Shown: in pieces, positions 1 to 64,000 of the stretch
How the letters are laid out: every line of letters starts with the position of its first letter
Numbering within the stretch: position 1 is the first letter of the stretch
From: Stenotrophomonas maltophilia
GTDB taxonomy: Bacteria > Pseudomonadota > Gammaproteobacteria > Xanthomonadales > Xanthomonadaceae
Length of the DNA: 64,000 nt
Assembly: GCF_900186865.1 (NCBI RefSeq)
Contig: NZ_LT906480.1
Span: forward strand, 1,506,001-1,570,000
Reading direction: 5' to 3'
The notes under the pieces: model-generated
Seen by the model: only the letters and a program-made list of their open reading frames with translations
Database searches by the model: none
What the model was told of the DNA's origin: nothing
Made by a program: the position numbers and the translations under genes

Positions 1-3551
<3,551 letters not shown>

Positions 3552-3623
3552 ACGAGCTCAAGGGTTCACCCCCGTTTTCACGGACACTTACGAGAAGGCC
3601 GATCAAGGCCATGAGGAGTGTTC

Positions 3624-3911
3624 ATGTCGAAGCGAAGGAAGTTCAGCACCGAGTTCAAGCGCGGTGCGGTTGAGCAGGCCAGCCAGCCGGGCGTCAGCTG
3701 TGCCCAGGTGGCCCGGGAGCTGGGGATCCGGGATGCATTGCTGACCCGCTGGAAGCGGGAGGCCCAGAGCCGGGGCCAGGTGGCCTTCGGTGGCACCGGG
3801 ACGCCCCGGGACGAGGAACTGGCGCGGCTCAAGCGCGAGCTGGCCCGGGTGAAGAAGGAGCGGGATTTTTTGCGAGAAGCGGCGACGTTCTTTGCCAAGG
3901 GATCATCCTGA
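3624..3911 (+). CDS. IS3-family transposase OrfA (helix-turn-helix)
   Basis: A 95-residue protein beginning [18 protein letters not shown], followed by a helix-turn-helix ([23 protein letters not shown]) and a leucine-rich coiled region ([26 protein letters not shown]). This is the DNA-binding half of IS3 transposases. The ATG at 3624 has a GAGGAG ribosome site just upstream; an in-frame GTG at 3618 is less likely. A run of six T at 3866-3871 near the end, with an open -1 frame from there into the next gene, is the probable programmed frameshift that makes the OrfAB transposase. Confidence 0.92.
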
Positions 3912-3919
3912 GGTATCAG

Positions 3920-4780
3920 GTGATCGAACGTTGCCGCGATGAGTTTCCAGTGCGACTGATGTGTCGTTGCCTGCGGGTCTCGGCCAGCGGTTACTACGAC
4001 TGGAGTAAGCGCTTGCCCAGTGCCCGGGAGCGCGACAACCAGCGCTTGCTCGGCCGGATCCGTGAGTTGCATGAGGACAGCCGGGGCACATTGGGCGCCG
4101 GCCGGATGCATGAAGACCTTGCCGAGGAAGGCGAGACGGCGAGCCTGAACCGGGTGGCGCGTCTGATGGCGACCGATGGCCTGCAGGGTTGGCCGCGACC
4201 GAAGCGGCGAGGCCAGCGCGGCAAGCCGGCGCTGACGCCGCCGGGTGTGCGCAACCTGCTGGAGCGGGACTTCACCGCGTTGGAGCCGGAGACCAGGTGG
4301 GTCACCGACATCACCGAGCTCAAGACCCGGCAAGGCAAGCTGTATCTGTGCATCGTGCTGGACCTGTTTGACCAGCGGGTGGTGGGGTGGTCAATGCATC
4401 ATCGTCAGGATCGTCAGATGGTGATCAGGGCCGTGCAGATGGCGGTCTGGCAGCGCCAAGGCAGCCATCCACTGATCCTGCACTCCGACCGTGGCAGCCA
4501 GTTCCGAAGCGGCGACTACCAGCGTTACCTGGCGGCCAACGGCTTGGTGTGCTCGATGAGCGCGGTGGGCCACTGCGGTGACAACGCCGCGTGCGAAGGC
4601 TTCTTCGGCCTGCTCAAGCGCGAGCGGGTCTACCGCATGACCTACCCAACGCTCGATGCCGCGAGGGCGGATGTGTTCGAATACATCGAGCGGTTCCACA
4701 ACCCGAGGATGCGACGAAGGGTCGCCAGGCAAGACCAGAAGTTCTCAGCCCTTTTACAACCGTCCGTGATTTCGGGGTAG
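3920..4780 (+). CDS. IS3-family transposase OrfB (DDE integrase domain)
   Basis: Catalytic half of the transposase, 286 residues from a GTG start. It is probably made mostly as a fusion to OrfA by -1 slippage upstream, since this frame stays open back through the T6 run at 3866-3871. An HTH_21-like region comes first, then an RNase H-fold rve core with D130 (WVTDITEL), D190 (LHSDRGSQF) and E226 ([14 protein letters not shown]), i.e. the DD(35)E spacing of IS3. All three acidic residues are present, so the element may be active. It ends inside the right inverted repeat. Confidence 0.94.
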
Positions 4781-4798
4781 AACCCCAACCAGCTGGTT

Positions 4799-5371
4799 GT
4801 GACCGTGGACACATGGGCCGAAAACGCGCACAGCGGACAAGCTTCGGCGGGAGCCAAACTGCTCCTCATTCCCCAGCACCAACTGTTGCTGGCGACCCGT
4901 GGGTCAGCCCAGTTCTTCCTTCGCATCTACCAACTGTGCCTGGAGGCAAGTTTTCGGGCCGATTTCACGATGGAGCAACTGAGTGCTGAGCTCGGGCTCG
5001 TGATCGATCAGCTTTGGCCCAACTACATGAAGGCCGTTGCCGAGGCTGGGTTGCCGGCGGAACACTGCACCACGGAGTTGGTCTTGGGTGGTTGGTCGCC
5101 CAAGAACGGCCGGATGATGGCCACGGCCTATGCCAAGCACGACTTGACCGTTCCAGCGGTTGTCCAGCCCATAGGAGGACAGCTGGCGTCGCCCGGCGAT
5201 CCGCTCAGGGAGCGGCCGCCCAGCATGGCCACCCAGGACCTGCTGGTGGCAGCGCAGCTCCAGGCTCGATACCTCAACGCCAGCATGAGGCGGACCGTCG
5301 CCGGCGGACGGTTGCTATTGGGCTTTTTGAAGCCTGGCCAGGCGGTGGTCAAAGACTTGGGCCCGATTTAG
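4799..5371 (+). CDS. Unknown protein, Ntn-hydrolase/proteasome-like, 5' end possibly lost at the IS junction
   Basis: 190 residues from a GTG start. The phase is open back to 4781, directly against the right end of the insertion sequence (NPNQLVVTVDTWAENAHSGQ...), so the original N-terminus may have been removed. The visible pattern (TVDTWAENAHSGQASAGAKLLLIPQHQLLLATRG, then LVLGGWSPKNGRMMATAY) resembles bacterial HslV/proteasome-fold (Ntn-hydrolase-like) proteins of unknown role, but I would not assign activity. No strong ribosome site precedes the GTG. It is the first gene of the mobile element and nothing adjacent explains its job. Confidence 0.5.
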   Translation: MTVDTWAENAHSGQASAGAKLLLIPQHQLLLATRGSAQFFLRIYQLCLEASFRADFTMEQLSAELGLVIDQLWPNYMKAVAEAGLPAEHCTTELVLGGWSPKNGRMMATAYAKHDLTVPAVVQPIGGQLASPGDPLRERPPSMATQDLLVAAQLQARYLNASMRRTVAGGRLLLGFLKPGQAVVKDLGPI

Positions 5372-5593
5372 CCCTGCCAATTTCGTCAGTCGAACCGTTC
5401 AAAGCAATGCCCCAGTCGAGCGCCGGCTGACGGGCAAGTGCAGCCGCGCCTGCAGCGTGATCGGGCTTTTCTCCCAATTTTTAGCTTTAGTCAAAATAAC
5501 CCCCTTGTGGGTTTCGCGTGTCGGTGTATCCCAAACGTATGACGTTCGCGATGCGTGCGTCTGACACCGACCAACGAAACGAAAGGGGGGAAC

Positions 5594-5962
5594 ATGTTCA
5601 TTGGATTCAGACTGACGAAGCGGCTTGTCGTCAACGCCGTGGTTGTCCTGATGCTGGCGCGATTGCTGTTTATGGGCATGGACGGCTTGGACCGGTTTTC
5701 CGATACGTGGAACCGCACCTTTGGGGCGAGCATGCCCAACGCCAGCGGATTGCGCGGCGCCGTCAACGGCGCACGCCAGGTTTTCCCGTCTGGGTTGGAC
5801 GAGTATGCGCGCCAGGCCGAACGGGACGCGGCCCAAAGCACCTCGCTGTTGGACGTGTTTGCCAGCGTGTTCGGACGCGTGAAAAACGAGGAGGTCATGT
5901 TGCCCTCCACCATCAATTCCGCTGGAGGGGAGGGCTCGATCTATGACCGCTACGACCATTGA
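5594..5962 (+). CDS. Small membrane-anchored protein of unknown function
   Basis: 122 residues. The ATG at 5594 follows a strong AAAGGGGGG ribosome site; an in-frame start at 5555 is not needed. One membrane segment near the N-terminus (LVVNAVVVLMLARLLFMGMDGL, about residues 10-32) is followed by a hydrophilic, probably periplasmic tail. It overlaps the next gene by 20 bases and opens a tight four-gene run (5594-6489) of three membrane proteins and a ribbon-helix-helix protein. The TTTAGTCAAA motif at 5486-5495 and the TGTCGGTGTATCC motif near 5519 lie in its leader. I recognise no family. Confidence 0.7.
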   Translation: MFIGFRLTKRLVVNAVVVLMLARLLFMGMDGLDRFSDTWNRTFGASMPNASGLRGAVNGARQVFPSGLDEYARQAERDAAQSTSLLDVFASVFGRVKNEEVMLPSTINSAGGEGSIYDRYDH

Positions 5963-6131
5963 TTTTGAGTGGCTGTCCATCCTCTCCGGGTGGTCCTTGC
6001 TCAACGACAGCGCGGCGCTGCTGTGCACCCCGGGCCAGCGCTGGGCGGGCTTGGAGGGATTGCTCATTGGCTACGCCCTCATCGCTGGACAGTGGTTCGT
6101 CCTGGCCACCATGGCCGGGGCGCTGGCATGA
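5943..6131 (+). CDS. Small membrane protein of unknown function
   Basis: 62 residues with a hydrophobic C-terminal half (GLEGLLIGYALIAGQWFVLATMAGALA), which could form one membrane helix. It begins inside the 3' end of the preceding gene and shares an ATGA overlap with the following one, so translation of the three is probably coupled. No recognised domain. Confidence 0.6.
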   Translation: MTATTIDFEWLSILSGWSLLNDSAALLCTPGQRWAGLEGLLIGYALIAGQWFVLATMAGALA

Positions 6132-6325
6132 CCACCGTGGGCGCGGTGTTGGCCGCCATGTTGGCTGCAGCGTTCCTGGCCACCGTGTTGGGCCTGGCTG
6201 GCATCTTCTGGGTCAATGCACGGCACGCCAGCGGGGCGCTTCGTGTGCGTTACCGTTTGCGTGCCCAAATCCTGGCCGGTTTGGCGTTGGCGTGGGTGCT
6301 CACCCTGGCGAGGCTGTCCACGTGA
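6128..6325 (+). CDS. Small two-helix membrane protein of unknown function
   Basis: 65 residues, almost entirely hydrophobic: MTTVGAVLAAMLAAAFLATVLGLAGIFWVNA and a second segment AQILAGLALAWVLTLARLST, separated by a basic loop (RHASGALRVRYRLR). The ATG overlaps the upstream stop (ATGA), and its own stop overlaps the next gene's GTG. Overlapping translation indicates a single operon. Function unknown. Confidence 0.6.
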   Translation: MTTVGAVLAAMLAAAFLATVLGLAGIFWVNARHASGALRVRYRLRAQILAGLALAWVLTLARLST

Positions 6326-6489
6326 GCCGGCCACCTTACGTGCAGATGGCCGTTCGCGTGCCACAGGAGCTGAAAGACCTGTTGGAGCAGGTGGCTGACC
6401 GGGAGGGGGTTCACGTCAGCGAGTTGGTGCGGCTGTTGCTGCGAGAAGGTCTGGACCAGCCACGGGCGACCTCTGCTGGCAGCCGGTAG
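6322..6489 (+). CDS. Ribbon-helix-helix DNA-binding protein
   Basis: 55 residues from a GTG that overlaps the previous stop (GTGA). The sequence YVQMAVRVPQELKDLLEQVADREGVHVSELVRLLLREGL is a textbook ribbon-helix-helix (CopG/Arc-type) fold: a short beta strand, helix A, a turn with GVHVSE, and helix B. Such proteins bind palindromic operators as dimers and often autoregulate. It ends the four-gene run starting at 5594. It is one candidate for the protein that reads the element's repeated operators; this is inference. Confidence 0.75.
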   Translation: MSRPPYVQMAVRVPQELKDLLEQVADREGVHVSELVRLLLREGLDQPRATSAGSR

Positions 6490-6536
6490 GGAAAGCGGGC
6501 ACCATTCTCGGGTGTCTGACAAAGGCGGGGTGGGGC

Positions 6537-7244
6537 ATGGTCCGTCGCTATCCCTATGAACGCCTGGGAGATCAGGTCTTTTCCGACGGCATGATCGGTT
6601 GCCGGTTTCAGCGTGTGGACCTCAATGCACGTTTTGGGATCAGCAACGAGCTGAGGCAGTTTTTTGCCCAACATGGGCGATGCGCACGCTGCAACGGAAC
6701 GCTGGAGGATTGGAGCATTCACGAGGCGTGCAAAGCAGGTGCTCGCCGTTTCTTCCAGTCCTCCGATCTGGAGGTGCTCTTGCCCTTGGATACCTTTCAT
6801 GCACATTGGAAAGTCCGCGTCCGAGAGACACGTCGACGAACATCGTTTCACCGGGCCCTGAAGTCGAAGGCGGCGCCGGGCTCGCGCACCGCAGAGCAGA
6901 TTAGGACGCTGCTGGCACTCCAGGAGCGTCGCTGCTACTACTGCTACAGATCCCTCGAGGGACCGGGTGGTGCCGTAAACGGCCCAGGCGAGCCCACCAG
7001 TTGCCACGAGGATCACTACGTGTCTTTGCATCACGGGGGGAGCCACTTCATCTCCAACATCGTGTTGGCATGTGTGAGTTGCAACTCGCGCAAATCGGAT
7101 CTGCATGGGGACGATTTCGTTCGGGAGGCGCTCGGGCAAGCAACGCTGGCGAGACGCCGTCAATTGTTGCGTATCCACCGGAACCGAGCAGCGCACGCTT
7201 TTCGCTTGGTGGTTGAGGTAGTGGTGGATGCTGGCGACGATTGA
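6537..7244 (+). CDS. HNH-family endonuclease with two zinc-knuckle pairs
   Basis: 235 residues. An N-terminal CARC (GRCARCNGTL) and a later CYYC (ERRCYYCYRSL) plus CVSC pair frame the HNH core EDHYVSLHHGGSHFISNIVLACVSCNSRKSD near residues 165-195. This is the beta-beta-alpha metal nuclease motif with zinc-binding cysteines. The ATG at 6537 follows GGGGTGGGG. Mobile-element HNH proteins can be homing, restriction or packaging nucleases; no phage genes are nearby, so defence or element maintenance is more likely. It stands alone, with 101 bases to the next gene. Confidence 0.8.
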   Translation: MVRRYPYERLGDQVFSDGMIGCRFQRVDLNARFGISNELRQFFAQHGRCARCNGTLEDWSIHEACKAGARRFFQSSDLEVLLPLDTFHAHWKVRVRETRRRTSFHRALKSKAAPGSRTAEQIRTLLALQERRCYYCYRSLEGPGGAVNGPGEPTSCHEDHYVSLHHGGSHFISNIVLACVSCNSRKSDLHGDDFVREALGQATLARRRQLLRIHRNRAAHAFRLVVEVVVDAGDD

Positions 7245-7344
7245 CCCTGGGTTGCTGTTCCCCTGCCGGCGTTGATGTATTGATGCCAATGCCTTTCGGA
7301 TCAGCGTCTCATCTGGCGAGACAGGTTCTGACTAAAGTAGTTCC

Positions 7345-8823
7345 ATGGAGAAAACCGTCCTTTACGTGCCAGCTGCGAAGCGATCCCACGATTTGGTCTG
7401 GGATCGGGACGGCGGCGAGTGCTTGACGTTGGAGGCCTTCATGGAAGGCCGGGATTACGGAGAGGTCGTCCGGGATGGGCGGCTGGCGGCCGAACTGGAG
7501 GTGCTCGACGGCGCACCTCGGTTCAAGTGCCCCTATTGCAAGGACGCCATGGGCGTGAGGTCCAAAGCCATCCGCGCCCGAACCGAGTTCCGCTTCTACT
7601 TCGATCACCTCACGGCTCGCCACCGCGAAACCTGCACCGGGCGCAAGGGGCATTCGCCCCAAGCCATCCTGGCACGCCGGTTTGGGCTGTGTAAGGAGGG
7701 CGCGCTCCACAAGGCGTTCAAGGAGTGGGTGAGGGACAGCCTGGACGCTGATCCGTCTTTCCAGGAGACCAAGCTGGAAGAACGCTGGTGGGACATCGAG
7801 GGCGTGAAGTGGCGCCAGCCCGACGTGCAGACGCAGCGGGACGGCCAGCGGTGGGCCATCGAGATCCAACTCTCCACCACCTTCGTTCACGTCATCGCCG
7901 AGCGGATGCGGCATTACCGAAAGAACGGGGGGCGCATGCTGTGGCTCTTCAAGGACCTGGATCTGGACCAGTTCCGACTGTCCGAAGACGATCTGTTTTT
8001 CGCCAACAACCGCAACGCGTTTCGCGTCACCCCCGCCACCGTGGCCCGCTCCCAGCGCGAGGGCCGCTTCTGCTTGGAAGGCGTTTGGCTGGAGCCGCGC
8101 CGGGAGGGCGGCACGATCCGCGACGTAGAGGTGCGGCGGGAGGTTTGCTTCGACGATCTCACGTTCGACACGTGTAGCCGGGGCATCCCTCGGGCCTACG
8201 CCTTCGACTACGAAGGGCACAAAGCCCAAGCAGAAAAGGACCGAATGGCTTGGCAGGAGGAGCAGGTCTGGAGCCATCGGCGAGAGGCTTTCGAAACCTT
8301 CTACGTGGCCCTGCTGCGGGGAGAGATCACCGACTACAAGGAGCGCGATCGCCGTTGGGAAGACTTGCGCCGCTTGTTCTCCCCGGTGGGGATCACGCTG
8401 CCGGCTTATGCCAAGGAAGCCCCCGATTTGGACCGACTGCTGGTGATTGGCTATTCGATCAAGCACGGCGAAGGGCGCCCGATGGGCATCGGCTTTGAAA
8501 CGCTGGCCGAGCTGGGCCACCACGCCCACAAAATCTGGCCCAAGAGCTTGTGGTTCTACCGTTGCATGCTCCGTGCACACCACCAATTGAAGACGGTCGT
8601 GTCCCAAGATCGCACCGGAAAGCTCCAGGCAAAGATGAAAGGCGTGCTCACCAGTTTGGCCCGGGGGGAGACCACCTTTGCGCCCCACCGGTCCTGGGAT
8701 CCCCTCATGCTCCGGCTGTTCCCCGAGGTGGCGCTTTTGTGGTTGGCCGATCCCAGGCAGGTGGCGACAGATGCCTTGCAGCCGCGTCAGCAGGCAAAGA
8801 AACCCCAAGAGGCGATGGCATGA
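7345..8823 (+). CDS. CoiA-like protein with zinc knuckle and PD-(D/E)XK nuclease-type core
   Basis: 492 residues. An N-terminal CPYC knuckle (FKCPYCKDAMGV) is paired with a later RHRETC segment. Next comes a nuclease-type core, KWRQPDVQTQRDGQRWAIEIQLS, with the D...ExQ arrangement seen in CoiA-like competence proteins, then VHVIAERMRHYRKNGGRMLWLFKDL. The C-terminal half is unrecognised. CoiA-like proteins act on DNA during transformation or recombination and also occur in mobile islands. The stop overlaps the next gene's ATG (ATGA), so these two form an operon and probably a functional pair. Confidence 0.65.
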   Translation: MEKTVLYVPAAKRSHDLVWDRDGGECLTLEAFMEGRDYGEVVRDGRLAAELEVLDGAPRFKCPYCKDAMGVRSKAIRARTEFRFYFDHLTARHRETCTGRKGHSPQAILARRFGLCKEGALHKAFKEWVRDSLDADPSFQETKLEERWWDIEGVKWRQPDVQTQRDGQRWAIEIQLSTTFVHVIAERMRHYRKNGGRMLWLFKDLDLDQFRLSEDDLFFANNRNAFRVTPATVARSQREGRFCLEGVWLEPRREGGTIRDVEVRREVCFDDLTFDTCSRGIPRAYAFDYEGHKAQAEKDRMAWQEEQVWSHRREAFETFYVALLRGEITDYKERDRRWEDLRRLFSPVGITLPAYAKEAPDLDRLLVIGYSIKHGEGRPMGIGFETLAELGHHAHKIWPKSLWFYRCMLRAHHQLKTVVSQDRTGKLQAKMKGVLTSLARGETTFAPHRSWDPLMLRLFPEVALLWLADPRQVATDALQPRQQAKKPQEAMA

Positions 8824-9608
8824 AGGAAGACCGGTTGAGCCACGGGATCCAATCGGCGCTGGACGCTCGTGCTGCCAAGCGCCAGCCCACGGCGTTGGAC
8901 ATCGCACAGGAGGCCAGAGAGGCCAAGGCCAGCCTGGAATCGAACATGTCCTGCATGGCCCGCATCACTGTCCCCGCCGGCAGTGAGCGCCACCGGGTGA
9001 CCTTCCAGCTGTTGAGGGCATCGATGGACTACGGCCGTGCGTTGCTGTTCCTCCTGGAGACCCATCCCATCGATCTTCCAGCGGTGGCCTTGGCGATGCA
9101 CCGCTCCCAGATTGAGCAATTCCTGCGGGCGGTGTTTGTCCAGTTCCTTGCCGACGACGAACAGCTGGAGGACTTTCTCCAGGAAGATCGCGGCCCCCGA
9201 AAGAAGAACGAGAAAGGAAAGTGGGTGGCTATTGCCCTCAAAGACCTGGCCGCGGACGTGGAGCAGGCCATTGCACGCATCGGGCAGGACGATGAGCCTC
9301 AGAAGCTGGCTCGGACGGTGACCAATTCGTGGGACCCTCTGTGCGGACTGGTCCATGGCGGGAAGGCCATTCGGGTGATGTATCAAGATCCCAATGGGCA
9401 GATCGGGGCGCACGTGCCGGCAGCCATTCTTTTTCAGACCACCGTCAACGCGGTGGCCACCACCAACTTGTGCGTCATTGCAGCACTGACAGCGGTTGGG
9501 GTTGGGGCCTTTGAGGAAAGCCCCGTTGTTGAGCAGTGCGCCAGCGGAATGTTGCACTACATGCAACGGAGGAAAGCTCGCATGGAAGAGCTGGCCTGGC
9601 CGCCTTAA
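8820..9608 (+). CDS. Unknown alpha-helical protein, possibly DUF6988/HEPN-like, partner of the CoiA-like gene
   Basis: 262 residues starting at an ATG that overlaps the stop of the CoiA-like gene. The core LAMHRSQIEQFLRAVFVQFLADDEQLEDFLQEDRGPRKK, followed by helical repeats and CGLVHGGKAIRVMYQDPNG, resembles the DUF6988 group of proteins (from memory, moderate confidence). No catalytic motif is evident. The two-gene layout (nuclease-like protein plus helical partner) is common in anti-phage or anti-plasmid modules, but defence is only inferred. Confidence 0.6.
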   Translation: MKEDRLSHGIQSALDARAAKRQPTALDIAQEAREAKASLESNMSCMARITVPAGSERHRVTFQLLRASMDYGRALLFLLETHPIDLPAVALAMHRSQIEQFLRAVFVQFLADDEQLEDFLQEDRGPRKKNEKGKWVAIALKDLAADVEQAIARIGQDDEPQKLARTVTNSWDPLCGLVHGGKAIRVMYQDPNGQIGAHVPAAILFQTTVNAVATTNLCVIAALTAVGVGAFEESPVVEQCASGMLHYMQRRKARMEELAWPP

Positions 9609-9967
9609 AGGACCGGACGCGCATTGTCGCGCGGCTCTGTATCCCCACCAACGATCGCTGGCGGGGAGAGTTGCAATCGGAGGTCTGCGAATCCTCGGTT
9701 TAGGCGGCGTGCCTTCTGACCAAGGGATTCCCAGGTTGAGTCTGCTGCGTCGGACGGAGGCTTTTCGATAAGGACAAGCTGGGCCGATGCCTTGAATCTC
9801 TCAAGGAGTGCTGCTTCATGCCCCGGTGGGGCCAGTGCAGCGCGGCTGCTGGCCTCCGCTGCGTTGAGCTCCAGCATGTTCAGTTCGATCAGCGTCGTCA
9901 TGGCAACAGGGGACCGGGTGGGCTCCGTCCGCTTGCCGCGCCAAAGGTTGGTGATCCATGTCCACAT
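9605..9967 (-). CDS. Small protein of unknown function
   Basis: 120 residues, starting MWTWITNLWRGKRTEP. The middle (MTTLIELNMLELNAAEASSRAALAPPGHEAALLERFKASAQLVLIEKPP) is predicted helical. It lies 30 bases downstream of the XRE regulator on the same strand, so the two may be co-transcribed. The ribosome site is weak and I recognise no family. It converges on the gene ending at 9608, overlapping its stop by a few bases. Confidence 0.45.
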   Translation of the reverse strand: MWTWITNLWRGKRTEPTRSPVAMTTLIELNMLELNAAEASSRAALAPPGHEAALLERFKASAQLVLIEKPPSDAADSTWESLGQKARRLNRGFADLRLQLSPPAIVGGDTEPRDNARPVL

Positions 9968-9997
9968 GGGGTCGATTCGTCCTTGTTCGCCGATGCC

Positions 9998-10381
9998 CTA
10001 GTCCTTGGTGGGCGACAACACTTTTTCGATGAGTGCGTTGCGCTTCTTCGCCGACAGCTCACCCAAAACGCCCAGCAGTTCGGCAAACCGTTCCTGCTGA
10101 GCCGCGCTCTGCTCGCCCAAAGCCAAGATCGCATCGGCCATCGCTGGGCTGGTCGCCAAAAGATAGGCTGGGGGCACCTCCAAGGCTTGGGCCAGCTCGA
10201 AGAGGGCTTCCAAGCTGATCGACATGCCCTCGGATTCATACCGAGAGATTCGGGCCGACGCCGTGTCCTTGTCCATCCCCATCCGCACTCCGACTTCGCG
10301 TTGGCTCAAGCCCCGCAGGACGCGGGCTTGGCGCAGACGCGCGGCCACCACGGCTCGGGGAGCGGGCGGGGCGGCGGTCAC
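9998..10381 (-). CDS. XRE-family helix-turn-helix transcriptional regulator
   Basis: About 127 residues. The region LRQARVLRGLSQREVGVRMGMDKDTASARISRYESEGMSISLEALFELAQALEVPPAYLL is a complete Cro/CI-type helix-turn-helix, followed by a helical C-terminal tail (AQQERFAELLGVLGELSAKKRNALIEKVL). The phase is open upstream to an ATG at 10486. That would leave only 20 bases to the divergent gene at 10507 and put the coding region across the palindrome at 10440-10450, so I prefer the internal GTG at 10381; the start is uncertain. It likely represses itself and perhaps the divergent operon. Confidence 0.75.
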   Translation of the reverse strand: MTAAPPAPRAVVAARLRQARVLRGLSQREVGVRMGMDKDTASARISRYESEGMSISLEALFELAQALEVPPAYLLATSPAMADAILALGEQSAAQQERFAELLGVLGELSAKKRNALIEKVLSPTKD

Positions 10382-10439
10382 GGGCTGAACGGATGCAATG
10401 CAGGCATGCGGACAGGATGACCCAGAGGCTACGCCCCGG

Positions 10440-10450
10440 GTAGACTCTAC
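10440..10450. promoter_or_regulatory. Short palindrome between divergent genes
   Basis: GTAGACTCTAC is an 11-base palindrome between the XRE regulator and the divergent secreted-protein operon. TCTAC also occurs at the downstream edge of the three long repeat blocks (GATCTACC, GATCTACC, GGTCTACG) and inside the 18-bp operator family. It is a plausible regulator site, by position and symmetry only. Confidence 0.35.
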
Positions 10451-10506
10451 GTGTCGCGTAAGTTGGCTGCAAGATCCCAAATCCATTGGTGGGAACAGGG
10501 GGTTCC

Positions 10507-11379
10507 ATGAAGGGAGTTAGAAGGGCCGTGCTGACCGGGGCGTTTGCCCTGACTGCGGCGGCTGGAGCGCAGGCGCAATCGGGGACTGGATCGGATCTGC
10601 TTCGCCAAATCGGCCGAGCCATCCAAGGCACGCCCAAGGTGGTCAGCGATAGGTCGCGGAGCCCTTACCTTGAGCCGACCGGGACCTACTGGGACCTGGA
10701 TCAGGACGTCTTGGAAGGGGCTCAGCACCTGCGGGCCGGGGTGACGGCTGTGGGTGGCGGCGGCGTGGACACTTGCGACATGCAGCTGCTCGCCATGGCC
10801 CATTCGTCCTATCGCATCGACGCCGACAAACGCCAATGGTGCCTGAGGCAGTGGTGGCTGATGGACACGAAGGCCCACGGCGCCAACGGGGTCTCAGGCA
10901 ATGATCCGGCTGCCATCGAGCGCCGTTATGGCCCGGCCTTCGACGCGCGCCTGCAGCGCTTCAAGGCCATCCGACGGTTTGCCGTTCGTCCCACGTTCCA
11001 AGCCCTGGGCGATGTCGCCTATCGGGCCGACCGTGGGGTGCTGGAAGGGTTCATCCCGATGCCTCAGGTGTCCGCGGCGGGACAAAGCGTCACCGGCAAG
11101 GGCTTTGTGCCGTGGGTTCACCGCACCTCCACGGGGGTGTCCAGCCCACCGAACGCCGGCCGCTTCCACCTGCTGGTCCGAATGGACGCCCAAGAGGCTG
11201 CCAACCTGGCGCGACAAGGTCGCAGCTACCGAGACGATCTGGTGGTGTTCTCCGTCAACCGGGTCTGGGTGGACAGCACGGTGCCGAAGATGGACGTGAC
11301 GATAGAGAGGGTTCGGCTCGGATACCGCGACGAAACCATCGACGTTGATTTAACCCATACGCAAGGAGCTCCGGCATGA
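10507..11379 (+). CDS. Secreted protein of unknown function
   Basis: 290 residues with a clear Sec signal peptide (MKGVRRAVLTGAFALTAAAGAQAQS, cleavage near residue 24). The mature part has two close cysteines (DTCDMQLL and QWCLRQWWLMD), possibly a disulfide, and no recognised catalytic motif. The ATG at 10507 follows GGGGGTTCC. The stop overlaps the ATG of a lipoprotein gene. With the membrane protein at 11798 it forms a three-gene envelope operon that runs away from the XRE regulator and ends at a strong terminator (12301). Confidence 0.65.
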   Translation: MKGVRRAVLTGAFALTAAAGAQAQSGTGSDLLRQIGRAIQGTPKVVSDRSRSPYLEPTGTYWDLDQDVLEGAQHLRAGVTAVGGGGVDTCDMQLLAMAHSSYRIDADKRQWCLRQWWLMDTKAHGANGVSGNDPAAIERRYGPAFDARLQRFKAIRRFAVRPTFQALGDVAYRADRGVLEGFIPMPQVSAAGQSVTGKGFVPWVHRTSTGVSSPPNAGRFHLLVRMDAQEAANLARQGRSYRDDLVVFSVNRVWVDSTVPKMDVTIERVRLGYRDETIDVDLTHTQGAPA

Positions 11380-11738
11380 AAGCAACCCTCGTTTCCCTCA
11401 CCCTGATCACCGCAGGGTTGGCCGCCTGCAGCAGTAAGGCGGATTTGCCCACCGTTGAACAAGTTGCCCAAGCTTACGAGGCGCATGCCAATGCCAACCT
11501 CTCTAGCGAAATGGGCCAACGAATCGAGGTTCGAGGTTGGAAAGACCTCACCGCGGATTGCACCTCCAGTGGTCCCCAGCGGGCCACGTGCGTGACCGGT
11601 GGAACGCTGGACGTGGTCGGGTTCCAGGGCGGGCAGCAGTTGAAGCCCGATCCCGTTCCCGTGCCGTCGGCTTACGACTTCATCTTTGAGAAGCAACCCA
11701 CAGGCTGGGTGCCGGTCGGAGCCCAGAAGAAGGGCTGA
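11376..11738 (+). CDS. Small lipoprotein of unknown function
   Basis: 120 residues. MKATLVSLTLITAGLAACSSKADLP contains a lipobox (LAAC) with the cysteine at residue 18; serines follow, which fits outer-membrane sorting. The mature region VAQAYEAHANANLSSEMGQRIEVRGWKDLTADCTSSGPQRATC has a cysteine pair that may be disulfide-linked. It overlaps the previous stop (ATGA). The architecture resembles small entry-exclusion or cover lipoproteins of plasmids, but that is only a size-and-context suggestion. Confidence 0.65.
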   Translation: MKATLVSLTLITAGLAACSSKADLPTVEQVAQAYEAHANANLSSEMGQRIEVRGWKDLTADCTSSGPQRATCVTGGTLDVVGFQGGQQLKPDPVPVPSAYDFIFEKQPTGWVPVGAQKKG

Positions 11739-11797
11739 CCTTGCCAAGGCGCGGAATCGCGCTATGCATTGAGGGAACACCACTTCAAGGAGGTCCC

Positions 11798-12280
11798 ATG
11801 TCTTACAACGCTCACCACACCCCCGGCGGTCACATGCAGTGGGGCTTGCTGGCACCGGGCACCGTCATCCTCGGTGGTGCAGGCCTGCTGTTTCTTGCCG
11901 GAGCCCAAGAGATCGGCGAGAACATGGGCTACGGCTGGGAGGCCGGCCTGGCGGCCGCTGGTGGGGCAGCCGTGCTGCTCTTGCTGCTCCTGCTCTACGT
12001 GTTGAACTGGCGCGCGGCCCGCGTGCGCGCGGCAAGGGCCAGCGGGCTCCCGGTTTCGCCGCGCAAAGGTGGCTTTGGAAAGGGCGCCCTGGTGGGCTTG
12101 CTCTTCGTCGTTGCCCTGCAGCTGGTCAGCGTTGCCGTGGGCCTGCTCTACCCGGGCCTGGAAGAGGGCGAGCGAAACTTCTTCACCTCCGTGCCCCCGA
12201 TGGCTCTGACGGCGCTCATGCCCGTGGCGCTAATCGTGGGTGGCATCGCAGGCAAGCTCTGGCGCTCCACCAGCCTGTAA
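11798..12280 (+). CDS. Polytopic membrane protein of unknown function
   Basis: 160 residues; the ATG at 11798 follows AAGGAGG. Four hydrophobic stretches are visible (LLAPGTVILGGAGLLFLAGA; LAAAGGAAVLLLLLLLYVL; GALVGLLFVVALQLVSVAVGLL; MALTALMPVALIVGGIAGKL), with a basic loop RAARVRAARASG after the second. It is the last gene of the envelope operon and is followed within 20 bases by a rho-independent terminator. No family assigned. Confidence 0.6.
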   Translation: MSYNAHHTPGGHMQWGLLAPGTVILGGAGLLFLAGAQEIGENMGYGWEAGLAAAGGAAVLLLLLLLYVLNWRAARVRAARASGLPVSPRKGGFGKGALVGLLFVVALQLVSVAVGLLYPGLEEGERNFFTSVPPMALTALMPVALIVGGIAGKLWRSTSL

Positions 12281-12300
12281 GATCAGTCCATGTCCTTTGG

Positions 12301-12329
12301 GGCCCCCGCGAGGGGGCCTTTTTTTTTCA
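12301..12329 (+). terminator. Rho-independent terminator
   Basis: GGCCCCC-GCGA-GGGGGCC followed by nine T. It ends the envelope operon. A near-identical hairpin, preceded by the same ATGTCCTTTG leader, occurs at 13026, so it belongs to the repeat block. Confidence 0.9.
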
Positions 12330-12439
12330 AAGAACAAAGCCCAGAGCCACCGCCGGTCGCTTCGCGCCGGCTTCTGTAAAAGCGGTGGTGGGAAAAGAGC
12401 AGATGACGCCTTCGGCGCGAGAAGTGATGTTAGGAAAAA

Positions 12440-12464
12440 CTGCGGCCTTAGCCCCGCAGTTTTT
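12440..12464 (+). terminator. Rho-independent terminator inside repeat copy 1
   Basis: CTGCGG and CCGCAG pair across an 8-base loop and are followed by five T. The same hairpin occurs in the other two blocks at 13151-13175 and 15007-15030, with loop changes (TTAGCC, TTAGTT, TTAGCT) that leave the stem intact, which supports selection on the structure. Confidence 0.85.
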
Positions 12465-12572
12465 ACTTTTAGTCAAGATTTTGTCCACCGAAACCGTGGA
12501 CAAATTTTCATGGTGATCTACCTTGGATACATGGGAAGGCAATCGTGCCAACCGACAAACAAGGATCTCGCC

Positions 12573-12977
12573 ATGAACCACGCGATGCTCATCACAAACG
12601 ACACCATCACCATCAAGGAAGCTCACGAAGCTGCGCATGCCGCTGCCAGCACTTTGTTTGACCAGTTGTCTGGGTATACCTTTTCGACCGGCGCGGCGGG
12701 CTATCTCTATCCCGCGTTCCAGTCTTCCGCTGAGGACGCATTGCTGGCTTTCCTGCTGAACCGCAATTCGGCAGAGCTGGGATGCGAAGACGACGAGCTG
12801 TTGGCTGACCAAACCGTCTCCGTCAACGTGGAGCGCCAAGAGGACGGGCAGCTCCTTTATGAGGTGGTGTTCGACATGGAAGGGTCGGATTACGGCACCA
12901 ATTGCAAGGTCAAGGACCTGGCGACGCTGGACGAATGGTTCGATGAAGAATGGATCGGCGTGGAGTGCGCGGAGTAA
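12573..12977 (+). CDS. Acidic protein of unknown function between two repeat blocks
   Basis: 134 residues, acidic (long runs such as AELGCEDDELLADQTVSVNVERQEDGQLLYEVVFDMEGSDYG and DEWFDEEWIGVECAE). The N-terminal part is polar (MNHAMLITNDTITIKEAHEAAHAAASTLFDQL). It is the only gene between repeat blocks 1 and 2. A small acidic protein on a mobile element may be a DNA mimic (anti-restriction) or an inhibitor; that is speculation from charge and setting. No family recognised. Confidence 0.6.
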   Translation: MNHAMLITNDTITIKEAHEAAHAAASTLFDQLSGYTFSTGAAGYLYPAFQSSAEDALLAFLLNRNSAELGCEDDELLADQTVSVNVERQEDGQLLYEVVFDMEGSDYGTNCKVKDLATLDEWFDEEWIGVECAE

Positions 12978-13011
12978 GGCGTGCTGACAAAAACTGATCG
13001 CGTAAGAACAA

Positions 13012-13260
13012 TTCATGTCCTTTGAGGCCCCGCGAGGGGCCTTTTTTGTGCAAAAAACCAACCGCCGGTCGCTTCGCGCAGGTTTCTGAAAAGCGGCGAT
13101 GGAAGAATGGTATGTGACGCCTTCGGCTCGAGAAGTGATGTTAGGAATAACTGCGGCCTTAGTTCCGCAGTTTTTGCTTTTAGTCAAAGTTTTGTCCACT
13201 CAAGCAGTGGACAAAATCATGGGGCGATCTACCTTGAATTTGTGGATAGGCAATCGCGCC
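13012..13260 (+). repeat. Long intergenic repeat block, copy 2
   Basis: Same order as copy 1: GC terminator (13026), GCCGGTCGCTTCGCGC, GACGCCTTCGGCTCGAGAAG, second terminator (13151-13175), TTTAGTCAAA (13178-13187), palindrome TTTTGTCCACT...AGTGGACAAAA (13190-13216), and GGCGATCTACCTTG. The arms of the palindrome changed together relative to copy 1 (CCACC/GGTGG-like to CCACT/AGTGG), so the inverted repeat is preserved. It drives the four-gene group 13287-14898. Confidence 0.85.
13026..13047 (+). terminator. Rho-independent terminator
   Basis: GGCCCC-GCGA-GGGGCC followed by six T. It terminates the gene ending at 12977 and forms the upstream part of repeat copy 2. Confidence 0.9.
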
Positions 13261-13286
13261 TTCCGAAAACCATCAAGGAAATCGAC

Positions 13287-13784
13287 ATGAAAATTCATCA
13301 CCTCGTCAGCGACGGCAACCAAGCGGTCGCCATCACGCAATCGGCTTCGAGTGGCGGTGGCTACGCGCACCCGGTGAAGCTCTCCGCCATTCGCTTCAAC
13401 GTGAAAGACGCCGAAGCGGTGCTCCAAGAACTCAACAAGTCTGGCCATCGTCATGAGAAGACGTTCGAAGTGATCGAGCGTTGGGACGCCGATGCTCGCA
13501 ACCAAGGACCAAAGTCGAAGTTCGGTCGAACCCTTGCCGCCCTTGTGGACGAAGCGCGGGATCACCTGGAGGCGCAGGTTATCTACGAAGCCAAAGGCAT
13601 GGAAGAGGGCACCGTGCGTGCGATCAACGCCGCGGCGAAACAAGCCAGGCTTTCGCAGGTCCTTCCTGCTGTAGGCGGTCCGAGCATGGTCATCGGTGGG
13701 CAGGTCTGGAACCGACGGCAAGAGGCGCACAGCGAAGCTCCGGCGGCTGTTCTCGGAGCTCCCCGTCAGCGCGTGCGCCTGTAA
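13287..13784 (+). CDS. Protein of unknown function, first gene after repeat copy 2
   Basis: 165 residues from the ATG at 13287. An N-terminal beta-rich part (MKIHHLVSDGNQAVAITQSASSGGGYAHPVKLSAIRFNVKDAEAVLQEL) is followed by a helical, charged segment (RTLAALVDEARDHLEAQVIYEAKGMEEGTVRAINAAAKQARL). No catalytic or membrane motif is visible. It heads a compact group of four genes ending at 14898, and spacing suggests one transcript from repeat copy 2. Confidence 0.55.
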   Translation: MKIHHLVSDGNQAVAITQSASSGGGYAHPVKLSAIRFNVKDAEAVLQELNKSGHRHEKTFEVIERWDADARNQGPKSKFGRTLAALVDEARDHLEAQVIYEAKGMEEGTVRAINAAAKQARLSQVLPAVGGPSMVIGGQVWNRRQEAHSEAPAAVLGAPRQRVRL

Positions 13785-13822
13785 CCGCCGATCACCCACC
13801 AGTAAAAATCAGGAGATTCGAC

Positions 13823-14044
13823 ATGAACGTTCAAATTGCGGAAGCCATGAACAAAGCCAAAGACGACGCGGACCGCTACGGAATCCTTGCAGGGTTCGCC
13901 TCCTGCAACCGGGCCCTGCTTGAGAAGGGGGCCGCGCAAGAACTGGTGGACGCCTTGTATTTCGCCGGCGCTGCGATCAACCGTTGGCGTGCCATCGCGG
14001 TGGTCCGAGAGGCGGCTGCCAAGCCGTTGGACGCGGCGTCCTAA
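13823..14044 (+). CDS. Small helical protein of unknown function
   Basis: 73 residues: MNVQIAEAMNKAKDDADRYGILAGFASCNRALLEKGAAQELVDALYFAGAAINRWRAIAVVREAAAKPL. Predicted all-alpha. The ATG follows CAGGAG with 6 bases of spacing, which fixes the start. It lies 38 bases after the previous gene and 13 before the next. Unknown family. Confidence 0.6.
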   Translation: MNVQIAEAMNKAKDDADRYGILAGFASCNRALLEKGAAQELVDALYFAGAAINRWRAIAVVREAAAKPLDAAS

Positions 14045-14057
14045 GCCGGAGCGCGAC

Positions 14058-14417
14058 GTGCTTCAACCTGTCCCTTCCCCAAAACTTGTCACCCTTCCGT
14101 CCTCCCGGGGCTACTCCCGTGATTTGGAGCGCTTGCAGGCGGCCGCCGCGCGCGCGCAGGTCACCCGAAACGAGGCCGTGCGCCAAGTGCTCGCCATGTA
14201 TGCCGCCAAACCTTACCCACTGAGCAAGCGTCGGCTGGGTGGGGAACGGGACGTGCGGCTGGCCTACCTTCCGCTGCAGCGCAGCGTCTTGGAGGCGGTG
14301 GAGCAGGGCGCGGTGAACGCTGGGATTTCCACCGCAGAAGCGGTGCGCCAGATCATCCGAGACTACGTCCAAGGACATCTCATTCGGAACCAGGTTCGGG
14401 GCAGCCGCCATGGCTGA
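14058..14417 (+). CDS. Protein with two ribbon-helix-helix-like segments
   Basis: 119 residues from a GTG. Two similar halves are visible: SRDLERLQAAAARAQVTRNEAVRQVLAMYA (about residues 18-50) and VRLAYLPLQRSVLEAVEQGAVNAGISTAEAVRQIIRDYVQG (about 70-112). Both carry the helix-turn-helix B pattern T(R/A)(N/E)EAVRQ. A tandem RHH in one chain would act as an obligate intramolecular dimer, suiting an operator-binding regulator. It overlaps the next gene's ATG by 8 bases. Confidence 0.6.
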   Translation: MLQPVPSPKLVTLPSSRGYSRDLERLQAAAARAQVTRNEAVRQVLAMYAAKPYPLSKRRLGGERDVRLAYLPLQRSVLEAVEQGAVNAGISTAEAVRQIIRDYVQGHLIRNQVRGSRHG

Positions 14418-14898
14418 CCGCCACCCACCACCGCCAGGAAGTCCGAGCGCTGAGCTGATTCACGCGTGCGTCGAGGGAAGCCTTTTCGGCGCTCTACAGG
14501 CCCTGCGGCAGGGCGCCAACCCCAACGCGTGGCGCCTCAACGAAGGTCCCGCGCTCCATTCCGCACTTGCCTGGCCCCGCATCGTCGAAGCCCTCCTGCA
14601 AGCTGGTGCGCACCCTCAAGAGAGGAACCACTGGTGCGAGCGCCCGCTGGAAAAGCTGGCGGCGGACTACCAGCTGAGCGACGACGCCGACGAGCGCAGC
14701 CGACTTGAACAGACGGCGTTGCTGCTGTTGCGGCTGGGCGGCAACCCTCACCGGGGCAGCCCGTTCTGGAACACGCCATCGCTGAAGGCGGCGATGCCGC
14801 ACGTGGTGGCCACGGTGGAAGCCGAACAACGCGCGGTCCACCTGGAGCATGCATGGGCAGCCCGGGGAAGTGTCAGTGCAAAGCGGGCAAGGCTGTAG
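14410..14898 (+). CDS. Ankyrin-repeat-like protein
   Basis: 162 residues. Ankyrin-like helices are recognisable: SAELIHACVEGSLFGALQALRQGANPNAWRLNEGPALHSALAWPRIVEALLQAGAHPQERN and later ALLLLRLGGNPHRGS. Ankyrin repeats mediate protein binding and carry no catalysis. It overlaps the RHH gene, closes the group and is followed by repeat copy 3. Related ankyrin-like genes occur at 20759 and 33673, so the element uses this fold several times. Confidence 0.6.
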   Translation: MADRHPPPPGSPSAELIHACVEGSLFGALQALRQGANPNAWRLNEGPALHSALAWPRIVEALLQAGAHPQERNHWCERPLEKLAADYQLSDDADERSRLEQTALLLLRLGGNPHRGSPFWNTPSLKAAMPHVVATVEAEQRAVHLEHAWAARGSVSAKRARL

Positions 14899-14912
14899 AG
14901 CCAACGGCCCAA

Positions 14913-15098
14913 CGCCGCCACCGGTCGCTGCGCGCCGGCATCTGTAGAAGCAGCGGTGGAAAAGAGCAGGTGACGCCTTCGGCGCGAGAAGGGATGTTAG
15001 GAATAACTGCGGCCTTAGCTCCGCAGTTTTTACTTTTTGTCAAGATTCTGTCCACTACAACCGTGGACAAATTTCCAGGGCGGTCTACGTTGGGATCA
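14913..15098 (+). repeat. Long intergenic repeat block, copy 3
   Basis: Third block, lacking the first GC terminator but otherwise collinear: CCGGTCGCTGCGCGCCGG, GACGCCTTCGGCGCGAGAAG, terminator (15007-15030), TTTTTGTCAAGATT, palindrome CTGTCCACTACAACCGTGGACAA (about 15049-15070, left arm less perfect), and GGCGGTCTACGTTGGG. It precedes the small genes from 15140. Confidence 0.8.
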
Positions 15099-15139
15099 GG
15101 AAGAACGCAACGCTCTACCCACCGACTGGAACCGCCGAC

Positions 15140-15247
15140 ATGACCCTTTCTCTTCTCGCCATCGCTGCCCCCATCGCCCTTCCTTTCAGCGTTAGGTTGG
15201 CCCAGCGCCTTGAACGCTGCATCGATCGTGCCCTTTGGGCGCACTGA
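15140..15247 (+). CDS. Very small membrane-like peptide
   Basis: 35 residues: MTLSLLAIAAPIALPFSVRL followed by AQRLERCIDRALWAH. A hydrophobic half plus an amphipathic basic tail fits a small inner-membrane peptide. It sits directly downstream of repeat copy 3 and 10 bases before the next start, the normal place for the first gene of that transcript. It is too short for firm assignment. Confidence 0.4.
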   Translation: MTLSLLAIAAPIALPFSVRLAQRLERCIDRALWAH

Positions 15248-15257
15248 GGGAAACGCC

Positions 15258-15512
15258 ATGACCACGCGTGCCGCCCGCCACCGCTATTACGCATACGAGC
15301 GCCGCGATGGTTCTGTGTGTTACCTGCCAAAACTGTTGCACGAGGGGATTCAGCGCTACCCACGAACGATTGCGCACTACCACCTGGTGCAGTGGCTGGG
15401 AGTGTCCAAGTTGCTCAGCAAAGACGAATACAAGCAAATGGCGTGGCTGGGTTCACAGCGGGGCACGCTCCGAAACACCCATGATTCAACGCAGGCTCGT
15501 CTCACCGGCTGA
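15258..15512 (+). CDS. Small basic protein of unknown function
   Basis: 84 residues from the ATG at 15258: MTTRAARHRYYAYERRDGSVCYLPKLLHEGIQRYPRTIAHYHLVQWLGVSKLLSKDEYKQMAWLG. Rich in Tyr, His and Arg, with no membrane segment or motif I recognise. Probably the main product of the transcript from repeat copy 3. Confidence 0.55.
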   Translation: MTTRAARHRYYAYERRDGSVCYLPKLLHEGIQRYPRTIAHYHLVQWLGVSKLLSKDEYKQMAWLGSQRGTLRNTHDSTQARLTG

Positions 15513-15537
15513 CACCCAGGCAGGGCAAAATGGCTTC

Positions 15538-16011
15538 ATGACCCACGCTGCCCCTCCATCCACCCTTCAGGCTCCGGCCTACGGCCTGCTGCTCGGCCAC
15601 ACCGAGTGCCATTTCTGCCACGCCCCGACCCCCACCGCCGCGATCTGGGTGCCCTCGTTCGAGGAGCACGACGACGAGGGTCTGGTGGATCAGGGGGAGG
15701 GTGCCGTGTTGCGCTACATCGAGCGTTTGGACGAGGACACTGTCGCTTTCGTGGCGGGCCACGCGCCCTGGCTTCGTTTCGCCACTACTCGAACGTCAGG
15801 GCAAACCTACCTGGCCCATCACTGCACCACCTGTGGGGCCCTTCAAGGGGACCACTTCGTGTTCTCGCCGGATGGCCCGTATTGGCCCCAAGACGATGTC
15901 CAACTTGCGTCTCTTCGCTTCATCCGAGGTTTGGGCCCGCTCACCGCTCAAGCATCGGCAGGACAGAGCGCGTGGATGGACCGGGTCCCTGTGACCTGCA
16001 CCCAGGCGTGA
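15538..16011 (+). CDS. Zinc-ribbon-like protein of unknown function
   Basis: 157 residues. Two CxxC pairs, CHFC (residues about 25-28) and CTTC (about 98-101), are spaced as in a two-part zinc ribbon. Between them lies an acidic, beta-rich region (WVPSFEEHDDEGLVDQGEGAVLRYIERL). Such proteins often bind nucleic acid or stabilise a partner. The ATG at 15538 lies 26 bases after the previous stop. Positions 16012-16271 to the next gene hold nothing I can identify. Confidence 0.6.
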   Translation: MTHAAPPSTLQAPAYGLLLGHTECHFCHAPTPTAAIWVPSFEEHDDEGLVDQGEGAVLRYIERLDEDTVAFVAGHAPWLRFATTRTSGQTYLAHHCTTCGALQGDHFVFSPDGPYWPQDDVQLASLRFIRGLGPLTAQASAGQSAWMDRVPVTCTQA

Positions 16012-16271
16012 CGGCATTCCCAAGTTCAACCCTGAATCGGTGTGCCGAACGCGGCACGCTCTCAAAGCTTTGTGCGCTGCGCGCCGCCCCATCGCCCAGC
16101 TTCTCCGGTCAAGGGACATTCCAGGGCCCGTGTCCTCGCTGCGCTGCGGGCCGCGCCAGCCCTTCCATTTCCTCCCTTGACCGTGCCTGTCGGTGGGGCA
16201 GTGGGTTCCCCATTCCAGGACATCCCGACCGGATGCCCTGGGCGGGCCATCACTGACAAGAGGAACTGCGC

Positions 16272-16712
16272 ATGTTCGAACCTTCTGATCTCATCCATTC
16301 CTACACCCGGGCCCAGGCGATCGACGACGGCGTCCTGGTGGACGTGTCCGACGTGGCCAAAGAAGCCGGTTTCAAGTTGCCCGTGGCCATCACCCGCGCT
16401 GCGTGGGCACGCTACGTCGAAGTGCCCAGAGGGTTGGAACTGCGCGGCCAGTCGGTGGACGGCCGGCTCTGGGATGTGCTTTTCATGCTCCACGTGGCCA
16501 TCAAGCGGCAACAGGGCGAGGGTTCGGAGATCCACTATCAGCTCCACGTGGCTCTGCCCGATGCCGGCGACTGGTTGTCGAACGAAGCCCACCCGGAGGC
16601 CGGGTCTGGCCTGACGCGGTCGACCCATCGCCTTGTCACCTTGAAAGCACTGTGTGGGCCCGGGGACGCCCTGGAGCCGGTGGTCACCATCATGCTGCCC
16701 GACGAGGATTGA
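16272..16712 (+). CDS. DUF6573-like protein of plasmids and islands
   Basis: 146 residues beginning MFEPSDLIHSYTRAQAIDDGVLVDVSDVAKEAGFKLPVAITRAAWARYVEVP, the signature of a small family common on plasmids and integrative elements (DUF6573, recalled). Its biochemical role is unknown to me. The later part (HYQLHVALPDAGDWLS, LVTLKALCGPGDALEPVVTIMLPDED) is beta-rich. It is followed at once by a hairpin terminator and is probably transcribed alone. Confidence 0.7.
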   Translation: MFEPSDLIHSYTRAQAIDDGVLVDVSDVAKEAGFKLPVAITRAAWARYVEVPRGLELRGQSVDGRLWDVLFMLHVAIKRQQGEGSEIHYQLHVALPDAGDWLSNEAHPEAGSGLTRSTHRLVTLKALCGPGDALEPVVTIMLPDED

Positions 16713-16720
16713 GAAAGGGG

Positions 16721-16746
16721 GGCCGGGAAACCGGCCCTCATCGTTT
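16721..16746 (+). terminator. Hairpin terminator after the DUF6573-like gene
   Basis: GGCCGG-GAAA-CCGGCC at 16721-16736, then CTCATCGTTTT. Strong stem and modest T tract. Confidence 0.65.
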
Positions 16747-16799
16747 TCCCGTGCTGGTCCCGCCGCTACCATGGCGGGACGACAAGGGAGGGGTAGGGG

Positions 16800-17714
16800 A
16801 TGGAAAAGTTCAGCTGGAAACTGATTCCGTTGGCGCAGAGCGAGAAGCTGGGGCCGCTGGTGCCCGACGCGTTGCCCATTCTCCTCCGGTGGGCCCAGGA
16901 GGGCGACGATCACACCTACACCGACCTGGCCCGTGAGCTCCACGACCGCAACGGCCACTCCATCAAGCATGTTCTGAACTACGGACGGGTGGCGGGTGGG
17001 GTGGCGCAGGCCATCGAATGGTTGAGCAAAAAATGGGGGGAACCCATTCCTCCCTTGCATACCATCGTGATCAACAAGAACAAGGGAGTTCCGGGCGATG
17101 GGGCGGTGACCATCGTTCCGGCGTATTTCGATGGCAAGCCCATGGCGACCGAAGAAGATCGCAAGGCGCTGTTTGAAGAAGCCAAGCAGGATGTCTTCAC
17201 TTACCCACACTGGGACAGGGTTGCCCGCGCCTTGGGCGCCCCCGTTGTGGAGCCTGATGCTGGAGAGAAGCCTCAGAACGAGGCGCAGCGCGTCATCCCG
17301 CTCCCCAAGGTCCAGCAGGGAGGCGGCCCAGAGAGCGCCGAACACCAAGCCCTCAAGCACTGGGTGGCCAACCATCCGGAAGACTTCATGGATTACGGCG
17401 ATTTCACTGCGGGCACGAACGAGAAGCTCTTGAGCTCCGGCGACCGACTGGATGCCCACTTCGACAACGGCAAGCAGCGTCTGGCCGTGGAGGTGAAGAC
17501 CAGCCGGTGCAGCGAGGACGAACTCCAGCGCGGCGTCTACCAAGTGGTGAAATACCGCGCCATTGTCCGGGCCGAACAGAAAGCCATCCGCCACGTGCCC
17601 AACGGGGAGGCGATCTTGGTCTGCACGCGTGCGCCCAACAAGGAAACCCGGGCGCTCATCAAGCGGCTGCAGGTGCGGTTCCAGCAGGTGCCGCTGGAGG
17701 CGGAGCAAGAATGA
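16800..17714 (+). CDS. PD-(D/E)XK-type nuclease, first gene of a putative defence pair
   Basis: 304 residues. The C-terminal third has a recognisable nuclease core: SSGDRLDAHFDNGKQRLAVEVKTSRCSEDELQRGVYQVVKYRAI, with D in GDRLD and the EVK motif, then QGVYQ-like helix. The N-terminal part (PDALPILLRWAQEGDDHTYTDLARELHDRNGHSIKHVLNYGRVAGGVAQAIEWLSKKW) looks like a winged-helix DNA-binding domain. The ATG follows GGGAGGGGTAGGGG. It overlaps the next gene by ATGA, so the two are translated together. A DNA-recognition plus nuclease architecture suits restriction of incoming DNA; the target is unknown. Confidence 0.65.
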   Translation: MEKFSWKLIPLAQSEKLGPLVPDALPILLRWAQEGDDHTYTDLARELHDRNGHSIKHVLNYGRVAGGVAQAIEWLSKKWGEPIPPLHTIVINKNKGVPGDGAVTIVPAYFDGKPMATEEDRKALFEEAKQDVFTYPHWDRVARALGAPVVEPDAGEKPQNEAQRVIPLPKVQQGGGPESAEHQALKHWVANHPEDFMDYGDFTAGTNEKLLSSGDRLDAHFDNGKQRLAVEVKTSRCSEDELQRGVYQVVKYRAIVRAEQKAIRHVPNGEAILVCTRAPNKETRALIKRLQVRFQQVPLEAEQE

Positions 17715-18472
17715 AGCCTGAGGAACTGGAACAACGTATTCGCCAAATCGATGGATTCGTTCGGGTGCTCACGCAGGAGTGCCACATCCTCGACGAGCGC
17801 CGGCACATTTTGTCCCCACTCATTCAAGACCCCGCGATCCAGGCAGGGCTCAAAGCCAAGCTGGACAAGACGCCGGGTGCCAATGCCTGGAACCACTTGG
17901 CTCCGCTTCTTGGGCAAGACCTGGTGCGCGATCAGTCACGGCTTTTTCTGGACAACGATCTCAGGTCGGGTAGCCTGACCAACCTGTGGAGAAAGCTGCA
18001 AGCAGATCCAGCCATCAAGGAGCACTACCGGGAGCGCTATGGGCGCATGTTCGATCACTTCCACGACGAACCGATCAGTGACCTGCCGCCCGAAAGCTCG
18101 GCTGTTTTCCAGGAGAAGTTCAGACAGAGCGATCGGGACGAAAATTACTCGCGCTTCGATAATGGCTGGGAAAAGGTCTCCAATGAAATGGTGATCCTTT
18201 CGGCTGATCCCGTGGCAGCGAAAATCAAGACCCTACGGGACAAGCACCACGCCCACCTGGAAATGCGCAAGCTGGACGAGGAGCCTGGCGCGTTTGACAT
18301 CAACACGCTTGGGTTGACCTTCAATGAGGTCTTGGCTTTTGGCGATCGCTGTCAGGCCATCGTGGCAGAGCTGGGGCTGCTGCTGACCGGGACCAGCTGG
18401 GATCCACAGCAATACGCATCGGTTCACGAAGCCCAGGGCAAGGCGATGTGGAAAACCTTGGCTGGGGTTTGA
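17711..18472 (+). CDS. AbiU2/HEPN-like helical protein, partner of the nuclease
   Basis: 253 residues, predicted all-alpha. A HEPN-type signature is seen in IKTLRDKHHAHLEMRKL (R-x3-H pattern, residues about 175-192) within a protein laid out like AbiU2-type proteins, with SRLFLDND earlier. HEPN proteins are commonly RNases in abortive-infection systems. It starts within the stop of the nuclease gene. The pair 16800-18472 is flanked by terminator-like hairpins, so it is a self-contained two-gene module. Confidence 0.55.
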   Translation: MKPEELEQRIRQIDGFVRVLTQECHILDERRHILSPLIQDPAIQAGLKAKLDKTPGANAWNHLAPLLGQDLVRDQSRLFLDNDLRSGSLTNLWRKLQADPAIKEHYRERYGRMFDHFHDEPISDLPPESSAVFQEKFRQSDRDENYSRFDNGWEKVSNEMVILSADPVAAKIKTLRDKHHAHLEMRKLDEEPGAFDINTLGLTFNEVLAFGDRCQAIVAELGLLLTGTSWDPQQYASVHEAQGKAMWKTLAGV

Positions 18473-18508
18473 CTTCGAGGCACAACAGCGAAGAGCCCAG
18501 AAGCCGCC

Positions 18509-18529
18509 GCAGGTGGCCAAGCCACCTGC
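18509..18529. terminator. Hairpin between convergent genes
   Basis: A perfect 9-bp stem (GCAGGTGGC and GCCACCTGC) with a CAA loop, extended by AGAAG/CTTCT. It lies between the AbiU2-like gene and the oppositely oriented pilin gene and could terminate both; it lacks a long T tract. Confidence 0.5.
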
Positions 18530-18634
18530 CTTCTGAAAAGCACGCTTGGTGCGAGGGCATTGCCTCCGGTCGGTTTTGGAGATCCGAAGCTTTGCCACTT
18601 CGAACGTGAGGGATGCCCCCCGCCTTCTTTGCCG

Positions 18635-20422
18635 TCAGGGGCATTTGAATTCAAAGCCCACCCAGTCGCTCGCTCCCAGGTCTTGCCAGTAGAACCGTGC
18701 GCCTGGACCCACGACGCTGCACGAGCAAGCCGCCGGCCAAACCGCGGTGCCGGGGTGGTTGACGAAGCCGTAACCTGGCATCGGAGTTAAGTTGGCGCGC
18801 AGCGCGTAGACACAGGCTTCCAAAGCCGGTGTTGGGCGGGTCACGCTAGGTGGCTCTGGCGTAAACGTGGGGGTGTCGTTCGTTTCGTATTGCCAAGTGC
18901 ATGCCAACGAGGTGGCTTGAAGCTCGGCCAGGGTCCGGGGAGCGTTGCAGAAGATCGCCCAGCCGTAGTGCCCTCCGTCTCCCCACGAATGCCAAGATCG
19001 CCCGGTGTATTCGGGAAACGTCGGAGGTGGTGCGTTGGGGGTGCATGTATTGGCCTCGTTGCGACGAACCCCCGTCTCCGCCCAATTTGTCCAAGTGGTG
19101 AACGTCGAGCTTGGCAGCGACCACGTGGTGGCCGGGCAGTTGTAAGAGCCGATCCTCGTCCGCCGCTGCTCGGCCTGCCACGTGTGCGATCCACTCTGGC
19201 CCGCCGGGCAAGCGGCCGCCGTGGTGACCCACTGGGTTTCCGCTTGTGGGAAAGGCGCTGGGCAAGCCGCGCAGGTGGTGTTGGTTTGCGTCCAAGCGTC
19301 CCACGAACCGGTGCCCGTGCATGAGAAGGTCCGCCGCTGGCCGATCGAGCCAAACTGACCTGCAGGGCATCCCACGTTGCGGGTCTCGGGAGCAGGGCAC
19401 GGCGTGCAGGTGCTGTTGGTCGTGGTCCAACTGCCGGCCGTCGTCGAGCCAGCCCACGCCTCGTAAACGCTCGGATCGGTTCCGCAGTGGTGACGGCGGC
19501 TCTGGAACACCTGGCCCACTTGGCCCAATGGGCAGTTGATGGTTCGGTTCTCGCTCCACTCCTGACACGGCGGCACCGTGCTTGTCGGCGGCGGCGTGAC
19601 CGGCGGTGAAGTGGGCGGGGCCGGAGGCGTCACGCTCACCGGGGGAGCGGGCGGAGTGACTGGTGGGGGCGTCATGGGAGGAACGCTTGGTGGCGGGGCG
19701 GTTGGGGGCGACACCGGCGGGGAAGGCGCGACCGGTCCCACGGGTCCTACGGGGCTTCCCACGGGTGGAGAAACGGGAGGCGTGACCGAGGGGGTGACGG
19801 GGGGCAACACCAGCGGCGATCCGGTCCATTCGCCCCCCAACAATCCGCTGTGGTAGACGAAGACCACGCGCGATTTGTCCGCACACGTGCTACCCAGCAA
19901 CCCCACGTCGAGCTGGCCGCCGGTGTTTCGAATCACCGACACGTCCGACACCTGCGCGTCCCACACCCCGCCCGCGTTGGCCGCGACCAGGGCCACGCAC
20001 GCTTGACGAGGAAGGCCGGCGTAGCTGACGGAGAACGAATCCCCGAAGCGTTCGACGGTGTAGGGCTGGACGTTCACCGCGCCGCCCCACGCGTTGGTCA
20101 AGACGCTTTCCCCGGCGCCGAGCTGGGAATCAGGGGCCAAACCATCGACCACTATGGCCGTGGTGCTCACCCCGCGGAATGTCCCCACCATCCCAAAACT
20201 GCTCTCGATGCGTCGGGATAGCTCGCGCAGGTTGCGCGTTTCGCTGGCCAGCTTGGCCTTTGCATCGACCTGCCCGAAGAACAGGAACATCGTGCCCGTG
20301 GCGGCGGTCACAACGCCCAGCGCCAGCAAGGCCTCGGTGAGGGTGAAGCCCAGCGCGCTGCGCACGCCTTTGGAAAGGCGGGTGAGGGTAGGCGAACAGC
20401 GGGGGCGGGTCGTGTGCGTCAT
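18635..20422 (-). CDS. PilV-like prepilin with proline-rich stalk and cysteine-rich tip
   Basis: 595 residues. A class III signal (leader of 25 residues ending G, then FTLTE with Glu at +5, followed by ALLALGVVTAATGTMFLFFG) makes it a type IV prepilin needing a prepilin peptidase. The pilin domain (to about residue 205, with NAWGGAVNVQPY and CVALVAA) resembles PilS/PilV of IncI-type thin pili. A Pro/Val/Ser stalk of about 80 residues follows. The tip has three modules with a CPxGQxG core (NCPLGQVGQVFQSRRHHC, GCPAGQFGSIGQRRTFSC, ACPAGQSGSHTWQAEQRRTR) and a terminal C-rich domain. IncI PilV tips select recipients by binding lipopolysaccharide, so an analogous role is inferred. It is transcribed against the surrounding genes. 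Confidence 0.75.
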   Translation of the reverse strand: MTHTTRPRCSPTLTRLSKGVRSALGFTLTEALLALGVVTAATGTMFLFFGQVDAKAKLASETRNLRELSRRIESSFGMVGTFRGVSTTAIVVDGLAPDSQLGAGESVLTNAWGGAVNVQPYTVERFGDSFSVSYAGLPRQACVALVAANAGGVWDAQVSDVSVIRNTGGQLDVGLLGSTCADKSRVVFVYHSGLLGGEWTGSPLVLPPVTPSVTPPVSPPVGSPVGPVGPVAPSPPVSPPTAPPPSVPPMTPPPVTPPAPPVSVTPPAPPTSPPVTPPPTSTVPPCQEWSENRTINCPLGQVGQVFQSRRHHCGTDPSVYEAWAGSTTAGSWTTTNSTCTPCPAPETRNVGCPAGQFGSIGQRRTFSCTGTGSWDAWTQTNTTCAACPAPFPQAETQWVTTAAACPAGQSGSHTWQAEQRRTRIGSYNCPATTWSLPSSTFTTWTNWAETGVRRNEANTCTPNAPPPTFPEYTGRSWHSWGDGGHYGWAIFCNAPRTLAELQATSLACTWQYETNDTPTFTPEPPSVTRPTPALEACVYALRANLTPMPGYGFVNHPGTAVWPAACSCSVVGPGARFYWQDLGASDWVGFEFKCP

Positions 20423-20533
20423 GCATTCAGCATGCGATGCACCTTGGATTCCGCAAGCCCCTGTTTTTAGTCAAAAAAAAGTTGGATTTTTCATCTTGAC
20501 ATTGCGTGGTGGTCTGGTTGCATGGGGTTAAGG

Positions 20534-20551
20534 GAGTGGGGCGACCTACTC
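20534..20551. promoter_or_regulatory. 18-bp operator, copy upstream of 20589
   Basis: GAGTGGGGCGACCTACTC; the right half and spacer match the type operator at 33146. It lies 37 bases before the ATG at 20589 and probably overlaps its promoter. Confidence 0.65.
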
Positions 20552-20588
20552 ACGAAATCCGCTTTAAATAACCCAAGAGACCGCCGCC

Positions 20589-20762
20589 ATGATTGAAAGC
20601 CCCACCCGCTCGGCCCGCCCCATTGCTGGCCTTCCCTTCGCGCACATCCCACCCACGGCTCCCGCGTTCCTGCCCGAAGGCAAGCTTCGCCGGCAAGCCC
20701 GGCTGGCGCGCCAGCAACGCCACTTCGAGCGCCAACTGCGCAAGGAGCTGAAATGGAAATGA
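20589..20762 (+). CDS. Small basic proline-rich protein of unknown function
   Basis: 57 residues. The N-terminal half is proline-rich (MIESPTRSARPIAGLPFAHI, then PPTAPAFLPEGK), the C-terminal half a basic helix (LRRQARLARQQRHFERQLRKELKWK). The ATG overlaps nothing upstream and follows the operator at 20534. Its stop overlaps the ATG at 20759 (ATGA), which fixes both frames. The basic helix may contact nucleic acid or a phosphorylated partner. Unknown family. Confidence 0.6.
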   Translation: MIESPTRSARPIAGLPFAHIPPTAPAFLPEGKLRRQARLARQQRHFERQLRKELKWK

Positions 20763-21217
20763 CCACCGATCGGCGCGCTCAACGGCTTCTGGAGGCCATC
20801 GAACACCGCAACCCACAGGCTTTGAAAAGAACCATTGCGGCCATCCACGAGGCACGTCTGAAGGCTTGGAGGGGCCTGACGGCTTTCCCGTCCTTGGACC
20901 ACCCGGTGGGGCCCAACGGAATAACCGCTTTCCACGTCGCTTGCATGGCGTGGCACGTAAACCAGGATGACCTGCACGAACGGCAGTGCTACGACAAGAT
21001 GGCCGGAATGCTGGCCGAAGCCGGGGCGGACGTGTTTGCGGAGTTCGGCCCGGCAAAGCAACGCTGGACGATCATTGAAGCGCTGCATGGGGCTGCGCCG
21101 CCGTCTGTCAAAGCATGGATGGCCTCTCAACCGTTCGATCTGCATTGCTCTGCGTCAAACACCGCCCACACGATTCGGTGGGACGGCCGTCGTCCAGTCG
21201 CCTCGCTGGAAGAATAG
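20759..21217 (+). CDS. Ankyrin-like protein of unknown function
   Basis: 152 residues starting at the ATG that overlaps the upstream stop; an in-frame ATG at 20753 is possible. Ankyrin-like helices include RLLEAIEHRNPQALKRTIAAI and GPNGITAFHVACMAWHVNQDD followed by KMAGMLAEAGADVFAEFG. No catalytic motif. It is the second gene of the two-gene operon controlled from 20534. Confidence 0.55.
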   Translation: MTTDRRAQRLLEAIEHRNPQALKRTIAAIHEARLKAWRGLTAFPSLDHPVGPNGITAFHVACMAWHVNQDDLHERQCYDKMAGMLAEAGADVFAEFGPAKQRWTIIEALHGAAPPSVKAWMASQPFDLHCSASNTAHTIRWDGRRPVASLEE

Positions 21218-21331
21218 AAAAGAATCCAAGGGCTGAACGGCCCGAAAGGGTTGCAAAAACATGCACTTGCGCAATGGCGGCGTCGGGGTAGATTCGGAGG
21301 GAACCCCTATCTACTCACGAAAGGATGCCCT

Positions 21332-21928
21332 ATGCGACTGTGCAACTTCTCACTCAAGGGTGGCGTCGGCCGCACGACGCTGGCCCTGAATCTTGCCGGG
21401 TGCTATGCCCGTGACCCCAGCCTGCGTGTGTTGGTCAACGACCGGGACCCCCAAGGCGGAGCCTGTGCGTTTGCCTCACTGTCGGACGAAACACCGTTCA
21501 GTGTCGGGCGCTCGCGCTCCCCTGGCTTCGACGTGGAGATCACCGACACTCCACCACGCCTGCCGGACAACGAAGTGATCCCCGAGGCTGATCTCTACCT
21601 GGTGCCCACGTTGCTCGATGGGGCCAGCTTTCTCATCTTTCTGCGAACCGTGGATGTTCTTGAAAAGAAGGGAAAGCGTTACCTGCCCATCGCCAACCGG
21701 GCCAACGAGAAGCGGGCAGCCCATCGCCGCCGCCTGGAGCACCCCAAGATGTCGGGCGCCGTCCTGGTGCGGGACCGAGCGTTGTTTGCGGACTGCTACG
21801 AGGAGGGAAAGACCGTGTTCGACGCCAACGGCCGCTGGGCCCGGGTGGCCCAGGAGGAGATTCACGCCCTGGCTGTCCGGGTGCGCGATACCTTGGCCGC
21901 TGGTGCAGGCCGGAGGGCTGCGGCATGA
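21332..21928 (+). CDS. parA: ParA-like ATPase with a KGGVGRTT P-loop
   Basis: 198 residues. The N-terminus MRLCNFSLKGGVGRTTLALNLAGC is a deviant Walker A of the ParA/MinD family, but the usual GKT lysine is arginine (GRT), while the signature lysine (K9) is kept. Walker A' (EITDTPPRLPDN) and a short C-terminal half follow. The length is that of small plasmid ParA proteins without an N-terminal DNA-binding domain. ParA drives segregation with a partner and a centromere site. The ATG lies 15 bases after the TACTCACGAAA half-operator (21311). It overlaps the next gene, so the partner is probably downstream. Confidence 0.8.
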   Translation: MRLCNFSLKGGVGRTTLALNLAGCYARDPSLRVLVNDRDPQGGACAFASLSDETPFSVGRSRSPGFDVEITDTPPRLPDNEVIPEADLYLVPTLLDGASFLIFLRTVDVLEKKGKRYLPIANRANEKRAAHRRRLEHPKMSGAVLVRDRALFADCYEEGKTVFDANGRWARVAQEEIHALAVRVRDTLAAGAGRRAAA

Positions 21929-22533
21929 TGGAGCTTCCCTTGGTTTCCCTTCCAGACCTACCCATGGCCACTCGCAAAGCTCCTGCCAAGAAGGCTGCTA
22001 CGAAGAAGGCCGGCAAGCGCACCTTGGAGGACGTCAAGGACGTGACCCATGCCAAGCCCCGCCGCGCCAGCAAAGCGGACAGTCTGCCTGTTGCCCACAT
22101 CCCGGAGCATTTGTTGCTGGGGCCGGGCGACTACCCGGAGCGCAAGTCCTACTTTGACTACGACGACAGCCAGAAGGCAGGCAACGTGGGAGGCAAGCGG
22201 GTTCACATGGTCATGCCCCGATCGGTGACCCTCCACGACTACCGCCGTCGGGAAGACGGGCTGCGCCACCACCGGGCCATGGTGACGATCCCGCCAAAGC
22301 TCCGCGAGAACATCGCCAAGCTGTTCGGCTTCGACGATTCGGAAGACGCCGGCAGTGAAGTCGCGTTGACCACCGCCATGGTGGCGTTGGCCGACTACGC
22401 GGCCGCGTCGCTCATTAAGGACAAGACGCTGTTGATCGTGAGCTCGCCCGAGGACGAACACGCGGAGGACCGCAAGGCCGCCAGGGTGGCGGTGCGGAAT
22501 CTGGGGATGAGCAAGAACGGAAAGATCTACTGA
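21925..22533 (+). CDS. Basic-tailed protein, candidate partition partner of the ParA-like ATPase
   Basis: 202 residues from an ATG overlapping the parA stop; a second ATG at 21964 would remove 13 residues. The N-terminal tail is Lys/Ala-rich (MATRKAPAKKAATKKAGKRT), typical of nonspecific DNA binding. The rest (MVMPRSVTLHDYRRREDGLRHHRAMVTIPPKLRENIAKLFGF) is mixed alpha/beta with no ParB signature. Position and coupling to parA make it the likely partner, but this is inferred. It is followed after 2 bases by the GTG of the next gene. Confidence 0.55.
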   Translation: MMELPLVSLPDLPMATRKAPAKKAATKKAGKRTLEDVKDVTHAKPRRASKADSLPVAHIPEHLLLGPGDYPERKSYFDYDDSQKAGNVGGKRVHMVMPRSVTLHDYRRREDGLRHHRAMVTIPPKLRENIAKLFGFDDSEDAGSEVALTTAMVALADYAAASLIKDKTLLIVSSPEDEHAEDRKAARVAVRNLGMSKNGKIY

Positions 22534-22535
22534 GC

Positions 22536-23642
22536 GTGGCACTTGGCCCTCTGACTGCTGATGAAGAGCACGCCATTTGGGCCAAAATCTGGCGCGTCCC
22601 AGGCATGACGGCTCAACCGCTGACCGGTTGGCTGCTTCACTCGACGGGAATCTGGGCAGACAAGCGCACGCTTTCCGATCGGTTAATCAAGATTTTTAAG
22701 GTGTCCGCCAAAACTTGGGAGGCTGGGATTCCGCGCAGGCCTAAGAAGCGGCAGCAGGTCTGTGATGGCCTGGTTGCTTACGTCCGGCAAAGCCACGCTG
22801 AGCTGATACCGGAGTGTGCGGAGCGCCAAGCCCGTGCGATGGAGCGAGGTGCACGCGCTCTGTCCGAACATCCAACGCTCCCCCCGTGTAACTTCTTCCA
22901 CCACACGCTTGGTATCGCAGGCGGAGATAGGCTGGAAGCACTGGCGGTTGCATTCGACGAGGTTTCCGCCGACGTCCTGCATGGGCGGTTGTCCAGGGAC
23001 AGTATGTCAGCGGCAGTGGTCAAAGCGGCAGCAGAAGTGGTTGGACTGCCCGCGGGAGCTATGCAGCCGGATAGCCGGCTGGATCCAGGCTTGGATGCGT
23101 TGCTCCTGCTATTGGCTCAGATGGATCACGACCTCACCACTCCTCTGATGGCTAACGCGGGTGAGATCAACAGCTTGGTGGCACTGTTGATTGATGCGCC
23201 TGGGAGTGGGGCGAGGAAGCGGGTTCAGCACCGACTTTTGGACATCTATTACGCCCTGGCGCTTGCTGCGGCCGGGCGTGACCTGCCAGAGAGCTTGCCG
23301 AAGGTCCGAGAGATTGAGGACGTGCTCATGGGCGGCCCGCCCGAATCCGGTGGCCAGTCCTGGGTGGTGCGTTGGCGCAATGGAACCAAAGCGCTTCGGG
23401 AAGAGGATGTGCTATCGGTGATCGCGCACGTCGGACACTCTACGGGGAAAGACGTGTCATGGACGATGCGACGTCTCTATGTCGCTGCCCAAGCTTGGGG
23501 ACGGGTGGAAGAGCAGGGTGTGGAGGCAGTAATGCTGGCCGGTGAGCGCTACAACCAATGGTGGAACGCTCTGTGCAACCAGGGGCGGGTGAAGACCCCA
23601 TGGGTCCAACCCTACTGGTCCCAGTTCTCGCAAAGCAGGTGA
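22536..23642 (+). CDS. Unknown protein, third gene of the parA operon
   Basis: 368 residues from a GTG directly after the previous stop. The N-terminal part (LTADEEHAIWAKIWRVPGMTAQPLTGWLLHSTGIWADKRTLSDRLIKIF) looks like a helical DNA-binding region. The remainder is helical with no motif I know. Its place in the partition operon suggests a role in plasmid or element maintenance, perhaps replication; I found no better replication-protein candidate in the window. Confidence 0.55.
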   Translation: MALGPLTADEEHAIWAKIWRVPGMTAQPLTGWLLHSTGIWADKRTLSDRLIKIFKVSAKTWEAGIPRRPKKRQQVCDGLVAYVRQSHAELIPECAERQARAMERGARALSEHPTLPPCNFFHHTLGIAGGDRLEALAVAFDEVSADVLHGRLSRDSMSAAVVKAAAEVVGLPAGAMQPDSRLDPGLDALLLLLAQMDHDLTTPLMANAGEINSLVALLIDAPGSGARKRVQHRLLDIYYALALAAAGRDLPESLPKVREIEDVLMGGPPESGGQSWVVRWRNGTKALREEDVLSVIAHVGHSTGKDVSWTMRRLYVAAQAWGRVEEQGVEAVMLAGERYNQWWNALCNQGRVKTPWVQPYWSQFSQSR

Positions 23643-23682
23643 TGAAGCGGCTCCCCTCACTTCGAGGTAAAGCCGCCATAGC

Positions 23683-23829
23683 TCACTTGCCGTTCCGCTT
23701 CGCAACAACTGAGGCTGCTTTGGCCTTGAACGCACGTTGTTGAGGAGAGGGGTTGGGTTGGCGATCCACCGCGCTTTGGATGCGTCGCTGGGCGGCCTGT
23801 GTCATTGGGGTCTTCTTGCTGTTGCTCAT
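23683..23829 (-). CDS. Small basic protein found on plasmids
   Basis: 48 residues: MSNSKKTPMTQAAQRRIQSA, then VDRQPNPSPQQRAFKAKAASVVAKRNGK. The start is supported by AAGGAGAACACA upstream on the minus strand. The pattern KTPMTxxAxxRIQSA is shared by a group of small proteins common on plasmids and islands (recalled); their role is unknown. It is oppositely oriented to the parA operon and follows the HNH genes on its own strand. Confidence 0.65.
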   Translation of the reverse strand: MSNSKKTPMTQAAQRRIQSAVDRQPNPSPQQRAFKAKAASVVAKRNGK

Positions 23830-23947
23830 TGTGTTCTCCTTCCAGGAGGCTGGGTGAGCGGTCAGCCTAGAAGGGAGAGCCAGGACAGTTGGTTAGAAAT
23901 CTTGGGAGTTTGATCAGCTCCTGAGACATCAGGGCCAAGACAGGGTT

Positions 23948-24844
23948 TCACTTCAGTAGGGACGTGTTGCTCAACTCGGATGACTCGTGCCCATTCAGCC
24001 TCTTTCTCAGCGCCTCCTTGGACATCTTGGCTGGGGCGTCCAGCGTGAGCTCCTTTCCGTCCAACGAACGGTAGAACGGATCGTCCACCCCCGCGCTGAC
24101 GTAAACGACCAGGTCCGGCCCGATGGTCAACAGGCCTGCATCGAACAGCGCGTGGATGTCCTTTCGTAGCAATAGGCCGTTGTTCAGAGCGTTGGTGGAA
24201 GCTCCGTTGTAAGGGACGATGTGAGCGGCGTCGATAACGCTGGCCAGGGCGGTCCCGGTGACCATGCACACCGCTCCATAGTGAGCGACTAGGCGCTTGC
24301 GAAACTCGGCCTGGCCCTCTCGGATCACCCGGAGGACCTGCTCCATTCGCTTTCCCTCTGCTGCGACAGCATCAGGAGCCGGCGGCAGTGGCTTTTCTAG
24401 CCTTAATCGCCCGCTCTCCTCAAGGACGCCCTGAAGGGCTTGGATCACATCGTGACTGAAAAGCTCCGATGCCGGGCGCAACTGAAGGTCAATCCCGGAC
24501 CGGTGCCGGATGTGCGCCAACAGAAGGGCGGCGTCCTCCACATACTTGAGTTTCTTTTCGCGCATGCTCCAAAGTTGGTTCAGCTCGCCCAAGCTCAAGA
24601 CCTTTAGCGCTGACCTAACATCACGGCTGCTCATCCGGAGGTGGCTCAGCCCTTTTTGCAGGTGTTGACGAACCAGGTATTCCTCCAGCTCCGGCGGGTT
24701 TCCATCTTCGTTATCGCGAATGGTGAACAGGCTGCTGAAAGGCTTGTTGAATTGCTCCTTCCACTTCTTCTTTCGCCGCTGAGGCTTCGGCCGGCTCCGG
24801 TTAGCCTTACCGTCGCTTTCCTTGTCCTGATCCTTTTCGTCCAT
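23948..24844 (-). CDS. HNH endonuclease with C-terminal nuclease domain (HNH_2 type)
   Basis: 298 residues. The N-terminus is very charged (DEKDQDKESDGKANRSRPKPQRRKKKWKEQF), followed by a helical region. The C-terminal HNH_2-type domain reads EFRKRLVAHYGAVCMVTG...IDAAHIVPYNGASTNALNNGLLLRKDIHALFDAGLLTI: a central AH, an Asn and a final H within a beta-beta-alpha fold. In this class the domain typically follows a sensor region in restriction-like proteins. A TTG at 24853 overlapping the upstream stop would add three residues; I chose the ATG at 24844. It is co-directional with the HNH gene at 24850, probably as one operon. Confidence 0.8.
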   Translation of the reverse strand: MDEKDQDKESDGKANRSRPKPQRRKKKWKEQFNKPFSSLFTIRDNEDGNPPELEEYLVRQHLQKGLSHLRMSSRDVRSALKVLSLGELNQLWSMREKKLKYVEDAALLLAHIRHRSGIDLQLRPASELFSHDVIQALQGVLEESGRLRLEKPLPPAPDAVAAEGKRMEQVLRVIREGQAEFRKRLVAHYGAVCMVTGTALASVIDAAHIVPYNGASTNALNNGLLLRKDIHALFDAGLLTIGPDLVVYVSAGVDDPFYRSLDGKELTLDAPAKMSKEALRKRLNGHESSELSNTSLLK

Positions 24845-24849
24845 GTCGG

Positions 24850-25941
24850 TCAATTGATTGTCTGAGCTTGCCTCAATGGTAAGGGATCCTTGGTGTCCGG
24901 GCGCCCTTTCGACTGTCGCTTACGGGCTTTCAACCACGCCGCCGCCAGATCGTCCACGTCGGCCTGCAGCGCGGCCCGCTCCCCGGGCAACCATGCCCTC
25001 AGCGTCCCACTTGCCACGCCCGCGTCTCGCTTCGCCAAACGCCGCCTTGCTTCCAACCACCGGGCTTTCGTTTCCCCCTCACGCGCGGCTTGGCGCTGGG
25101 TTCGCATGCGAACCGCGTTGGGCTTGTCGCTGTATGCGGGGACGTGGTCTTCGCCTTGGCTGGGCCAGGGTGCTTCGTGCGTGCCCTGTCGCCGCAGTTG
25201 GATCTGGCGCAGGCTTGGATACCGGGCCATCCACCGGTTCTCAAAGGAGCGGTCGGAAGGAGTGTCAGTGCCCAGAGGCAGGGGGATGACCAAGGCGTGG
25301 AGGGCGATCAGTTGCCACACCGCCGATTGAAAAACATCCTCGGTCAACCGGAAGGCCGCCACCTCGGGGTGTTCCAGCCATTCGCCCCGGTGCACGTTGC
25401 GCAAGAGCGCGGCCAAGTCGTTTCGCGTCAGATGGGCACGCTGGGCCAGTGGCCAGCCCAGCATCCAGCCGTCCGCATGCCGTTCGGCGTGAACGACGAA
25501 CCGGGGTTGTTTCCAGCGCTCTTGAAGCTGGGCAAGGACGGTGGCCGGCTTCGCAAAGCGCCCCACCTCGACCAGGTGGTTGTCGGAGCGCTGCAGGACA
25601 AACAGCCGGTCGGCCAGCAGGGCATCCAGCATGGCTGGGGGCAACCGTTGGCTCAACTCGGGCCAGGCCAACAGGTCTCGGCTGCCGCGTTCAACGATGC
25701 AGCGTTTGCAGGCCATGAGCAGATTTTCGGTGTCCGCCGGGCCGCCCTGGTTCAACGGAACGAGGGGTGAAAGCCCCCACGAATGGCGATGATCCACGTT
25801 CAAAGGGGCGGTGCAGAAAGCGCACGCGGGGTTCTCAGAGCGGCGGGCCACGTCCAGCGCCCAGCGTGGGGTGGCAGGCCCACGGGCGGCATGGAAGGCC
25901 AGCACGCGGCGGGCAAACGCGTCCACGTCAGCGGCGGTCAT
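24850..25941 (-). CDS. HNH-type protein with N-terminal zinc-knuckle nuclease motif
   Basis: 363 residues. Residues about 33-80 form the motif PACAFCTAPLNVDHRHSWGLSPLVPLNQGGPADTENLLMACKRC: two CxxC pairs around DHRHS...N, an HNH fold. The middle is unrecognised. The C-terminal 100 residues are highly basic (RMRTQRQAAREGETKARWLEARRRLAKRDAG) and probably bind nucleic acid. It is the upstream gene of a two-nuclease operon with 23948-24844; the stop touches the next start. Confidence 0.7.
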   Translation of the reverse strand: MTAADVDAFARRVLAFHAARGPATPRWALDVARRSENPACAFCTAPLNVDHRHSWGLSPLVPLNQGGPADTENLLMACKRCIVERGSRDLLAWPELSQRLPPAMLDALLADRLFVLQRSDNHLVEVGRFAKPATVLAQLQERWKQPRFVVHAERHADGWMLGWPLAQRAHLTRNDLAALLRNVHRGEWLEHPEVAAFRLTEDVFQSAVWQLIALHALVIPLPLGTDTPSDRSFENRWMARYPSLRQIQLRRQGTHEAPWPSQGEDHVPAYSDKPNAVRMRTQRQAAREGETKARWLEARRRLAKRDAGVASGTLRAWLPGERAALQADVDDLAAAWLKARKRQSKGRPDTKDPLPLRQAQTIN

Positions 25942-26707
25942 GGGAGCGCTCCTGAAACGAAAGCAGGTGGATCATTGATGGGCCAATGGCGGTGAATGAC
26001 GGCCATGGCGCGCACCCTTGTTTGACTAAAACGAAATGGGGCGAGGGCTCCGCGCTTTCCTTCCAAGGGTTCTTTGGCTACCCACTTGCGATTCGGAAAA
26101 CACGGTGTCGGTGTATCCAAGGGCATTGCACACGTTTGACTAAAACCAACGTGGCTTGGGTGTCGTGGGGTGGTGCGGCGGGTGGGCGAGGGCAACCTGT
26201 CCTGGGGATCCGGGGCAATGCGAAAGGGTGGGCTGAGAAACTTTGCACGGATTCCCGGGGTGGGGCATCGGTGGGCGTGAGGGGGGGAAGAGCGGGAGCG
26301 TAGCGTGAGCATGGCGTGGGCGGCGGTCCTGTGGGGCGAGGGGGCGTAGACCACCAATAGCGCAGCTGGGGCAACACGCAAGGGGCCGCCGAAAAGCAAC
26401 TGCAAGAGCCCAACGTGGGTAGAAGCATTGTCGGCAGTGGCAGAGAAGCAGGAGCCCGGACGGTTCCCCAGAGTCGTCATACACATGACGCACTGAAGTG
26501 GGAGTGCGTTTTTCGCCCAAGAATCGCTGTAACGCCAGCCGAAACCTCAATGCAATCAAGGCCTGACCATGTCACCACCGAATGGAGACAGTGTCAGTGC
26601 TTGTTAGCTCGTTTGGCCCATGTTTTTCAGGCTCCTGACGTGGGGCCTTGCCAACTCCGAGATTCGCGGTATCGGTGGAGTAATCCCGAAACGGAGTTAC
26701 TCGACCG
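25942..26707. other. Long non-coding region with short repeats
   Basis: 766 bases between divergent genes, without a coding frame I would accept. It has two copies of TTTGACTAAAAC (26021-26032 and 26135-26146), the complement of the TTTTAGTCAAA motif found at 5486, 12467, 13178 and 20465. It also has TGTCGGTGTATCCAA (26106-26120), matching TGTCGGTGTATCCCAA at 5519. The right end carries the promoter region of the 26708 gene. Such a repeat-bearing gap is a fair candidate for an origin or centromere, but I see no clear iteron array. Confidence 0.5.
26678..26702. promoter_or_regulatory. Inverted repeat at the head of the conjugation-like operon
   Basis: GAGTAA...TTACTC arms 6 bp long, separated by 13 bases, ending 5 bases before the ATG at 26708. 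The half-site TACTC is that of the element-wide operator, but the spacing is longer (25 instead of 18). The adjacent gene encodes a ribbon-helix-helix protein, so autoregulation is likely. Confidence 0.6.
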
Positions 26708-27109
26708 ATGGCGTTCGTTCGTCAAAACGTAAACCTCGACCCTCGGCAACTGAAACTTGCTCAGCGGCTTGCCCGTGAATCGGGCAGTGGGTTCAGCGCT
26801 TACATGCGAGAGGCGCTGGAGCGACACAACACCGCCACGTCAGTGGTGAGCGTGTTGGAGAACGCCAACGCTCAGCTGGAGCGCCTCATCGACGATCTGC
26901 GGGAAGAGAACGCGCTGTTTCGCAGTGCGCTCCAGGAAGACCTGCGGCGGCTGCGAGACGAAACGAAGGCGGATCAGGACAGCGCCATTCAGCGCTACGA
27001 AGAAGCGCTTCGCAAGGTCGTGACGGCGGCCCTCTCGCAACCCTCTCCCAAAGGCTCTGGTGCGGCCAAGGTGCCCGCAACCGGACCCATGACTGCTCCA
27101 CGCACCTAA
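26708..27109 (+). CDS. Ribbon-helix-helix protein with coiled-coil extension
   Basis: 133 residues. NVNLDPRQLKLAQRLARESGSGFSAYMREALERHN is a ribbon-helix-helix fold. About 50 residues of heptad-patterned coiled coil follow (VVSVLENANAQLERLIDDLREENALFRSALQEDLRRLRDETKADQ). This design resembles small relaxosome accessory proteins or operon repressors of conjugative plasmids. It is the first gene of the 26708-33049 operon and lies directly behind an inverted repeat built from the element's operator half-site. I consider it the best candidate for the operator-binding master regulator. Confidence 0.7.
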   Translation: MAFVRQNVNLDPRQLKLAQRLARESGSGFSAYMREALERHNTATSVVSVLENANAQLERLIDDLREENALFRSALQEDLRRLRDETKADQDSAIQRYEEALRKVVTAALSQPSPKGSGAAKVPATGPMTAPRT

Positions 27110-27137
27110 CTTTCCCCAACAGCAGGAGATCCATCCC

Positions 27138-27773
27138 ATGAAACGTTTTTCCGTTCCTCTCACTATCTGCCTGGCGGCGTTCATGCCGCTTCACGTTTCC
27201 GCCCAGGCCGCCCCTGATGCGGTCCATGCCGCGGAGGACGATAGCAAGCCCAAGGCCGACAAGAAGCGTCTGTTCAAAGCCGGTGGTATCGGTTGCGTGG
27301 CCGGCGGAGCCATCGCCTTGCTCACGGGCAAGAAAGACAAGGCCTTGGGCGCTTGCGCCGCGGGTGCCGCAGTGGGCGCTTCGGCGTCTTACGTGACGCA
27401 GCAGCGGGAGCACGCCGAGCAGGCCGCCGACGCCGCCCGTGCGGCTGGCATGAGGGCCGAAGTGGTGACCAAGACCGAAACCGTGGAGGGCAAGCAGGAA
27501 GCCGTCCTGGATTCGTTGCGCTTGAACTACAACCCCACCGACATGAAGCGTTTGGACAGCGACACTCGGGCCTTCCTCGACAAGTTCGCGGGTCTGTTGA
27601 ACAAGTCCAGCAACGGGTTGACGGTGGTGTTCCAAGGAGCCGACAAGGCCGCCTGCCAAGTGCCCATCGTGGAGCTGGCCAAGCGTGGCGCGCTGTCCAA
27701 GGTCACGGTGGACGACCGCTGCGGCAGCGGTGAGCCCGTGATCGTCGTTACCCCGGTGCCTGACGTCCGCTGA
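27138..27773 (+). CDS. Exported protein with glycine-zipper segment
   Basis: 211 residues. Signal peptide MKRFSVPLTICLAAFMPLHVSAQA, then a glycine-zipper stretch GGIGCVAGGAIALLTGKKDKALGACAAGAAVGASASYVTQQ (about residues 50-92), which usually inserts into or associates with a membrane. The C-terminal domain (LRLNYNPTDMKRLDSDTRAFLDKFAGLLNKSSNGLTVVFQG) is faintly OmpA-like in its spacing. It could be an envelope component of the transfer apparatus; that is inferred from the operon only. Confidence 0.6.
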   Translation: MKRFSVPLTICLAAFMPLHVSAQAAPDAVHAAEDDSKPKADKKRLFKAGGIGCVAGGAIALLTGKKDKALGACAAGAAVGASASYVTQQREHAEQAADAARAAGMRAEVVTKTETVEGKQEAVLDSLRLNYNPTDMKRLDSDTRAFLDKFAGLLNKSSNGLTVVFQGADKAACQVPIVELAKRGALSKVTVDDRCGSGEPVIVVTPVPDVR

Positions 27774-27781
27774 CGCCAATT

Positions 27782-27813
27782 GCCCGGGTGTCTTGCGATG
27801 CCCGGGCTTCCTT
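27782..27813 (+). terminator. Hairpin between 27138 and 27835 genes
   Basis: GCCCGGG (27782-27788) pairs with CCCGGGC (27801-27807), followed by TTCCTT. Likely an attenuator or partial terminator inside the operon. Confidence 0.55.
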
Positions 27814-27834
27814 CCCCCATTCCCAGGAGCCCAC

Positions 27835-29022
27835 ATGACCCCAGAAGAAAGAATCCAGCAACGCAAGCGCGAAGAATTGCTGAAGCGTGCCAACGCAACC
27901 CCGACCGCTTCGCCCACGCAGGAAGAGCGGTTGGTTTCCGACGGCATGAAAGAAAACCTGAAAGCTGCCAGTCACTGGGCCGGGGTGATCAGCAGGCGCA
28001 CTGCCGAGTTGACCCAGAAGGGCGTTGCTGCCGCTGCAGAGAAGGCGAAGGAGGTCAAGGCGACCGTAGACGCCAAGCGGGCAAGAAGCGCAGAGGAAAG
28101 AGTTCAGGCAACAGAAGCCGAGTCTGGCCCCACCGTCCAGCCGACCGAAGCCGAGGTGGCGACAAAGTCTTTGAAGGGAGAGGACGCGGGTTCTCTCGTG
28201 GTTGACGGAATGGCTCAGGACCTTGTGCTTGTTGATGGGGAGGTGGGGGAGGGCAAAGCACCCTTCGCCGAAATGGCAGCCGAGGACCTGGTCGATGCGT
28301 TGTCCGCCCGGGAGCCAGCGGCAATTGCCGTCGAAGCCGAAGCGGTTGGCGTGAGCGAAACGAATCTTGAGCCAGGAGTGACGGAACAGCGGCCTGTCGT
28401 GGAAGCCGCCAGATTTGCACCGGAGGCGGACGCCCCTTCGTATCAGCCAGCAGATGCTGTCAAAGAGCCGCAGGTGACCGATGACGTTTCGACAGGGCAG
28501 GGAAAGTTGGCCGCCACTGCCGCAGAGGAGCTTGGCCCCTCACCCGACGCCCAGGCTCCAGAGGCAGCGCAAGCGTCACTGCATTCCACGCCCCGCTCTC
28601 GTTGGCCCTGGGTCTTGGCCGGCGTAGTGGCGGTGGCATTGGTCGTGGGGGCGATCTACTTCTTACTTGGGAAGAGCGATCAGGTGCCGCCGAGCACACC
28701 GCAGCCCGTGGCACCGGTCGCCACTCCAGCCGCTCCCGAGCAGTTGCCCGAGGTAGTGGAAGCCCCCGTGGTTGTGCCTGCTCCAGCAGTGCTTCCAGAG
28801 CGGGCCGAGCCAGAACCTGCGATAGAGAAGCCAGATCCGGTCGCCACTCCCGATGTGAAAGCGTCAGCTCCGATTGCGACCCAGCCCAAGCCTTCGCCGA
28901 AACGTGCAACCGCCCCGTTGCCGAGGAAGGCACCCGCACCCGCCGCCGAACCGCGGAACGACTGGCAGCAAAAAGCCAATGCAGACCTGGACGCTTGGGC
29001 GAAGAAGTCGGGGATCGACTGA
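27835..29022 (+). CDS. Single-pass inner-membrane protein with long acidic and proline-rich arms
   Basis: 395 residues. The cytoplasmic N-terminal part of about 260 residues is acidic and Ala/Glu-rich. One membrane helix (WPWVLAGVVAVALVVGAIYFLLG, about 263-285) follows, then a Pro/Ala/Val-rich region of about 110 residues, presumably periplasmic, as in TonB or VirB10-like spanning proteins. There is no TonB C-terminal domain. The start MTPEERIQQRKREELLKRAN is fixed by the AGGAG before 27835. It sits in the operon with the 29444 ATPase and could bridge the membrane for it; inferred. Confidence 0.6.
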   Translation: MTPEERIQQRKREELLKRANATPTASPTQEERLVSDGMKENLKAASHWAGVISRRTAELTQKGVAAAAEKAKEVKATVDAKRARSAEERVQATEAESGPTVQPTEAEVATKSLKGEDAGSLVVDGMAQDLVLVDGEVGEGKAPFAEMAAEDLVDALSAREPAAIAVEAEAVGVSETNLEPGVTEQRPVVEAARFAPEADAPSYQPADAVKEPQVTDDVSTGQGKLAATAAEELGPSPDAQAPEAAQASLHSTPRSRWPWVLAGVVAVALVVGAIYFLLGKSDQVPPSTPQPVAPVATPAAPEQLPEVVEAPVVVPAPAVLPERAEPEPAIEKPDPVATPDVKASAPIATQPKPSPKRATAPLPRKAPAPAAEPRNDWQQKANADLDAWAKKSGID

Positions 29023-29052
29023 TCCCCCTTGCGCATCCGCGGATTCGATCTA

Positions 29053-29070
29053 GAAAGAAGTGACCTACTC
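29053..29070. promoter_or_regulatory. Half-operator before 29088
   Basis: GAAAGAAGTGACCTACTC, followed by ACGAATA. The right half (ACCTACTCACGAATA) matches the family exactly and the left arm is degenerate. It ends 18 bases before the ATG at 29088. Confidence 0.5.
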
Positions 29071-29087
29071 ACGAATAAGGGGGAAGC

Positions 29088-29420
29088 ATGTTCAAGTGGC
29101 TGTTCACGCAATACCGGGAACCCGGAAAACTTCACTTCGGATCAAAGTGGCTGAACCTGCACGGGCGCTTGTTCCTCGGCAGCCCTGAATCGTTTGGCAT
29201 GGGCCACCTGAGCGAAGGCGTCCGCCGCACTTTCTACTACCTACGCGCCGATCGCAGACCGCCGGTCAGAGACGACGCCGCGTATGACGCATGGACCAAG
29301 GATCGGCTCTACGCGAGCAAGGTTGAGCAGGTCGCAGAGCGCTGGGTGGCCAAAGCGGGCTTTCTGGCGTGCGCGCCGCTTTGCTTGGTGCTTGCCGTCT
29401 TGGCGCATTGGCTTCGTTGA
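29088..29420 (+). CDS. Small membrane protein preceding the large ATPase
   Basis: 110 residues, with a hydrophobic C-terminus (AGFLACAPLCLVLAVLAHWLR) that would anchor it with the N-terminal 85 residues in the cytoplasm. The ATG at 29088 follows AAGGGGGAAGC. It directly precedes the large ATPase gene by 23 bases, so it may be its small partner. No family recognised. Confidence 0.6.
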   Translation: MFKWLFTQYREPGKLHFGSKWLNLHGRLFLGSPESFGMGHLSEGVRRTFYYLRADRRPPVRDDAAYDAWTKDRLYASKVEQVAERWVAKAGFLACAPLCLVLAVLAHWLR

Positions 29421-29443
29421 TTTGACAGAGGAGGGAGACAGAG

Positions 29444-32437
29444 ATGGCAGCAATCAGTTTGTTCAACGTGCTTGACTGGACGAGCGGCCTGGGGCGCAAG
29501 TTCCGCCGGAAGAGCGGCGAGCCTTCGAGCGTGAAGGAAGAAATCATCGTCAAATCCCACGAGGAGTATGAAAACCTCGTGGGGCGCTTTGACGTGACCG
29601 ATCGCGTTCGCAGTCGAGAGCTCGATGTGCCAGAGGCTGACCGGGATTTCGCGCTGGAGTGCGGCGCGGTCTGGGACGAGAACGCCCAGGTGTTCAAGGT
29701 GCCCGACGGACGCAACGAGGACGAATTCCAGGAGTGGTGGCCGAAGGTTCCGGAAGATTTGCGGGACACCCAATCGCGGATCATCACGACGAAGCTTGGA
29801 CGGCGTGCCGAGGGCTTCCTGCAGGGCAACGACATGGGGCAGGGCGGCGACAGCCTGGCCACTCCCTTGATGTATCTTGCCTTCCCCGTGATCGGCGTTC
29901 TGGCGACCTTCCTAGTGAGCCTCATCGGCTGGGCAGGCTGGGCAGCTCTGTTGCTGACCATTCCTTACTTCATTGCCCTCAAGCAAGGCGAGGGCATGAA
30001 GGAGGCACTGAAGGCCCTGGTGCTTTTGCAGTGGGTTCCAATGGCGCTTCAGTTCATAGTTGGAGACAGCAAGGGCGGCACCGAGGTGGCAATGCAAGCC
30101 GGCGGCATGGCTGTGTATGCCCAGATGGCCAAGACCTATCTTTGGTGGGCCCTTGGCTTGGCCTTTGGCTTTGTGGGCATCCTGTTTGTGGTTTGCTTTG
30201 TGTCCGCGGCCTCGCACCCCCACCGGGGCGTCATCGGCGGGACGGCCGCGCGCTTCATTCAAGCGATGAAGTGGGTGGGGCTCATCTTTGCCACCTTGGT
30301 TGTCGCCAAGGTCCTGCCGTTTGGCTTGGGCGAGGCGGCACCTTACGTGCTGGCGTGCATGTATGCGATGCAATACGCCGAAGGCAACTTTGTCCAGAAC
30401 GCCGCCCGGCTCTACCTGCAGAACAACGACAACAACCTGGCCACCCAGGGGGCGTTGATCAACTCACACGTCAAGGCCCGTGAACAGCAAGCCGAGGCGG
30501 CCCTGCGGGACAAGACCCCGCTGATCACCATTGGGCGCGCCACGGGACACCTTTCCGACAAGGGCTATGGCTACTCGCCCGACCTGGGCACCGTGATGAT
30601 GTTCTCGTGGAGGGATTGTCAGCAGGGCCTGCTGGTATTCGGAGCCATCGGATCTGGCAAATCCTTCGCCGCGCTGAGACCCATCGCTCGTCGGTTCCGT
30701 AGAGCCGCGTTGGCGATGGCATGTGTGGCGCCAGGCCACGCAGATGCAAGGGAGCGCTTGAAGCAGCAGAAGCTTGCCGGCGGTGGCGCGCTCATCGCCG
30801 ACGGCAAAGACGGGGCGATCATCTCGGACTTGGAGGGATTGTTCGATATCGTCGTCAAACCCGGGATGCGGGTGGCGCCATACGAAGGGTTGGCGCCAGA
30901 TCAAATCGTCCGGGCATTGCGCGGCGCATCGGGTGGGCGCGTGGACGAGAAATCCAAGCTTTGGACGGATGGTGGCGATGCGTTCCTTTACCACACCGGC
31001 ATCATTCTTCGTGCGCTAGTGGATCACGAGATGGCTTACAGGTCTTGGTGTTCGGCCAAGCTGGAAGGGCTGGAGCGTGCACAGTTGGATGCGGAGCTTG
31101 AGCTGGTCAAACAGCGCAAGCTGGACGAGGACGTGGCCGAGACTGAGGCATTGCTCGAGCGGATCGCCGAACAGATCGCCATCCATCGAATCCCTGTGAG
31201 CGACGACAGGCAATGGCAATACACGCCATTCCACCACGCCAAGTTGTTGTCCATTGTGGAACGCGTGATTCCCGCCAGCCCCGCGCCTCGTGCCAATGCA
31301 AAGCTGATGGAGGTGGTGAAATACTTGGGCCTGGAAGAGGCGGACACGAGCCATGACGAAGAAGGGCGCCTGGCCTACGCGGCCTACCTGCAACAGCACC
31401 GCCTTCGTCAAGAGAGCGCTCCGCAGACCATCCACCCGGATCTCTTCCGTCCCATGTCTCAGCTGCAGAGCTCGCTGGAATGGGCGTTCCTGGAGATTCC
31501 CGCGATGCATCCGGAACAGAGGCAATCGTTCACGCTCAACTCACGAGGGCTGCTGGAGAAGCTCTTGCGAGGCGAAAAGCTGCGTGACAGCAAGACGGAC
31601 ATGCCTTGGCATTCGATTGAGACGGGCGAGGTGGATGTGTCCGACGCGCTCTATGGAGCCATGGTAGGCCTCTTCTTGCCCCCGACCCAATTCGGTGAAG
31701 CGGGTGAAATGATGATGCGCCTGCTCAAACAGCGGGTCATGAACGGAATCAAGGCGCGTGGTGCATTCGGCGAAAAGTGGCGCGAAGCGTTGCCTGGGCA
31801 AACCGAGGTGATGTTGATGATGGACGAGGCCCACCTGTTGTTGACGGCCGATGACATCAACCTGTTCTCCGTTTCGCGCTCGCTGGGGTTGATGCCCGTG
31901 CTTGCAACGCAAGGGTTTGAAAGCTTGGTCAACGCCTTTGGGTCAGTCAACGAGGCGGAGCTGATGGCCAACACGATGCAATCGGTGATCGCGCTGAAGT
32001 GCTCGCACAACACCCACGAATACCTGGAAAAGCGGTTCGGACAGGCAACGTTGACCACGTTCAAACAGCGCACCCGGGGCATCGACTACCAAGGCGGCAT
32101 GAACAATTGGCGCCACTCCGTGCTCAACGACCCGGATCATGCCTACGCGTCCGCCTACGACAAGATGCGAATGGAAGGGGCCGGGCGGTTGACGGCCTCG
32201 CGCATCGACGCCGTGACGGGGCGCCGCTGGCGGATTGGGTCGGAGGACACGCTGGGCCAAGACGAGATCGCGCGCGACATTGACATGCCCACCGGGGGCA
32301 AGCGCGAGGTGCAGCCGCTCTTCCTGCAGGAAGAATACTCCGCCCTTCTTGAGCCCCGTGGTCACGCCATCGTGGCGCTGAACCGTGCCGGCATCAAGCG
32401 AATCGACTTGGCGGAGCTGCTGCCCGATGCGGATTGA
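29444..32437 (+). CDS. Large TraG/VirD4-superfamily membrane ATPase
   Basis: 997 residues. Four or more hydrophobic segments lie between residues 140 and 310. The P-loop is GAIGSGKS (400-407), Walker B VMLMMDEA (789-796), followed by LFSVSRSLGLMPVLATQGFESLVNAFGSVNEAELMANTMQSVIAL, the arginine/glutamine-rich C-terminal motif of TraD/TraG/VirD4 coupling proteins. About 380 residues between the two motifs is long and probably contains an all-alpha domain. It differs from the conventional coupling protein at 34478. It could pump a substrate through an unusual channel or act like DotL/IcmO. ATPase identity is firm; the coupling role is inferred. Confidence 0.75.
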   Translation: MAAISLFNVLDWTSGLGRKFRRKSGEPSSVKEEIIVKSHEEYENLVGRFDVTDRVRSRELDVPEADRDFALECGAVWDENAQVFKVPDGRNEDEFQEWWPKVPEDLRDTQSRIITTKLGRRAEGFLQGNDMGQGGDSLATPLMYLAFPVIGVLATFLVSLIGWAGWAALLLTIPYFIALKQGEGMKEALKALVLLQWVPMALQFIVGDSKGGTEVAMQAGGMAVYAQMAKTYLWWALGLAFGFVGILFVVCFVSAASHPHRGVIGGTAARFIQAMKWVGLIFATLVVAKVLPFGLGEAAPYVLACMYAMQYAEGNFVQNAARLYLQNNDNNLATQGALINSHVKAREQQAEAALRDKTPLITIGRATGHLSDKGYGYSPDLGTVMMFSWRDCQQGLLVFGAIGSGKSFAALRPIARRFRRAALAMACVAPGHADARERLKQQKLAGGGALIADGKDGAIISDLEGLFDIVVKPGMRVAPYEGLAPDQIVRALRGASGGRVDEKSKLWTDGGDAFLYHTGIILRALVDHEMAYRSWCSAKLEGLERAQLDAELELVKQRKLDEDVAETEALLERIAEQIAIHRIPVSDDRQWQYTPFHHAKLLSIVERVIPASPAPRANAKLMEVVKYLGLEEADTSHDEEGRLAYAAYLQQHRLRQESAPQTIHPDLFRPMSQLQSSLEWAFLEIPAMHPEQRQSFTLNSRGLLEKLLRGEKLRDSKTDMPWHSIETGEVDVSDALYGAMVGLFLPPTQFGEAGEMMMRLLKQRVMNGIKARGAFGEKWREALPGQTEVMLMMDEAHLLLTADDINLFSVSRSLGLMPVLATQGFESLVNAFGSVNEAELMANTMQSVIALKCSHNTHEYLEKRFGQATLTTFKQRTRGIDYQGGMNNWRHSVLNDPDHAYASAYDKMRMEGAGRLTASRIDAVTGRRWRIGSEDTLGQDEIARDIDMPTGGKREVQPLFLQEEYSALLEPRGHAIVALNRAGIKRIDLAELLPDAD

Positions 32438-32524
32438 TGCGGATAGGCAAGGGGGCTCGCCCCCCTTGCCAAACCCACGGATTGATCAACGATGAACCCA
32501 TTCACCCCAGCGGAGGAAACAAAC

Positions 32525-33049
32525 ATGAGCGACACCCCTTCCCAACCCATCGAAGAAATGACCGAGCTGCGAGCACTCCAGGCGCAGCGCAACGAGCGGC
32601 TTCTGGGCGATCGCCCACCGCCCCAGAAGGACAGCGCGGCACGGGCGGACTTCGAGCAGAACGTGGCCCAAGACCAAGACGCCATCGAGCAACGCCGACA
32701 GCGCGTTCTGGAGTGGGCAGAGAAGGCCTCGCCCGATCAGATCGCCGCGCTCCAGGCAAAGATCCAGGAGGCCGACAAAGCCGTTCGTGATGCAAAGCCG
32801 GACGACAAGCACGAGCAGGTGGTTCATGCGACCGTTGCGCAGTGGCGGCAGCAACGCGGGGCCCAGCGGGAGGAGACCCCTCCCATGTTGACCCGTGAGC
32901 AGCGGATGGAGAACGGACCTGGGCGCCTGGGATACGCCGATTACGCCCGCAGTTCGTTGAAGGAGGCGGCTTTCATGAAGGACTACGCTGCCAATTACAA
33001 TTGGGAGAAGCACCAGAAGCAGGCCCAACCGAACGTCTTCCGACAGTAA
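32525..33049 (+). CDS. Charged helical protein of unknown function, end of ATPase operon
   Basis: 174 residues; the ATG at 32525 follows CGGAGGAAAC. It is highly charged and helical, with a coiled-coil-like middle (ERRQRVLEWAEKASPDQIAALQAKIQEADKAVRDAKPDDKHE). No membrane segment or motif. It is separated from the ATPase stop by 87 bases and closed by a terminator, so it is the last gene of the operon. A cytosolic adaptor for the ATPase is plausible. Confidence 0.6.
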   Translation: MSDTPSQPIEEMTELRALQAQRNERLLGDRPPPQKDSAARADFEQNVAQDQDAIEQRRQRVLEWAEKASPDQIAALQAKIQEADKAVRDAKPDDKHEQVVHATVAQWRQQRGAQREETPPMLTREQRMENGPGRLGYADYARSSLKEAAFMKDYAANYNWEKHQKQAQPNVFRQ

Positions 33050-33070
33050 TTTTTCACCGATGTTCAAATC

Positions 33071-33101
33071 TGCCCGGTTCTTCGCAGAATCGGGCATTTT
33101 T
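33071..33101 (+). terminator. Rho-independent terminator
   Basis: TGCCCG (33071-33076) pairs with CGGGCA (33091-33096) and is followed by TTTTT. It ends the operon 26708-33049. Confidence 0.8.
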
Positions 33102-33145
33102 GCGTCTTGACGTCCAGTTTGATGGTGCTTTACTGGTTTTGTAAA

Positions 33146-33163
33146 GAGTAGGTAGACCTACTC
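33146..33163. promoter_or_regulatory. 18-bp operator, perfect type copy
   Basis: GAGTAGGTAGACCTACTC: 7-bp arms (GAGTAGG / CCTACTC) with a TAGA spacer, perfectly symmetric. It lies 24 bases before the ATG at 33187. This is the best copy of the operator seen also at 20534, 39706, 42907 and 43118. Confidence 0.8.
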
Positions 33164-33186
33164 ATAAAACCAAAAGGAGAGCCGCC

Positions 33187-33390
33187 ATGTCCACGTTGTT
33201 CAATGCCCTCAAAGACTTCGCTTTCGAAAACGCGGTTCCACTGCTGACCGGCTTGTTCCTGCTGACCGCGGCCTTCGCAGCGGCTGTTCTCGTCTACCCC
33301 CCGGCCATTCCGGTTCTGCTCAAAGTGGTGGCCATGGCGGTGGCGGGCTTTGTGACCATCGGGGTGGTGGTCCAGAGTTCCTTCCGGTGA
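33187..33390 (+). CDS. Small two-helix membrane protein
   Basis: 67 residues with two hydrophobic segments (VPLLTGLFLLTAAFAAAVLVYPPAIPV and LLKVVAMAVAGFVTIGVVVQSS). The ATG follows AAAAGGAGAGCCGCC. It is the first gene behind the perfect operator at 33146 and its stop overlaps the GTG of the next gene. The size and hydrophobicity resemble VirB2-like pilins, but the signal peptide and cyclisation marks are absent, so I leave it unnamed. Confidence 0.6.
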   Translation: MSTLFNALKDFAFENAVPLLTGLFLLTAAFAAAVLVYPPAIPVLLKVVAMAVAGFVTIGVVVQSSFR

Positions 33391-33536
33391 GCAGCCGGCG
33401 CTGGCTCAAGCTGCGTGCAAGGTGCAGGAAGCGTTGGCGCCGGTTTGACTGGGATGGGTTTGATTTCTGGTTCTACCCCGCGCTGATTTTCTACATGTTG
33501 GGCTGGATCGTCTTTGGCCCACCCGACAGCGTTTAG
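33387..33536 (+). CDS. Very small membrane protein
   Basis: 49 residues from a GTG overlapping the previous stop. A basic N-terminus (MSSRRWLKLRARCRKRWRRF) precedes a membrane segment (FWFYPALIFYMLGWIVFG). It ends 5 bases before the tRNA gene. Function unknown; coupling to the preceding gene supports it being real. Confidence 0.5.
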   Translation: MSSRRWLKLRARCRKRWRRFDWDGFDFWFYPALIFYMLGWIVFGPPDSV

Positions 33537-33541
33537 CGTTC

Positions 33542-33628
33542 GGGTCAGTAGTCCGGTAACGAAGCCGGGGCAGTCTGTAAAACTGCTGGTTCACTCCCCT
33601 GCAGGTTCAAGTCCTGCCTGACCCACCA
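33542..33628 (+). tRNA. tRNA-Tyr (anticodon GTA), encoded in the mobile element
   Basis: The acceptor stem GGGTCAG pairs perfectly with CTGACCC, followed by A and a genomic CCA. The anticodon arm is GCAGT-CTGTAAA-ACTGC, reading GUA (tyrosine). The T arm GCAGG-TTCAAGT-CCTGC is intact, and a variable arm (TGGTTCACTCC) of class II type is present. The D arm is weaker (GTCC/GGGC with a G-U pair). Sequence outside the stems differs from typical host tRNA-Tyr. It lies between small membrane-protein genes and an ankyrin gene, inside the element rather than at its edge. Confidence 0.85.
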
Positions 33629-33672
33629 TTTCTGCGTGTTGGCTTGACGGCCAGCGATTCAACGCTACAACC

Positions 33673-34500
33673 ATGGGGATGGACACTCAAGAATCCCTGT
33701 TGCGCCTTTTGCGTCCCCTGGACCTCCAACGAGCGGAGGCCTTGGCGGCCGCGCTCGCTCGCGAACCCGGCGCATCCAAAGGCCTTCACGATTCGCAAGT
33801 GTTGGCGCGCGCCCACGCACTGAGCGTTGCCCCTGTTGAGGGTCGGTTGGGCGATCTGGTTTGGCAGGTGCGCCAGCGGGAGCACGATGATGCACCCCAA
33901 GTGGACCTGCGCTGGGGCTTGTATCGCCTGGGGTTCGACGCGCCCACGCGGGCCTCCACCCGGGACCTGGTGCGTGCTTACGGGAGGCGCTTGGCAGACC
34001 GTGACGAGCCGATGGTTTACAGCACCTTGGCAGAGAGGGTGGCTGGGTTGTCCATGGCAGAGCACGCCTCGCTCTTCCAAGGCATGGCGATGGCGGTGGA
34101 GGAAGCGCGGGCACGGAAGTCCGATGCAAACCGGTTGCGGGAGAACGCACCGTGGCAGGGCTGGCTCGTGGGGGCGTCCCGGGCGGGCCACGAAGCAGCA
34201 CTGCTGGCCTGCATCGGCATGGGAGCGGACGCCCGGCTGCCCGATGCCAGCGGCAACACGCCCCTGCACCACGCGGCCCGGTTTGGTCACGCCTCGCTGG
34301 TCACGCCTCTGGTTGAAGCGGGCTCCGACGTGGCGGCCCTCAACGCCCACGGGTGGGCACCGCTCCACCTTGCCGCCCTTCACAAGCACGCCCGGGCCTG
34401 CCTCCACCTGATGGCCCACGGCGCCAATCCAGAGCAGCCAGGGTGGCGAGGGCGGCCCCCGACGCGCATGCACCGACATGAGCAAACCCAAGCCCTTTGA
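33673..34500 (+). CDS. Ankyrin-repeat protein
   Basis: 275 residues (ATG at 33673; an alternative ATG at 33679 is in frame). The C-terminal third has two clear ankyrin repeats: SGNTPLHHAARFGHASLVTPLVEAGSDVAALNAHGWAPLHLAALHKHARACLHLMAHGANPEQPG. The N-terminal two thirds are helical and unrecognised. It overlaps the coupling-ATPase gene by 23 bases, so it heads that operon. Ankyrins bind proteins; it may regulate or dock with the coupling ATPase. Confidence 0.65.
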   Translation: MGMDTQESLLRLLRPLDLQRAEALAAALAREPGASKGLHDSQVLARAHALSVAPVEGRLGDLVWQVRQREHDDAPQVDLRWGLYRLGFDAPTRASTRDLVRAYGRRLADRDEPMVYSTLAERVAGLSMAEHASLFQGMAMAVEEARARKSDANRLRENAPWQGWLVGASRAGHEAALLACIGMGADARLPDASGNTPLHHAARFGHASLVTPLVEAGSDVAALNAHGWAPLHLAALHKHARACLHLMAHGANPEQPGWRGRPPTRMHRHEQTQAL

Positions 34501-36349
34501 TGCCCTGGGCGACGTGCCCGGCAGCGTTGCGCCTTCCCAGCCGGTCCGATACTGGCACCGCGCCGTTCTTGCCGGTGCATTCGTTTTTGGCTTGGCCTAC
34601 GTGGGGAGCATGGGCGTTGCCTGGCTCTTGCCGAATCCCGATGGCTCGCTCATCCGTTTTGCCGATGCCTTAAAAGGCGGACTGGTGACCGCCTACCACT
34701 TCCTGACCGTCGGCATCTCGGCTCGGGCTCCGGCACGGGAGTTCATCGAACTGGTGTCCTACCACCACCCAGTGGCGACGTGGTCCCGGATCGGGGTGTC
34801 GCTTCTGCTGGCGGTGGGCCTTGGCCTTCGCATGTTCCTCAAGGCAGCTGAGCCGGTGAGCAACACTTGGCACCTGTCCGGACCGCGGCTATTGGAAGGA
34901 AAGGAGGCCGTGGACGAAGCCCGGCACCGCTCGATAGCCCCTAAAGACGCCGAGGCGGATCCCTTCGCCCTGTCCCTCCACCCCGATCTGTTGCTGTCAA
35001 AAAAGCACTGGGCGCGCCACGTCTTGATCACCGGTTCGGTGGGGTCGGGCAAGAGTGTCATCCTCAAGCACATCCTGGAACAGCTAACGCGACTGAAGAG
35101 CGCAAAGTTGTTCCTTTACGACATCAAAGGCGACTTCACGTCGATCTTTAAAAGGCCCATCATCGTGTCGCCCTTCGATGCGCGCTCCCACGTGTGGGAC
35201 GTCGCCGCCGACGTGCGGACCCCGACCCAGGCGGCGGCGTTTGCTGCCTCGATCATCCCGGAGGGCGACGGGAACGCCAAGTTCTGGACGATGGCCGCGC
35301 AAGACCTGTTGATCGGGTGCGTGCGCGAACTCCAGAACACCCGGCCTGGCCAGTGGGGGTGGCCCGATCTGGCGGCCTTGGTGCGCCGCCCGGCTGCAGA
35401 GATGGCCGCAGGCATGCGCCCGCATTACCCCCGCGGCGCCGCACTGGTGCGTGATCCGGAGAGCCAAACCACGTCCAGCGTGCTGTCTTCCCTCGGGGGC
35501 TTCACCCGCCTCATCGACGACCTGGCCACCGCATGGCCCAAGGTTGGCAAGCGCCGTTTCTCGATGACCGAGTGGATACGGGACGACTACACCGGGCGCA
35601 AGCAGGTCATCGTTCAATCCGGACCCGACCCAACCCTGACGAAGGCCTACATCGCCGCCATGATCAACGTGGCCGTGCCAGATCTCATTGGGCCAGGTTT
35701 GCCGGACAACGAGGGCGGGCGTGGGCTCTACTTCGTGTTCGACGAGCTGACCAGCGCCGGGCGCTTGAACATCGATCCCTTGTTGGCGTTGGGACGCAGC
35801 AAAGGCGTGGTGGCCATCATGGCGGTCCAGGATCACTCCCAGATTGAGTTGGTTTATGGGGACAAGACCGCCCAGGCCTTCTCATCGCTGGTGGGCACCC
35901 ACGTGGTGTGCCAAGTGCAGATGGGGGCGACCCGGGACAAGCTGGCCAGCCAGCTCGGCAAGCGGAGAATCGCCTGGCGTGGGCACGAAGACAAGGCCCA
36001 GATTCACGAAGAGAGCCGCGCGTTGGTTTCCAGCGGTGAGCTCACCGACCGGTTGGGTTTCCGCAAAGGCAATCGCTACGGTTCCGAGAAGTGGGGCATC
36101 GAGGCGATCGTCCAAATGGGCGGGGACGTGCTGTTGCTGACGTGGCCCGGCAGGAGCCATCCAACGGTTCGCGAAGGGCAGGTGGCCGCCGCGTGGACCA
36201 CCAAGCCGGCCGGTGTGGTGGGAGAAGCTGAATTGCCCCCTTTGACCGGTGACGCGTTGGCCTTCCCAACCACCGCAGAAGGCATCGACACGGTCCAGCG
36301 GGTGCTGACCATGACACCCGAGGAAATCGACGCGCTTTTCAAGCGGTGA
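34478..36349 (+). CDS. Type IV coupling protein, VirD4/TrwB-like
   Basis: 623 residues. Two membrane helices near the N-terminus (HRAVLAGAFVFGLAYVGSMGVAWLL, about 27-51, and WSRIGVSLLLAVGLGLRMFL, about 102-121) anchor the protein. The P-loop is GSVGSGKS (186-193) and Walker B is LYFVFDEL (417-424), with the RecA-like and helical domains between them. The glutamine-rich motif VAIMAVQDHSQIELVYG follows. This is the standard architecture of TrwB/TraD hexameric coupling ATPases that bring the relaxosome to the secretion channel. It lies directly upstream of the relaxase gene. Confidence 0.88.
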   Translation: MSKPKPFDALGDVPGSVAPSQPVRYWHRAVLAGAFVFGLAYVGSMGVAWLLPNPDGSLIRFADALKGGLVTAYHFLTVGISARAPAREFIELVSYHHPVATWSRIGVSLLLAVGLGLRMFLKAAEPVSNTWHLSGPRLLEGKEAVDEARHRSIAPKDAEADPFALSLHPDLLLSKKHWARHVLITGSVGSGKSVILKHILEQLTRLKSAKLFLYDIKGDFTSIFKRPIIVSPFDARSHVWDVAADVRTPTQAAAFAASIIPEGDGNAKFWTMAAQDLLIGCVRELQNTRPGQWGWPDLAALVRRPAAEMAAGMRPHYPRGAALVRDPESQTTSSVLSSLGGFTRLIDDLATAWPKVGKRRFSMTEWIRDDYTGRKQVIVQSGPDPTLTKAYIAAMINVAVPDLIGPGLPDNEGGRGLYFVFDELTSAGRLNIDPLLALGRSKGVVAIMAVQDHSQIELVYGDKTAQAFSSLVGTHVVCQVQMGATRDKLASQLGKRRIAWRGHEDKAQIHEESRALVSSGELTDRLGFRKGNRYGSEKWGIEAIVQMGGDVLLLTWPGRSHPTVREGQVAAAWTTKPAGVVGEAELPPLTGDALAFPTTAEGIDTVQRVLTMTPEEIDALFKR

Positions 36350-36413
36350 TCGGCCTTGCCAACTCTCCGTTTTCTGGGACCTTGGAACAGTCAACGTTCT
36401 TTAAGGGAGCCCC

Positions 36414-39248
36414 ATGATCAATTGCACCCGCATCGATGCCCGCGGCCACAACAAGAACAACGGAAACATGTTCGACTACATGCTGGCCACCGAGCGCCTG
36501 GCCATCGACAGCGCCGTGGCCTATTACGCCGGCAGCGGTCCCGATCCGCGGCAGACGCTCAATTGGGGCGGCAAGCTCGCCGCCGAACTCGACCTGGAAG
36601 ATCAACCGGTCACCCGAAGGGTGATGGAGTTGCTGGGCAAGGGCTTTTCACCCACCGGAAGGCCGTTGTGCAAAAACGCGGGAGAGGAGCCCCAATTGGT
36701 CATCAAGACGGATCGCATGGGCAACGTGCGACTGGACGACGATGGCAAGCCAATGGAGAAGTGGGAGGGCGGCCATCGGGTCGGGTTTGATCTGACCATC
36801 TCCGCCCCGGGGGACGTGAGCGTGGCGTTTGCGCTGGCGGATGATCGCGAGAAGCTGGCCATCCTGGAGGCCCACCGCCAGGCCTGCGCCGTGGCCATGC
36901 GCTACATCGAAAGCAAAGTGGAGACCCGGCGCGGACAAGGAGGCGTAGACGTTATAGGCACGGCGGGATTGGTATGGACAGCCGCCGATCATGTCAGCAA
37001 CCGGAACGTGGAACCCGACCTGCACACCCATCACCTGGTCTACGGGATCTCGATGGGCGAGGACGGTCAGTGGGGCACCTTCGACGCCATCGAAATCTAC
37101 CGTCACCGGCACGCCGCGGATCACCTTTACAAAGTCGAGCTCTACGCCGCGATGAAAGCGCTGGGCTATGGGATTCAGCGGGAACGCGAGGTGGACGTGA
37201 TGGGGCACGAAACGGGCCAGACTCTCACCACGATTGCCGGCATCGACCGGGAGCTGGTGCTTCAGACGAAGACCCGCCGCCAAGAAATCCTGGACTACGT
37301 CAAGGAACACCCCAACGCCAGCCACGACGAGGCCTGCAAGGCCACCCGCAAAAAAAAGGAAGAACCGCCCTTCGAGCAGGTCGTCAAGGACTGGCAGCAA
37401 ACCTTCGCCAACATCGCTAAAGAGCACCCGGAGCTGGTTCCCACCACCCAGTCGCTCAAGCAGACGAAAGGCCAACACCTGGACCCGCATACGTTTGACG
37501 AGGTTTTGCAGCGCATGCACGAAAACGAGGCGATGTTCTGCGAGCATGACCTGGTCCGGGAGTTGGGGATGGAGTTCGCAGGACAAAAAAATTCAGAAGA
37601 AATCCTCAGGATGGTGAATGAGTTCACCGAGCAGGACGATCTGGTGCGCGTGAAAGCCGAATACCTCCACGAAGACGACCGGGGCGTTCGGTTGGCGCGC
37701 AAGCACCGGGAGGATCGCTTCTGCGCCACCTGGATGGTCGAATGGGAGGCCGAGATCATCCGCCGCTCGAAAGAGCGGGAGAACGAGACGGACCTCAAGC
37801 TGTTCCGCTCCACCGTGGATCGGGAGATCGCCGCTTACGAGAAGCGCAAGGGCTTTACCCTCACAGAGGAGCAGAAAGCCGCCATCGGTCACCTCACCTA
37901 CGGCACGGCCGGTGTGGGGGTCATGTCGGGGTTGGCCGGCACCGGCAAGACCACCGTGGCCGAGGTCTACAAACAGTGCTTCGAAGCCGAAGGAAAGCAG
38001 TTGATGGGCTTGGCCGTGTCGGGTAAAGCCGCGGCCAAGCTAGAAGAAGAGTCCGGAATGCCCTGCATGTCGGTTGCAAAGTTCTTTTCCCAGCTCCGGC
38101 AGGGCAAGGTTGCTCTGACGAAGAACGTTGTGGTGGTGCTCGATGAAGCCGGCATGGTGGCCACCGATGACACCTTGAAGCTCATGACCTACTGCCAGGG
38201 GGTGGGCGCCAAGCTTGTCATGCAGGGAGACAGTGACCAGCTTCAGCCCATCGCTGCGGGCAACGGCTTTGAGCTGGCGAAGATGGCCTTGGGGGACAAG
38301 AAACTGACCGAAATCCGCCGGCAGAGGAACGCTGATGACCTGGTCACCGCCAACAGCTTCTACGAGCGGGATGACGAGGGAGAGGTCAAGGACATGCGCC
38401 GCGGACACCGCAGCCGCAAAGGCACATTCGATATGGGCGAAGATATCCTGAACAACCTCAAGCAACGCAACTGCATCGACGACTTTGGCACGGAAAGCCA
38501 GGCCATCAAAGCGTTGGTGGAGGATTACTTGAAAGACAGGACGCCCATGGACGAGAAGCTGGTCTTGGCCCACACGCGCTCTGAAGTCAAAGCGCTTACC
38601 ACGGGCATCCGAACGGGGCTCCAGGAGCAAGGCGTGCTGGACAAAGAGGAGTTCACCTTCCGATCGATCGTGAAAGGCCAATGGGAAGACCTGACGCTCT
38701 CCCGCCGCGACCGTGTGATGTTCACGGCGACCAACAACGACTTGGGTGTCATCAACGGCACCGAGGGCACGGTGGAGAGTATTCGGAAGGACAAATCCGG
38801 TGGCTACGACCTGGTGGTGCGCATCGACTCTTCGAACCCGAATGAAGAAGGACGCATCCTGGAGTTCAACACCAGCGAGCACAACGCCTTGGCCCACCGG
38901 TATGCCATGACCGTTCACAAGGCGCAGGGGCAGGGGAAATCCGAGGTTTACCACTTGGCCACGAACATGGGAATGCTCGACCAGCAGTCGGCGTTGGTGG
39001 CGTTCACTCGCCTCACCAAAGGCAGCTACCGCATGTTTACGACCGACGAGATGATGGATCGCATGGCCGAGCGGCTGGGCACCGAACGGCACAAGGAAAT
39101 GGCGCTGAGCGTGGGACTGTCCAGCAAGCAGGCGGACCCGGTGCGCAACCTGGTCCAAGAAGTGGAAGCGCTGCTGGCCGGGTTGAAATCCGAAACCGAG
39201 GTGCCAATCTCGAACGCGGAACGGCGCGAGATGAGGCTTACCCGGTGA
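36414..39248 (+). CDS. traI: MobF-family relaxase-helicase (TrwC/TraI-like)
   Basis: 944 residues. The N-terminal relaxase has candidate catalytic tyrosines Tyr22, Tyr37 and Tyr38 (MFDYMLATER, AVAYYAGSG), a WGG motif, and the metal-binding histidines H193 plus H204/H206/H207 in PDLHTHHLVYG, where classical MobF has HTH followed by N. The C-terminal helicase has P-loop GLAGTGKT (506-513) and Walker B VVVVLDEA (572-579), then a RecD-like domain with VHKAQGQGKSEVYH. It nicks oriT, stays attached to the 5' end and unwinds the strand. The ATG at 36414 follows AAGGGAGCCCC. It is part of the coupling-protein operon. Confidence 0.92.
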   Translation: MINCTRIDARGHNKNNGNMFDYMLATERLAIDSAVAYYAGSGPDPRQTLNWGGKLAAELDLEDQPVTRRVMELLGKGFSPTGRPLCKNAGEEPQLVIKTDRMGNVRLDDDGKPMEKWEGGHRVGFDLTISAPGDVSVAFALADDREKLAILEAHRQACAVAMRYIESKVETRRGQGGVDVIGTAGLVWTAADHVSNRNVEPDLHTHHLVYGISMGEDGQWGTFDAIEIYRHRHAADHLYKVELYAAMKALGYGIQREREVDVMGHETGQTLTTIAGIDRELVLQTKTRRQEILDYVKEHPNASHDEACKATRKKKEEPPFEQVVKDWQQTFANIAKEHPELVPTTQSLKQTKGQHLDPHTFDEVLQRMHENEAMFCEHDLVRELGMEFAGQKNSEEILRMVNEFTEQDDLVRVKAEYLHEDDRGVRLARKHREDRFCATWMVEWEAEIIRRSKERENETDLKLFRSTVDREIAAYEKRKGFTLTEEQKAAIGHLTYGTAGVGVMSGLAGTGKTTVAEVYKQCFEAEGKQLMGLAVSGKAAAKLEEESGMPCMSVAKFFSQLRQGKVALTKNVVVVLDEAGMVATDDTLKLMTYCQGVGAKLVMQGDSDQLQPIAAGNGFELAKMALGDKKLTEIRRQRNADDLVTANSFYERDDEGEVKDMRRGHRSRKGTFDMGEDILNNLKQRNCIDDFGTESQAIKALVEDYLKDRTPMDEKLVLAHTRSEVKALTTGIRTGLQEQGVLDKEEFTFRSIVKGQWEDLTLSRRDRVMFTATNNDLGVINGTEGTVESIRKDKSGGYDLVVRIDSSNPNEEGRILEFNTSEHNALAHRYAMTVHKAQGQGKSEVYHLATNMGMLDQQSALVAFTRLTKGSYRMFTTDEMMDRMAERLGTERHKEMALSVGLSSKQADPVRNLVQEVEALLAGLKSETEVPISNAERREMRLTR

Positions 39249-39694
39249 CGCATCGGGCCAGCGCCAACACGCTGATCACCACCACTACCCATGGCCACCA
39301 CCCCACGCGTTCGGAGGGGGCTTTCACCGGTGTTCCCAGCTGCCACCGCCGTTGGTGGGCCAACCCGCGCACGTGGGCCGTGGCCCGCCGGTGCGGGTTG
39401 GCCCACCAACGGCGGTGGCTTGGCGTAGATGCGCCATCCCTCCCGGGAGGCCTTCACCCGCCACGCCTGCTCATACGCCTCGGTTTCCGCCCGGGTGGCT
39501 GTCACCACCTCCAGCGCATGGAACCGGAAGGGACGGTGCCAGCCGCCTTTGGGGGAGCGGTGCTGCTTCTCCCGCTGCTGCGGGTTCGAGCTTTGGCCGA
39601 TGTAACAGCCCCCGTCGTCGAACAGCAGGGCGTAAAGGGTGCGGGGCAGGGCGTGATACTTCTCGCTGCGTCCCAGGTTGTGGCGATGGGTCAT
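39026..39694 (-). CDS. GIY-YIG nuclease, 3' part antisense to the relaxase gene
   Basis: 222 residues from the ATG at 39694. The nuclease domain occupies about residues 10-90: TLYALLFDDGGCYIGQSSNPQQREKQHRSPKGGWHRPFRFHALEVVTATRAETEAYEQAWRV, with GIY-YIG represented by LYALL...CYIGQSS, an Arg, and a Glu. The C-terminal 120 residues lie over the 26-bp inverted repeat and 223 bases of the relaxase gene in antisense; they look low-complexity and may not be a fold. The upstream start region contains the operator at 39706. Mobile-element GIY-YIG enzymes cut DNA for homing or restriction. Confidence 0.7.
   Translation of the reverse strand: MTHRHNLGRSEKYHALPRTLYALLFDDGGCYIGQSSNPQQREKQHRSPKGGWHRPFRFHALEVVTATRAETEAYEQAWRVKASREGWRIYAKPPPLVGQPAPAGHGPRARVGPPTAVAAGNTGESPLRTRGVVAMGSGGDQRVGAGPMRHRVSLISRRSAFEIGTSVSDFNPASSASTSWTRLRTGSACLLDSPTLSAISLCRSVPSRSAMRSIISSVVNMR
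39343..39418. repeat. Perfect 26-bp inverted repeat with 24-base loop
   Basis: Left arm 39343-39368 and right arm 39393-39418 are exact reverse complements over 26 bases (starting CCACCGCCGTTGGTGGGCC...). It lies 95 bases after the relaxase stop, inside the low-complexity middle of the antisense GIY-YIG gene. A perfect GC-rich stem this long suggests a functional structure or recent duplication. It could be a terminator for the relaxase transcript (no T tract follows), or an oriT-like or single-strand origin hairpin; both are inferred from location. Confidence 0.85.
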
Positions 39695-39705
39695 GGTCTC
39701 TCCGT

Positions 39706-39723
39706 GAGTAAAACGACCCACTC
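39706..39723. promoter_or_regulatory. 18-bp operator, copy upstream of the GIY-YIG gene
   Basis: GAGTAAAACGACCCACTC, followed by ACGAATAGATCAGA. It lies just upstream of the minus-strand ATG at 39694. The downstream flank ACTCACGAATAGATCAGA is repeated exactly at the operator of the YadA gene (42921), suggesting shared -10 elements. Confidence 0.65.
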
Positions 39724-39833
39724 ACGAATAGATCAGAATTTGAAGTTGGCAAGCCTGCTGCGAAGGACGTTAGAGGCCACGCGTCGCTTGCGTGTAATCT
39801 CTTCGCAGTTCATGGCAAGCATGGGGCTGGCAA

Positions 39834-40616
39834 GTGACCTTTAAGTTTCCGGTTGGACCATCCAAGGGACGTTGCAACATATGCGGGCTGGAAACCGACC
39901 TGACCGAAAATCACGTGCCACCCAAGGCGTGGGCTCAAGGCATCGCTCTGAGGGTGTCCAGCGTCGCCGATGCAATCAGTGGAGAGAAGAAGCCGCGGTC
40001 GCACAAGATGCCCAATGGCGTTTGCTTCAGGAGCATCTGCCGGACCTGCAACGGCTCGGTGCTTTCTCGATACGACAAGGCGCTTGTATCGATGAGCCGG
40101 CAGGTGACGGAGATCTTGCGTGATCGAAGCAAGGTCACCTACTACCAGAGCATCCGCATCCAGCCGCAGCTTGTGGCAAGGGGAGTTCTGGGCCACATGT
40201 CATCGGTGGGCTTGAATCGCTACGACGAACGCCACAGCCAGCACCTGTTCGATGACCGGTCAGATCTTCTACGCCAGGTTCGGCTTCACTACTGGGTGTA
40301 TCCCTACAGCGGGAGAACGGTTCTTCGCGACTTCGGGCTGGGCATCTTGGGCGGGAAAGGCAGTTCGGCGATCTATGTCCTGAAGGCCTATCCGCTGGCC
40401 TTTGCAATGGTCTGGAACAGGGACTTTCAGTTCGAAGACCGGCAGCCGCAGAGCTTTGACCCGTTCGCTGGGTTCGAGCCAGACCAAGAGGCGAACCTCC
40501 CGCTGGAGTTCGTGGGCCTGCCGGGACAGGTTTGGCCAGAGCACGTCCAGGGGAATACGTTCGCGGTCCTTCATTCCGATGGTGCGTTCGTGGCAACGGA
40601 GAAAGGACGGGGCTAG
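39834..40616 (+). CDS. HNH-like protein with four-cysteine zinc site
   Basis: 260 residues from a GTG. CNICG (GRCNICGLETDLTENHVPPKAW) and CRTCN (SICRTCNGSVLSRYDKAL) form a paired zinc site around ENHVPP, as in HNH-fold proteins annotated as nucleases on islands. The rest (LHYWVYPYSGRTVLRDFGLGILGGKGSS) is unrecognised. It begins in the region of a GCAAG-repeat leader and ends 65 bases before a convergent terminator. A defence or maintenance nuclease is possible. Confidence 0.65.
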   Translation: MTFKFPVGPSKGRCNICGLETDLTENHVPPKAWAQGIALRVSSVADAISGEKKPRSHKMPNGVCFRSICRTCNGSVLSRYDKALVSMSRQVTEILRDRSKVTYYQSIRIQPQLVARGVLGHMSSVGLNRYDERHSQHLFDDRSDLLRQVRLHYWVYPYSGRTVLRDFGLGILGGKGSSAIYVLKAYPLAFAMVWNRDFQFEDRQPQSFDPFAGFEPDQEANLPLEFVGLPGQVWPEHVQGNTFAVLHSDGAFVATEKGRG

Positions 40617-40680
40617 GTTTGGGTGGTTTCGGCTCTTCTGGAGCGGAGGGGCTGGCGATAGCAGCAGCGTTCCAAAGAAA

Positions 40681-40705
40681 AAGCCCGGGCTGGGCCCGGG
40701 CTTTT
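40681..40705. terminator. Bidirectional rho-independent terminator
   Basis: AAGCCCGGG-CTGGG-CCCGGGCTTTT, with T after and A before the stem, so it can stop transcripts from both the 39834 gene and the convergent small gene at 40731. Confidence 0.85.
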
Positions 40706-40730
40706 CATATCGGTCAACGGGGAGCGTGGC

Positions 40731-40907
40731 TCAACGCGCGTTCACCGGGTGTGCGGTGGGCAGCTGGCTAGCCGCTACCGCAATGGTCGTCTGATACACC
40801 ACTTCGTGTGCCACGCCGATAGCGACACCAAGCGGATGCTTCTTTAAGCGATAAATCGTGCTCTTGAAGCTTTCAATTGCCTTGCTTACAACATTCTTCT
40901 TTTTCAT
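40731..40907 (-). CDS. Small membrane-associated protein of unknown function
   Basis: 58 residues: MKKKNVVSKAIESFKSTIYRLKKHPLGVAIGVAHEVVYQTTIAVAASQLPTAHPVNAR. A basic amphipathic start is followed by a weak hydrophobic stretch. The ATG at 40907 is preceded on its strand by AAGGAACCAAAA, a good ribosome site; a longer frame exists but has no such site. The region is AT-richer than its surroundings, suggesting a separate origin. Confidence 0.5.
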   Translation of the reverse strand: MKKKNVVSKAIESFKSTIYRLKKHPLGVAIGVAHEVVYQTTIAVAASQLPTAHPVNAR

Positions 40908-41208
40908 TTTTGGTTCCTTGTAATTTTTTTTATCAACACATTTGACTTCTTCCTTTGCCTTTAGGTTAACCACCCATCGTCTGAGGGCTTTCAGAGCGAT
41001 GGCAAACGACGTTACGACCATTGCGACAACCCAGGACTTGCACCCGGAACTGTCCACAAATTCGGATGAGGCGATTATACGGCGAAAGAGGAAGATTTTC
41101 AACGAAAACAATTGTATTTGAATTGTTTTTGTGCTTGGAGTTCGCGAACAAGGGCCCCGAAGGGCCCTTGCCGAGATACGATCACCTCCTTTTCGCCGCT
41201 GAGATTCG
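40908..41208. other. Non-coding gap with terminator hairpin
   Basis: 301 bases without a supported gene, AT-rich in the middle. At 41149-41170 a stem CAAGGGCCC / GGGCCCTTG (loop CGAA or GAA) lies about 40 bases past the end of the minus-strand adhesin gene and probably terminates it. Confidence 0.6.
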
Positions 41209-42882
41209 TTACCAACCGATGGCCCAGGCTGCGCCCACGGCCGTGTCCTGTCCGCTGCGGGAAACCCCGATCGAGAAAGCCGATGGGGATCCGCGTGGGG
41301 TGGTCACGTCGCGGGTGTAGCCGATGGAAATGGCGGCTTGGCCGCTGCAGCCACCGACGCCCACGGCCAGGCGGTTGCGGTTCTCCCCATGGATGGCCGA
41401 CGTTGAGGTGGCCATCTGGGCGTTGGCTTGGGCCATGGCGCAGACACCGCTCACCCGCTTGTCGAGCTGGCGGAAACGGCGGTCCGTCAGGTTCCAGCGG
41501 TCGTCTTGCTGCCGCTGGTAGTCCCACAATTGGCCACCGTTGATCGCGTCCGTGGACCCAGGAGCGATCGCCCCTGCAGCCACCCCAGTTACCCGCTGGT
41601 TGCCGGCGTTGATCCCGGATCGGGTGACCGATGGGCCGCCTTGGACAGTGAAGCCGTCGCTGTTGTGGATGGCCTTGGCCACTTGGACCGAGCCCTGCTC
41701 GGAAAGCTCAATGGTGTCTTTCAAGGCAACGGTTTGGGTGCCGTCCCCGTTGTCCGTGACCTCGATGTTGGCCCCGGCCACCGCAGAGCTGCCACCGCCA
41801 TCCTTGCCGTCCTCTCCATCTTGTCCAGCCGGACCTTGGGGGCCTGCTGGCCCTGGTGTTCCGCTTTGTCCGTCCGATCCTGCCGGGCCTGGCTCGCCTT
41901 TATCTCCCTTCAGCGACGCCAACCATTCGCGCTCATTGCCCTGGTAGCCATTGTTCACGGCCACTTGGTAGGCACTGGCACCATCGGAGCCTGCTGGACC
42001 TTGGCCGCCGCCGGGGTTGTTCTCAATGGTGTGAAGTCGTCCGTCGATGTCGTAGAGCGCGTCAGCAACCGTGTGGTAAGTGTTGCCGCTCTGCATAACA
42101 TACGTCGGAGCGATGAATTGTCCATTGACGTAACGTGCACCGGCCCCCAGTGCACCAGCAATAGGATTTAATTGCCCGACTGTCGCAGCGTCTGTGTCGT
42201 AGAGGCCGTCGGCCACGTTGGACACACGGCGCTTAAGCGTAGCGTTACCCACGGAGACGGTGTTGGCTTCGCGGCCGCAGTCGCTGGTAGCGCCGAGGGC
42301 TACGCAGCCATCAGCGTCGGCGTTGGTGAAGGCTCCCAGCGCGGTTGTCGCGGCCTTGGCCCCCAAATGATTGGAATTGAGAGCTCGGCCGCCATCGCCC
42401 ACTACCACAGTGCCTGCGCCAGTAGCTCGAATGTTCTTGCCTACGCCAACCCCTCCTTCATTGCTATTGGAGGGGTTGCCGTTGACTTGGCTGTTGCTGC
42501 CAATGATGGTTGCGTTGTCTCCGTTGCTGTTGTGGCCAACGACGACCGTGCCGCTCACCGCGCCAGCAGGCGCGAACGCGTCGTTTCCAATAACAATGAC
42601 GCCGCCGGCGAGGGCTCGAACCCGAGTTCCGAAGCCAATCGAACCAGTTCCAACGACACTGTCCGCTCCCACTGCGATGCAGTCGCCGAATGCTGCATTG
42701 GGACTTCCAGCGAGGGAGCCCTTTCCCACTGCGACGCAATTGTTGTAGGCGGTCGAGTCGTCACCGGCGGAGGTGCCTTCAGAGTCTGTGGCAGTGGCGT
42801 TGTTGCCAACTTGGGTTTGAGCATTTGCTAAACCCGCTACAAGGACTGCCAACCAAGCGCAGTGGATGAGGGAGCGTTTCAT
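41209..42882 (-). CDS. YadA-type trimeric autotransporter adhesin with collagen-like stalk
   Basis: 557 residues. Signal peptide MKRSLIHCAWLAVLVAGLANAQ, a head of YadA left-handed repeats (repeated VAVG, GSNSQVNG, VVVG, GKNIRATG motifs), a neck-like VSNVADGLYDTDAATVGQLN, then a collagen-like Gly-X-Y region (GDKGEPGPAGSDGQSGTPGP and following), stalk, and a C-terminal YadA anchor (about 70 residues ending AISIGYTRDVTTPRG...VGAAWAIGW). It would display a trimer on the surface. Finding a trimeric adhesin on a transferable element suggests a role in cell contact or biofilm. The operator at 42907 lies immediately upstream. Confidence 0.9.
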   Translation of the reverse strand: MKRSLIHCAWLAVLVAGLANAQTQVGNNATATDSEGTSAGDDSTAYNNCVAVGKGSLAGSPNAAFGDCIAVGADSVVGTGSIGFGTRVRALAGGVIVIGNDAFAPAGAVSGTVVVGHNSNGDNATIIGSNSQVNGNPSNSNEGGVGVGKNIRATGAGTVVVGDGGRALNSNHLGAKAATTALGAFTNADADGCVALGATSDCGREANTVSVGNATLKRRVSNVADGLYDTDAATVGQLNPIAGALGAGARYVNGQFIAPTYVMQSGNTYHTVADALYDIDGRLHTIENNPGGGQGPAGSDGASAYQVAVNNGYQGNEREWLASLKGDKGEPGPAGSDGQSGTPGPAGPQGPAGQDGEDGKDGGGSSAVAGANIEVTDNGDGTQTVALKDTIELSEQGSVQVAKAIHNSDGFTVQGGPSVTRSGINAGNQRVTGVAAGAIAPGSTDAINGGQLWDYQRQQDDRWNLTDRRFRQLDKRVSGVCAMAQANAQMATSTSAIHGENRNRLAVGVGGCSGQAAISIGYTRDVTTPRGSPSAFSIGVSRSGQDTAVGAAWAIGW

Positions 42883-42906
42883 AGGGTGGCCTCCTGGCTC
42901 TGAATT

Positions 42907-42924
42907 GAGTGAGTGTGTGCACTC
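42907..42924. promoter_or_regulatory. 18-bp operator, copy upstream of the adhesin gene
   Basis: GAGTGAGTGTGTGCACTC, followed by ACGAATAGATCAGA. It lies 25 bases upstream of the minus-strand ATG at 42882. The GTGAGT/ACTCAC arms pair. Confidence 0.65.
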
Positions 42925-43117
42925 ACGAATAGATCAGATCCTGGAATGCGCAAGCCCCCCCAACGAAACTTCCCGGCGCAACGGCAGGAGGACCGTTGAG
43001 CCGGGAAGCGGTGGGGCCGACTTTTCCCCACCCCTGTTCTTCTACGTCAGGGAAAAGATTCCGCAAGCCCCCTTGCGCGTTTTCGATTCTCCGCTTGCAT
43101 GGATGTATCGCTCATGT

Positions 43118-43135
43118 GAGTAAGGAGGCCTACTC
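43118..43135. promoter_or_regulatory. 18-bp operator overlapping the ribosome site of the M15 peptidase gene
   Basis: GAGTAAGGAGGCCTACTC directly abuts the ATG at 43136, and the AAGGAGG ribosome site lies between the two arms. A bound dimer would block both transcription and ribosome access, and the arms could also pair in RNA to hide the ribosome site. Confidence 0.75.
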
Positions 43136-43918
43136 ATGTTTCAACGCTTGTTGCTCGCGCTCGCATTGGTCAGCGCCCCCATCTTGGTCCACGCTCACGT
43201 GCCAGCCACCGATTCCGTTGAGGTCCACGGGAAGAAGCCAGGGTTTTTCAAACGCCTGTTCCACCGCCACAAGGACGCCCCGCAGTGGGACGGTGTCCAG
43301 CCCGAGCTTCGCTCAACACTGGAACGGATCGCTTTGCAAATGAAGGGCGAGGGCTACGACCTGCGCCTGATGGAGGGTTACCGCTCTGAACAGCGCCAGG
43401 CTGCGTTGCTCGCCAGCCAGAAGGGCGTGACCCAAGTAGGGCCTGGCAGCAGCTGCCACAACCACGGCTGGGCGGCGGATATGGTCATCTACAAGCGCGG
43501 GCGCCCTTCTTGGGACCTGAGGGACGAGCAGGTGCGGCAGGGCTACCAGCGCTTCGGTGAGCTGGCCCAGCAGGCGGGTTTGAGGTGGGGTGGCGCTTGG
43601 AAGAGATTCCAGGACATGCCCCACGTCGAGATGCGCAGCGAGTGCCTGGTGGCGATCCGGTCCTACCGCGCCGGCCAGCCCATGTTGGTGGCCGAGGTGG
43701 TGCCCGAACCGGTGGTCCCCTTGGCGCCGATGTGGCCCGGGCTGATGCCGCTGGCGATCACGCCGGCCACGCCCTGCGAGGGCTGGATGTGCGCCCGGCG
43801 GTGGGACTGGAGCCTGTCCGTGGCGAGCGCCCCGATGGGGGGATTGGTGGGCGTGCAAAGCACGCGGTCGGAAGCGTCGTTTCAGTGCCCGGCAAGCGAC
43901 GTTTTTTGGCCGTCATAG
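43136..43918 (+). CDS. M15-family peptidoglycan peptidase (VanY/endolysin type)
   Basis: 260 residues. Signal peptide MFQRLLLALALVSAPILVHAH, then a zinc peptidase core: GYRSEQRQAALLAS, the metal motif S106-x-H108-x-x-G-x-A-x-D115 in SCHNHGWAADMV, and PHVE with H163 and E165. These are the zinc ligands and the catalytic acid of M15 L-Ala-D-Glu/D-Ala peptidases. The C-terminal 80 residues are proline-rich with cysteines. Conjugative elements encode wall hydrolases to open a path for the transfer channel, so a transfer role is inferred. Strong operator control at 43118. Confidence 0.85.
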   Translation: MFQRLLLALALVSAPILVHAHVPATDSVEVHGKKPGFFKRLFHRHKDAPQWDGVQPELRSTLERIALQMKGEGYDLRLMEGYRSEQRQAALLASQKGVTQVGPGSSCHNHGWAADMVIYKRGRPSWDLRDEQVRQGYQRFGELAQQAGLRWGGAWKRFQDMPHVEMRSECLVAIRSYRAGQPMLVAEVVPEPVVPLAPMWPGLMPLAITPATPCEGWMCARRWDWSLSVASAPMGGLVGVQSTRSEASFQCPASDVFWPS

Positions 43919-44289
43919 CGCATGAGTGGCTTCCTCCGCTCATGGCTCCGAGGCTGCCGCAGTCGGCATTAGGGGCTGCGCAAAAAGTCTTTCAATAGGG
44001 GGTTGCGTAGGTCGCCAAAGGGTAGCCAAATCCACGAACGATCCGATGAGGCTCTGGCAATCTGTTGTAAATCAATAAATTGATTCTGCCAAAGAGTCGC
44101 ACGCCGCTACTGCTTCATCAGCGGGGTGTGCTCGGCGGACTTGTCTTTGGACATGGGACTCGTGGATCAGGGCGTCCGGCCGCGCCGGGCGGCAGCGGCA
44201 GCGGAGCGGGTACAGGGCCGTCCATGGTAACTGCTGGGGCCGGTGGGCGCCGCTGCGGTTGGTGGGCATTGCCCGTGCGGGGCACACAG
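43919..44289. other. Non-coding gap at the probable right edge of the mobile element
   Basis: 371 bases without a supported gene. It contains AATCAATAAATTGATT (44070-44085), an AT-rich inverted repeat, and a drop in GC. Base composition and gene content change from the element to the CDI locus across it, so it is the likely right border; I did not see a matching direct repeat at the left. Confidence 0.45.
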
Positions 44290-44682
44290 TCAGGCCGGAA
44301 CCAGGGTGATCTGCCGGTGGCTTGCGAAGATCTCCATTACGATCTCGAAGTAGGTCTGGCCCAGGCCTCGTTGCAGGGCGTCCAGCTGGAGCGCAATGGT
44401 CCGCGTATTGAAGGTGCCCGGGGCTTCCAGCTTGGACTGGAGCCACTGACATGTGGTAGTTCGTCCCAGTGCGGCGCGGCTGTGCTCGATATCACCCCAG
44501 ATCACCGTGGCCCGGTCGTGGCCGGCCAACACCCCATAGCCGCCATGCAGCAGGTCATCCAGGGCGTCCAGGCTTGGCCCGAGCTGCCAGTTCTCGCCGG
44601 CCATGAACACGCGGTTGATCTCCGCGTACAGGCTGGGGATGTCATTGATGGCGGCGCCTTCAATCTGTAGGACGATGGTCAT
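44290..44682 (-). CDS. Barstar-family RNase inhibitor
   Basis: 130 residues. The barstar core is visible in SLYAEINRVFMAGENWQLGPSLDALDDLLHGGYGVLAGHDRATVIWGDIEHSRAALG: the helix followed by LDALDDLL, then the inhibitor strand. Barstar proteins neutralise secreted guanyl-specific RNases. No barnase-like gene follows on this strand within the window, so it is either a lone antitoxin or an immunity gene whose toxin is elsewhere. It is divergent from cdiB. Confidence 0.8.
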   Translation of the reverse strand: MTIVLQIEGAAINDIPSLYAEINRVFMAGENWQLGPSLDALDDLLHGGYGVLAGHDRATVIWGDIEHSRAALGRTTTCQWLQSKLEAPGTFNTRTIALQLDALQRGLGQTYFEIVMEIFASHRQITLVPA

Positions 44683-44980
44683 GCGGCGACTGTAGCGTCA
44701 GCAGGCGAAAGCTGGCGTGCTGTAGGACCAGGGTTCGCACCATGGCCCGAACGCGCAGCGTCCCGGGCGTTTGCGGTGTGTTGCCCCGCAGTCGACTGAA
44801 TTTGCAATCTTTCCTATAGAAGTTTCTGAGGCGGCCGATACCCTTTGCGCCTTTCTGCGCTTCGCGTAGCGGCGTGCTGTCGCCTGTGCGTCGGCAGACC
44901 CGAATCAAGCCGGCACGTCGATGCATTGTCCTTTTCCGGACAGAGCGCCTGACGGCCTGCATCAATATCAGGAAAACACT

Positions 44981-46724
44981 GTGCGGTCAGGGAAGAAGCA
45001 GGCACGACAGGCGTGCCGTGGTGGTGGGTGGGTGGTGTTGCTTGGCATGACCTTCGGTGTTGCCGCCCAGCAGACCGGTGATCCAGCCGCGCAGGAACTG
45101 CTGAGGCAAAAGGAACGCGAACGCGTGCTGCGCGAGCAGCAGGAACAACGCCCCGACGTCCGCCTGGAGCAGAACGCGCAGAAGGAGGGCGACCGCCTGC
45201 CGGCGCAGGAGCGCCCCTGCGTGCGCATCGATCGCATCGTGCTGGAAGGCGAGGACAGCCAGCGCTTCGGCTGGGCACTGGCGGCTGCCGACCCGGTCGA
45301 CGATCCGGCCACAGGCCGTTGCCTGGGGACCGAAGGCATCAACGTGGTGATGAAGCGCGTGCAGAACGCGATCATCGCCCGCGGCTATGTCACCACGCGG
45401 GTGCTGTCGGCACCGCAGGACCTCAACCAGGGCACGCTGACGTTGTCGGTGGTGCCAGGCCGGTTCCGCGAGGCCGTGTTCTCCGACCCGCAGGGACGGC
45501 ATCCGGCCCTCGCCAATGCACTGCCGATCCGCAGCGGCGGCCTGCTCAACCTGCGCGACATCGAGCAAGGGGCTGGAGAACCTGCAGCGCGTGCCCACCG
45601 TCAGCGCCGACATCAAGATCGCGCCGGCCGACGGCGAGGGCGCGGCGCCAGGCCAGAGCGACCTGCAGATCGACTGGACGCAGCGCTCACCGGTGCGCGC
45701 CAGCGTCACCCTGGACGATGCCGGCAGCCGCGGCACCGGCAAGCTGCAGGCCAATGCCACGCTGTCATTGGACAATCCGCTGGGCCTGAACGAGCTGTTC
45801 TACATCAGCGCCGGCCGTGGCGTGTTCAATGGCCGAGGCAAGGACACCAACAGCTGGACCGCGCACTACGACGTGCCCTACGGGTATTGGCTGTTCGGTG
45901 CCACCGCCAGCGCTTTCGACTACAGCCAGAACGTGGTGGGTGCCTTTGAAAGCTATGACTACAGCGGCCGCAGCCAAAACGCCGAAGCGCGGGTAGACCG
46001 GCTGTTGCTGCGCAATGCCAAGGTCAAGTTCAGCGCCTACGCGCGCGGCTGGCAGCGAGAGTCGAAGAACTACATCGACGATACCGAGATCGAAGTACAG
46101 CGCCGCCGCACCGCGGGCTGGGAACTGGGCCTGACCCACAAGCAGTTCATCGGCAACGCCACGCTCGATGCCAGCGTGGCCTACCGGCGTGGCACGGGGG
46201 CCTTCCACGCCTTGCGCTCGCCAGAAGAGATGGCGCAGCAGTGGGATCCGACGCTGCCGCTGGAAGGGACCTCGCGGATGAAGCTGATCACCGCCGACGC
46301 GCAGTTCAGCGTGCCGTTCCAGCTGGGCAGGCAGCGCCTGCGCTACACCGCCGCATGGCGGGCGCAGTGGAACCGCACGCCGCTCTCGCCACAGGACCGC
46401 TTCGCCATCGGCGGCCGCTATACCGTGCGCGGTTTCGATGGTGAAAGCTCGCTCAGCGGTGAGCGCGGCTGGTCGCTGCGCAACGATCTTTCGCTGGGCA
46501 TCGGCGGTGGCCAGGAGTTCTACGTCGCCGCCGACTACGGCCGCATCGGCGGCCCATCCGCGCAGTGGCAGTCCGGCCGTGACCTGGCGGGCATGGCGCT
46601 GGGCCTGCGCGGCGGCTGGCAGCAGCTTTCCTGGGATGGCTTCGTCGGTTCGGCACTGCACAAGCCCGCCCATTTCCCCACCGACTACACCACATTCGGC
46701 TTCAGCCTGGCCTGGCGCTACTGA
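44981..46724 (+). pseudogene. cdiB: cdiB: two-partner secretion outer-membrane transporter, frameshifted
   Basis: About 580 residues when read across one frameshift. The upstream phase encodes a signal peptide (VRSGKKQARQACRGGGWVVLLGMTFGVAAQ, GTG at 44981) and POTRA domains (CVRIDRIVLEGEDSQRFGW, GTLTLSVVPGRFREAVF) up to RDIEQG. The downstream phase continues with GLENLQRVPTVSADIKIAP and the FhaC/ShlB barrel to FGFSLAWRY. The phases meet at 45563-45578, where GAGCAAGGGGCTGGAG appears to have one extra base. CdiB exports CdiA; if real, this break silences the system, but a single extra G in a short run could be a sequencing or assembly error. Confidence 0.85.
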
Positions 46725-46745
46725 TCTGCCACAAGGACACGTGAC

Positions 46746-49700
46746 ATGAACACTATCTATCGTCTGGTTTTCAACCGCGCGCTGCGCGTCTGGCAGGTGG
46801 CGTCGGAGCTGGTGAAGGGTGGCGGTGGCCTGGTCGGCCATGTGCCGGGCCGGCAGAGCGCCGCGCTGTCGCCGCTGGGCTTCGCACTGATGTGCTCACT
46901 GGGCTGGGTCAGCATGGTAACCCCTGCACTGGCGCAGTCCGATGCGCGCATCATTTCCGATCCCAATGCGCCGGGCCGTGAACGGCCGACGATGGTGACG
47001 GCCCCCAATGGTGTGCCGATGGTGAACATCACCACGCCGTCGGCGGCGGGTGTGTCGCGCAACCGCTATTCGCAGTTCGATGTCGGACGCGAGGGCGTCA
47101 TCCTCAACAACGCCCGCGGCCAGGTGCAGACGCAGCTGGGGGGCTGGGTGCAGGGCAATCCGTGGCTTGCCACCGGCAGTGCGCGGGTCATCCTCAATGA
47201 AGTGAACGGTCCGGCCAGCCGGCTCAACGGCTACGTGGAAGTGGCCGGGCAGCGCGCCGAGGTGATCATCGCCAACCCGGCCGGCATCCAGGTCAACGGC
47301 GGCGGCTTCCTCAACGCCAGCCGCGTGACCCTGACCACCGGCACGCCGATGTTCACGGGTGCTGGGGCACTGGAGGGCTACCGCGTCACCGGTGGTGCGA
47401 TCCAGATCGATGGAGAGGGTCTGGACACCAGCCGCGCTGACTACACCGACCTGATCACCCGGTCACTGAAGGTCAACGCCGGCATCTGGGCCAACCAGTT
47501 GCAGGCCACGCTGGGCAACACCGTGGTCAATGCCGACCACAGCCAGGCCAGCCTGATCCCGGCCAACGGCGAGGCACCGACCTTCGCGCTGGACGTGGGC
47601 GCTCTCGGCGGCATGTTCGCCAACAAGATCTGGCTGGTCGGCAACGAGCACGGTGTGGGCGTGCGCAATGCCGGCAGCATCGGCGCGCAGGTCGGTGAGC
47701 TGGTGGTGACGGTGGACGGCCGCCTGGAAAACACCGGCGCACTGCAGTCGCTGCAGAACGTGCGCTTGCAGGTGCACGGTGATCTTGCAAATGCCGGCAC
47801 CATCGCCGCCACGCGCGAGGTTGCGATCACCACCGGCGGCACGCTGGACAACAGCGGCGGCAAGCTCAACGCACAGCGCCTGCAGGTCGAGGCGCAGGGC
47901 CTGCGCAACCATGGCGGCACCATTGAACAGACTGGTGTGCAGGCGCTGGCGCTCAAGGCCGAAGCGGCCCGCAACCGCAGCAACGGTCTGCTGGGTGCGC
48001 TGGATGCCGTCGCGTCCGGTGGCAACGGCGGTGGCCCAGGGGGCGGCACGTCGCCGGGCAGCGGCGGAGGAACGCCGGGAACCGGCGGCGGCTCGACCGG
48101 CACGCCGACCTCGCCAGTGGTACCGATGGCCGAGGGCCTGATCGCCATCGCCGGCATGCTGGACAATGACGGCGGCAGCATCGCCAATGGTGGTGCGGTA
48201 TCGCTCGTCGCACGTGCCGGACTCGACAACAGCGGCGGTCGCCTGGGAGTGAGCGCGCTGCAGGCTGGGGGCGAGCTGCGCAATGATGGCGGCACGCTGC
48301 AGGTGCATGGCGATGCCGCGTTGCATGTGGGCCTGTTGTCGAACCAGAAGGGTGCGCTGAGCGTAGCCGGCGGCCTGCGGCTGGATGCGCAGTCGCTCGA
48401 CAACCGCGGGGGTGAACTGCGGCACGCCGGCAAGGCGGCATCGTCGTGGACGGTGCAGGGTCTGTTCAACAATGACGGCGGCCTGCTGGCCACCAACGCC
48501 GCGCAGTTGGCGCTGCAAGCAGGCCAGGTCGGCAATGCCGATGGCCGCATTGAACATGCCGGTGAGGGTGGCCTCACGCTGGACACGGGTGACTGGGCTG
48601 GTCCCGGTGGACGGCTGAGCACGGTGGGGCGCCTGCACTGGACGACTGGCAGCGCCGACCTGCGCAACGGTGCGCTCAGTGCGGCGGGATTCGACATCGT
48701 GGCTGGCATGCTGGACAACCGCGGCGGCAGCCTGCTGTCGCTCGGAACCGGTGCCAGTTCGGTGAAGGCGTCGAACCTGGACAACGGCGCAGGTGGCACG
48801 TTGGCCGGCAACGGCGACCTGATAGTGGCCGCGACCACGCTGGACAACAGCAAGGGCCTGGTGCAGCAGGCTGGCACTGGGAGCTTGAACGTGCAGGCCG
48901 ATACGCTGCATGGCAGCGAGGGGCGCCTGCTCAGCAACGGTGCACTGGTGCTGTCCGGCGGCGAGCTGGATGTGAGCGGCGGTACGACGTCGGCGCAGAG
49001 TGTGCAGATCCACGCCGATGTGCTGCGCAACCGCCAGGGCCAGATCGTCTCGCAGGGTATCTCGGAGCTGGCACTGGACGTGCGCGAGGCGCTCGACAAC
49101 CAGGGCGGCCAGATCGTCGGCAACGGCGGCCTGCGCATCGACGCCGGTCGCATCGACAACCAGAAGGGCACGCTGCAGTCGGCCGGAACGCAGGGCGTGG
49201 CGCTGACGGTGCGCGACACGCTGGATAACAGCGGCGGCGGCATCTCCGGCAATGGCCAGGTGCAGCTGCAGGTTGGCAGCCTGGTCAACCAGGGCGGCAA
49301 GGTGCTGGCGGCAGGCAGCGGCGCGCTGCAGGTGCAGGCCCGAGAGCGCTTGGACAACAGCAACGGCGGCCGCCTGGCCGGTACCGGTGATCTGCGGCTG
49401 CAGGCGGCAAGCCTGGACAACCGCAGCGGTGCAATCGAACACGCCGGCGACGGTACGTTGCAGATCCGCGCCGACAGCCTGCAGGGTGCGGGCGGCCGCG
49501 TCCTCAGCCAGTCGGCGCTGGAACTTGAGGGCGGCGACCTGCTGCTGGGGGCCGGCAGCACTACCCAGGCAGAGCGCATTGCCATCGATGCGCAGCGCTT
49601 GGACAACACCGGCGGCAACCTCAGCGCGACCGGCAACGACGCGCTGCGGCTGCACGTGGCGCAGGGCGTGGACAACAGTGGCGGCACGATCGCCGGCAAC

Positions 49701-52700
49701 GGGGCACTGGATGTGCAGGCCGGTGAACTGATCAACCGCACGGGCACGCTCAGCGGCGCCGGAACGGCCGACAGCACGTTGCAGATCGTCGGTGCGCTGG
49801 ACAATCACGAAGGCACGATCGCCAGCAACGCCAACCGCCTGACGATCGCCGCCGCACGGCTGGACAACAGTGGCGGCAGTATCCGCCAGGCCGGCAACCA
49901 GGGCCTGGACATCACCACCGGCCGCCTGGACGGCAGCAAGGGCACGCTGGTCTCCTCGGCCACACTGACCTTGCGCGCCGACGACATGGATCATCGTGAC
50001 GCGACGCTGGGCGCCGATCGCCTCGACCTGGAGGCCACCACGCTCGACAACGCCGGTGGCCGCATTATTGCCAGCGGCGAAGGCGCCAGTCGCGTCAAGG
50101 CGACGGCGCTGGGCAATGCCGGTGGCACGCTGGCCAGCAATGGCGACCTGACCCTGCTGGCCCGGACGCTGGACAACAGTGCAGGCAGGATCCAGCACGC
50201 CGGCAGTGGCCAGCTGCAGGTCTCGGCGCAGGCCCTGCTGGGCAAGGGCGGCAGCATGCTCAGCAACGGCAGCTTCGTGCTGGATGGCGCCTCGCTCGAT
50301 CTGAGTGGAGCGACCACCTCGGCGCGTCGCGTCGCCATCAGCGCCGGCACCCTGACCACCGCCGGTGGCACGCTCACCGCAACCGGTGAAGATGCGCTGC
50401 GCCTGCGCGTACAGGGTATGCTGGACAATCGCGGCGGTTCACTCGCCAGCAATGGCGCGCTGGATGTCATCGCGCAGCAGCTGAACAATGCGCAGGGCAC
50501 GCTGCAGGGCGCAGGCACCGGGCACTCCACGCTGGCGATCGGCCAGGCGCTGGACAACCAGAAGGGCCGGATCCTGCTCGGCGGTGCCGGCACAGTCACC
50601 GCGGCCAGCCTTGGTAACCAGGGTGGCACAGTGCACGCGGGCGGCAGCACGCTGGTGCTGGGCGTTGACGGTCGTCTCGACAATGGCGAACAGGGCCTGC
50701 TGTCCAGCACCGGCACGGTGACCCTGGACGCCGGCAGTCTCGACAACCGCCACGGCGCCCTGGTCGCTGGCAAGGACCTGACGGTGACCACGGCGGCAGG
50801 CGTGGACAACAGCGACGGCGCGATGCAGGCCGCCGAACGGCTGCAGCTGCAGGGTAACGGCCTGGACAACCAGCGGGGCACGCTGCTGGGTGGCCAGCTG
50901 GACATCGATACCCGCGGCCAGCGGCTGGACAACCGCGCCGGCACGCTGGGTACACAGAAGGGCGCGCTGAGTGTGCGCAGTGGCGTTCTGGACAACCAGG
51001 GCGGTCGCGTGCAGTCGGCGGCCGACCTGACCATCAACACGGCTGGGCAGGACATCGACAACCGTTTCACGGCCGGCAGCGGTGGGCTGCTGGCGGCCGG
51101 GAAGCTGCAGCTGGAAGGCGGTGTGCTGGACAACCGTGGCGGCGCAGTCAATGCACAAGGCGATGCGCGTTTGCTGCTGGCCCGCGTCGACAACAGTGCC
51201 GGTGGAACACTTGCCAGCGCTGCGGATCTTTCGCTGCAGGCGGCGAGCCTGGCCAATGCCGGTGGTCGCGTGCAGGCCGGACGCAACCTCGACCTGACCC
51301 TGGACGGGCACCTGGACAACGCCGCCGGCGCGATCGCGGCCGGCCAGCGGTTGACCCTCACGGCCGCCAGCGTGGACAACCGCAACACCCGTGGCGGCGA
51401 CGGCACGCGTGGGCTGCAGGCGGGCCAGCTGCAGTTCGGTGCACAGTGGCTGGACAACAGCCAGGGCCAGGTCGTCACCGATGGCAGTGCGCGGCTGCAG
51501 ATCAACGGCCAGCTGCAGAACACCGGCGGCATGATCAGCACCGGCGGCAACCTGGACAGCCAGGCGGACAACGTCGCCAACAGCGGTGGCCTGCTGCGCG
51601 CTGATGGCAGCCAGACCCTGGTGGCACGTGTGCTCAGCGAAGACGGCCAAGTGCATGCGCAGCGTGACCTCGGCCTTACCCTGCAGCAGGGCATGCGCCA
51701 TCGTGGCGAATGGATCGCCAACGGCACGCTGTCGCTGAACCTGTCCGGCGACCTCGACAACCAGGGTGTCGTGCGCGGTGGCAACCTCGACCTCAACGCC
51801 CAGAACATCACCAACGCAGCCTCGGGTGAGATCTCCAGCCAGGGTACGACCCACCTCAATGCCCGTGGCCAGCTGACCAACCGCGGCCTGATCGATGGCG
51901 CGCTGACGCACCTGGAGGCCGGCGAGATCGACAATCTCGGCACCGGGCGCATCTACGGTGACCACGTGGCGATCTCCACCAGCGTGCTGAAGAACCGCGC
52001 CGAAGAGGCCGGTGGTGCCACCCGCGTCGGCACCGTGGCCGCACGCGAGCGGCTGGACCTGGGTGTGCGCGAACTGCAGAACACCGGCAAGGGCCTGATC
52101 TACAGCGGCGGTGATGCGGCCATCGGTGGCGCGCTCGGCGCCGACCGGATCGCCAGCGGCATTGCCGGGCGGATCGACAACATCAGCTCGGTCATCGATG
52201 TGAGTGGCAACCTGTCCATCGATGCGCAGGTGGTCAACAACATCCGCGAGAATGTGGCGATCGCCCCGACCCAGGTCAAGACCATCGACACTACCGTCAA
52301 CATGATGGTGGCGGCATGGCAGAAGAACTCGAAGAACACCGCAGGCACGGTCAGCGATACCAGCAATTACAAGGCCTGGGAGTTCTATTACATCGCGCCG
52401 GAAGACGTGCTGCAGGACGAGCCCTACATCGCTCCGGACGGCACCCGCCTGGGCAAGGCGGTGGTTCGCCTGACCGCGAACACCTCGCGCTTCTTCTTCG
52501 GCTCTGGTGGATTGGGCTATGACGTGCGCGGTGAGCGCTGGCGCATGGATCCGGTCACCGGTACCGTCACGATCTATTACGTGAGCAAGGGTACCGCCGC
52601 CAATCCGGACCAGGTGCCGGGCGGCGATCCGTTCGACGTGCTGAAGTCGAAGGAGAAGTTCACCTACCAGAACGACCGCCTGACGTTCTCCAGCGCCTAC

Positions 52701-55700
52701 GGTACCTGCAGCACTACCTGCATCCAGTTCATCACCCCGGCGTCGTTGAGCAATCCCGATGCGACCATCGTCGGTCGCCGCCAGCACACGCAGGAACACG
52801 GCCTCAATGAAGAAAAGCGCGTTGCTCACCACGTGGCCCATGAGGACCAGCTGCAGCCCGGTGCCGGTGCCGATGCGGTGATCCGTTCCGGCGGCAACAT
52901 GCGCCTGTCGGTGGACGAGCTGAACAACCGCTACGCGCAGATTGCTGCGGGCGGCAATCTGCAGATCGTCGGTCACGGCGCCGACAGCCGTGTCAGTAAC
53001 GTCGGTCTCGAATTGTTCCGCACGCATACCTTCAACAACACCTCCATCGCCTACGACGGCACCCGAACGCAATGGACCGCCGAGCCCATCTCCGAAAAGA
53101 TCGGCCAGCTGGGGGGCCAGATTACCGCCAACGGCACGTTGAGCATCGATGTCGGTGACCTGAGCAACCTCAACCAGGGGCGCAACGCACCGAACGTGCA
53201 GAACGGTTCGGCCATGGCCAACCTCAACGTGCAGAGGCCCAAGGCGCTGCCGGATGGGTCGGGCCATGGCAGTGCGCAGGGGCCCGGCCAGTCCACCGGC
53301 ACCGGTGCCGAACGCGCGCTGGCACAGGCGGCCGATGCCGCCGGTACCCAGCAGGGCGGCAACGTCGGCGGCGTGAGCGGCAACACCGGCACGTCCGGGC
53401 CGCGCGTAGTCGCGGCCAGTGGCGGATCGCCGGATCGCATCGCGATGGGCGCACCGGACACGCGCGCGCCGAGCGCCAGCCTGTTCAACGTCAATCCCAA
53501 CGGTGGTCACTACCTGGTCGAGACCGATCCGCGCTTTACCGACCACAAGACCTGGCTGAGCTCGGACCACCTGCTGGGCCAGATGGGCTACTCGCCCGAT
53601 ACCGTGCAGAAGCGGCTGGGTGATGGGTACTACGAGCAGAAGATGGTGCGTGAGCAGATCGGCCAGTTGACCGGTCGCCGCTTCCTCGACGGCTACGCCA
53701 GTGACGAGGCGCAGTACCGTGCTCTGCTGGAGGCCGGTGCCACGGTCGCCAGCGAATGGGGCCTGCGGCCCGGCGTGGCGCTGACCGAAGCGCAGATGGC
53801 ACAGCTGACCAGCGACATCGTCTGGCTGGTCGAGCAGACCGTCACCCTGGCCGATGGCAGCACCACCACCGCGCTGGTGCCGCAGGTCTACCTGCGCCTG
53901 CGCCCGGGCGATCTGGACGGGCAGGGTGCACTGCTGGCCGGCGCCAATGTCGACATCAAGCTGGGCAATGGCCTGGTCAACACCGGCAACATCGCCGGCC
54001 GCAAGCTGGTGACCATCGATGCAGGCAACATCGAGCACCTTGGCGGCAGCATTTCCGGCCAGTATGTCGGGCTGTCGTCGGACAAGGACATCCGCGTTGC
54101 CGGTGCCGCCGTGACGGCCACCGATGCGCTGTCGGTCAAGGCCGCGGGCAATGTCACGGTGGCCTCCACGGTGGAGACACAGCGGGGCGGTGGCACCTAC
54201 CAGTACGAGACCAACCGCATTGATCGGGTTGCCGGATTGTATGTGACCAACCCAAGTGGTGATGGTGCATTGTCAGTCGCGGCGGGTGGCGACATCAGCT
54301 TGAAGGCGGCGCAGATCCACAACGCCGGAAAGGAGGGCATCACCCAGCTTGTGGCCGGCGGCAACATCGAGCTCGGAGCGCTGACGCTGGATCAGCGCCA
54401 GGATGCGACTTTCGATGATCGAAACCATCAGCGCGGCAGCCAGACCACCCACGCCGTGTCGTCGGTGCAGGGCGGCGGTGACGTGGTGCTTTCGGCAGGA
54501 AAGGACATCACGCTGGCCGGGGCCCAGGTTAAGGCCGACGGTGGCATGGCGCTGCGGGCCGGCGGGGACATCAACAGCCTGGCGTTGGTGGACAGCAGTA
54601 GTTTCGACAGCGCCGTAGCCAGCAAGCGTAGTTCGCGGCAGGTCACCCGGTCCGACGAGACCGTGCGTGGAAGTCAGTTGCAGGCAAGTGACAACGTTTT
54701 GCTCACCGCAGGCCGCGACGTCAATCTGAACGCCACCCAGGTCGCCAGCTCGGATGGCACGCTCAGCGTGGCGGCCGGTCGCGACCTCAACCTGCTTTCG
54801 GCCAACGAAACGCATGACTTCAGCCTGGACAGCTACGACAAGAAAAAGAAAACCCTGTCGAGCACCACCACCACCCGCCACGCCGAGAGCAACGACAGCT
54901 ACGCCATTGGCACCGGCTTGATGGGCGAGAGCGTGAGCGTCACCGCCGGCCGCGATCTGACCACCGTAGGCGCGGTGGTTGACGCCACCGGCACAGTGGT
55001 CCTCGGTGCGGGCAACAATGTGCTGATCACTTCTGCGGAGGACCATCACAGCAGCGAGTCCAGCGAGAGCAGGAAGAAGTCCGGCTTCACCGGTGGCTTC
55101 TCCAATGGAACCGCTTCGATCGGCTACGGCAGCTCGAAGAACAGCAGCAGTTCTGCCGAGCAGTCGACCACCCAGGTCGGCTCGGCCATCGCCTCACGCG
55201 AAGGCAGCGTGCTGATCAACGCAGGCAACCAGCTGACGATCGCCGCGTCCGACGTGGCAGCAGGCAAGGACCTAACCCTGGTCGGCAAGGACATCAACCT
55301 GATTGCCCGCCAGGACACGGTGGACACCCAGGCCAGCCAGTCGAGCAAGTCCAGCGGGTTCTCGGTGGGCGTCACCTATGACCCGGCCAAGGCGTACCGC
55401 ACCGCACGCGACAACGCCACCGAAGGCATGGCCGACAGCGGCACGATGATGGGCCGGATCACGCGTACCGCTGAAGGTGTCGCGGCCGGCGTGTCGGCGG
55501 CAGTGCTGCCGGCGATCACGGCCGGCAGCCAGCGCTCCAACAGCAACCAGAGCCACTCCACCAGTGACGCGCGGGTCAGCAACCTCAATGCAGGCGGCAA
55601 TCTCTCGCTGATTGCCAACGGCGGCTCGATCACCAGCCAGGGTGCGCAGATGACGGCCGAGGGCAATGCTGTCCTGCTGGCCACCAAGGACATCGTGTTC

Positions 55701-58700
55701 GATGTCGCGCACAACACCGAGCGCAGTGACAGCGACAGCCGTGGCAAGGGCTGGGGTATCGCCACCAACTCCGCCGGTCTGCCGTTTGGCACCAACAATT
55801 CGCGCGGCGAGGGCGCCGGCCAGAGCGACACCATCACCGGCACACAGCTGTCGGTGGGTGGTGGTGTACGCATGGCCACCACCGAGGGCGATATCCACCT
55901 GACCGCCGCCAACATCGCGGCGGAAAAGGACGTCAGCATCCGCGCTGCGGGCGACCTGACGATCCGTAGCGGGCAGGACACGGTCAGCAATGCCAACCGC
56001 TCGGACAGCAAGGCGATCGGCACCGTGCAGATCGCCGATACCGAGAAGTTCTCCGGCTGGCATCGCGAGCAGCATCGCGATGACAGCGCGCAGGTTTCGC
56101 AGGTGGCCAGCACCGTTGGCAGTCTCGGCGGCAACGTCAATCTCACCGCCGGTGGCAAGTACACGCAGAGCGCCAGCAATGTGGTGGCGGCCAAGGACGT
56201 GAACATCACTGCCGCCGAGATCGAGCTGCTGACCGCTGACGAAAGCGGTCACTACTCGCAGAGCGACAAGGACTTGAAGATCGGTGCCTTCGCGCGGGTG
56301 AAATCGCCGTTGATCGATCTGCTCAACAACGTCGACGCCGCCCGCAAGTCCGACGACCGCCTGCAGAAGATGCAGGGGCTTGCTGCTGGTGCCAATGCCT
56401 ATCAGGCTGCCAGTGCCATCTCCAGCATGGCCGGCAAGGGCGGAGGCGGGGCACTGCTCAGTGCCGAGGCCGGCGTTGGCTTCAAGACCTCCAGCAGCAG
56501 TGCCGATGGCAGCAGCCAGGTCTCGCGCGGCTCCACCATCCAGGGGGGCGGCAACGTCAACCTGACCAGCACCCAGGGCGACATCCACGTGGTGCAGGGC
56601 AATCTGAGCGCGGGCAACACGCTCAGTCTGGATTCGGCCGGTGACATCCTGCTGGAAGCGGGCAAGGCGCATGTGGCCGACCGCAGCAAGAGCAGCAATG
56701 CCGGCGCCGAAGTCGGCGTGGGCGTTGCAGTGGGCGCGCAGACCGGCGTGTACGTTTACGCCGAAGCCAGCGTCGGCAGCAGCAAGTCCAACGCCGAGAG
56801 CAGCACCTGGCAGAACACCACGCTGACCGGCAAGAACATCTCGATGAAGGCCGAGGGCGATACCACTCTCCGTGGCGCGACCGCCACCGCCGACCGCATC
56901 GACGTGAAGACCGGTGGCACGCTGACCGTCGAATCGCTGCAGGACATCGCCGAGAGCATGTCCAAGAACAGCCAGGTGGGTGGCCGCGTGCAGGTGTCGT
57001 TCGGCACCGCGTGGAATGCCGACGGCTACGCCAGCGGAGGCAAGGCCAACGGTAGCTATCAGGGCGTTGGCCAGCAGAGCGGCCTGTTTGCCGGCAATGG
57101 CGGTTACCACGTCGATGCCGGCCAGGTGAACCTGGTGGGCGGCGCGATCGCCAGCACGAATGCGGGCAACAGTGAACTGACTGCTGATTCGCTGACCTTC
57201 ACCGACCTGCAGAACCATATGGACTACAAGGCCACGTCGGGGAGCATCAGTGGGGGCTTCGGCAACGGGGGCAAGGGACCGGCCGGCAAGGGCGTGGGGG
57301 CCGGCGAGCAGCTGAAGGGCATCGGCACGAGCATCGTGACGGGCAAGTTGGAGGGGCCGACGGGTGTCTCAATGGGGGGCGGGCTGCCCATGCATGAGAG
57401 CGGCAGCGACAGCTCCAGCACGCGTGCGACGCTGACCGAGGGCAACATCACCATTGGCGGCAGGAAGACCACGGCGGCCGAGCTGGGTGTCAACACCGAT
57501 GCAGCCGCTGCACACCGTGCACTGGACACGATGCCTGATGCCAACAAGTTGCTGGCCGATCAACAGGCGATGGCGAACGCAGCCAGCACGGTGCTTGCCA
57601 CCAGCAAGCAGGTCGCCGTGGATGTGCAGGCCTATCAGAGCAACAAGGCAACCCAGGCGTACTACGACGGCCTGTCAACGGAACAGAAGAAGGCGTTCAA
57701 CGCGCTGAGTGCGGAACAACGCGATGCGGTGCTGACGGCAAACAGCCCAGCCTACGAAAATGCCAAGAAGTGGGGCACGGGCGGCGATTACAACCGTGCA
57801 TTGAACGCGGTGACGACCGCGCTTGTGGGAGGCGTAGCGGGGCAAGGTGCCGGTCAGGTCGCCTCCAATGCACTGGCGCCATATGCCGCCTACTTCATCG
57901 GCAGCACACTTGACCCGAACCATGGCAGTGACCCGAACGCGACGCTGCAATTGCTGTCGCATGCGGTGCTGGGTGCGCTGCTAGCCGAAGCCAATGGTGG
58001 CAATGCGGGGACCGGTGCCGTTTCGGCGGCAGGCGGCGAGTTGGCTGCGAAGGTGCTGACCAATACGTTGACCGGGGGAGATCCTTCCAGGCTGAGCCAG
58101 GAACAGAAGGAGATGGTGCTGGCGCTGTCGCAGGCGGTGGGTGCACTGGCGGGTGGCTTGTCAGGGCAGGATCTGGCTGGGATCGCGTTGAATGCAGGGA
58201 TCGCCAAGAATTCGGTTGAGAACAACTTCCTTGCCGAGGATCAGGCTCGAGTAATGAAGCAGCAACTCGACGAGTGCGGCAGCGACACGTCATGCCAGAA
58301 GATGGTGCGTGACGTTGCCAAGCAACTGTCAGAGCGAATGGACTATGAGCTGCTCTCGGTTTGTACAGCGAACTCGGCGAGCCCTGCGTGTCAGGCGTTT
58401 GTGAATGCGGCCGTTTCCTACAAGTATGGCTCGTGGCCCGGAGAGCTTGGGCTGTTCGATGATCTTGGCCGCAGCAGCGAGGCGCTTTCTTCGTTTGCCC
58501 ACTCCATGAATGGACGTGCCTATCGTGAGCTGATATTTGAGAACGGGGGGATCCAGCCGGTCTATATCCTGCCTCAGGAACACACTGTAGCTGCACTGGC
58601 GGAGTGGACCGGAAATCTTGACAGGACGATCGATCAGTACGGCCTCTTCTCGAAGGAATCGTCAGCTGAGCTGGGGCTTGGACTTGCGAAGGTACTGCTT

Positions 58701-59039
58701 CGAAAATATGGCGCTGTTACCATAATCGAAGGGAGCGGAGGCTTCGGGAAGGGGGCGAAGGCGGGCAGTTCCGAAGCACTGCCGCGAGCGACGTCTGGGC
58801 CAGTCTATGCAACGAATAAGGAAGCGACTGCTGCTGCCACGGCTTTGGGCTTTAGGCGTGTAAAGGAGACTGCTCACGATGGTGAGCTTGTCTTTACTAA
58901 TGGAAAGATATTTATTTCAAGGGATGTGGATGGCCATAATGGTGGTGCTTGGAAGGCAGCGAAATCGGTGAAGGCGCTAGGTAGCCGGGATACCCGGCTT
59001 GGTACGTTTGATTCCAGTTTGAAAAGGATAGGGGGGTGA
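46746..59039 (+). CDS. cdiA: CdiA: contact-dependent inhibition effector, Ntox21-like toxin tip
   Basis: 4097 residues. ESPR signal (MNTIYRLVFNRALRVWQVAS) and peptidase site near residue 64; the TPS transport domain follows (RYSQFDVGREGVILNNARGQ, VNGGGFLNASRVTL). A glycine-rich insert lies near residue 425, then several dozen FHA-type repeats (LDNRGG, NGDL) to about residue 1740. A Tyr/Pro-rich region (about 1850-2020) is likely receptor-binding, then FHA-2 repeats and pretoxin. VENN is at residues 3824-3827, leaving a 274-residue tip ending DGHNGGAWKAAKSVKALGSR...GTFDSSLKRIGG, matching the Ntox21 predicted RNase domain. It follows cdiB by 21 bases; the tip is AT-richer than the body. Confidence 0.93.
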   Translation: MNTIYRLVFNRALRVWQVASELVKGGGGLVGHVPGRQSAALSPLGFALMCSLGWVSMVTPALAQSDARIISDPNAPGRERPTMVTAPNGVPMVNITTPSAAGVSRNRYSQFDVGREGVILNNARGQVQTQLGGWVQGNPWLATGSARVILNEVNGPASRLNGYVEVAGQRAEVIIANPAGIQVNGGGFLNASRVTLTTGTPMFTGAGALEGYRVTGGAIQIDGEGLDTSRADYTDLITRSLKVNAGIWANQLQATLGNTVVNADHSQASLIPANGEAPTFALDVGALGGMFANKIWLVGNEHGVGVRNAGSIGAQVGELVVTVDGRLENTGALQSLQNVRLQVHGDLANAGTIAATREVAITTGGTLDNSGGKLNAQRLQVEAQGLRNHGGTIEQTGVQALALKAEAARNRSNGLLGALDAVASGGNGGGPGGGTSPGSGGGTPGTGGGSTGTPTSPVVPMAEGLIAIAGMLDNDGGSIANGGAVSLVARAGLDNSGGRLGVSALQAGGELRNDGGTLQVHGDAALHVGLLSNQKGALSVAGGLRLDAQSLDNRGGELRHAGKAASSWTVQGLFNNDGGLLATNAAQLALQAGQVGNADGRIEHAGEGGLTLDTGDWAGPGGRLSTVGRLHWTTGSADLRNGALSAAGFDIVAGMLDNRGGSLLSLGTGASSVKASNLDNGAGGTLAGNGDLIVAATTLDNSKGLVQQAGTGSLNVQADTLHGSEGRLLSNGALVLSGGELDVSGGTTSAQSVQIHADVLRNRQGQIVSQGISELALDVREALDNQGGQIVGNGGLRIDAGRIDNQKGTLQSAGTQGVALTVRDTLDNSGGGISGNGQVQLQVGSLVNQGGKVLAAGSGALQVQARERLDNSNGGRLAGTGDLRLQAASLDNRSGAIEHAGDGTLQIRADSLQGAGGRVLSQSALELEGGDLLLGAGSTTQAERIAIDAQRLDNTGGNLSATGNDALRLHVAQGVDNSGGTIAGNGALDVQAGELINRTGTLSGAGTADSTLQIVGALDNHEGTIASNANRLTIAAARLDNSGGSIRQAGNQGLDITTGRLDGSKGTLVSSATLTLRADDMDHRDATLGADRLDLEATTLDNAGGRIIASGEGASRVKATALGNAGGTLASNGDLTLLARTLDNSAGRIQHAGSGQLQVSAQALLGKGGSMLSNGSFVLDGASLDLSGATTSARRVAISAGTLTTAGGTLTATGEDALRLRVQGMLDNRGGSLASNGALDVIAQQLNNAQGTLQGAGTGHSTLAIGQALDNQKGRILLGGAGTVTAASLGNQGGTVHAGGSTLVLGVDGRLDNGEQGLLSSTGTVTLDAGSLDNRHGALVAGKDLTVTTAAGVDNSDGAMQAAERLQLQGNGLDNQRGTLLGGQLDIDTRGQRLDNRAGTLGTQKGALSVRSGVLDNQGGRVQSAADLTINTAGQDIDNRFTAGSGGLLAAGKLQLEGGVLDNRGGAVNAQGDARLLLARVDNSAGGTLASAADLSLQAASLANAGGRVQAGRNLDLTLDGHLDNAAGAIAAGQRLTLTAASVDNRNTRGGDGTRGLQAGQLQFGAQWLDNSQGQVVTDGSARLQINGQLQNTGGMISTGGNLDSQADNVANSGGLLRADGSQTLVARVLSEDGQVHAQRDLGLTLQQGMRHRGEWIANGTLSLNLSGDLDNQGVVRGGNLDLNAQNITNAASGEISSQGTTHLNARGQLTNRGLIDGALTHLEAGEIDNLGTGRIYGDHVAISTSVLKNRAEEAGGATRVGTVAARERLDLGVRELQNTGKGLIYSGGDAAIGGALGADRIASGIAGRIDNISSVIDVSGNLSIDAQVVNNIRENVAIAPTQVKTIDTTVNMMVAAWQKNSKNTAGTVSDTSNYKAWEFYYIAPEDVLQDEPYIAPDGTRLGKAVVRLTANTSRFFFGSGGLGYDVRGERWRMDPVTGTVTIYYVSKGTAANPDQVPGGDPFDVLKSKEKFTYQNDRLTFSSAYGTCSTTCIQFITPASLSNPDATIVGRRQHTQEHGLNEEKRVAHHVAHEDQLQPGAGADAVIRSGGNMRLSVDELNNRYAQIAAGGNLQIVGHGADSRVSNVGLELFRTHTFNNTSIAYDGTRTQWTAEPISEKIGQLGGQITANGTLSIDVGDLSNLNQGRNAPNVQNGSAMANLNVQRPKALPDGSGHGSAQGPGQSTGTGAERALAQAADAAGTQQGGNVGGVSGNTGTSGPRVVAASGGSPDRIAMGAPDTRAPSASLFNVNPNGGHYLVETDPRFTDHKTWLSSDHLLGQMGYSPDTVQKRLGDGYYEQKMVREQIGQLTGRRFLDGYASDEAQYRALLEAGATVASEWGLRPGVALTEAQMAQLTSDIVWLVEQTVTLADGSTTTALVPQVYLRLRPGDLDGQGALLAGANVDIKLGNGLVNTGNIAGRKLVTIDAGNIEHLGGSISGQYVGLSSDKDIRVAGAAVTATDALSVKAAGNVTVASTVETQRGGGTYQYETNRIDRVAGLYVTNPSGDGALSVAAGGDISLKAAQIHNAGKEGITQLVAGGNIELGALTLDQRQDATFDDRNHQRGSQTTHAVSSVQGGGDVVLSAGKDITLAGAQVKADGGMALRAGGDINSLALVDSSSFDSAVASKRSSRQVTRSDETVRGSQLQASDNVLLTAGRDVNLNATQVASSDGTLSVAAGRDLNLLSANETHDFSLDSYDKKKKTLSSTTTTRHAESNDSYAIGTGLMGESVSVTAGRDLTTVGAVVDATGTVVLGAGNNVLITSAEDHHSSESSESRKKSGFTGGFSNGTASIGYGSSKNSSSSAEQSTTQVGSAIASREGSVLINAGNQLTIAASDVAAGKDLTLVGKDINLIARQDTVDTQASQSSKSSGFSVGVTYDPAKAYRTARDNATEGMADSGTMMGRITRTAEGVAAGVSAAVLPAITAGSQRSNSNQSHSTSDARVSNLNAGGNLSLIANGGSITSQGAQMTAEGNAVLLATKDIVFDVAHNTERSDSDSRGKGWGIATNSAGLPFGTNNSRGEGAGQSDTITGTQLSVGGGVRMATTEGDIHLTAANIAAEKDVSIRAAGDLTIRSGQDTVSNANRSDSKAIGTVQIADTEKFSGWHREQHRDDSAQVSQVASTVGSLGGNVNLTAGGKYTQSASNVVAAKDVNITAAEIELLTADESGHYSQSDKDLKIGAFARVKSPLIDLLNNVDAARKSDDRLQKMQGLAAGANAYQAASAISSMAGKGGGGALLSAEAGVGFKTSSSSADGSSQVSRGSTIQGGGNVNLTSTQGDIHVVQGNLSAGNTLSLDSAGDILLEAGKAHVADRSKSSNAGAEVGVGVAVGAQTGVYVYAEASVGSSKSNAESSTWQNTTLTGKNISMKAEGDTTLRGATATADRIDVKTGGTLTVESLQDIAESMSKNSQVGGRVQVSFGTAWNADGYASGGKANGSYQGVGQQSGLFAGNGGYHVDAGQVNLVGGAIASTNAGNSELTADSLTFTDLQNHMDYKATSGSISGGFGNGGKGPAGKGVGAGEQLKGIGTSIVTGKLEGPTGVSMGGGLPMHESGSDSSSTRATLTEGNITIGGRKTTAAELGVNTDAAAAHRALDTMPDANKLLADQQAMANAASTVLATSKQVAVDVQAYQSNKATQAYYDGLSTEQKKAFNALSAEQRDAVLTANSPAYENAKKWGTGGDYNRALNAVTTALVGGVAGQGAGQVASNALAPYAAYFIGSTLDPNHGSDPNATLQLLSHAVLGALLAEANGGNAGTGAVSAAGGELAAKVLTNTLTGGDPSRLSQEQKEMVLALSQAVGALAGGLSGQDLAGIALNAGIAKNSVENNFLAEDQARVMKQQLDECGSDTSCQKMVRDVAKQLSERMDYELLSVCTANSASPACQAFVNAAVSYKYGSWPGELGLFDDLGRSSEALSSFAHSMNGRAYRELIFENGGIQPVYILPQEHTVAALAEWTGNLDRTIDQYGLFSKESSAELGLGLAKVLLRKYGAVTIIEGSGGFGKGAKAGSSEALPRATSGPVYATNKEATAAATALGFRRVKETAHDGELVFTNGKIFISRDVDGHNGGAWKAAKSVKALGSRDTRLGTFDSSLKRIGG

Positions 59040-59042
59040 ACT

Positions 59043-59231
59043 TTGAGTGGGTCTTCTTGGGTAGTTCGTGGTAAGACGATCAAGGACTTAATTGAGGAGC
59101 TTATGACTTTTGAGGATCAAGGCATGTATGTAGAGATTTCAGTTGATGGTGGTGATACCGTTCGGCCGATAAGCTTGGTTGGGAAAGATGGAGGGAAGTG
59201 TGTGCTGTTCTATTTCGGTGATGACGCTTAG
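59043..59231 (+). CDS. cdiI: CdiI: cognate immunity protein for the Ntox21-like tip
   Basis: 62 residues from a TTG 4 bases after the cdiA stop; GGGGGG overlapping that stop is the likely ribosome site. The sequence (VVRGKTIKDLIEELMTFEDQGMYVEISVDGGDTVRPISLVGKDGGKCVLFYFGDD) resembles small immunity proteins that follow HNGG-type CdiA tips (recalled). Immunity proteins bind and neutralise the toxin domain in the producing cell. Low GC like the tip, so the two probably moved as a unit. Confidence 0.75.
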   Translation: MSGSSWVVRGKTIKDLIEELMTFEDQGMYVEISVDGGDTVRPISLVGKDGGKCVLFYFGDDA

Positions 59232-59669
59232 TGCTAGGTATTTCCTTGGTCTTTCTTTCTGGGCTGATTCTTAAGAGTCATTGCCTCTGACTAGTCTGCC
59301 ACCTCGACGCTTCTCAGAAAATGGTCTGTTGATCTGTGCTTCCGTCGCGCGTCGACGCATCGGGCGGACCGGAGGCGTCTGTTAAAAGCGGTGTCGAATC
59401 GTGACAATGGTCCATGGTGGCAATCTGCCCATGAACAGCACTCGCCTTCTGGTTTCCGAACTGCTGGCACTCGGCCCGATTGCTTTGCTATCGGGCGGGG
59501 GGGGGGCGATCCGTATGTACAGGTGTCGCCCGGCACCGCGCGGAATGCCGACGGTCACACCAGTGCAAGCAAGGCCGACGGCAGCTATATGTTTATAGCA
59601 GGAAGTGATGATGAAACGTTGGGGTTATGGGGATTACGTGAGTCTGTAAGCTCTGATGTAGAGGAGGGT
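59232..59669. other. Gap with a cdiA fragment (orphan module 1)
   Basis: 438 bases. At about 59517-59589 the sequence GTACAGGTGTCGCCCGGCAC and onward is similar to cdiA 56989-57060 (both encode VQVS-GTA-NADG...AS-KA(D/N)GSY), so a piece of FHA-repeat DNA is embedded here. The adjacent G-rich run (59495-59508) marks a possible recombination edge. The flanking parts have no reliable coding frame. It precedes the immunity gene at 59670. Confidence 0.6.
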
Positions 59670-59966
59670 ATGGATAAGTTGGGTTATGATTTTGGTCAGG
59701 CTATTCTATTTGCACATTCTTCTCTAGAGTTGAAGTTGGAGAATTTTCCCGAGGAAGATATTTTTGCGCTAACTGCGCTTCTTGCTTGCATATTGGATAG
59801 GGGGGGGGCTTTGTTGCTTTATGAAGCTGAGGATGAGATTCCATTTCAGTTTGCAAGAAGTTGTGCGGACGACAGCGTCGGGAATGCCTCTCAGGCGCTG
59901 AGTGGAGCCGAGCTCGTAGATTTCTTGCGCGACTTGGGGCGAGTAAAGGCGGTGCTGAGTGCATGA
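59670..59966 (+). CDS. Orphan immunity-like protein
   Basis: 98 residues. The ATG at 59670 follows GAGGAGGG with ideal spacing, which decides the start although the same frame is open further upstream into the cdiA fragment. The sequence GYDFGQAILFAHSSLELKLENFPEEDIFALTALLACILDRGGALLLYEAEDEIPFQFARSC is acidic and helical, as many CDI immunity proteins are. No toxin domain is intact upstream. It overlaps a tiny following frame at 59963. Confidence 0.6.
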   Translation: MDKLGYDFGQAILFAHSSLELKLENFPEEDIFALTALLACILDRGGALLLYEAEDEIPFQFARSCADDSVGNASQALSGAELVDFLRDLGRVKAVLSA

Positions 59967-60638
59967 GTGGGGTGGTGTTGTTTCGCACGCCTGGAGTTTG
60001 GCTTTCCTCGAGATTTATTCGTTATCTTTTGAGTGAAATGTGGGTGTGGAAATAAATGGTATGGTTTGGGGTTTGGTGTCCAATCAGGAGTCGGTCTTGT
60101 CTGCCGCCTTCTGGCTGAAATGAGTTCGCTATTGAGCTAGATGTCTAGGCGGTATTTTTTCCATTTGCGATGGGGGCGATCGAAAGTTGTTGTTGGCAGA
60201 GGTATGGGAAGATGTCCAGTCCGTAGTCGTTACGCAACCTGGGGTGAGGCTAACTCAGTCGGGTGCCTTGCATCTGTTTGCAGAGGTTGCAATGGATAAT
60301 TCTGCATTCATGGGGTGGTTCATCCCGGGGAGCGGAGCCAGTCCTTGAATTCTCGCGAGTTCGTTGATCGGGCTTGGGCAAACCTTGGGTATATGGACAG
60401 GGACAAATCCCGTGACCGGCCTCGAGGTGGTCGGTGTCGACGCATTCGATGCAGGATTCATGACCGTGGTCGGCATCGCGACTGCTGCGTATGCTGGCGG
60501 CAGCGCTGCTGCACGAGCAGCAGAAAGAATGTGTTGAAGGAAGTAGCAGAGCTGGCTACAGAGCGTGGCGGACCCAAAGCATCCCGGACGTCGCGGAAGG
60601 AAGTGCGGACAAGAGCCAGTTCAGAAGAGGGCGGCGTG
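59967..60638. other. Degenerate toxin module 2
   Basis: 672 bases of AT-rich, broken coding sequence. At 60394-60536 one frame reads WTGTNPVTGLEVVGVDAFDAGFMTVVGIATAAYAGGSAAARAAERM before a stop, similar to the pretoxin or early tip of CdiA-like proteins. A second frame carries on as LKEVAELATERGGPK. A frame ending near 60350 (LTQSGALHLFAEVAMDNSAFMGWFIPG) may be the remains of a further gene. Small frames such as 59963-60055 are too weak to call. Confidence 0.5.
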
Positions 60639-61106
60639 ATGAGTATGAGCGATATGAGAGGTTTCGGGGAAGTTTCCGTTCAGGCTGCATATGTGTTGAT
60701 GTGCGCTTTCCTGCAGAAGTATGTAGAGAGGGGGGGCGGGAAGGATACTCTCGTTGATCTATTATCTTCGGCGGGCTCATTTTTGTGGGCGAATGGCTTG
60801 CCTAACGACCCGGTAATGTGGGATGACTGGCGCGACGCATATGCAGAGGCCACCACCGCTGGGAGTGCTCTTAATTCTGAATTTTGTAGAGCGCAAGTAA
60901 ATCTATCGGATGGACACTTGGCGTTGCTGGATGCATTCTCGGTGATGATGGTATTCCTCGAAGGGATTCTTGATCGATCTGGTGAGGATCTCCAGCTGTT
61001 CGAAGTTGTTGGACGCCTCATGTCGCCTCTAAGTGATTCCGGTTGTCTGAATGATTCCTCTGTCTGGGTTGAGTGGGTGGGGTCGGTTGGAAAGGTCAGG
61101 GCGTAG
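60639..61106 (+). CDS. Orphan immunity protein with duplicated fold
   Basis: 155 residues from an ATG with AGAAGAGGG upstream. Two similar halves are visible: AAYVLMCAFLQKYVERGGGKDTLVDLLSSAGSFLWANGLPNDPVMWDDWRDAY and FSVMMVFLEGILDRSGEDLQLFEVVGRLMSPLSDSGCLNDSSVWVEWVGSV. Each half has the xxMxxFLxxxxxRxG...LxDLL...DPxxWxxW pattern of a known family of small CDI immunity proteins. A tandem duplication would let it cover two toxin surfaces. Confidence 0.65.
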   Translation: MSMSDMRGFGEVSVQAAYVLMCAFLQKYVERGGGKDTLVDLLSSAGSFLWANGLPNDPVMWDDWRDAYAEATTAGSALNSEFCRAQVNLSDGHLALLDAFSVMMVFLEGILDRSGEDLQLFEVVGRLMSPLSDSGCLNDSSVWVEWVGSVGKVRA

Positions 61107-61277
61107 GGTTTTGGGCGATGTAAGGGTGAGCTTTATGTAATTCAGCGGCCAAATGGCTTGATAATTCGCCTGCGAGCGTTTTCATCATCTGCGGGAAAAA
61201 CTGGCGCAAAATGGACGGTGGATGTTGTTCATCCATCAATTAATAATGGCGGTGCGGTGGAGATGAAGTTCAAGTGA
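61107..61277 (+). pseudogene. CdiA-CT C-terminal fragment, orphan module 3
   Basis: The frame continues from the preceding immunity stop and encodes ELYVIQRPNGLIIRLRAFSSSAGKTGAKWTVDVVHPSINNGGAVEMKFK and a stop at 61275-61277, the end of a toxin tip. Only the last 50 or so residues survive and no start or transport region precedes it, so it cannot act alone. Its TGA overlaps the GTG of the next immunity gene, the natural toxin-immunity junction. Confidence 0.65.
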
Positions 61278-61621
61278 CCGAAGGATACACTAATTATGTC
61301 GTGGAGCACTCCTTTGGGTATTCCATGGTGTCAATGTGGCAGGCGTTAAATGGTGCCCTTGCGGGGTCTTCAGTCGATTTTGCCGCGCAGCGGGATATTT
61401 TTCTCGAAATTATGCTTGATATTCTGGAATCCGGAAAGGCTAAATTGGCGTCTGACGGTCGGCTTTTAGATGGTTCAAATCTAGAGCAGGTCGAGCTTCT
61501 TCGGAGGGCTTGGCCGTCGACCAGGGAAGAGTTGGAATCTGATCTGTGCCTTTGGTTCCTGATTGCAGCTCCCGCAGGAATTGTATGGGTTCTTGATAAT
61601 GGTGAGCTTTGTTGGACGTGA
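61274..61621 (+). CDS. Orphan immunity protein, DUF596-like
   Basis: 115 residues from a GTG overlapping the stop of the toxin fragment. The pattern AQRDIFLEIMLDILESGKAKLASDGRLLDGSNLEQVELLRRAWPSTREELESDLCLWFLIAAPAGIVWVLDNGELCWT matches the DUF596 family of CDI/toxin immunity proteins (recalled). The coupling to the fragment at 61107 shows the original pair. It probably protects against a toxin carried by sibling strains. Confidence 0.7.
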   Translation: MTEGYTNYVVEHSFGYSMVSMWQALNGALAGSSVDFAAQRDIFLEIMLDILESGKAKLASDGRLLDGSNLEQVELLRRAWPSTREELESDLCLWFLIAAPAGIVWVLDNGELCWT

Positions 61622-61633
61622 ATTAGCAGCGAT

Positions 61634-62167
61634 GTGAATTCCATTGAGTGGGATGCGTCGATTGTTCCTGGCTTAGCCATGGCGGCTATACCGCTGCATG
61701 CGGCATACGATGATCTGGACGCGGTTATCGCTGCATATCTGATTGACGCGGATGCTCGGCTTTACAGGTTTGAGGGCGGGCCTGATCTTCGTCTGGAAAG
61801 GTATGGTCCTGACGAGCATGGAAATGGCGGGCTTCTGTTCTCCCTGCCTGGCGGTGATCGCGCTGGTGACATGGCTGCGCTCTCTATTACGATCGAGGGC
61901 TGGGTTGTGCGGGCGCTCAAGGTTTACGCATTGGGGATGCCGTGGGATGTTGTTGCACGTAAGTCCTATCGTGGACTTGCGGCAGGATCAATTGGCCTGG
62001 GTAGTCTGGTTTCTGATTTTCTTGTTTTTACCGAGTTGCATTTCGATGAGGCGGAGGAGTGGTTCTGTAGCGGAGGTGATTACGGGGTCCTCGAAATTTC
62101 CGGTTGGGGTGTGCCGCTCGAGGATGAGCCGGAGCAGGTCGTGACTGCAATCTGCGTTGTGGCTTGA
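61634..62167 (+). CDS. Orphan immunity-like protein
   Basis: 177 residues from a GTG 12 bases after the previous stop; the ribosome site is poor. The start MNSIEWDASIVPGLAMAAIPLHAAYDDLDAVIAAYLIDADARLYRFEGGPDLRLERYGP and the later DEAEEWFCSGGDYGVLEISGW fit a family of beta-rich CDI immunity proteins (recalled). There is no intact toxin beside it. Its AT content is close to that of the neighbouring modules. Confidence 0.55.
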   Translation: MNSIEWDASIVPGLAMAAIPLHAAYDDLDAVIAAYLIDADARLYRFEGGPDLRLERYGPDEHGNGGLLFSLPGGDRAGDMAALSITIEGWVVRALKVYALGMPWDVVARKSYRGLAAGSIGLGSLVSDFLVFTELHFDEAEEWFCSGGDYGVLEISGWGVPLEDEPEQVVTAICVVA

Positions 62168-62249
62168 GGGTGTTTCTGGTCGTTGCATTGAGTTCGTGAA
62201 AAGCCGCGCTTGACAGGCAAGCGCACCTCAATGGCCGGGATGCTACGGG

Positions 62250-62523
62250 ATGGGCTCTATACATGGAAATCGTATCAGGTACATATTGGCACATACGGTT
62301 CAAAACCCCGCAAAGGCCACGCATTCGGTTTTCGTTGAGGATAGATCCAAGTTGATCTCTCTTATCGACGAGGCTTGGAGGATGAAGGGCGTGCGGTGCC
62401 TGGAGATCCGGGGGCGTTCATCGTCCCAATGGGCGAGTGATTGGCGTTGCCGGCGAGAAGAACATAAGAATTATTGTTAAGCCTGGCGCCAATAAAATAA
62501 TATCTGCGTATCCCGTACAGTGA
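62250..62523 (+). pseudogene. CdiA-CT fragment, orphan module 4, BECR-RNase-like
   Basis: One frame encodes SIHGNRIRYILAHTVQNPAKATHSVFVEDRSKLISLIDEAWRMKG. After two apparent frameshifts the protein resumes as VPGDPGAFIVPMGE and GVAGEKNIRIIVKPGANKIISAYPVQ, ending in TGA at 62521-62523. The ending (RIIVKP...ISAYP) is like the last strands of EndoU/colicin-D-type (BECR) RNase toxins, tentatively. The TGA overlaps the GTG at 62520 of the next immunity gene. Inactive as it stands. Confidence 0.6.
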
Positions 62524-62747
62524 GGTGTTTCGTGATTTGTCCGCGTTGCGAGCAAGGTGAGATACTTGAGGCTCGCGTCAAGGAGAGTGCGGTTCAGATT
62601 TTTGTCTGCGACGAATGTGATGCTGTATGGTTTTCTTTGAGTGACATCGGCGTTTCTCCGTTCCGGGATCTTGAAACCTATCTTGAGGAGAATTCAATTG
62701 CTCCATCTTGGGAGTCAATTTCCGTGGAGGCGCCTGTGATGCCTTGA
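62520..62747 (+). CDS. Small zinc-ribbon immunity-like protein
   Basis: 75 residues from a GTG that overlaps the stop of the preceding toxin fragment. CPRC (ICPRCEQGEI) and CDEC (FVCDECDAVWFS) form a zinc ribbon; the remainder is acidic. Overlap with the toxin end and position make it the immunity partner of module 4. Similar ribbon proteins are found behind some BECR-type CDI toxins (recalled, low certainty). Confidence 0.55.
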   Translation: MRCFVICPRCEQGEILEARVKESAVQIFVCDECDAVWFSLSDIGVSPFRDLETYLEENSIAPSWESISVEAPVMP

Positions 62748-63091
62748 TGCACGCGACGGTTTTTATCTGGTGAAACAGCAGGAGCATGGGTCGGCACTGA
62801 TACAGGGTGGGCCATTTGACAGTGGCTGGATGCAGCAAGCCGCAAGCCGCGTATGAGCAAGAAGTAGGTACGACCTCAGATGGAGTCCTGTGTGCTTCAT
62901 CAAGTGCTACGCCGTGACGTGCGGGTTCCGCTTTGTGCTCTCCTTCCAGTTCGAGAGTACCTATGCAGCAAGGCTCGGGAAGAATCTGGTCTTCCCGGGG
63001 CCTGCTGCCCGTAACGCCCGACAACCCGGTCGCAGCTCCTAGCCTGATTTCACCTCGCTTCACGTGGCGATATACCTTATGAATATATGGC
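62748..63091. other. Structured gap between orphan modules and second cdiA copy
   Basis: 344 bases without a convincing gene. A perfect 8-bp stem CGGGAAGA / TCTTCCCG (62976-62997, loop ATCTGG) lies inside a longer imperfect stem GCAGCAAGGC...GGCCTGCTGC, so the whole could be a folded RNA or a remnant of a mobile element. I could not identify it. Confidence 0.45.
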
Positions 63092-64000
63092 GCAGCCTCC
63101 GGCCTGCGCGCGGCCACCACTTCGACCGTGGTGACTGCCGGCAGCCAGCGCACCAACAGCGAACAGAGCCATTCGACCAGTGATGCCCGCGTCAGCCAGT
63201 TGGCTGCAGGCGGCGATCTCACGTTGATTGCCAACGGCGGCTCGATCCTCAGCCAGGGCACGCAGATGTCGGCCGAGGGCAACGCTGTGCTGCTGGCCAC
63301 CAAGGACATCGTGTTCGACGTGGCCCACAACACCGAGCGCAGCGACAGCAGCAGCCGCGGCAAGGGCTGGGGCTTTGCCAACAACACCAGCGGCCTACCG
63401 TTCGGTACCAACAACTCGCAGAGCCAGGGCAGCGGTAGCAGTGACACCATCACTGGCACGCAGCTGTCGGTCGGCGGCGGCGTGCGCATGGCCACCACCG
63501 AGGGCAACATCAGCCTGACCGCAGCCAACATCGCCGCCGAGAAGGACGTGAACATCCGTGCGGCCGGTGATCCGCGGGTCCGCAGCGGGCAGGATACGGT
63601 CAGCAACGCCAATACGTCGGACAGCAAGGCGATCGGCACGGTACAGATATCGGATACCGAGAAGTTCTCCGGCTGGCACCGCGAGCAGCACCAGGACGAC
63701 AGCGCGCAGGTGTCACAGGTGGCCAGCAGCATCGGCAGCCTGGGCGGCAGCGTAAACCTGACGGCTGGCGGCAAGTACACGCAGACCGCCAGCAACGTGG
63801 TGGCGACCAAGGACGTGAACATCACCGCTGCCGAGATCGAGCTTTTGACCGCCGACGAAAGCGGCCACTACTCGCAGAGCGACAAGGACCTGAAGATCGG
63901 CGTGTTCGCGCGGGTGAAGTCGCCGTTGATCGACCTGATCAACAACGTGGACGCGGCCCGTCAGTCCGATGATCGCCTGCAGAAGATGCAGGGCATGGCA
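63092..64000 (+). pseudogene. Second cdiA copy, 5'-truncated, runs off the window
   Basis: From about 63092 the frame reads SGLRAATTSTVVTAGSQRTNSEQSHSTSDARVSQLAAGGDLTLIANGGSILSQGTQMSAEGNAVLL and is similar to cdiA from about 55490, staying collinear to cdiA 56370 at the window end. Differences are mostly conservative, so it is a diverged homologue, not a recent duplicate. There is no start, transport domain or CdiB in front of it. It could be a donor segment for recombination that brings a new tip to cdiA. Confidence 0.8.

Follow-up and report, generated by a model that had tools for sequence, protein, structure and literature searches.

An 18-bp palindromic site family ahead of genes in a Stenotrophomonas maltophilia integrative element: putative operators of an element-encoded regulator

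On pSM19035, omega sites are described as overlapping the promoter of a parA-like gene and other promoters, which omega represses, resulting in incompatibility (PMC4498918). The locus studied here likewise combines a small ParA with a partner and has sites before parA and other genes. However, omega sites consist of 7-10 contiguous heptads, whereas those here are single 18-bp palindromes; other differences from pSM19035 are that the candidate partner (p21925) has no match among RHH families, that the Walker motif of ParA reads KGGVGR and that the element is integrated. RK2 KorB (with IncC) is presented as a partition-linked protein with many operators that represses transfer and other genes (PMC11790492). 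KorB works as a CTP-dependent clamp of the ParB type, its OB sites spanning 16 bp and some of them being distal, whereas p21925 has no ParB match. RA3 MobC, an RHH relaxosome auxiliary, is reported to act as an autorepressor at an imperfect palindrome in its own promoter (PMC4175270) and is described as controlling its own operon. Like MobC, the RHH protein encoded at 26708 (RHH26708) has an inverted repeat at its own gene start, with a putative role there; unlike MobC, it has a weak NikA resemblance only. In ICEclc, transfer competence is described as being under element-encoded control (PMC7423338). Unlike in ICEclc, no FlhDC-like Pfam match was obtained among the proteins scanned here. The ICEclc regulator is BisDC, and the ICEclc sites are, to our knowledge, unrelated to the 18-bp sites. 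We found no regulator of elements like the present one, and no paper on this operator, in searches of an open-access library.

We analysed a window of 64,000 nucleotides of the S. maltophilia chromosome. The window element encodes a TrwC/MobF relaxase and a TrwB/TraD-type coupling protein; an integrase that may belong to it lies at 1471811-1473547, with an insertion between this gene and the core. We detected no conjugative T4SS of its own (VirB4/TraC ATPase): PF03135 and PF19044 matched one genome ORF, at 3119-3121 kb, and PF11130 matched nowhere in the genome. Across the 5,004,261-base genome the pattern GAGTR-N8-YACTC had 6 occurrences, of which 5 fell inside a 22.6-kb stretch of the window element, each of these directly preceding a start codon, whereas the reversed pattern, used as a control, occurred at 10 genomic places (P about 1.5e-9 for clustering in the element against control density). 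Counting palindromes against the reversed sequence was an uninformative control, since reversal preserves palindromes. An earlier reading from the sequence only had proposed a perfect palindrome at 33146 whose arms recur at 20534, 39706, 42907 and 43118 with equal length. GAGT-N10-ACTC, 18 bp in total, at all five positions bore out the recurrence; the palindrome itself is perfect in its 8-bp arms, whereas its 2-bp centre is non-symmetric and leaves 2 mismatches against the other strand. Among the half-sites suggested at 21311, 29053 and 26678, the first two correspond to the sites 21299-21316 and 29053-29070, each with a good gene-proximal half, whereas 26678 belongs to a 39-bp inverted repeat. 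All seven window sites lie 0-37 bp ahead of a start codon, with start codons as chosen here (Table 1); for the GIY-YIG gene the ATG at 39694 was taken, and its longest ORF would begin at the GTG at 39721. A terminator-like hairpin (33071-33096) lies upstream of P4. Sites 39706 and 42907 also share ACGAATA, which in gene sense reads TATTCGT and forms a -10-like sequence ahead of the operator.

Table 1. Positions in the window of the putative operators, the genes behind them and the candidate regulators.
Feature	Position	Strand	Remarks
HTH_3 regulator	9998..10486	-	rejected as operator binder
Putative operator P1, GAGTGGGGCGACCTACTC	20534..20551	+	37 bp ahead of 57-aa ORF 20589 (20753 next)
Putative operator P2	21299..21316	+	15 bp ahead of parA; only gene-proximal half good
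Small ParA-like ATPase, 198 aa	21332..21928	+	PF13614, PF01656; Walker A variant KGGVGRTT
p21925, 202 aa, candidate repressor	21925..22533	+	no family or fold match; not named in the sequence-only reading
39-bp inverted repeat over RHH26708 gene start	26671..26709	.	not an 18-mer operator
RHH26708, 133 aa	26708..27109	+	long coiled coil
Putative operator P3	29053..29070	+	gene-proximal half good; 17 bp ahead of ORF 29088
110-aa ORF 29088 and 997-aa ATPase 29444	29088..32437	+	no family match (29088); TraG-D_C domain (29444)
Putative operator P4, GAGTAGGTAGACCTACTC	33146..33163	+	23 bp ahead of ORF 33187
Genes after P4	33187..39248	+	hydrophobic 67-aa protein, tRNA-Tyr (33542-33628), ankyrin protein, TraD-type coupling protein (34478), TrwC/MOBF relaxase (36414)
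GIY-YIG domain protein	39026..39694	-	domain scan without first residue
Putative operator P5, gene sense GAGTGGGTCGTTTTACTC	39706..39723	-	11 bp ahead of GIY-YIG ATG (39694)
YadA-stalk protein	41209..42882	-	domain match
Putative operator P6, gene sense GAGTGCACACACTCACTC	42907..42924	-	24 bp ahead of YadA-stalk gene
Putative operator P7, GAGTAAGGAGGCCTACTC	43118..43135	+	adjoins ATG of M15-type peptidase gene
M15/VanY-type peptidase	43136..43918	+	domain match

When as many as 3 mismatches to the 18-mer at 33146 were allowed, 20534 and 43118 were the only further sites recovered; 39706 and 42907 have the outer arms in common with 33146 and differ in the centre. We then scored the window with a matrix of 9 distinct 18-mers from three relatives; 3 of these 18-mers coincide with window sites, for which the matrix therefore gives no independent test. 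The sites at 33146, 20534, 43118, 39706, 29053 and 42907 scored 17.6 to 25.1, against a best score of 17.8 among 40 dinucleotide shuffles. By this test 29053, at 18.9, was just above the best shuffle and 42907 was not above it. Site 21299 scored 12.4, not significant alone, yet is kept before parA in relatives, and a match at 50303, within a large ORF, scored 15.1; weak accepted sites (21299 and a left-arm site at 13.7-14.2) score no better than stray matches elsewhere. Left-right pairing was counted over 51 sites (32 distinct), with G125, G189 and second records of one element left out, and the promoter-score set added one G125 site (52 chosen sites). Weaker or unassigned matrix matches, picked by hand, were left out of both sets (among them ICE-A 25179, 26335, 31687, 41774; L070 140, 6111, 7252; L047 9871; G266 18408, 42425; G160 61219, 69684; L050 18105; G125 18319, 22727, 34228; G141 8721; G152 31439; G338 40099, 49066; left-arm set 52022; window 47439, 50303). 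Over all arms there was no clear excess of pairing (163 pairs vs 155.3, sd 5.7, in shuffles, 203 of 2000 being as high). Arm pair 2 was A/T in 11 of the 32 distinct 18-mers, G/C in 13, A/C or G/T in 5 and otherwise in 3 (Fisher P 7e-4, on 29 of the 32). The best promoter-like score averaged 9.6 at the 52 sites vs 7.9 (sd 1.0) at 2000 random places, a difference part of which may be composition because the random places were mostly coding DNA; relative to the operator's first base, the best -10-like start lay anywhere between 36 bp upstream and 7 bp downstream. With strict sigma-70 criteria, 20001-40000 gave 0 promoters, against 2.4 in shuffles.

The site family was found in 12 element copies, and the element family occurs in Stenotrophomonas, Lysobacter and Luteimonas; searches of viral contigs gave no match. 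Arms of the GAGTA type are carried by the window element, L045, L046, L050, G266 and G160, and of the GGGTA type by ICE-A, G071, G115 and G189; G152 has GGGTAT sites and G125 has 20-bp sites resembling GGGTAGG-N6-CCTACCC. A second element about 90 kb away on the same chromosome has GGGTA/TACCC arms, whereas the window element has GAGTA/TACTC; the ICE-A tyrosine integrase lies at about 1424814-1426070. P1-like sites precede the gene unit upstream of parA in L046, L050, G266, G160, ICE-A and G071, and these same six have one-good-half sites before parA, where G115, G152 and G125 have full sites. The P3 18-mer is identical before the same gene in L045, L046 and G266, P4 recurs in L045, L046, L050, G266, G160, ICE-A and G071, and P7 recurs in G160 and G266. 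The 997-aa ATPase had 11 distant partial matches only among plasmids.

The sequence-only reading had also proposed one regulator for the whole element, and this is supported in the form of one element-encoded regulator of many transcription units, because the sites are confined to the element, lie ahead of genes, reappear in front of matching genes of relatives and differ in spelling between the two co-resident elements. A host regulator is unlikely, since one cell contains two elements with different spellings and only a single such place occurs elsewhere in its genome; arm spelling that is specific to the element points to a regulator encoded by it. These results suggest a separate master switch on every element, and the likeliest one is the uncharacterised protein made beside the ParA-like protein. 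An operator stands ahead of parA-p21925 in every lineage covering that stretch (five lineages), and the two genes overlap by 4 bp. ParA 21332 scored 61.4 bits against NF041546, below the cut-off of 180. Its Walker A motif reads KGG[VCS]GRTT in 10/10 operator-bearing elements compared and KGGVGKT in G010; the usual ParA form is KGGxGK, and with KGGxGR instead the ATPase role of ParA is uncertain.

As the protein that would bind the 18-bp sites, p21925 is the best candidate, with a chance that we put at about even, and fits better than the RHH proteins at 26708, 14058 and 6322. Its identity is 83-97% within the GAGTA type and 39-46% between the GAGTA type and others, and non-GAGTA proteins are 41-48% identical to one another, no closer than to the GAGTA type. 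Strand residues 115-117-119-121 read H-R-M-T in all five GAGTA-type elements read, T-R-M-T in ICE-A, G115 and G125, V-R-M-T in G071 and A-R-V-T in G152 with its GGGTAT sites, a residue-site correlation that covers few lineages. A strand-helix-helix pattern at about 115-166 may be RHH-like. Searches with p21925 gave no match in Pfam, NCBIfam, PHROG, PDB or Foldseek, and hhalign against RHH sets gave 0.2-1.2% probability, so an RHH nature would rest on the pattern read by eye. No ParB-type Pfam match was obtained among 26 relatives up to E 1; p21925 may nonetheless have a ParB-type fold. Plasmids gave no p21925 match, and an order-level genome search added one weak match, in G644 (E 5.7e-4, one internal stop).

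The three proteins named earlier as candidates (26708, 14058 and 6322) are all RHH proteins, but none is well supported as the site binder. RHH26708 is unlikely to repress the whole element by binding the 18-mers as well as its own promoter, though several results are in line with such a role: comparison supports an RHH-like fold, each of the 11 operator-bearing sequence sets searched that extend to its place contains it (it does not appear in L070 or the left-arm set), and its identity divides along operator type (65-78% between the window, G266 and G160; 21-35% from these to others). GAGTA also stands ahead of its start in 6/6 GAGTA-type elements inspected, with TACTC 25 bp further in 3/6, and ICE-A and G071 have a weaker matrix match, of 14.2, about 600 bp before it. 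However, its gene start carries a repeat of another kind than the 18-mer, with a different form in each of four lineages, which makes RHH26708 probably not the regulator; an inverted repeat was seen beside the start in 4/6 stretches (window, L049, L036, L027) and none was detected in L048 and L050. In other lineages the arms of this repeat bear no relation to the 18-mers of the same element (GGTGTAG/CTACACC in G115, TCTCCGTTATCTC/GAGATAACCGGGA in G152, AATCCAT/ATGGATT in ICE-A). Nor does its strand follow the operator, differing among ICE-A, G115 and G125 despite common GGGTA arms, and its weak relatives in G010 (E 4e-5) and G141 (E 0.0065) lie in 20 kb with no site and with one stray match of 14.4, respectively. 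The weak NikA resemblance points to the relaxosome, and RHH26708 is likely a relaxosome accessory or an autorepressor. Somewhat less probable still is binding by another regulator of the element, namely HTH_3 9998, the tandem RHH 14058, RHH 6322 or an unrecognised protein; the three named are of DNA-binding families with relatives in some elements, but the relatedness of 9998 and 14058 does not track operator type. We rejected HTH_3 9998 because in G160, with GAGTA-type operators, it is 62% identical to that of ICE-A and 41% to that of the window, and RHH 14058 because of 32-36% identity between the window and G266/G160 despite common operators. RHH 6322 was also rejected, with relatives in G266, G160 and the relic G338 only and none in ICE-A, G115, G152, L047 or L070; the L045, L046 and L050 stretches end before its position.

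Two further readings change what the sites do. They might mainly be a centromere (parS) for the ParA-like protein with little effect on transcription, since they are dispersed and also stand before parA, and pSM19035 parS sites are described as overlapping promoters repressed by the small ParB-like omega (PMC4498918). We consider this improbable, as seven sites at 0-37 bp before start codons exceed the need of a pure centromere and the KGGxGR motif makes the ATPase role of ParA doubtful. An RNA leader 5' hairpin in place of DNA operators would agree with sites in a predicted leader, several pairing as 7-bp hairpins by eye, but this reading was rejected as highly improbable because G-U-compatible pairs are not in excess: the 32 distinct sites have, in gene sense, 27 G-T vs 37 A-C mismatches. 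In addition, just one half is good in two of the window sites, and Rfam gave no match in the window at gathering score.

Taken as a whole, the data are best explained by 18-bp sites that are operators of an element-encoded repressor, most likely p21925; we hold this with a confidence that is evenly balanced, and we infer binding, repression, the partition role and the regulator's identity. A repressor dimer would bind both halves of GRGTAGGT-N2-ACCTACYC, the operator sitting on or just past the -10/start region of element promoters, and would exclude RNA polymerase by promoter occlusion, as omega of pSM19035 or KorB does. The ATPase, coupling-protein/relaxase, ParA, GIY-YIG, peptidase and YadA-stalk units would thereby be silenced together for as long as the element stays integrated, and p21925 may double as a ParB-like partner of ParA, with the scattered operators as centromere. 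With a spelling of its own in each lineage, the two elements of this chromosome could be controlled separately. If true, this would provide a mobile element family with a single master switch for which the DNA site is defined and a candidate protein is named, and the two co-resident elements with different operators would be a natural test of co-change between regulator and site and of how related elements avoid mutual silencing. More tentatively, p21925 could found a new DNA-binding family that combines the roles of ParA partner and global repressor of integrative elements; a residue-site code could then be read, and elements would fall into separate regulatory groups. Jointly with that tentative reading, residue 115 (H vs T/V/A) would set A or G at arm position 2, and residue 119 (M vs V) would set G or T at arm position 6. 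Such groups, like phage immunity groups, would let two relatives share one chromosome.

Outlying copies were also recorded. The relic G338 has p21925 and weak matrix matches only (14.6, 15.7). A search with the G010 partner protein returned 2 near-copies only; in G010, which has a different ParA and partner, the parA unit is preceded by repeats of another family. One more site, a weaker one, lies beyond the window at genome positions 1482498-1482515.

The pattern GAGTR-N8-YACTC occurred at six places in the 5,004,261-base chromosome, and five of these (P1, P4, P5, P6 and P7) fell within the window (bases 1506001-1570000), which bears out the sequence-only reading that these sites form one family. 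The pattern read backwards, used as a control, occurred at 10 places; relative to its density, five places in 22.6 kb gave a P of about 1.5e-9. The distance from operator to start codon was 0-37 bp for all five full sites and for the half-sites P2 and P3, on both strands, with start codons chosen by the analyst and not from annotation. We scored the window with a matrix built from three relatives (9 distinct 18-mers, 3 identical to window sites). The results showed that six of the seven sites scored at least 17.6, the best of 40 shuffles reaching 17.8; P2, at 12.4, was not significant alone. A place inside a large ORF (50303) scored 15.1, and the supposed half-site at 26678 was found to belong to a different, 39-bp inverted repeat. 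We regard the operator family as almost certainly real.

Coordinates of the operators and associated features
Feature	Reference	Position	Remark
P1	window	20534	full site
P2	window	21299	half-site
P3	window	29053	half-site
P4	window	33146	full site
P5	window	39706	full site
P6	window	42907	full site
P7	window	43118	full site
ParA	window	21332-21928	
p21925	window	21925-22533 (+)	202 aa
Tandem RHH protein	window	14058-14417	119 aa
39-bp inverted repeat	window	26671-26709	spans region before RHH26708 gene plus its ATG
997-aa ATPase	window	29444	TraG-D_C domain
tRNA-Tyr	window	33542-33628	between operator-controlled 67-aa protein gene and coupling-protein genes
ShlB/FhaC-type gene	window	45516	
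4097-aa ORF	window	46746-59039	adjoins ShlB/FhaC-type gene
Fragment downstream of 4097-aa ORF	genome	1569128-1570942	87% identical
ICE-A	genome	1393.9-1426 kb	
Non-coding stretch of ICE-A	G000:C1 (L027)	1407300-1408300	before RHH gene
Second integrase	genome	1471811	beside gene read as mutS
Weak site	genome	1482498	score 13.7-14.2; precedes glycine-zipper protein gene
P1 region, two copies	L070 (G071:C46)	7779-7796; 16407-16424	8.6 kb apart
GCTAGC/GATAGC half-site arrays, 10-bp steps	G010 (L041)	5243-5290; 6630-6670; 8145-8415; 16006	

Relatives (G, genomes; L, loci) were collected with the 997-aa protein, which matched 11 of 198 family genomes (own included; 8 named loci), and with p21925, which matched 9 of 395 family genomes (again with its own counted) and gave one further weak match among 397 order genomes. 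Operator sites were present in 12 element copies: the window, L045, L046, L050, G266/L048, G160/L051, ICE-A, G071 (L047, L070), G115/L049, G189/L052, G152 and G125. All are from Stenotrophomonas, Lysobacter, Luteimonas or other genomes of the same family except L046, a Proteobacteria MAG. As far as the compared stretches reach, the relatives' sites precede matching genes, namely the unit upstream of parA, parA itself, the short ORF ahead of the ATPase gene, the unit of the 67-aa protein, and the GIY-YIG, YadA-stalk protein and peptidase genes. Neither site matrix matched in G010, G100 or G167 (13-20 kb each); G141 gave one match (14.4) and the relic G338 only matches of 14.6 and 15.7. In L070, from an S. 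geniculata-like genome, the P1 operator region occurs twice.

The spelling of the arms is specific to the element. GAGTA/TACTC in the window's type is replaced at the same promoters by GGGTA/TACCC in ICE-A (site sequence GGGTAAACCGACCTACCC), G071, G115 and G189; G152 carries GGGTAT/ATACCC, and the sites of G125 are 20 bp long, three of them of GGGTAGG type, with GGATAGGT/ACCTATCC in front of parA. At arm pair 2, 32 distinct 18-mers comprised 11 A/T, 13 G/C, 5 A/C or G/T and 3 other combinations, an association (Fisher P 7e-4 on 29 18-mers) that reflects a handful of evolutionary changes. Symmetry over all eight pairs was not clearly beyond that of shuffled right halves (203 of 2000 shuffles as high), and arm mismatches (27 G-T, 37 A-C) did not suggest that an RNA hairpin is selected for. 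Because the two elements of one cell spell their sites differently, whatever reads the site should be encoded by the element.

Five candidate readers were compared: the HTH protein at 9998, the RHH proteins at 14058, 6322 and 26708, and p21925. The G160 copy of the HTH protein is 62% identical to that of ICE-A and 41% to that of the window, despite the GAGTA-type sites of G160. The three RHH proteins, originally put forward as regulators, fared poorly. The tandem protein at 14058 shares 32-36% identity between the window and G266/G160, though the sites are the same, and that at 6322 has relatives only in G266, G160 and G338. By eye, the 14058 protein has two RHH-like units per chain, the first of them matched by Pfam RHH_1; G266, G160, G125 and G115 contain diverged relatives.

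The 133-aa RHH26708 is the main rival as reader of the 18-bp operators: its sequence identity separates by operator type, GAGTA occurs at its gene start in GAGTA-type elements, and ICE-A and G071 each have a weaker matrix match some 600 bp upstream of its gene. However, the inverted repeat adjoining its start is not the 18-mer, and the arms of this repeat differ among the window, G115, G152 and ICE-A; none was detected at the gene start in L048 or L050. The protein's beta strand also differs among ICE-A, G115 and G125, all with GGGTA arms, and its weak matches to NikA (E 0.0032 and 0.038, below the cut-off) suggest a relaxosome protein instead. The repeat itself may serve in autoregulation, form a hairpin that blocks translation or belong to oriT. 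For p21925, which is encoded together with the small ParA, an operator precedes parA-p21925 in every lineage whose sequence covers that stretch, and identity is 83-97% among GAGTA-type elements and 39-46% between these and the others. Residues 115, 117, 119 and 121 read H-R-M-T in G338 and in the five GAGTA-type elements compared, T-R-M-T in ICE-A, G115 and G125, V-R-M-T in G071 and A-R-V-T in G152; the G071 exception narrows the rule to H versus not-H at 115. Segment 115-166 looks RHH-like from its residue pattern; this was neither borne out nor excluded by predictions and searches. On these sequence comparisons p21925 is the best candidate reader, at roughly even chances.

The element ParA has a Walker A motif of KGGxGR, not KGGxGK, in 10 of 10 operator-bearing elements compared. 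In G010, a related element, ParA carries KGGVGK and has a different partner and a different repeat family, TGMTAGCA-N2-TGCTAKCA plus 10-bp-phased GCTAGC units, which lies upstream of the parA unit and at other places.

The sites are probably promoter-overlapping repressor sites. A loose promoter score over the 60 bp before and first 16 bp of each site averaged 9.6 at 52 chosen sites, compared with 7.9 (sd 1.0) for 2000 places picked at random, most of them coding. TTGCGC or TTGCCA, followed after 16 bp by TATTCG, TAGAAA or TAGATT, was frequent near operators; a strict sigma-70 scan of 20001-40000 found no promoter. Occlusion of RNA polymerase would be the likely action, with feedback on parA-p21925 itself. 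The predicted system would behave like omega of pSM19035, whose sites overlap the promoters that it represses (PMC4498918), and like KorB of RK2 (PMC11790492). RHH26708 is similar to MobC of RA3, a repressor of its own promoter (PMC4175270). Membership in the omega, KorB or MobC systems is not claimed.

The window at about 10-44 kb encodes ParA, an RHH protein, the TraG-D_C-domain ATPase, a TraD/TrwB-type coupling protein and a TrwC/MOBF relaxase. The same chromosome has a further, diverged version of these genes, ICE-A (997-aa protein 63% identical), with a tyrosine integrase at its end. Searches with PF03135, PF19044 and PF11130 found no VirB4/TraC ATPase in the two elements; the first two match a single ORF in the genome, at 3119-3121 kb, and PF11130 matches nowhere in it. 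Both elements may therefore depend on another element or on an unknown channel for transfer. Each has a relaxase and a coupling protein, and the 997-aa ATPase is conserved.

The region of the second integrase may represent the window element's left arm, and we infer that this arm belongs to it. The DNA that separates the two contains insertion-sequence genes and an AcrB-type efflux gene. The arm holds one further weak site, and 1487-1511 kb gave a single match (10.7). Of the left-arm genes, only that for ArdC had relatives in the other element stretches compared.

The tRNA-Tyr gene recurs at the equivalent position in L046, L048/G266 (L068), L050 and L051/G160 (L030), and is absent there from L045, L027 (ICE-A), L047, L049, L052 and L036. 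The 4097-aa ORF, its ShlB/FhaC-type neighbour and the downstream fragment are arranged like contact-dependent inhibition loci. The long non-coding stretch of ICE-A carries several TTGACTAAAAC copies, a candidate oriT or iteron.
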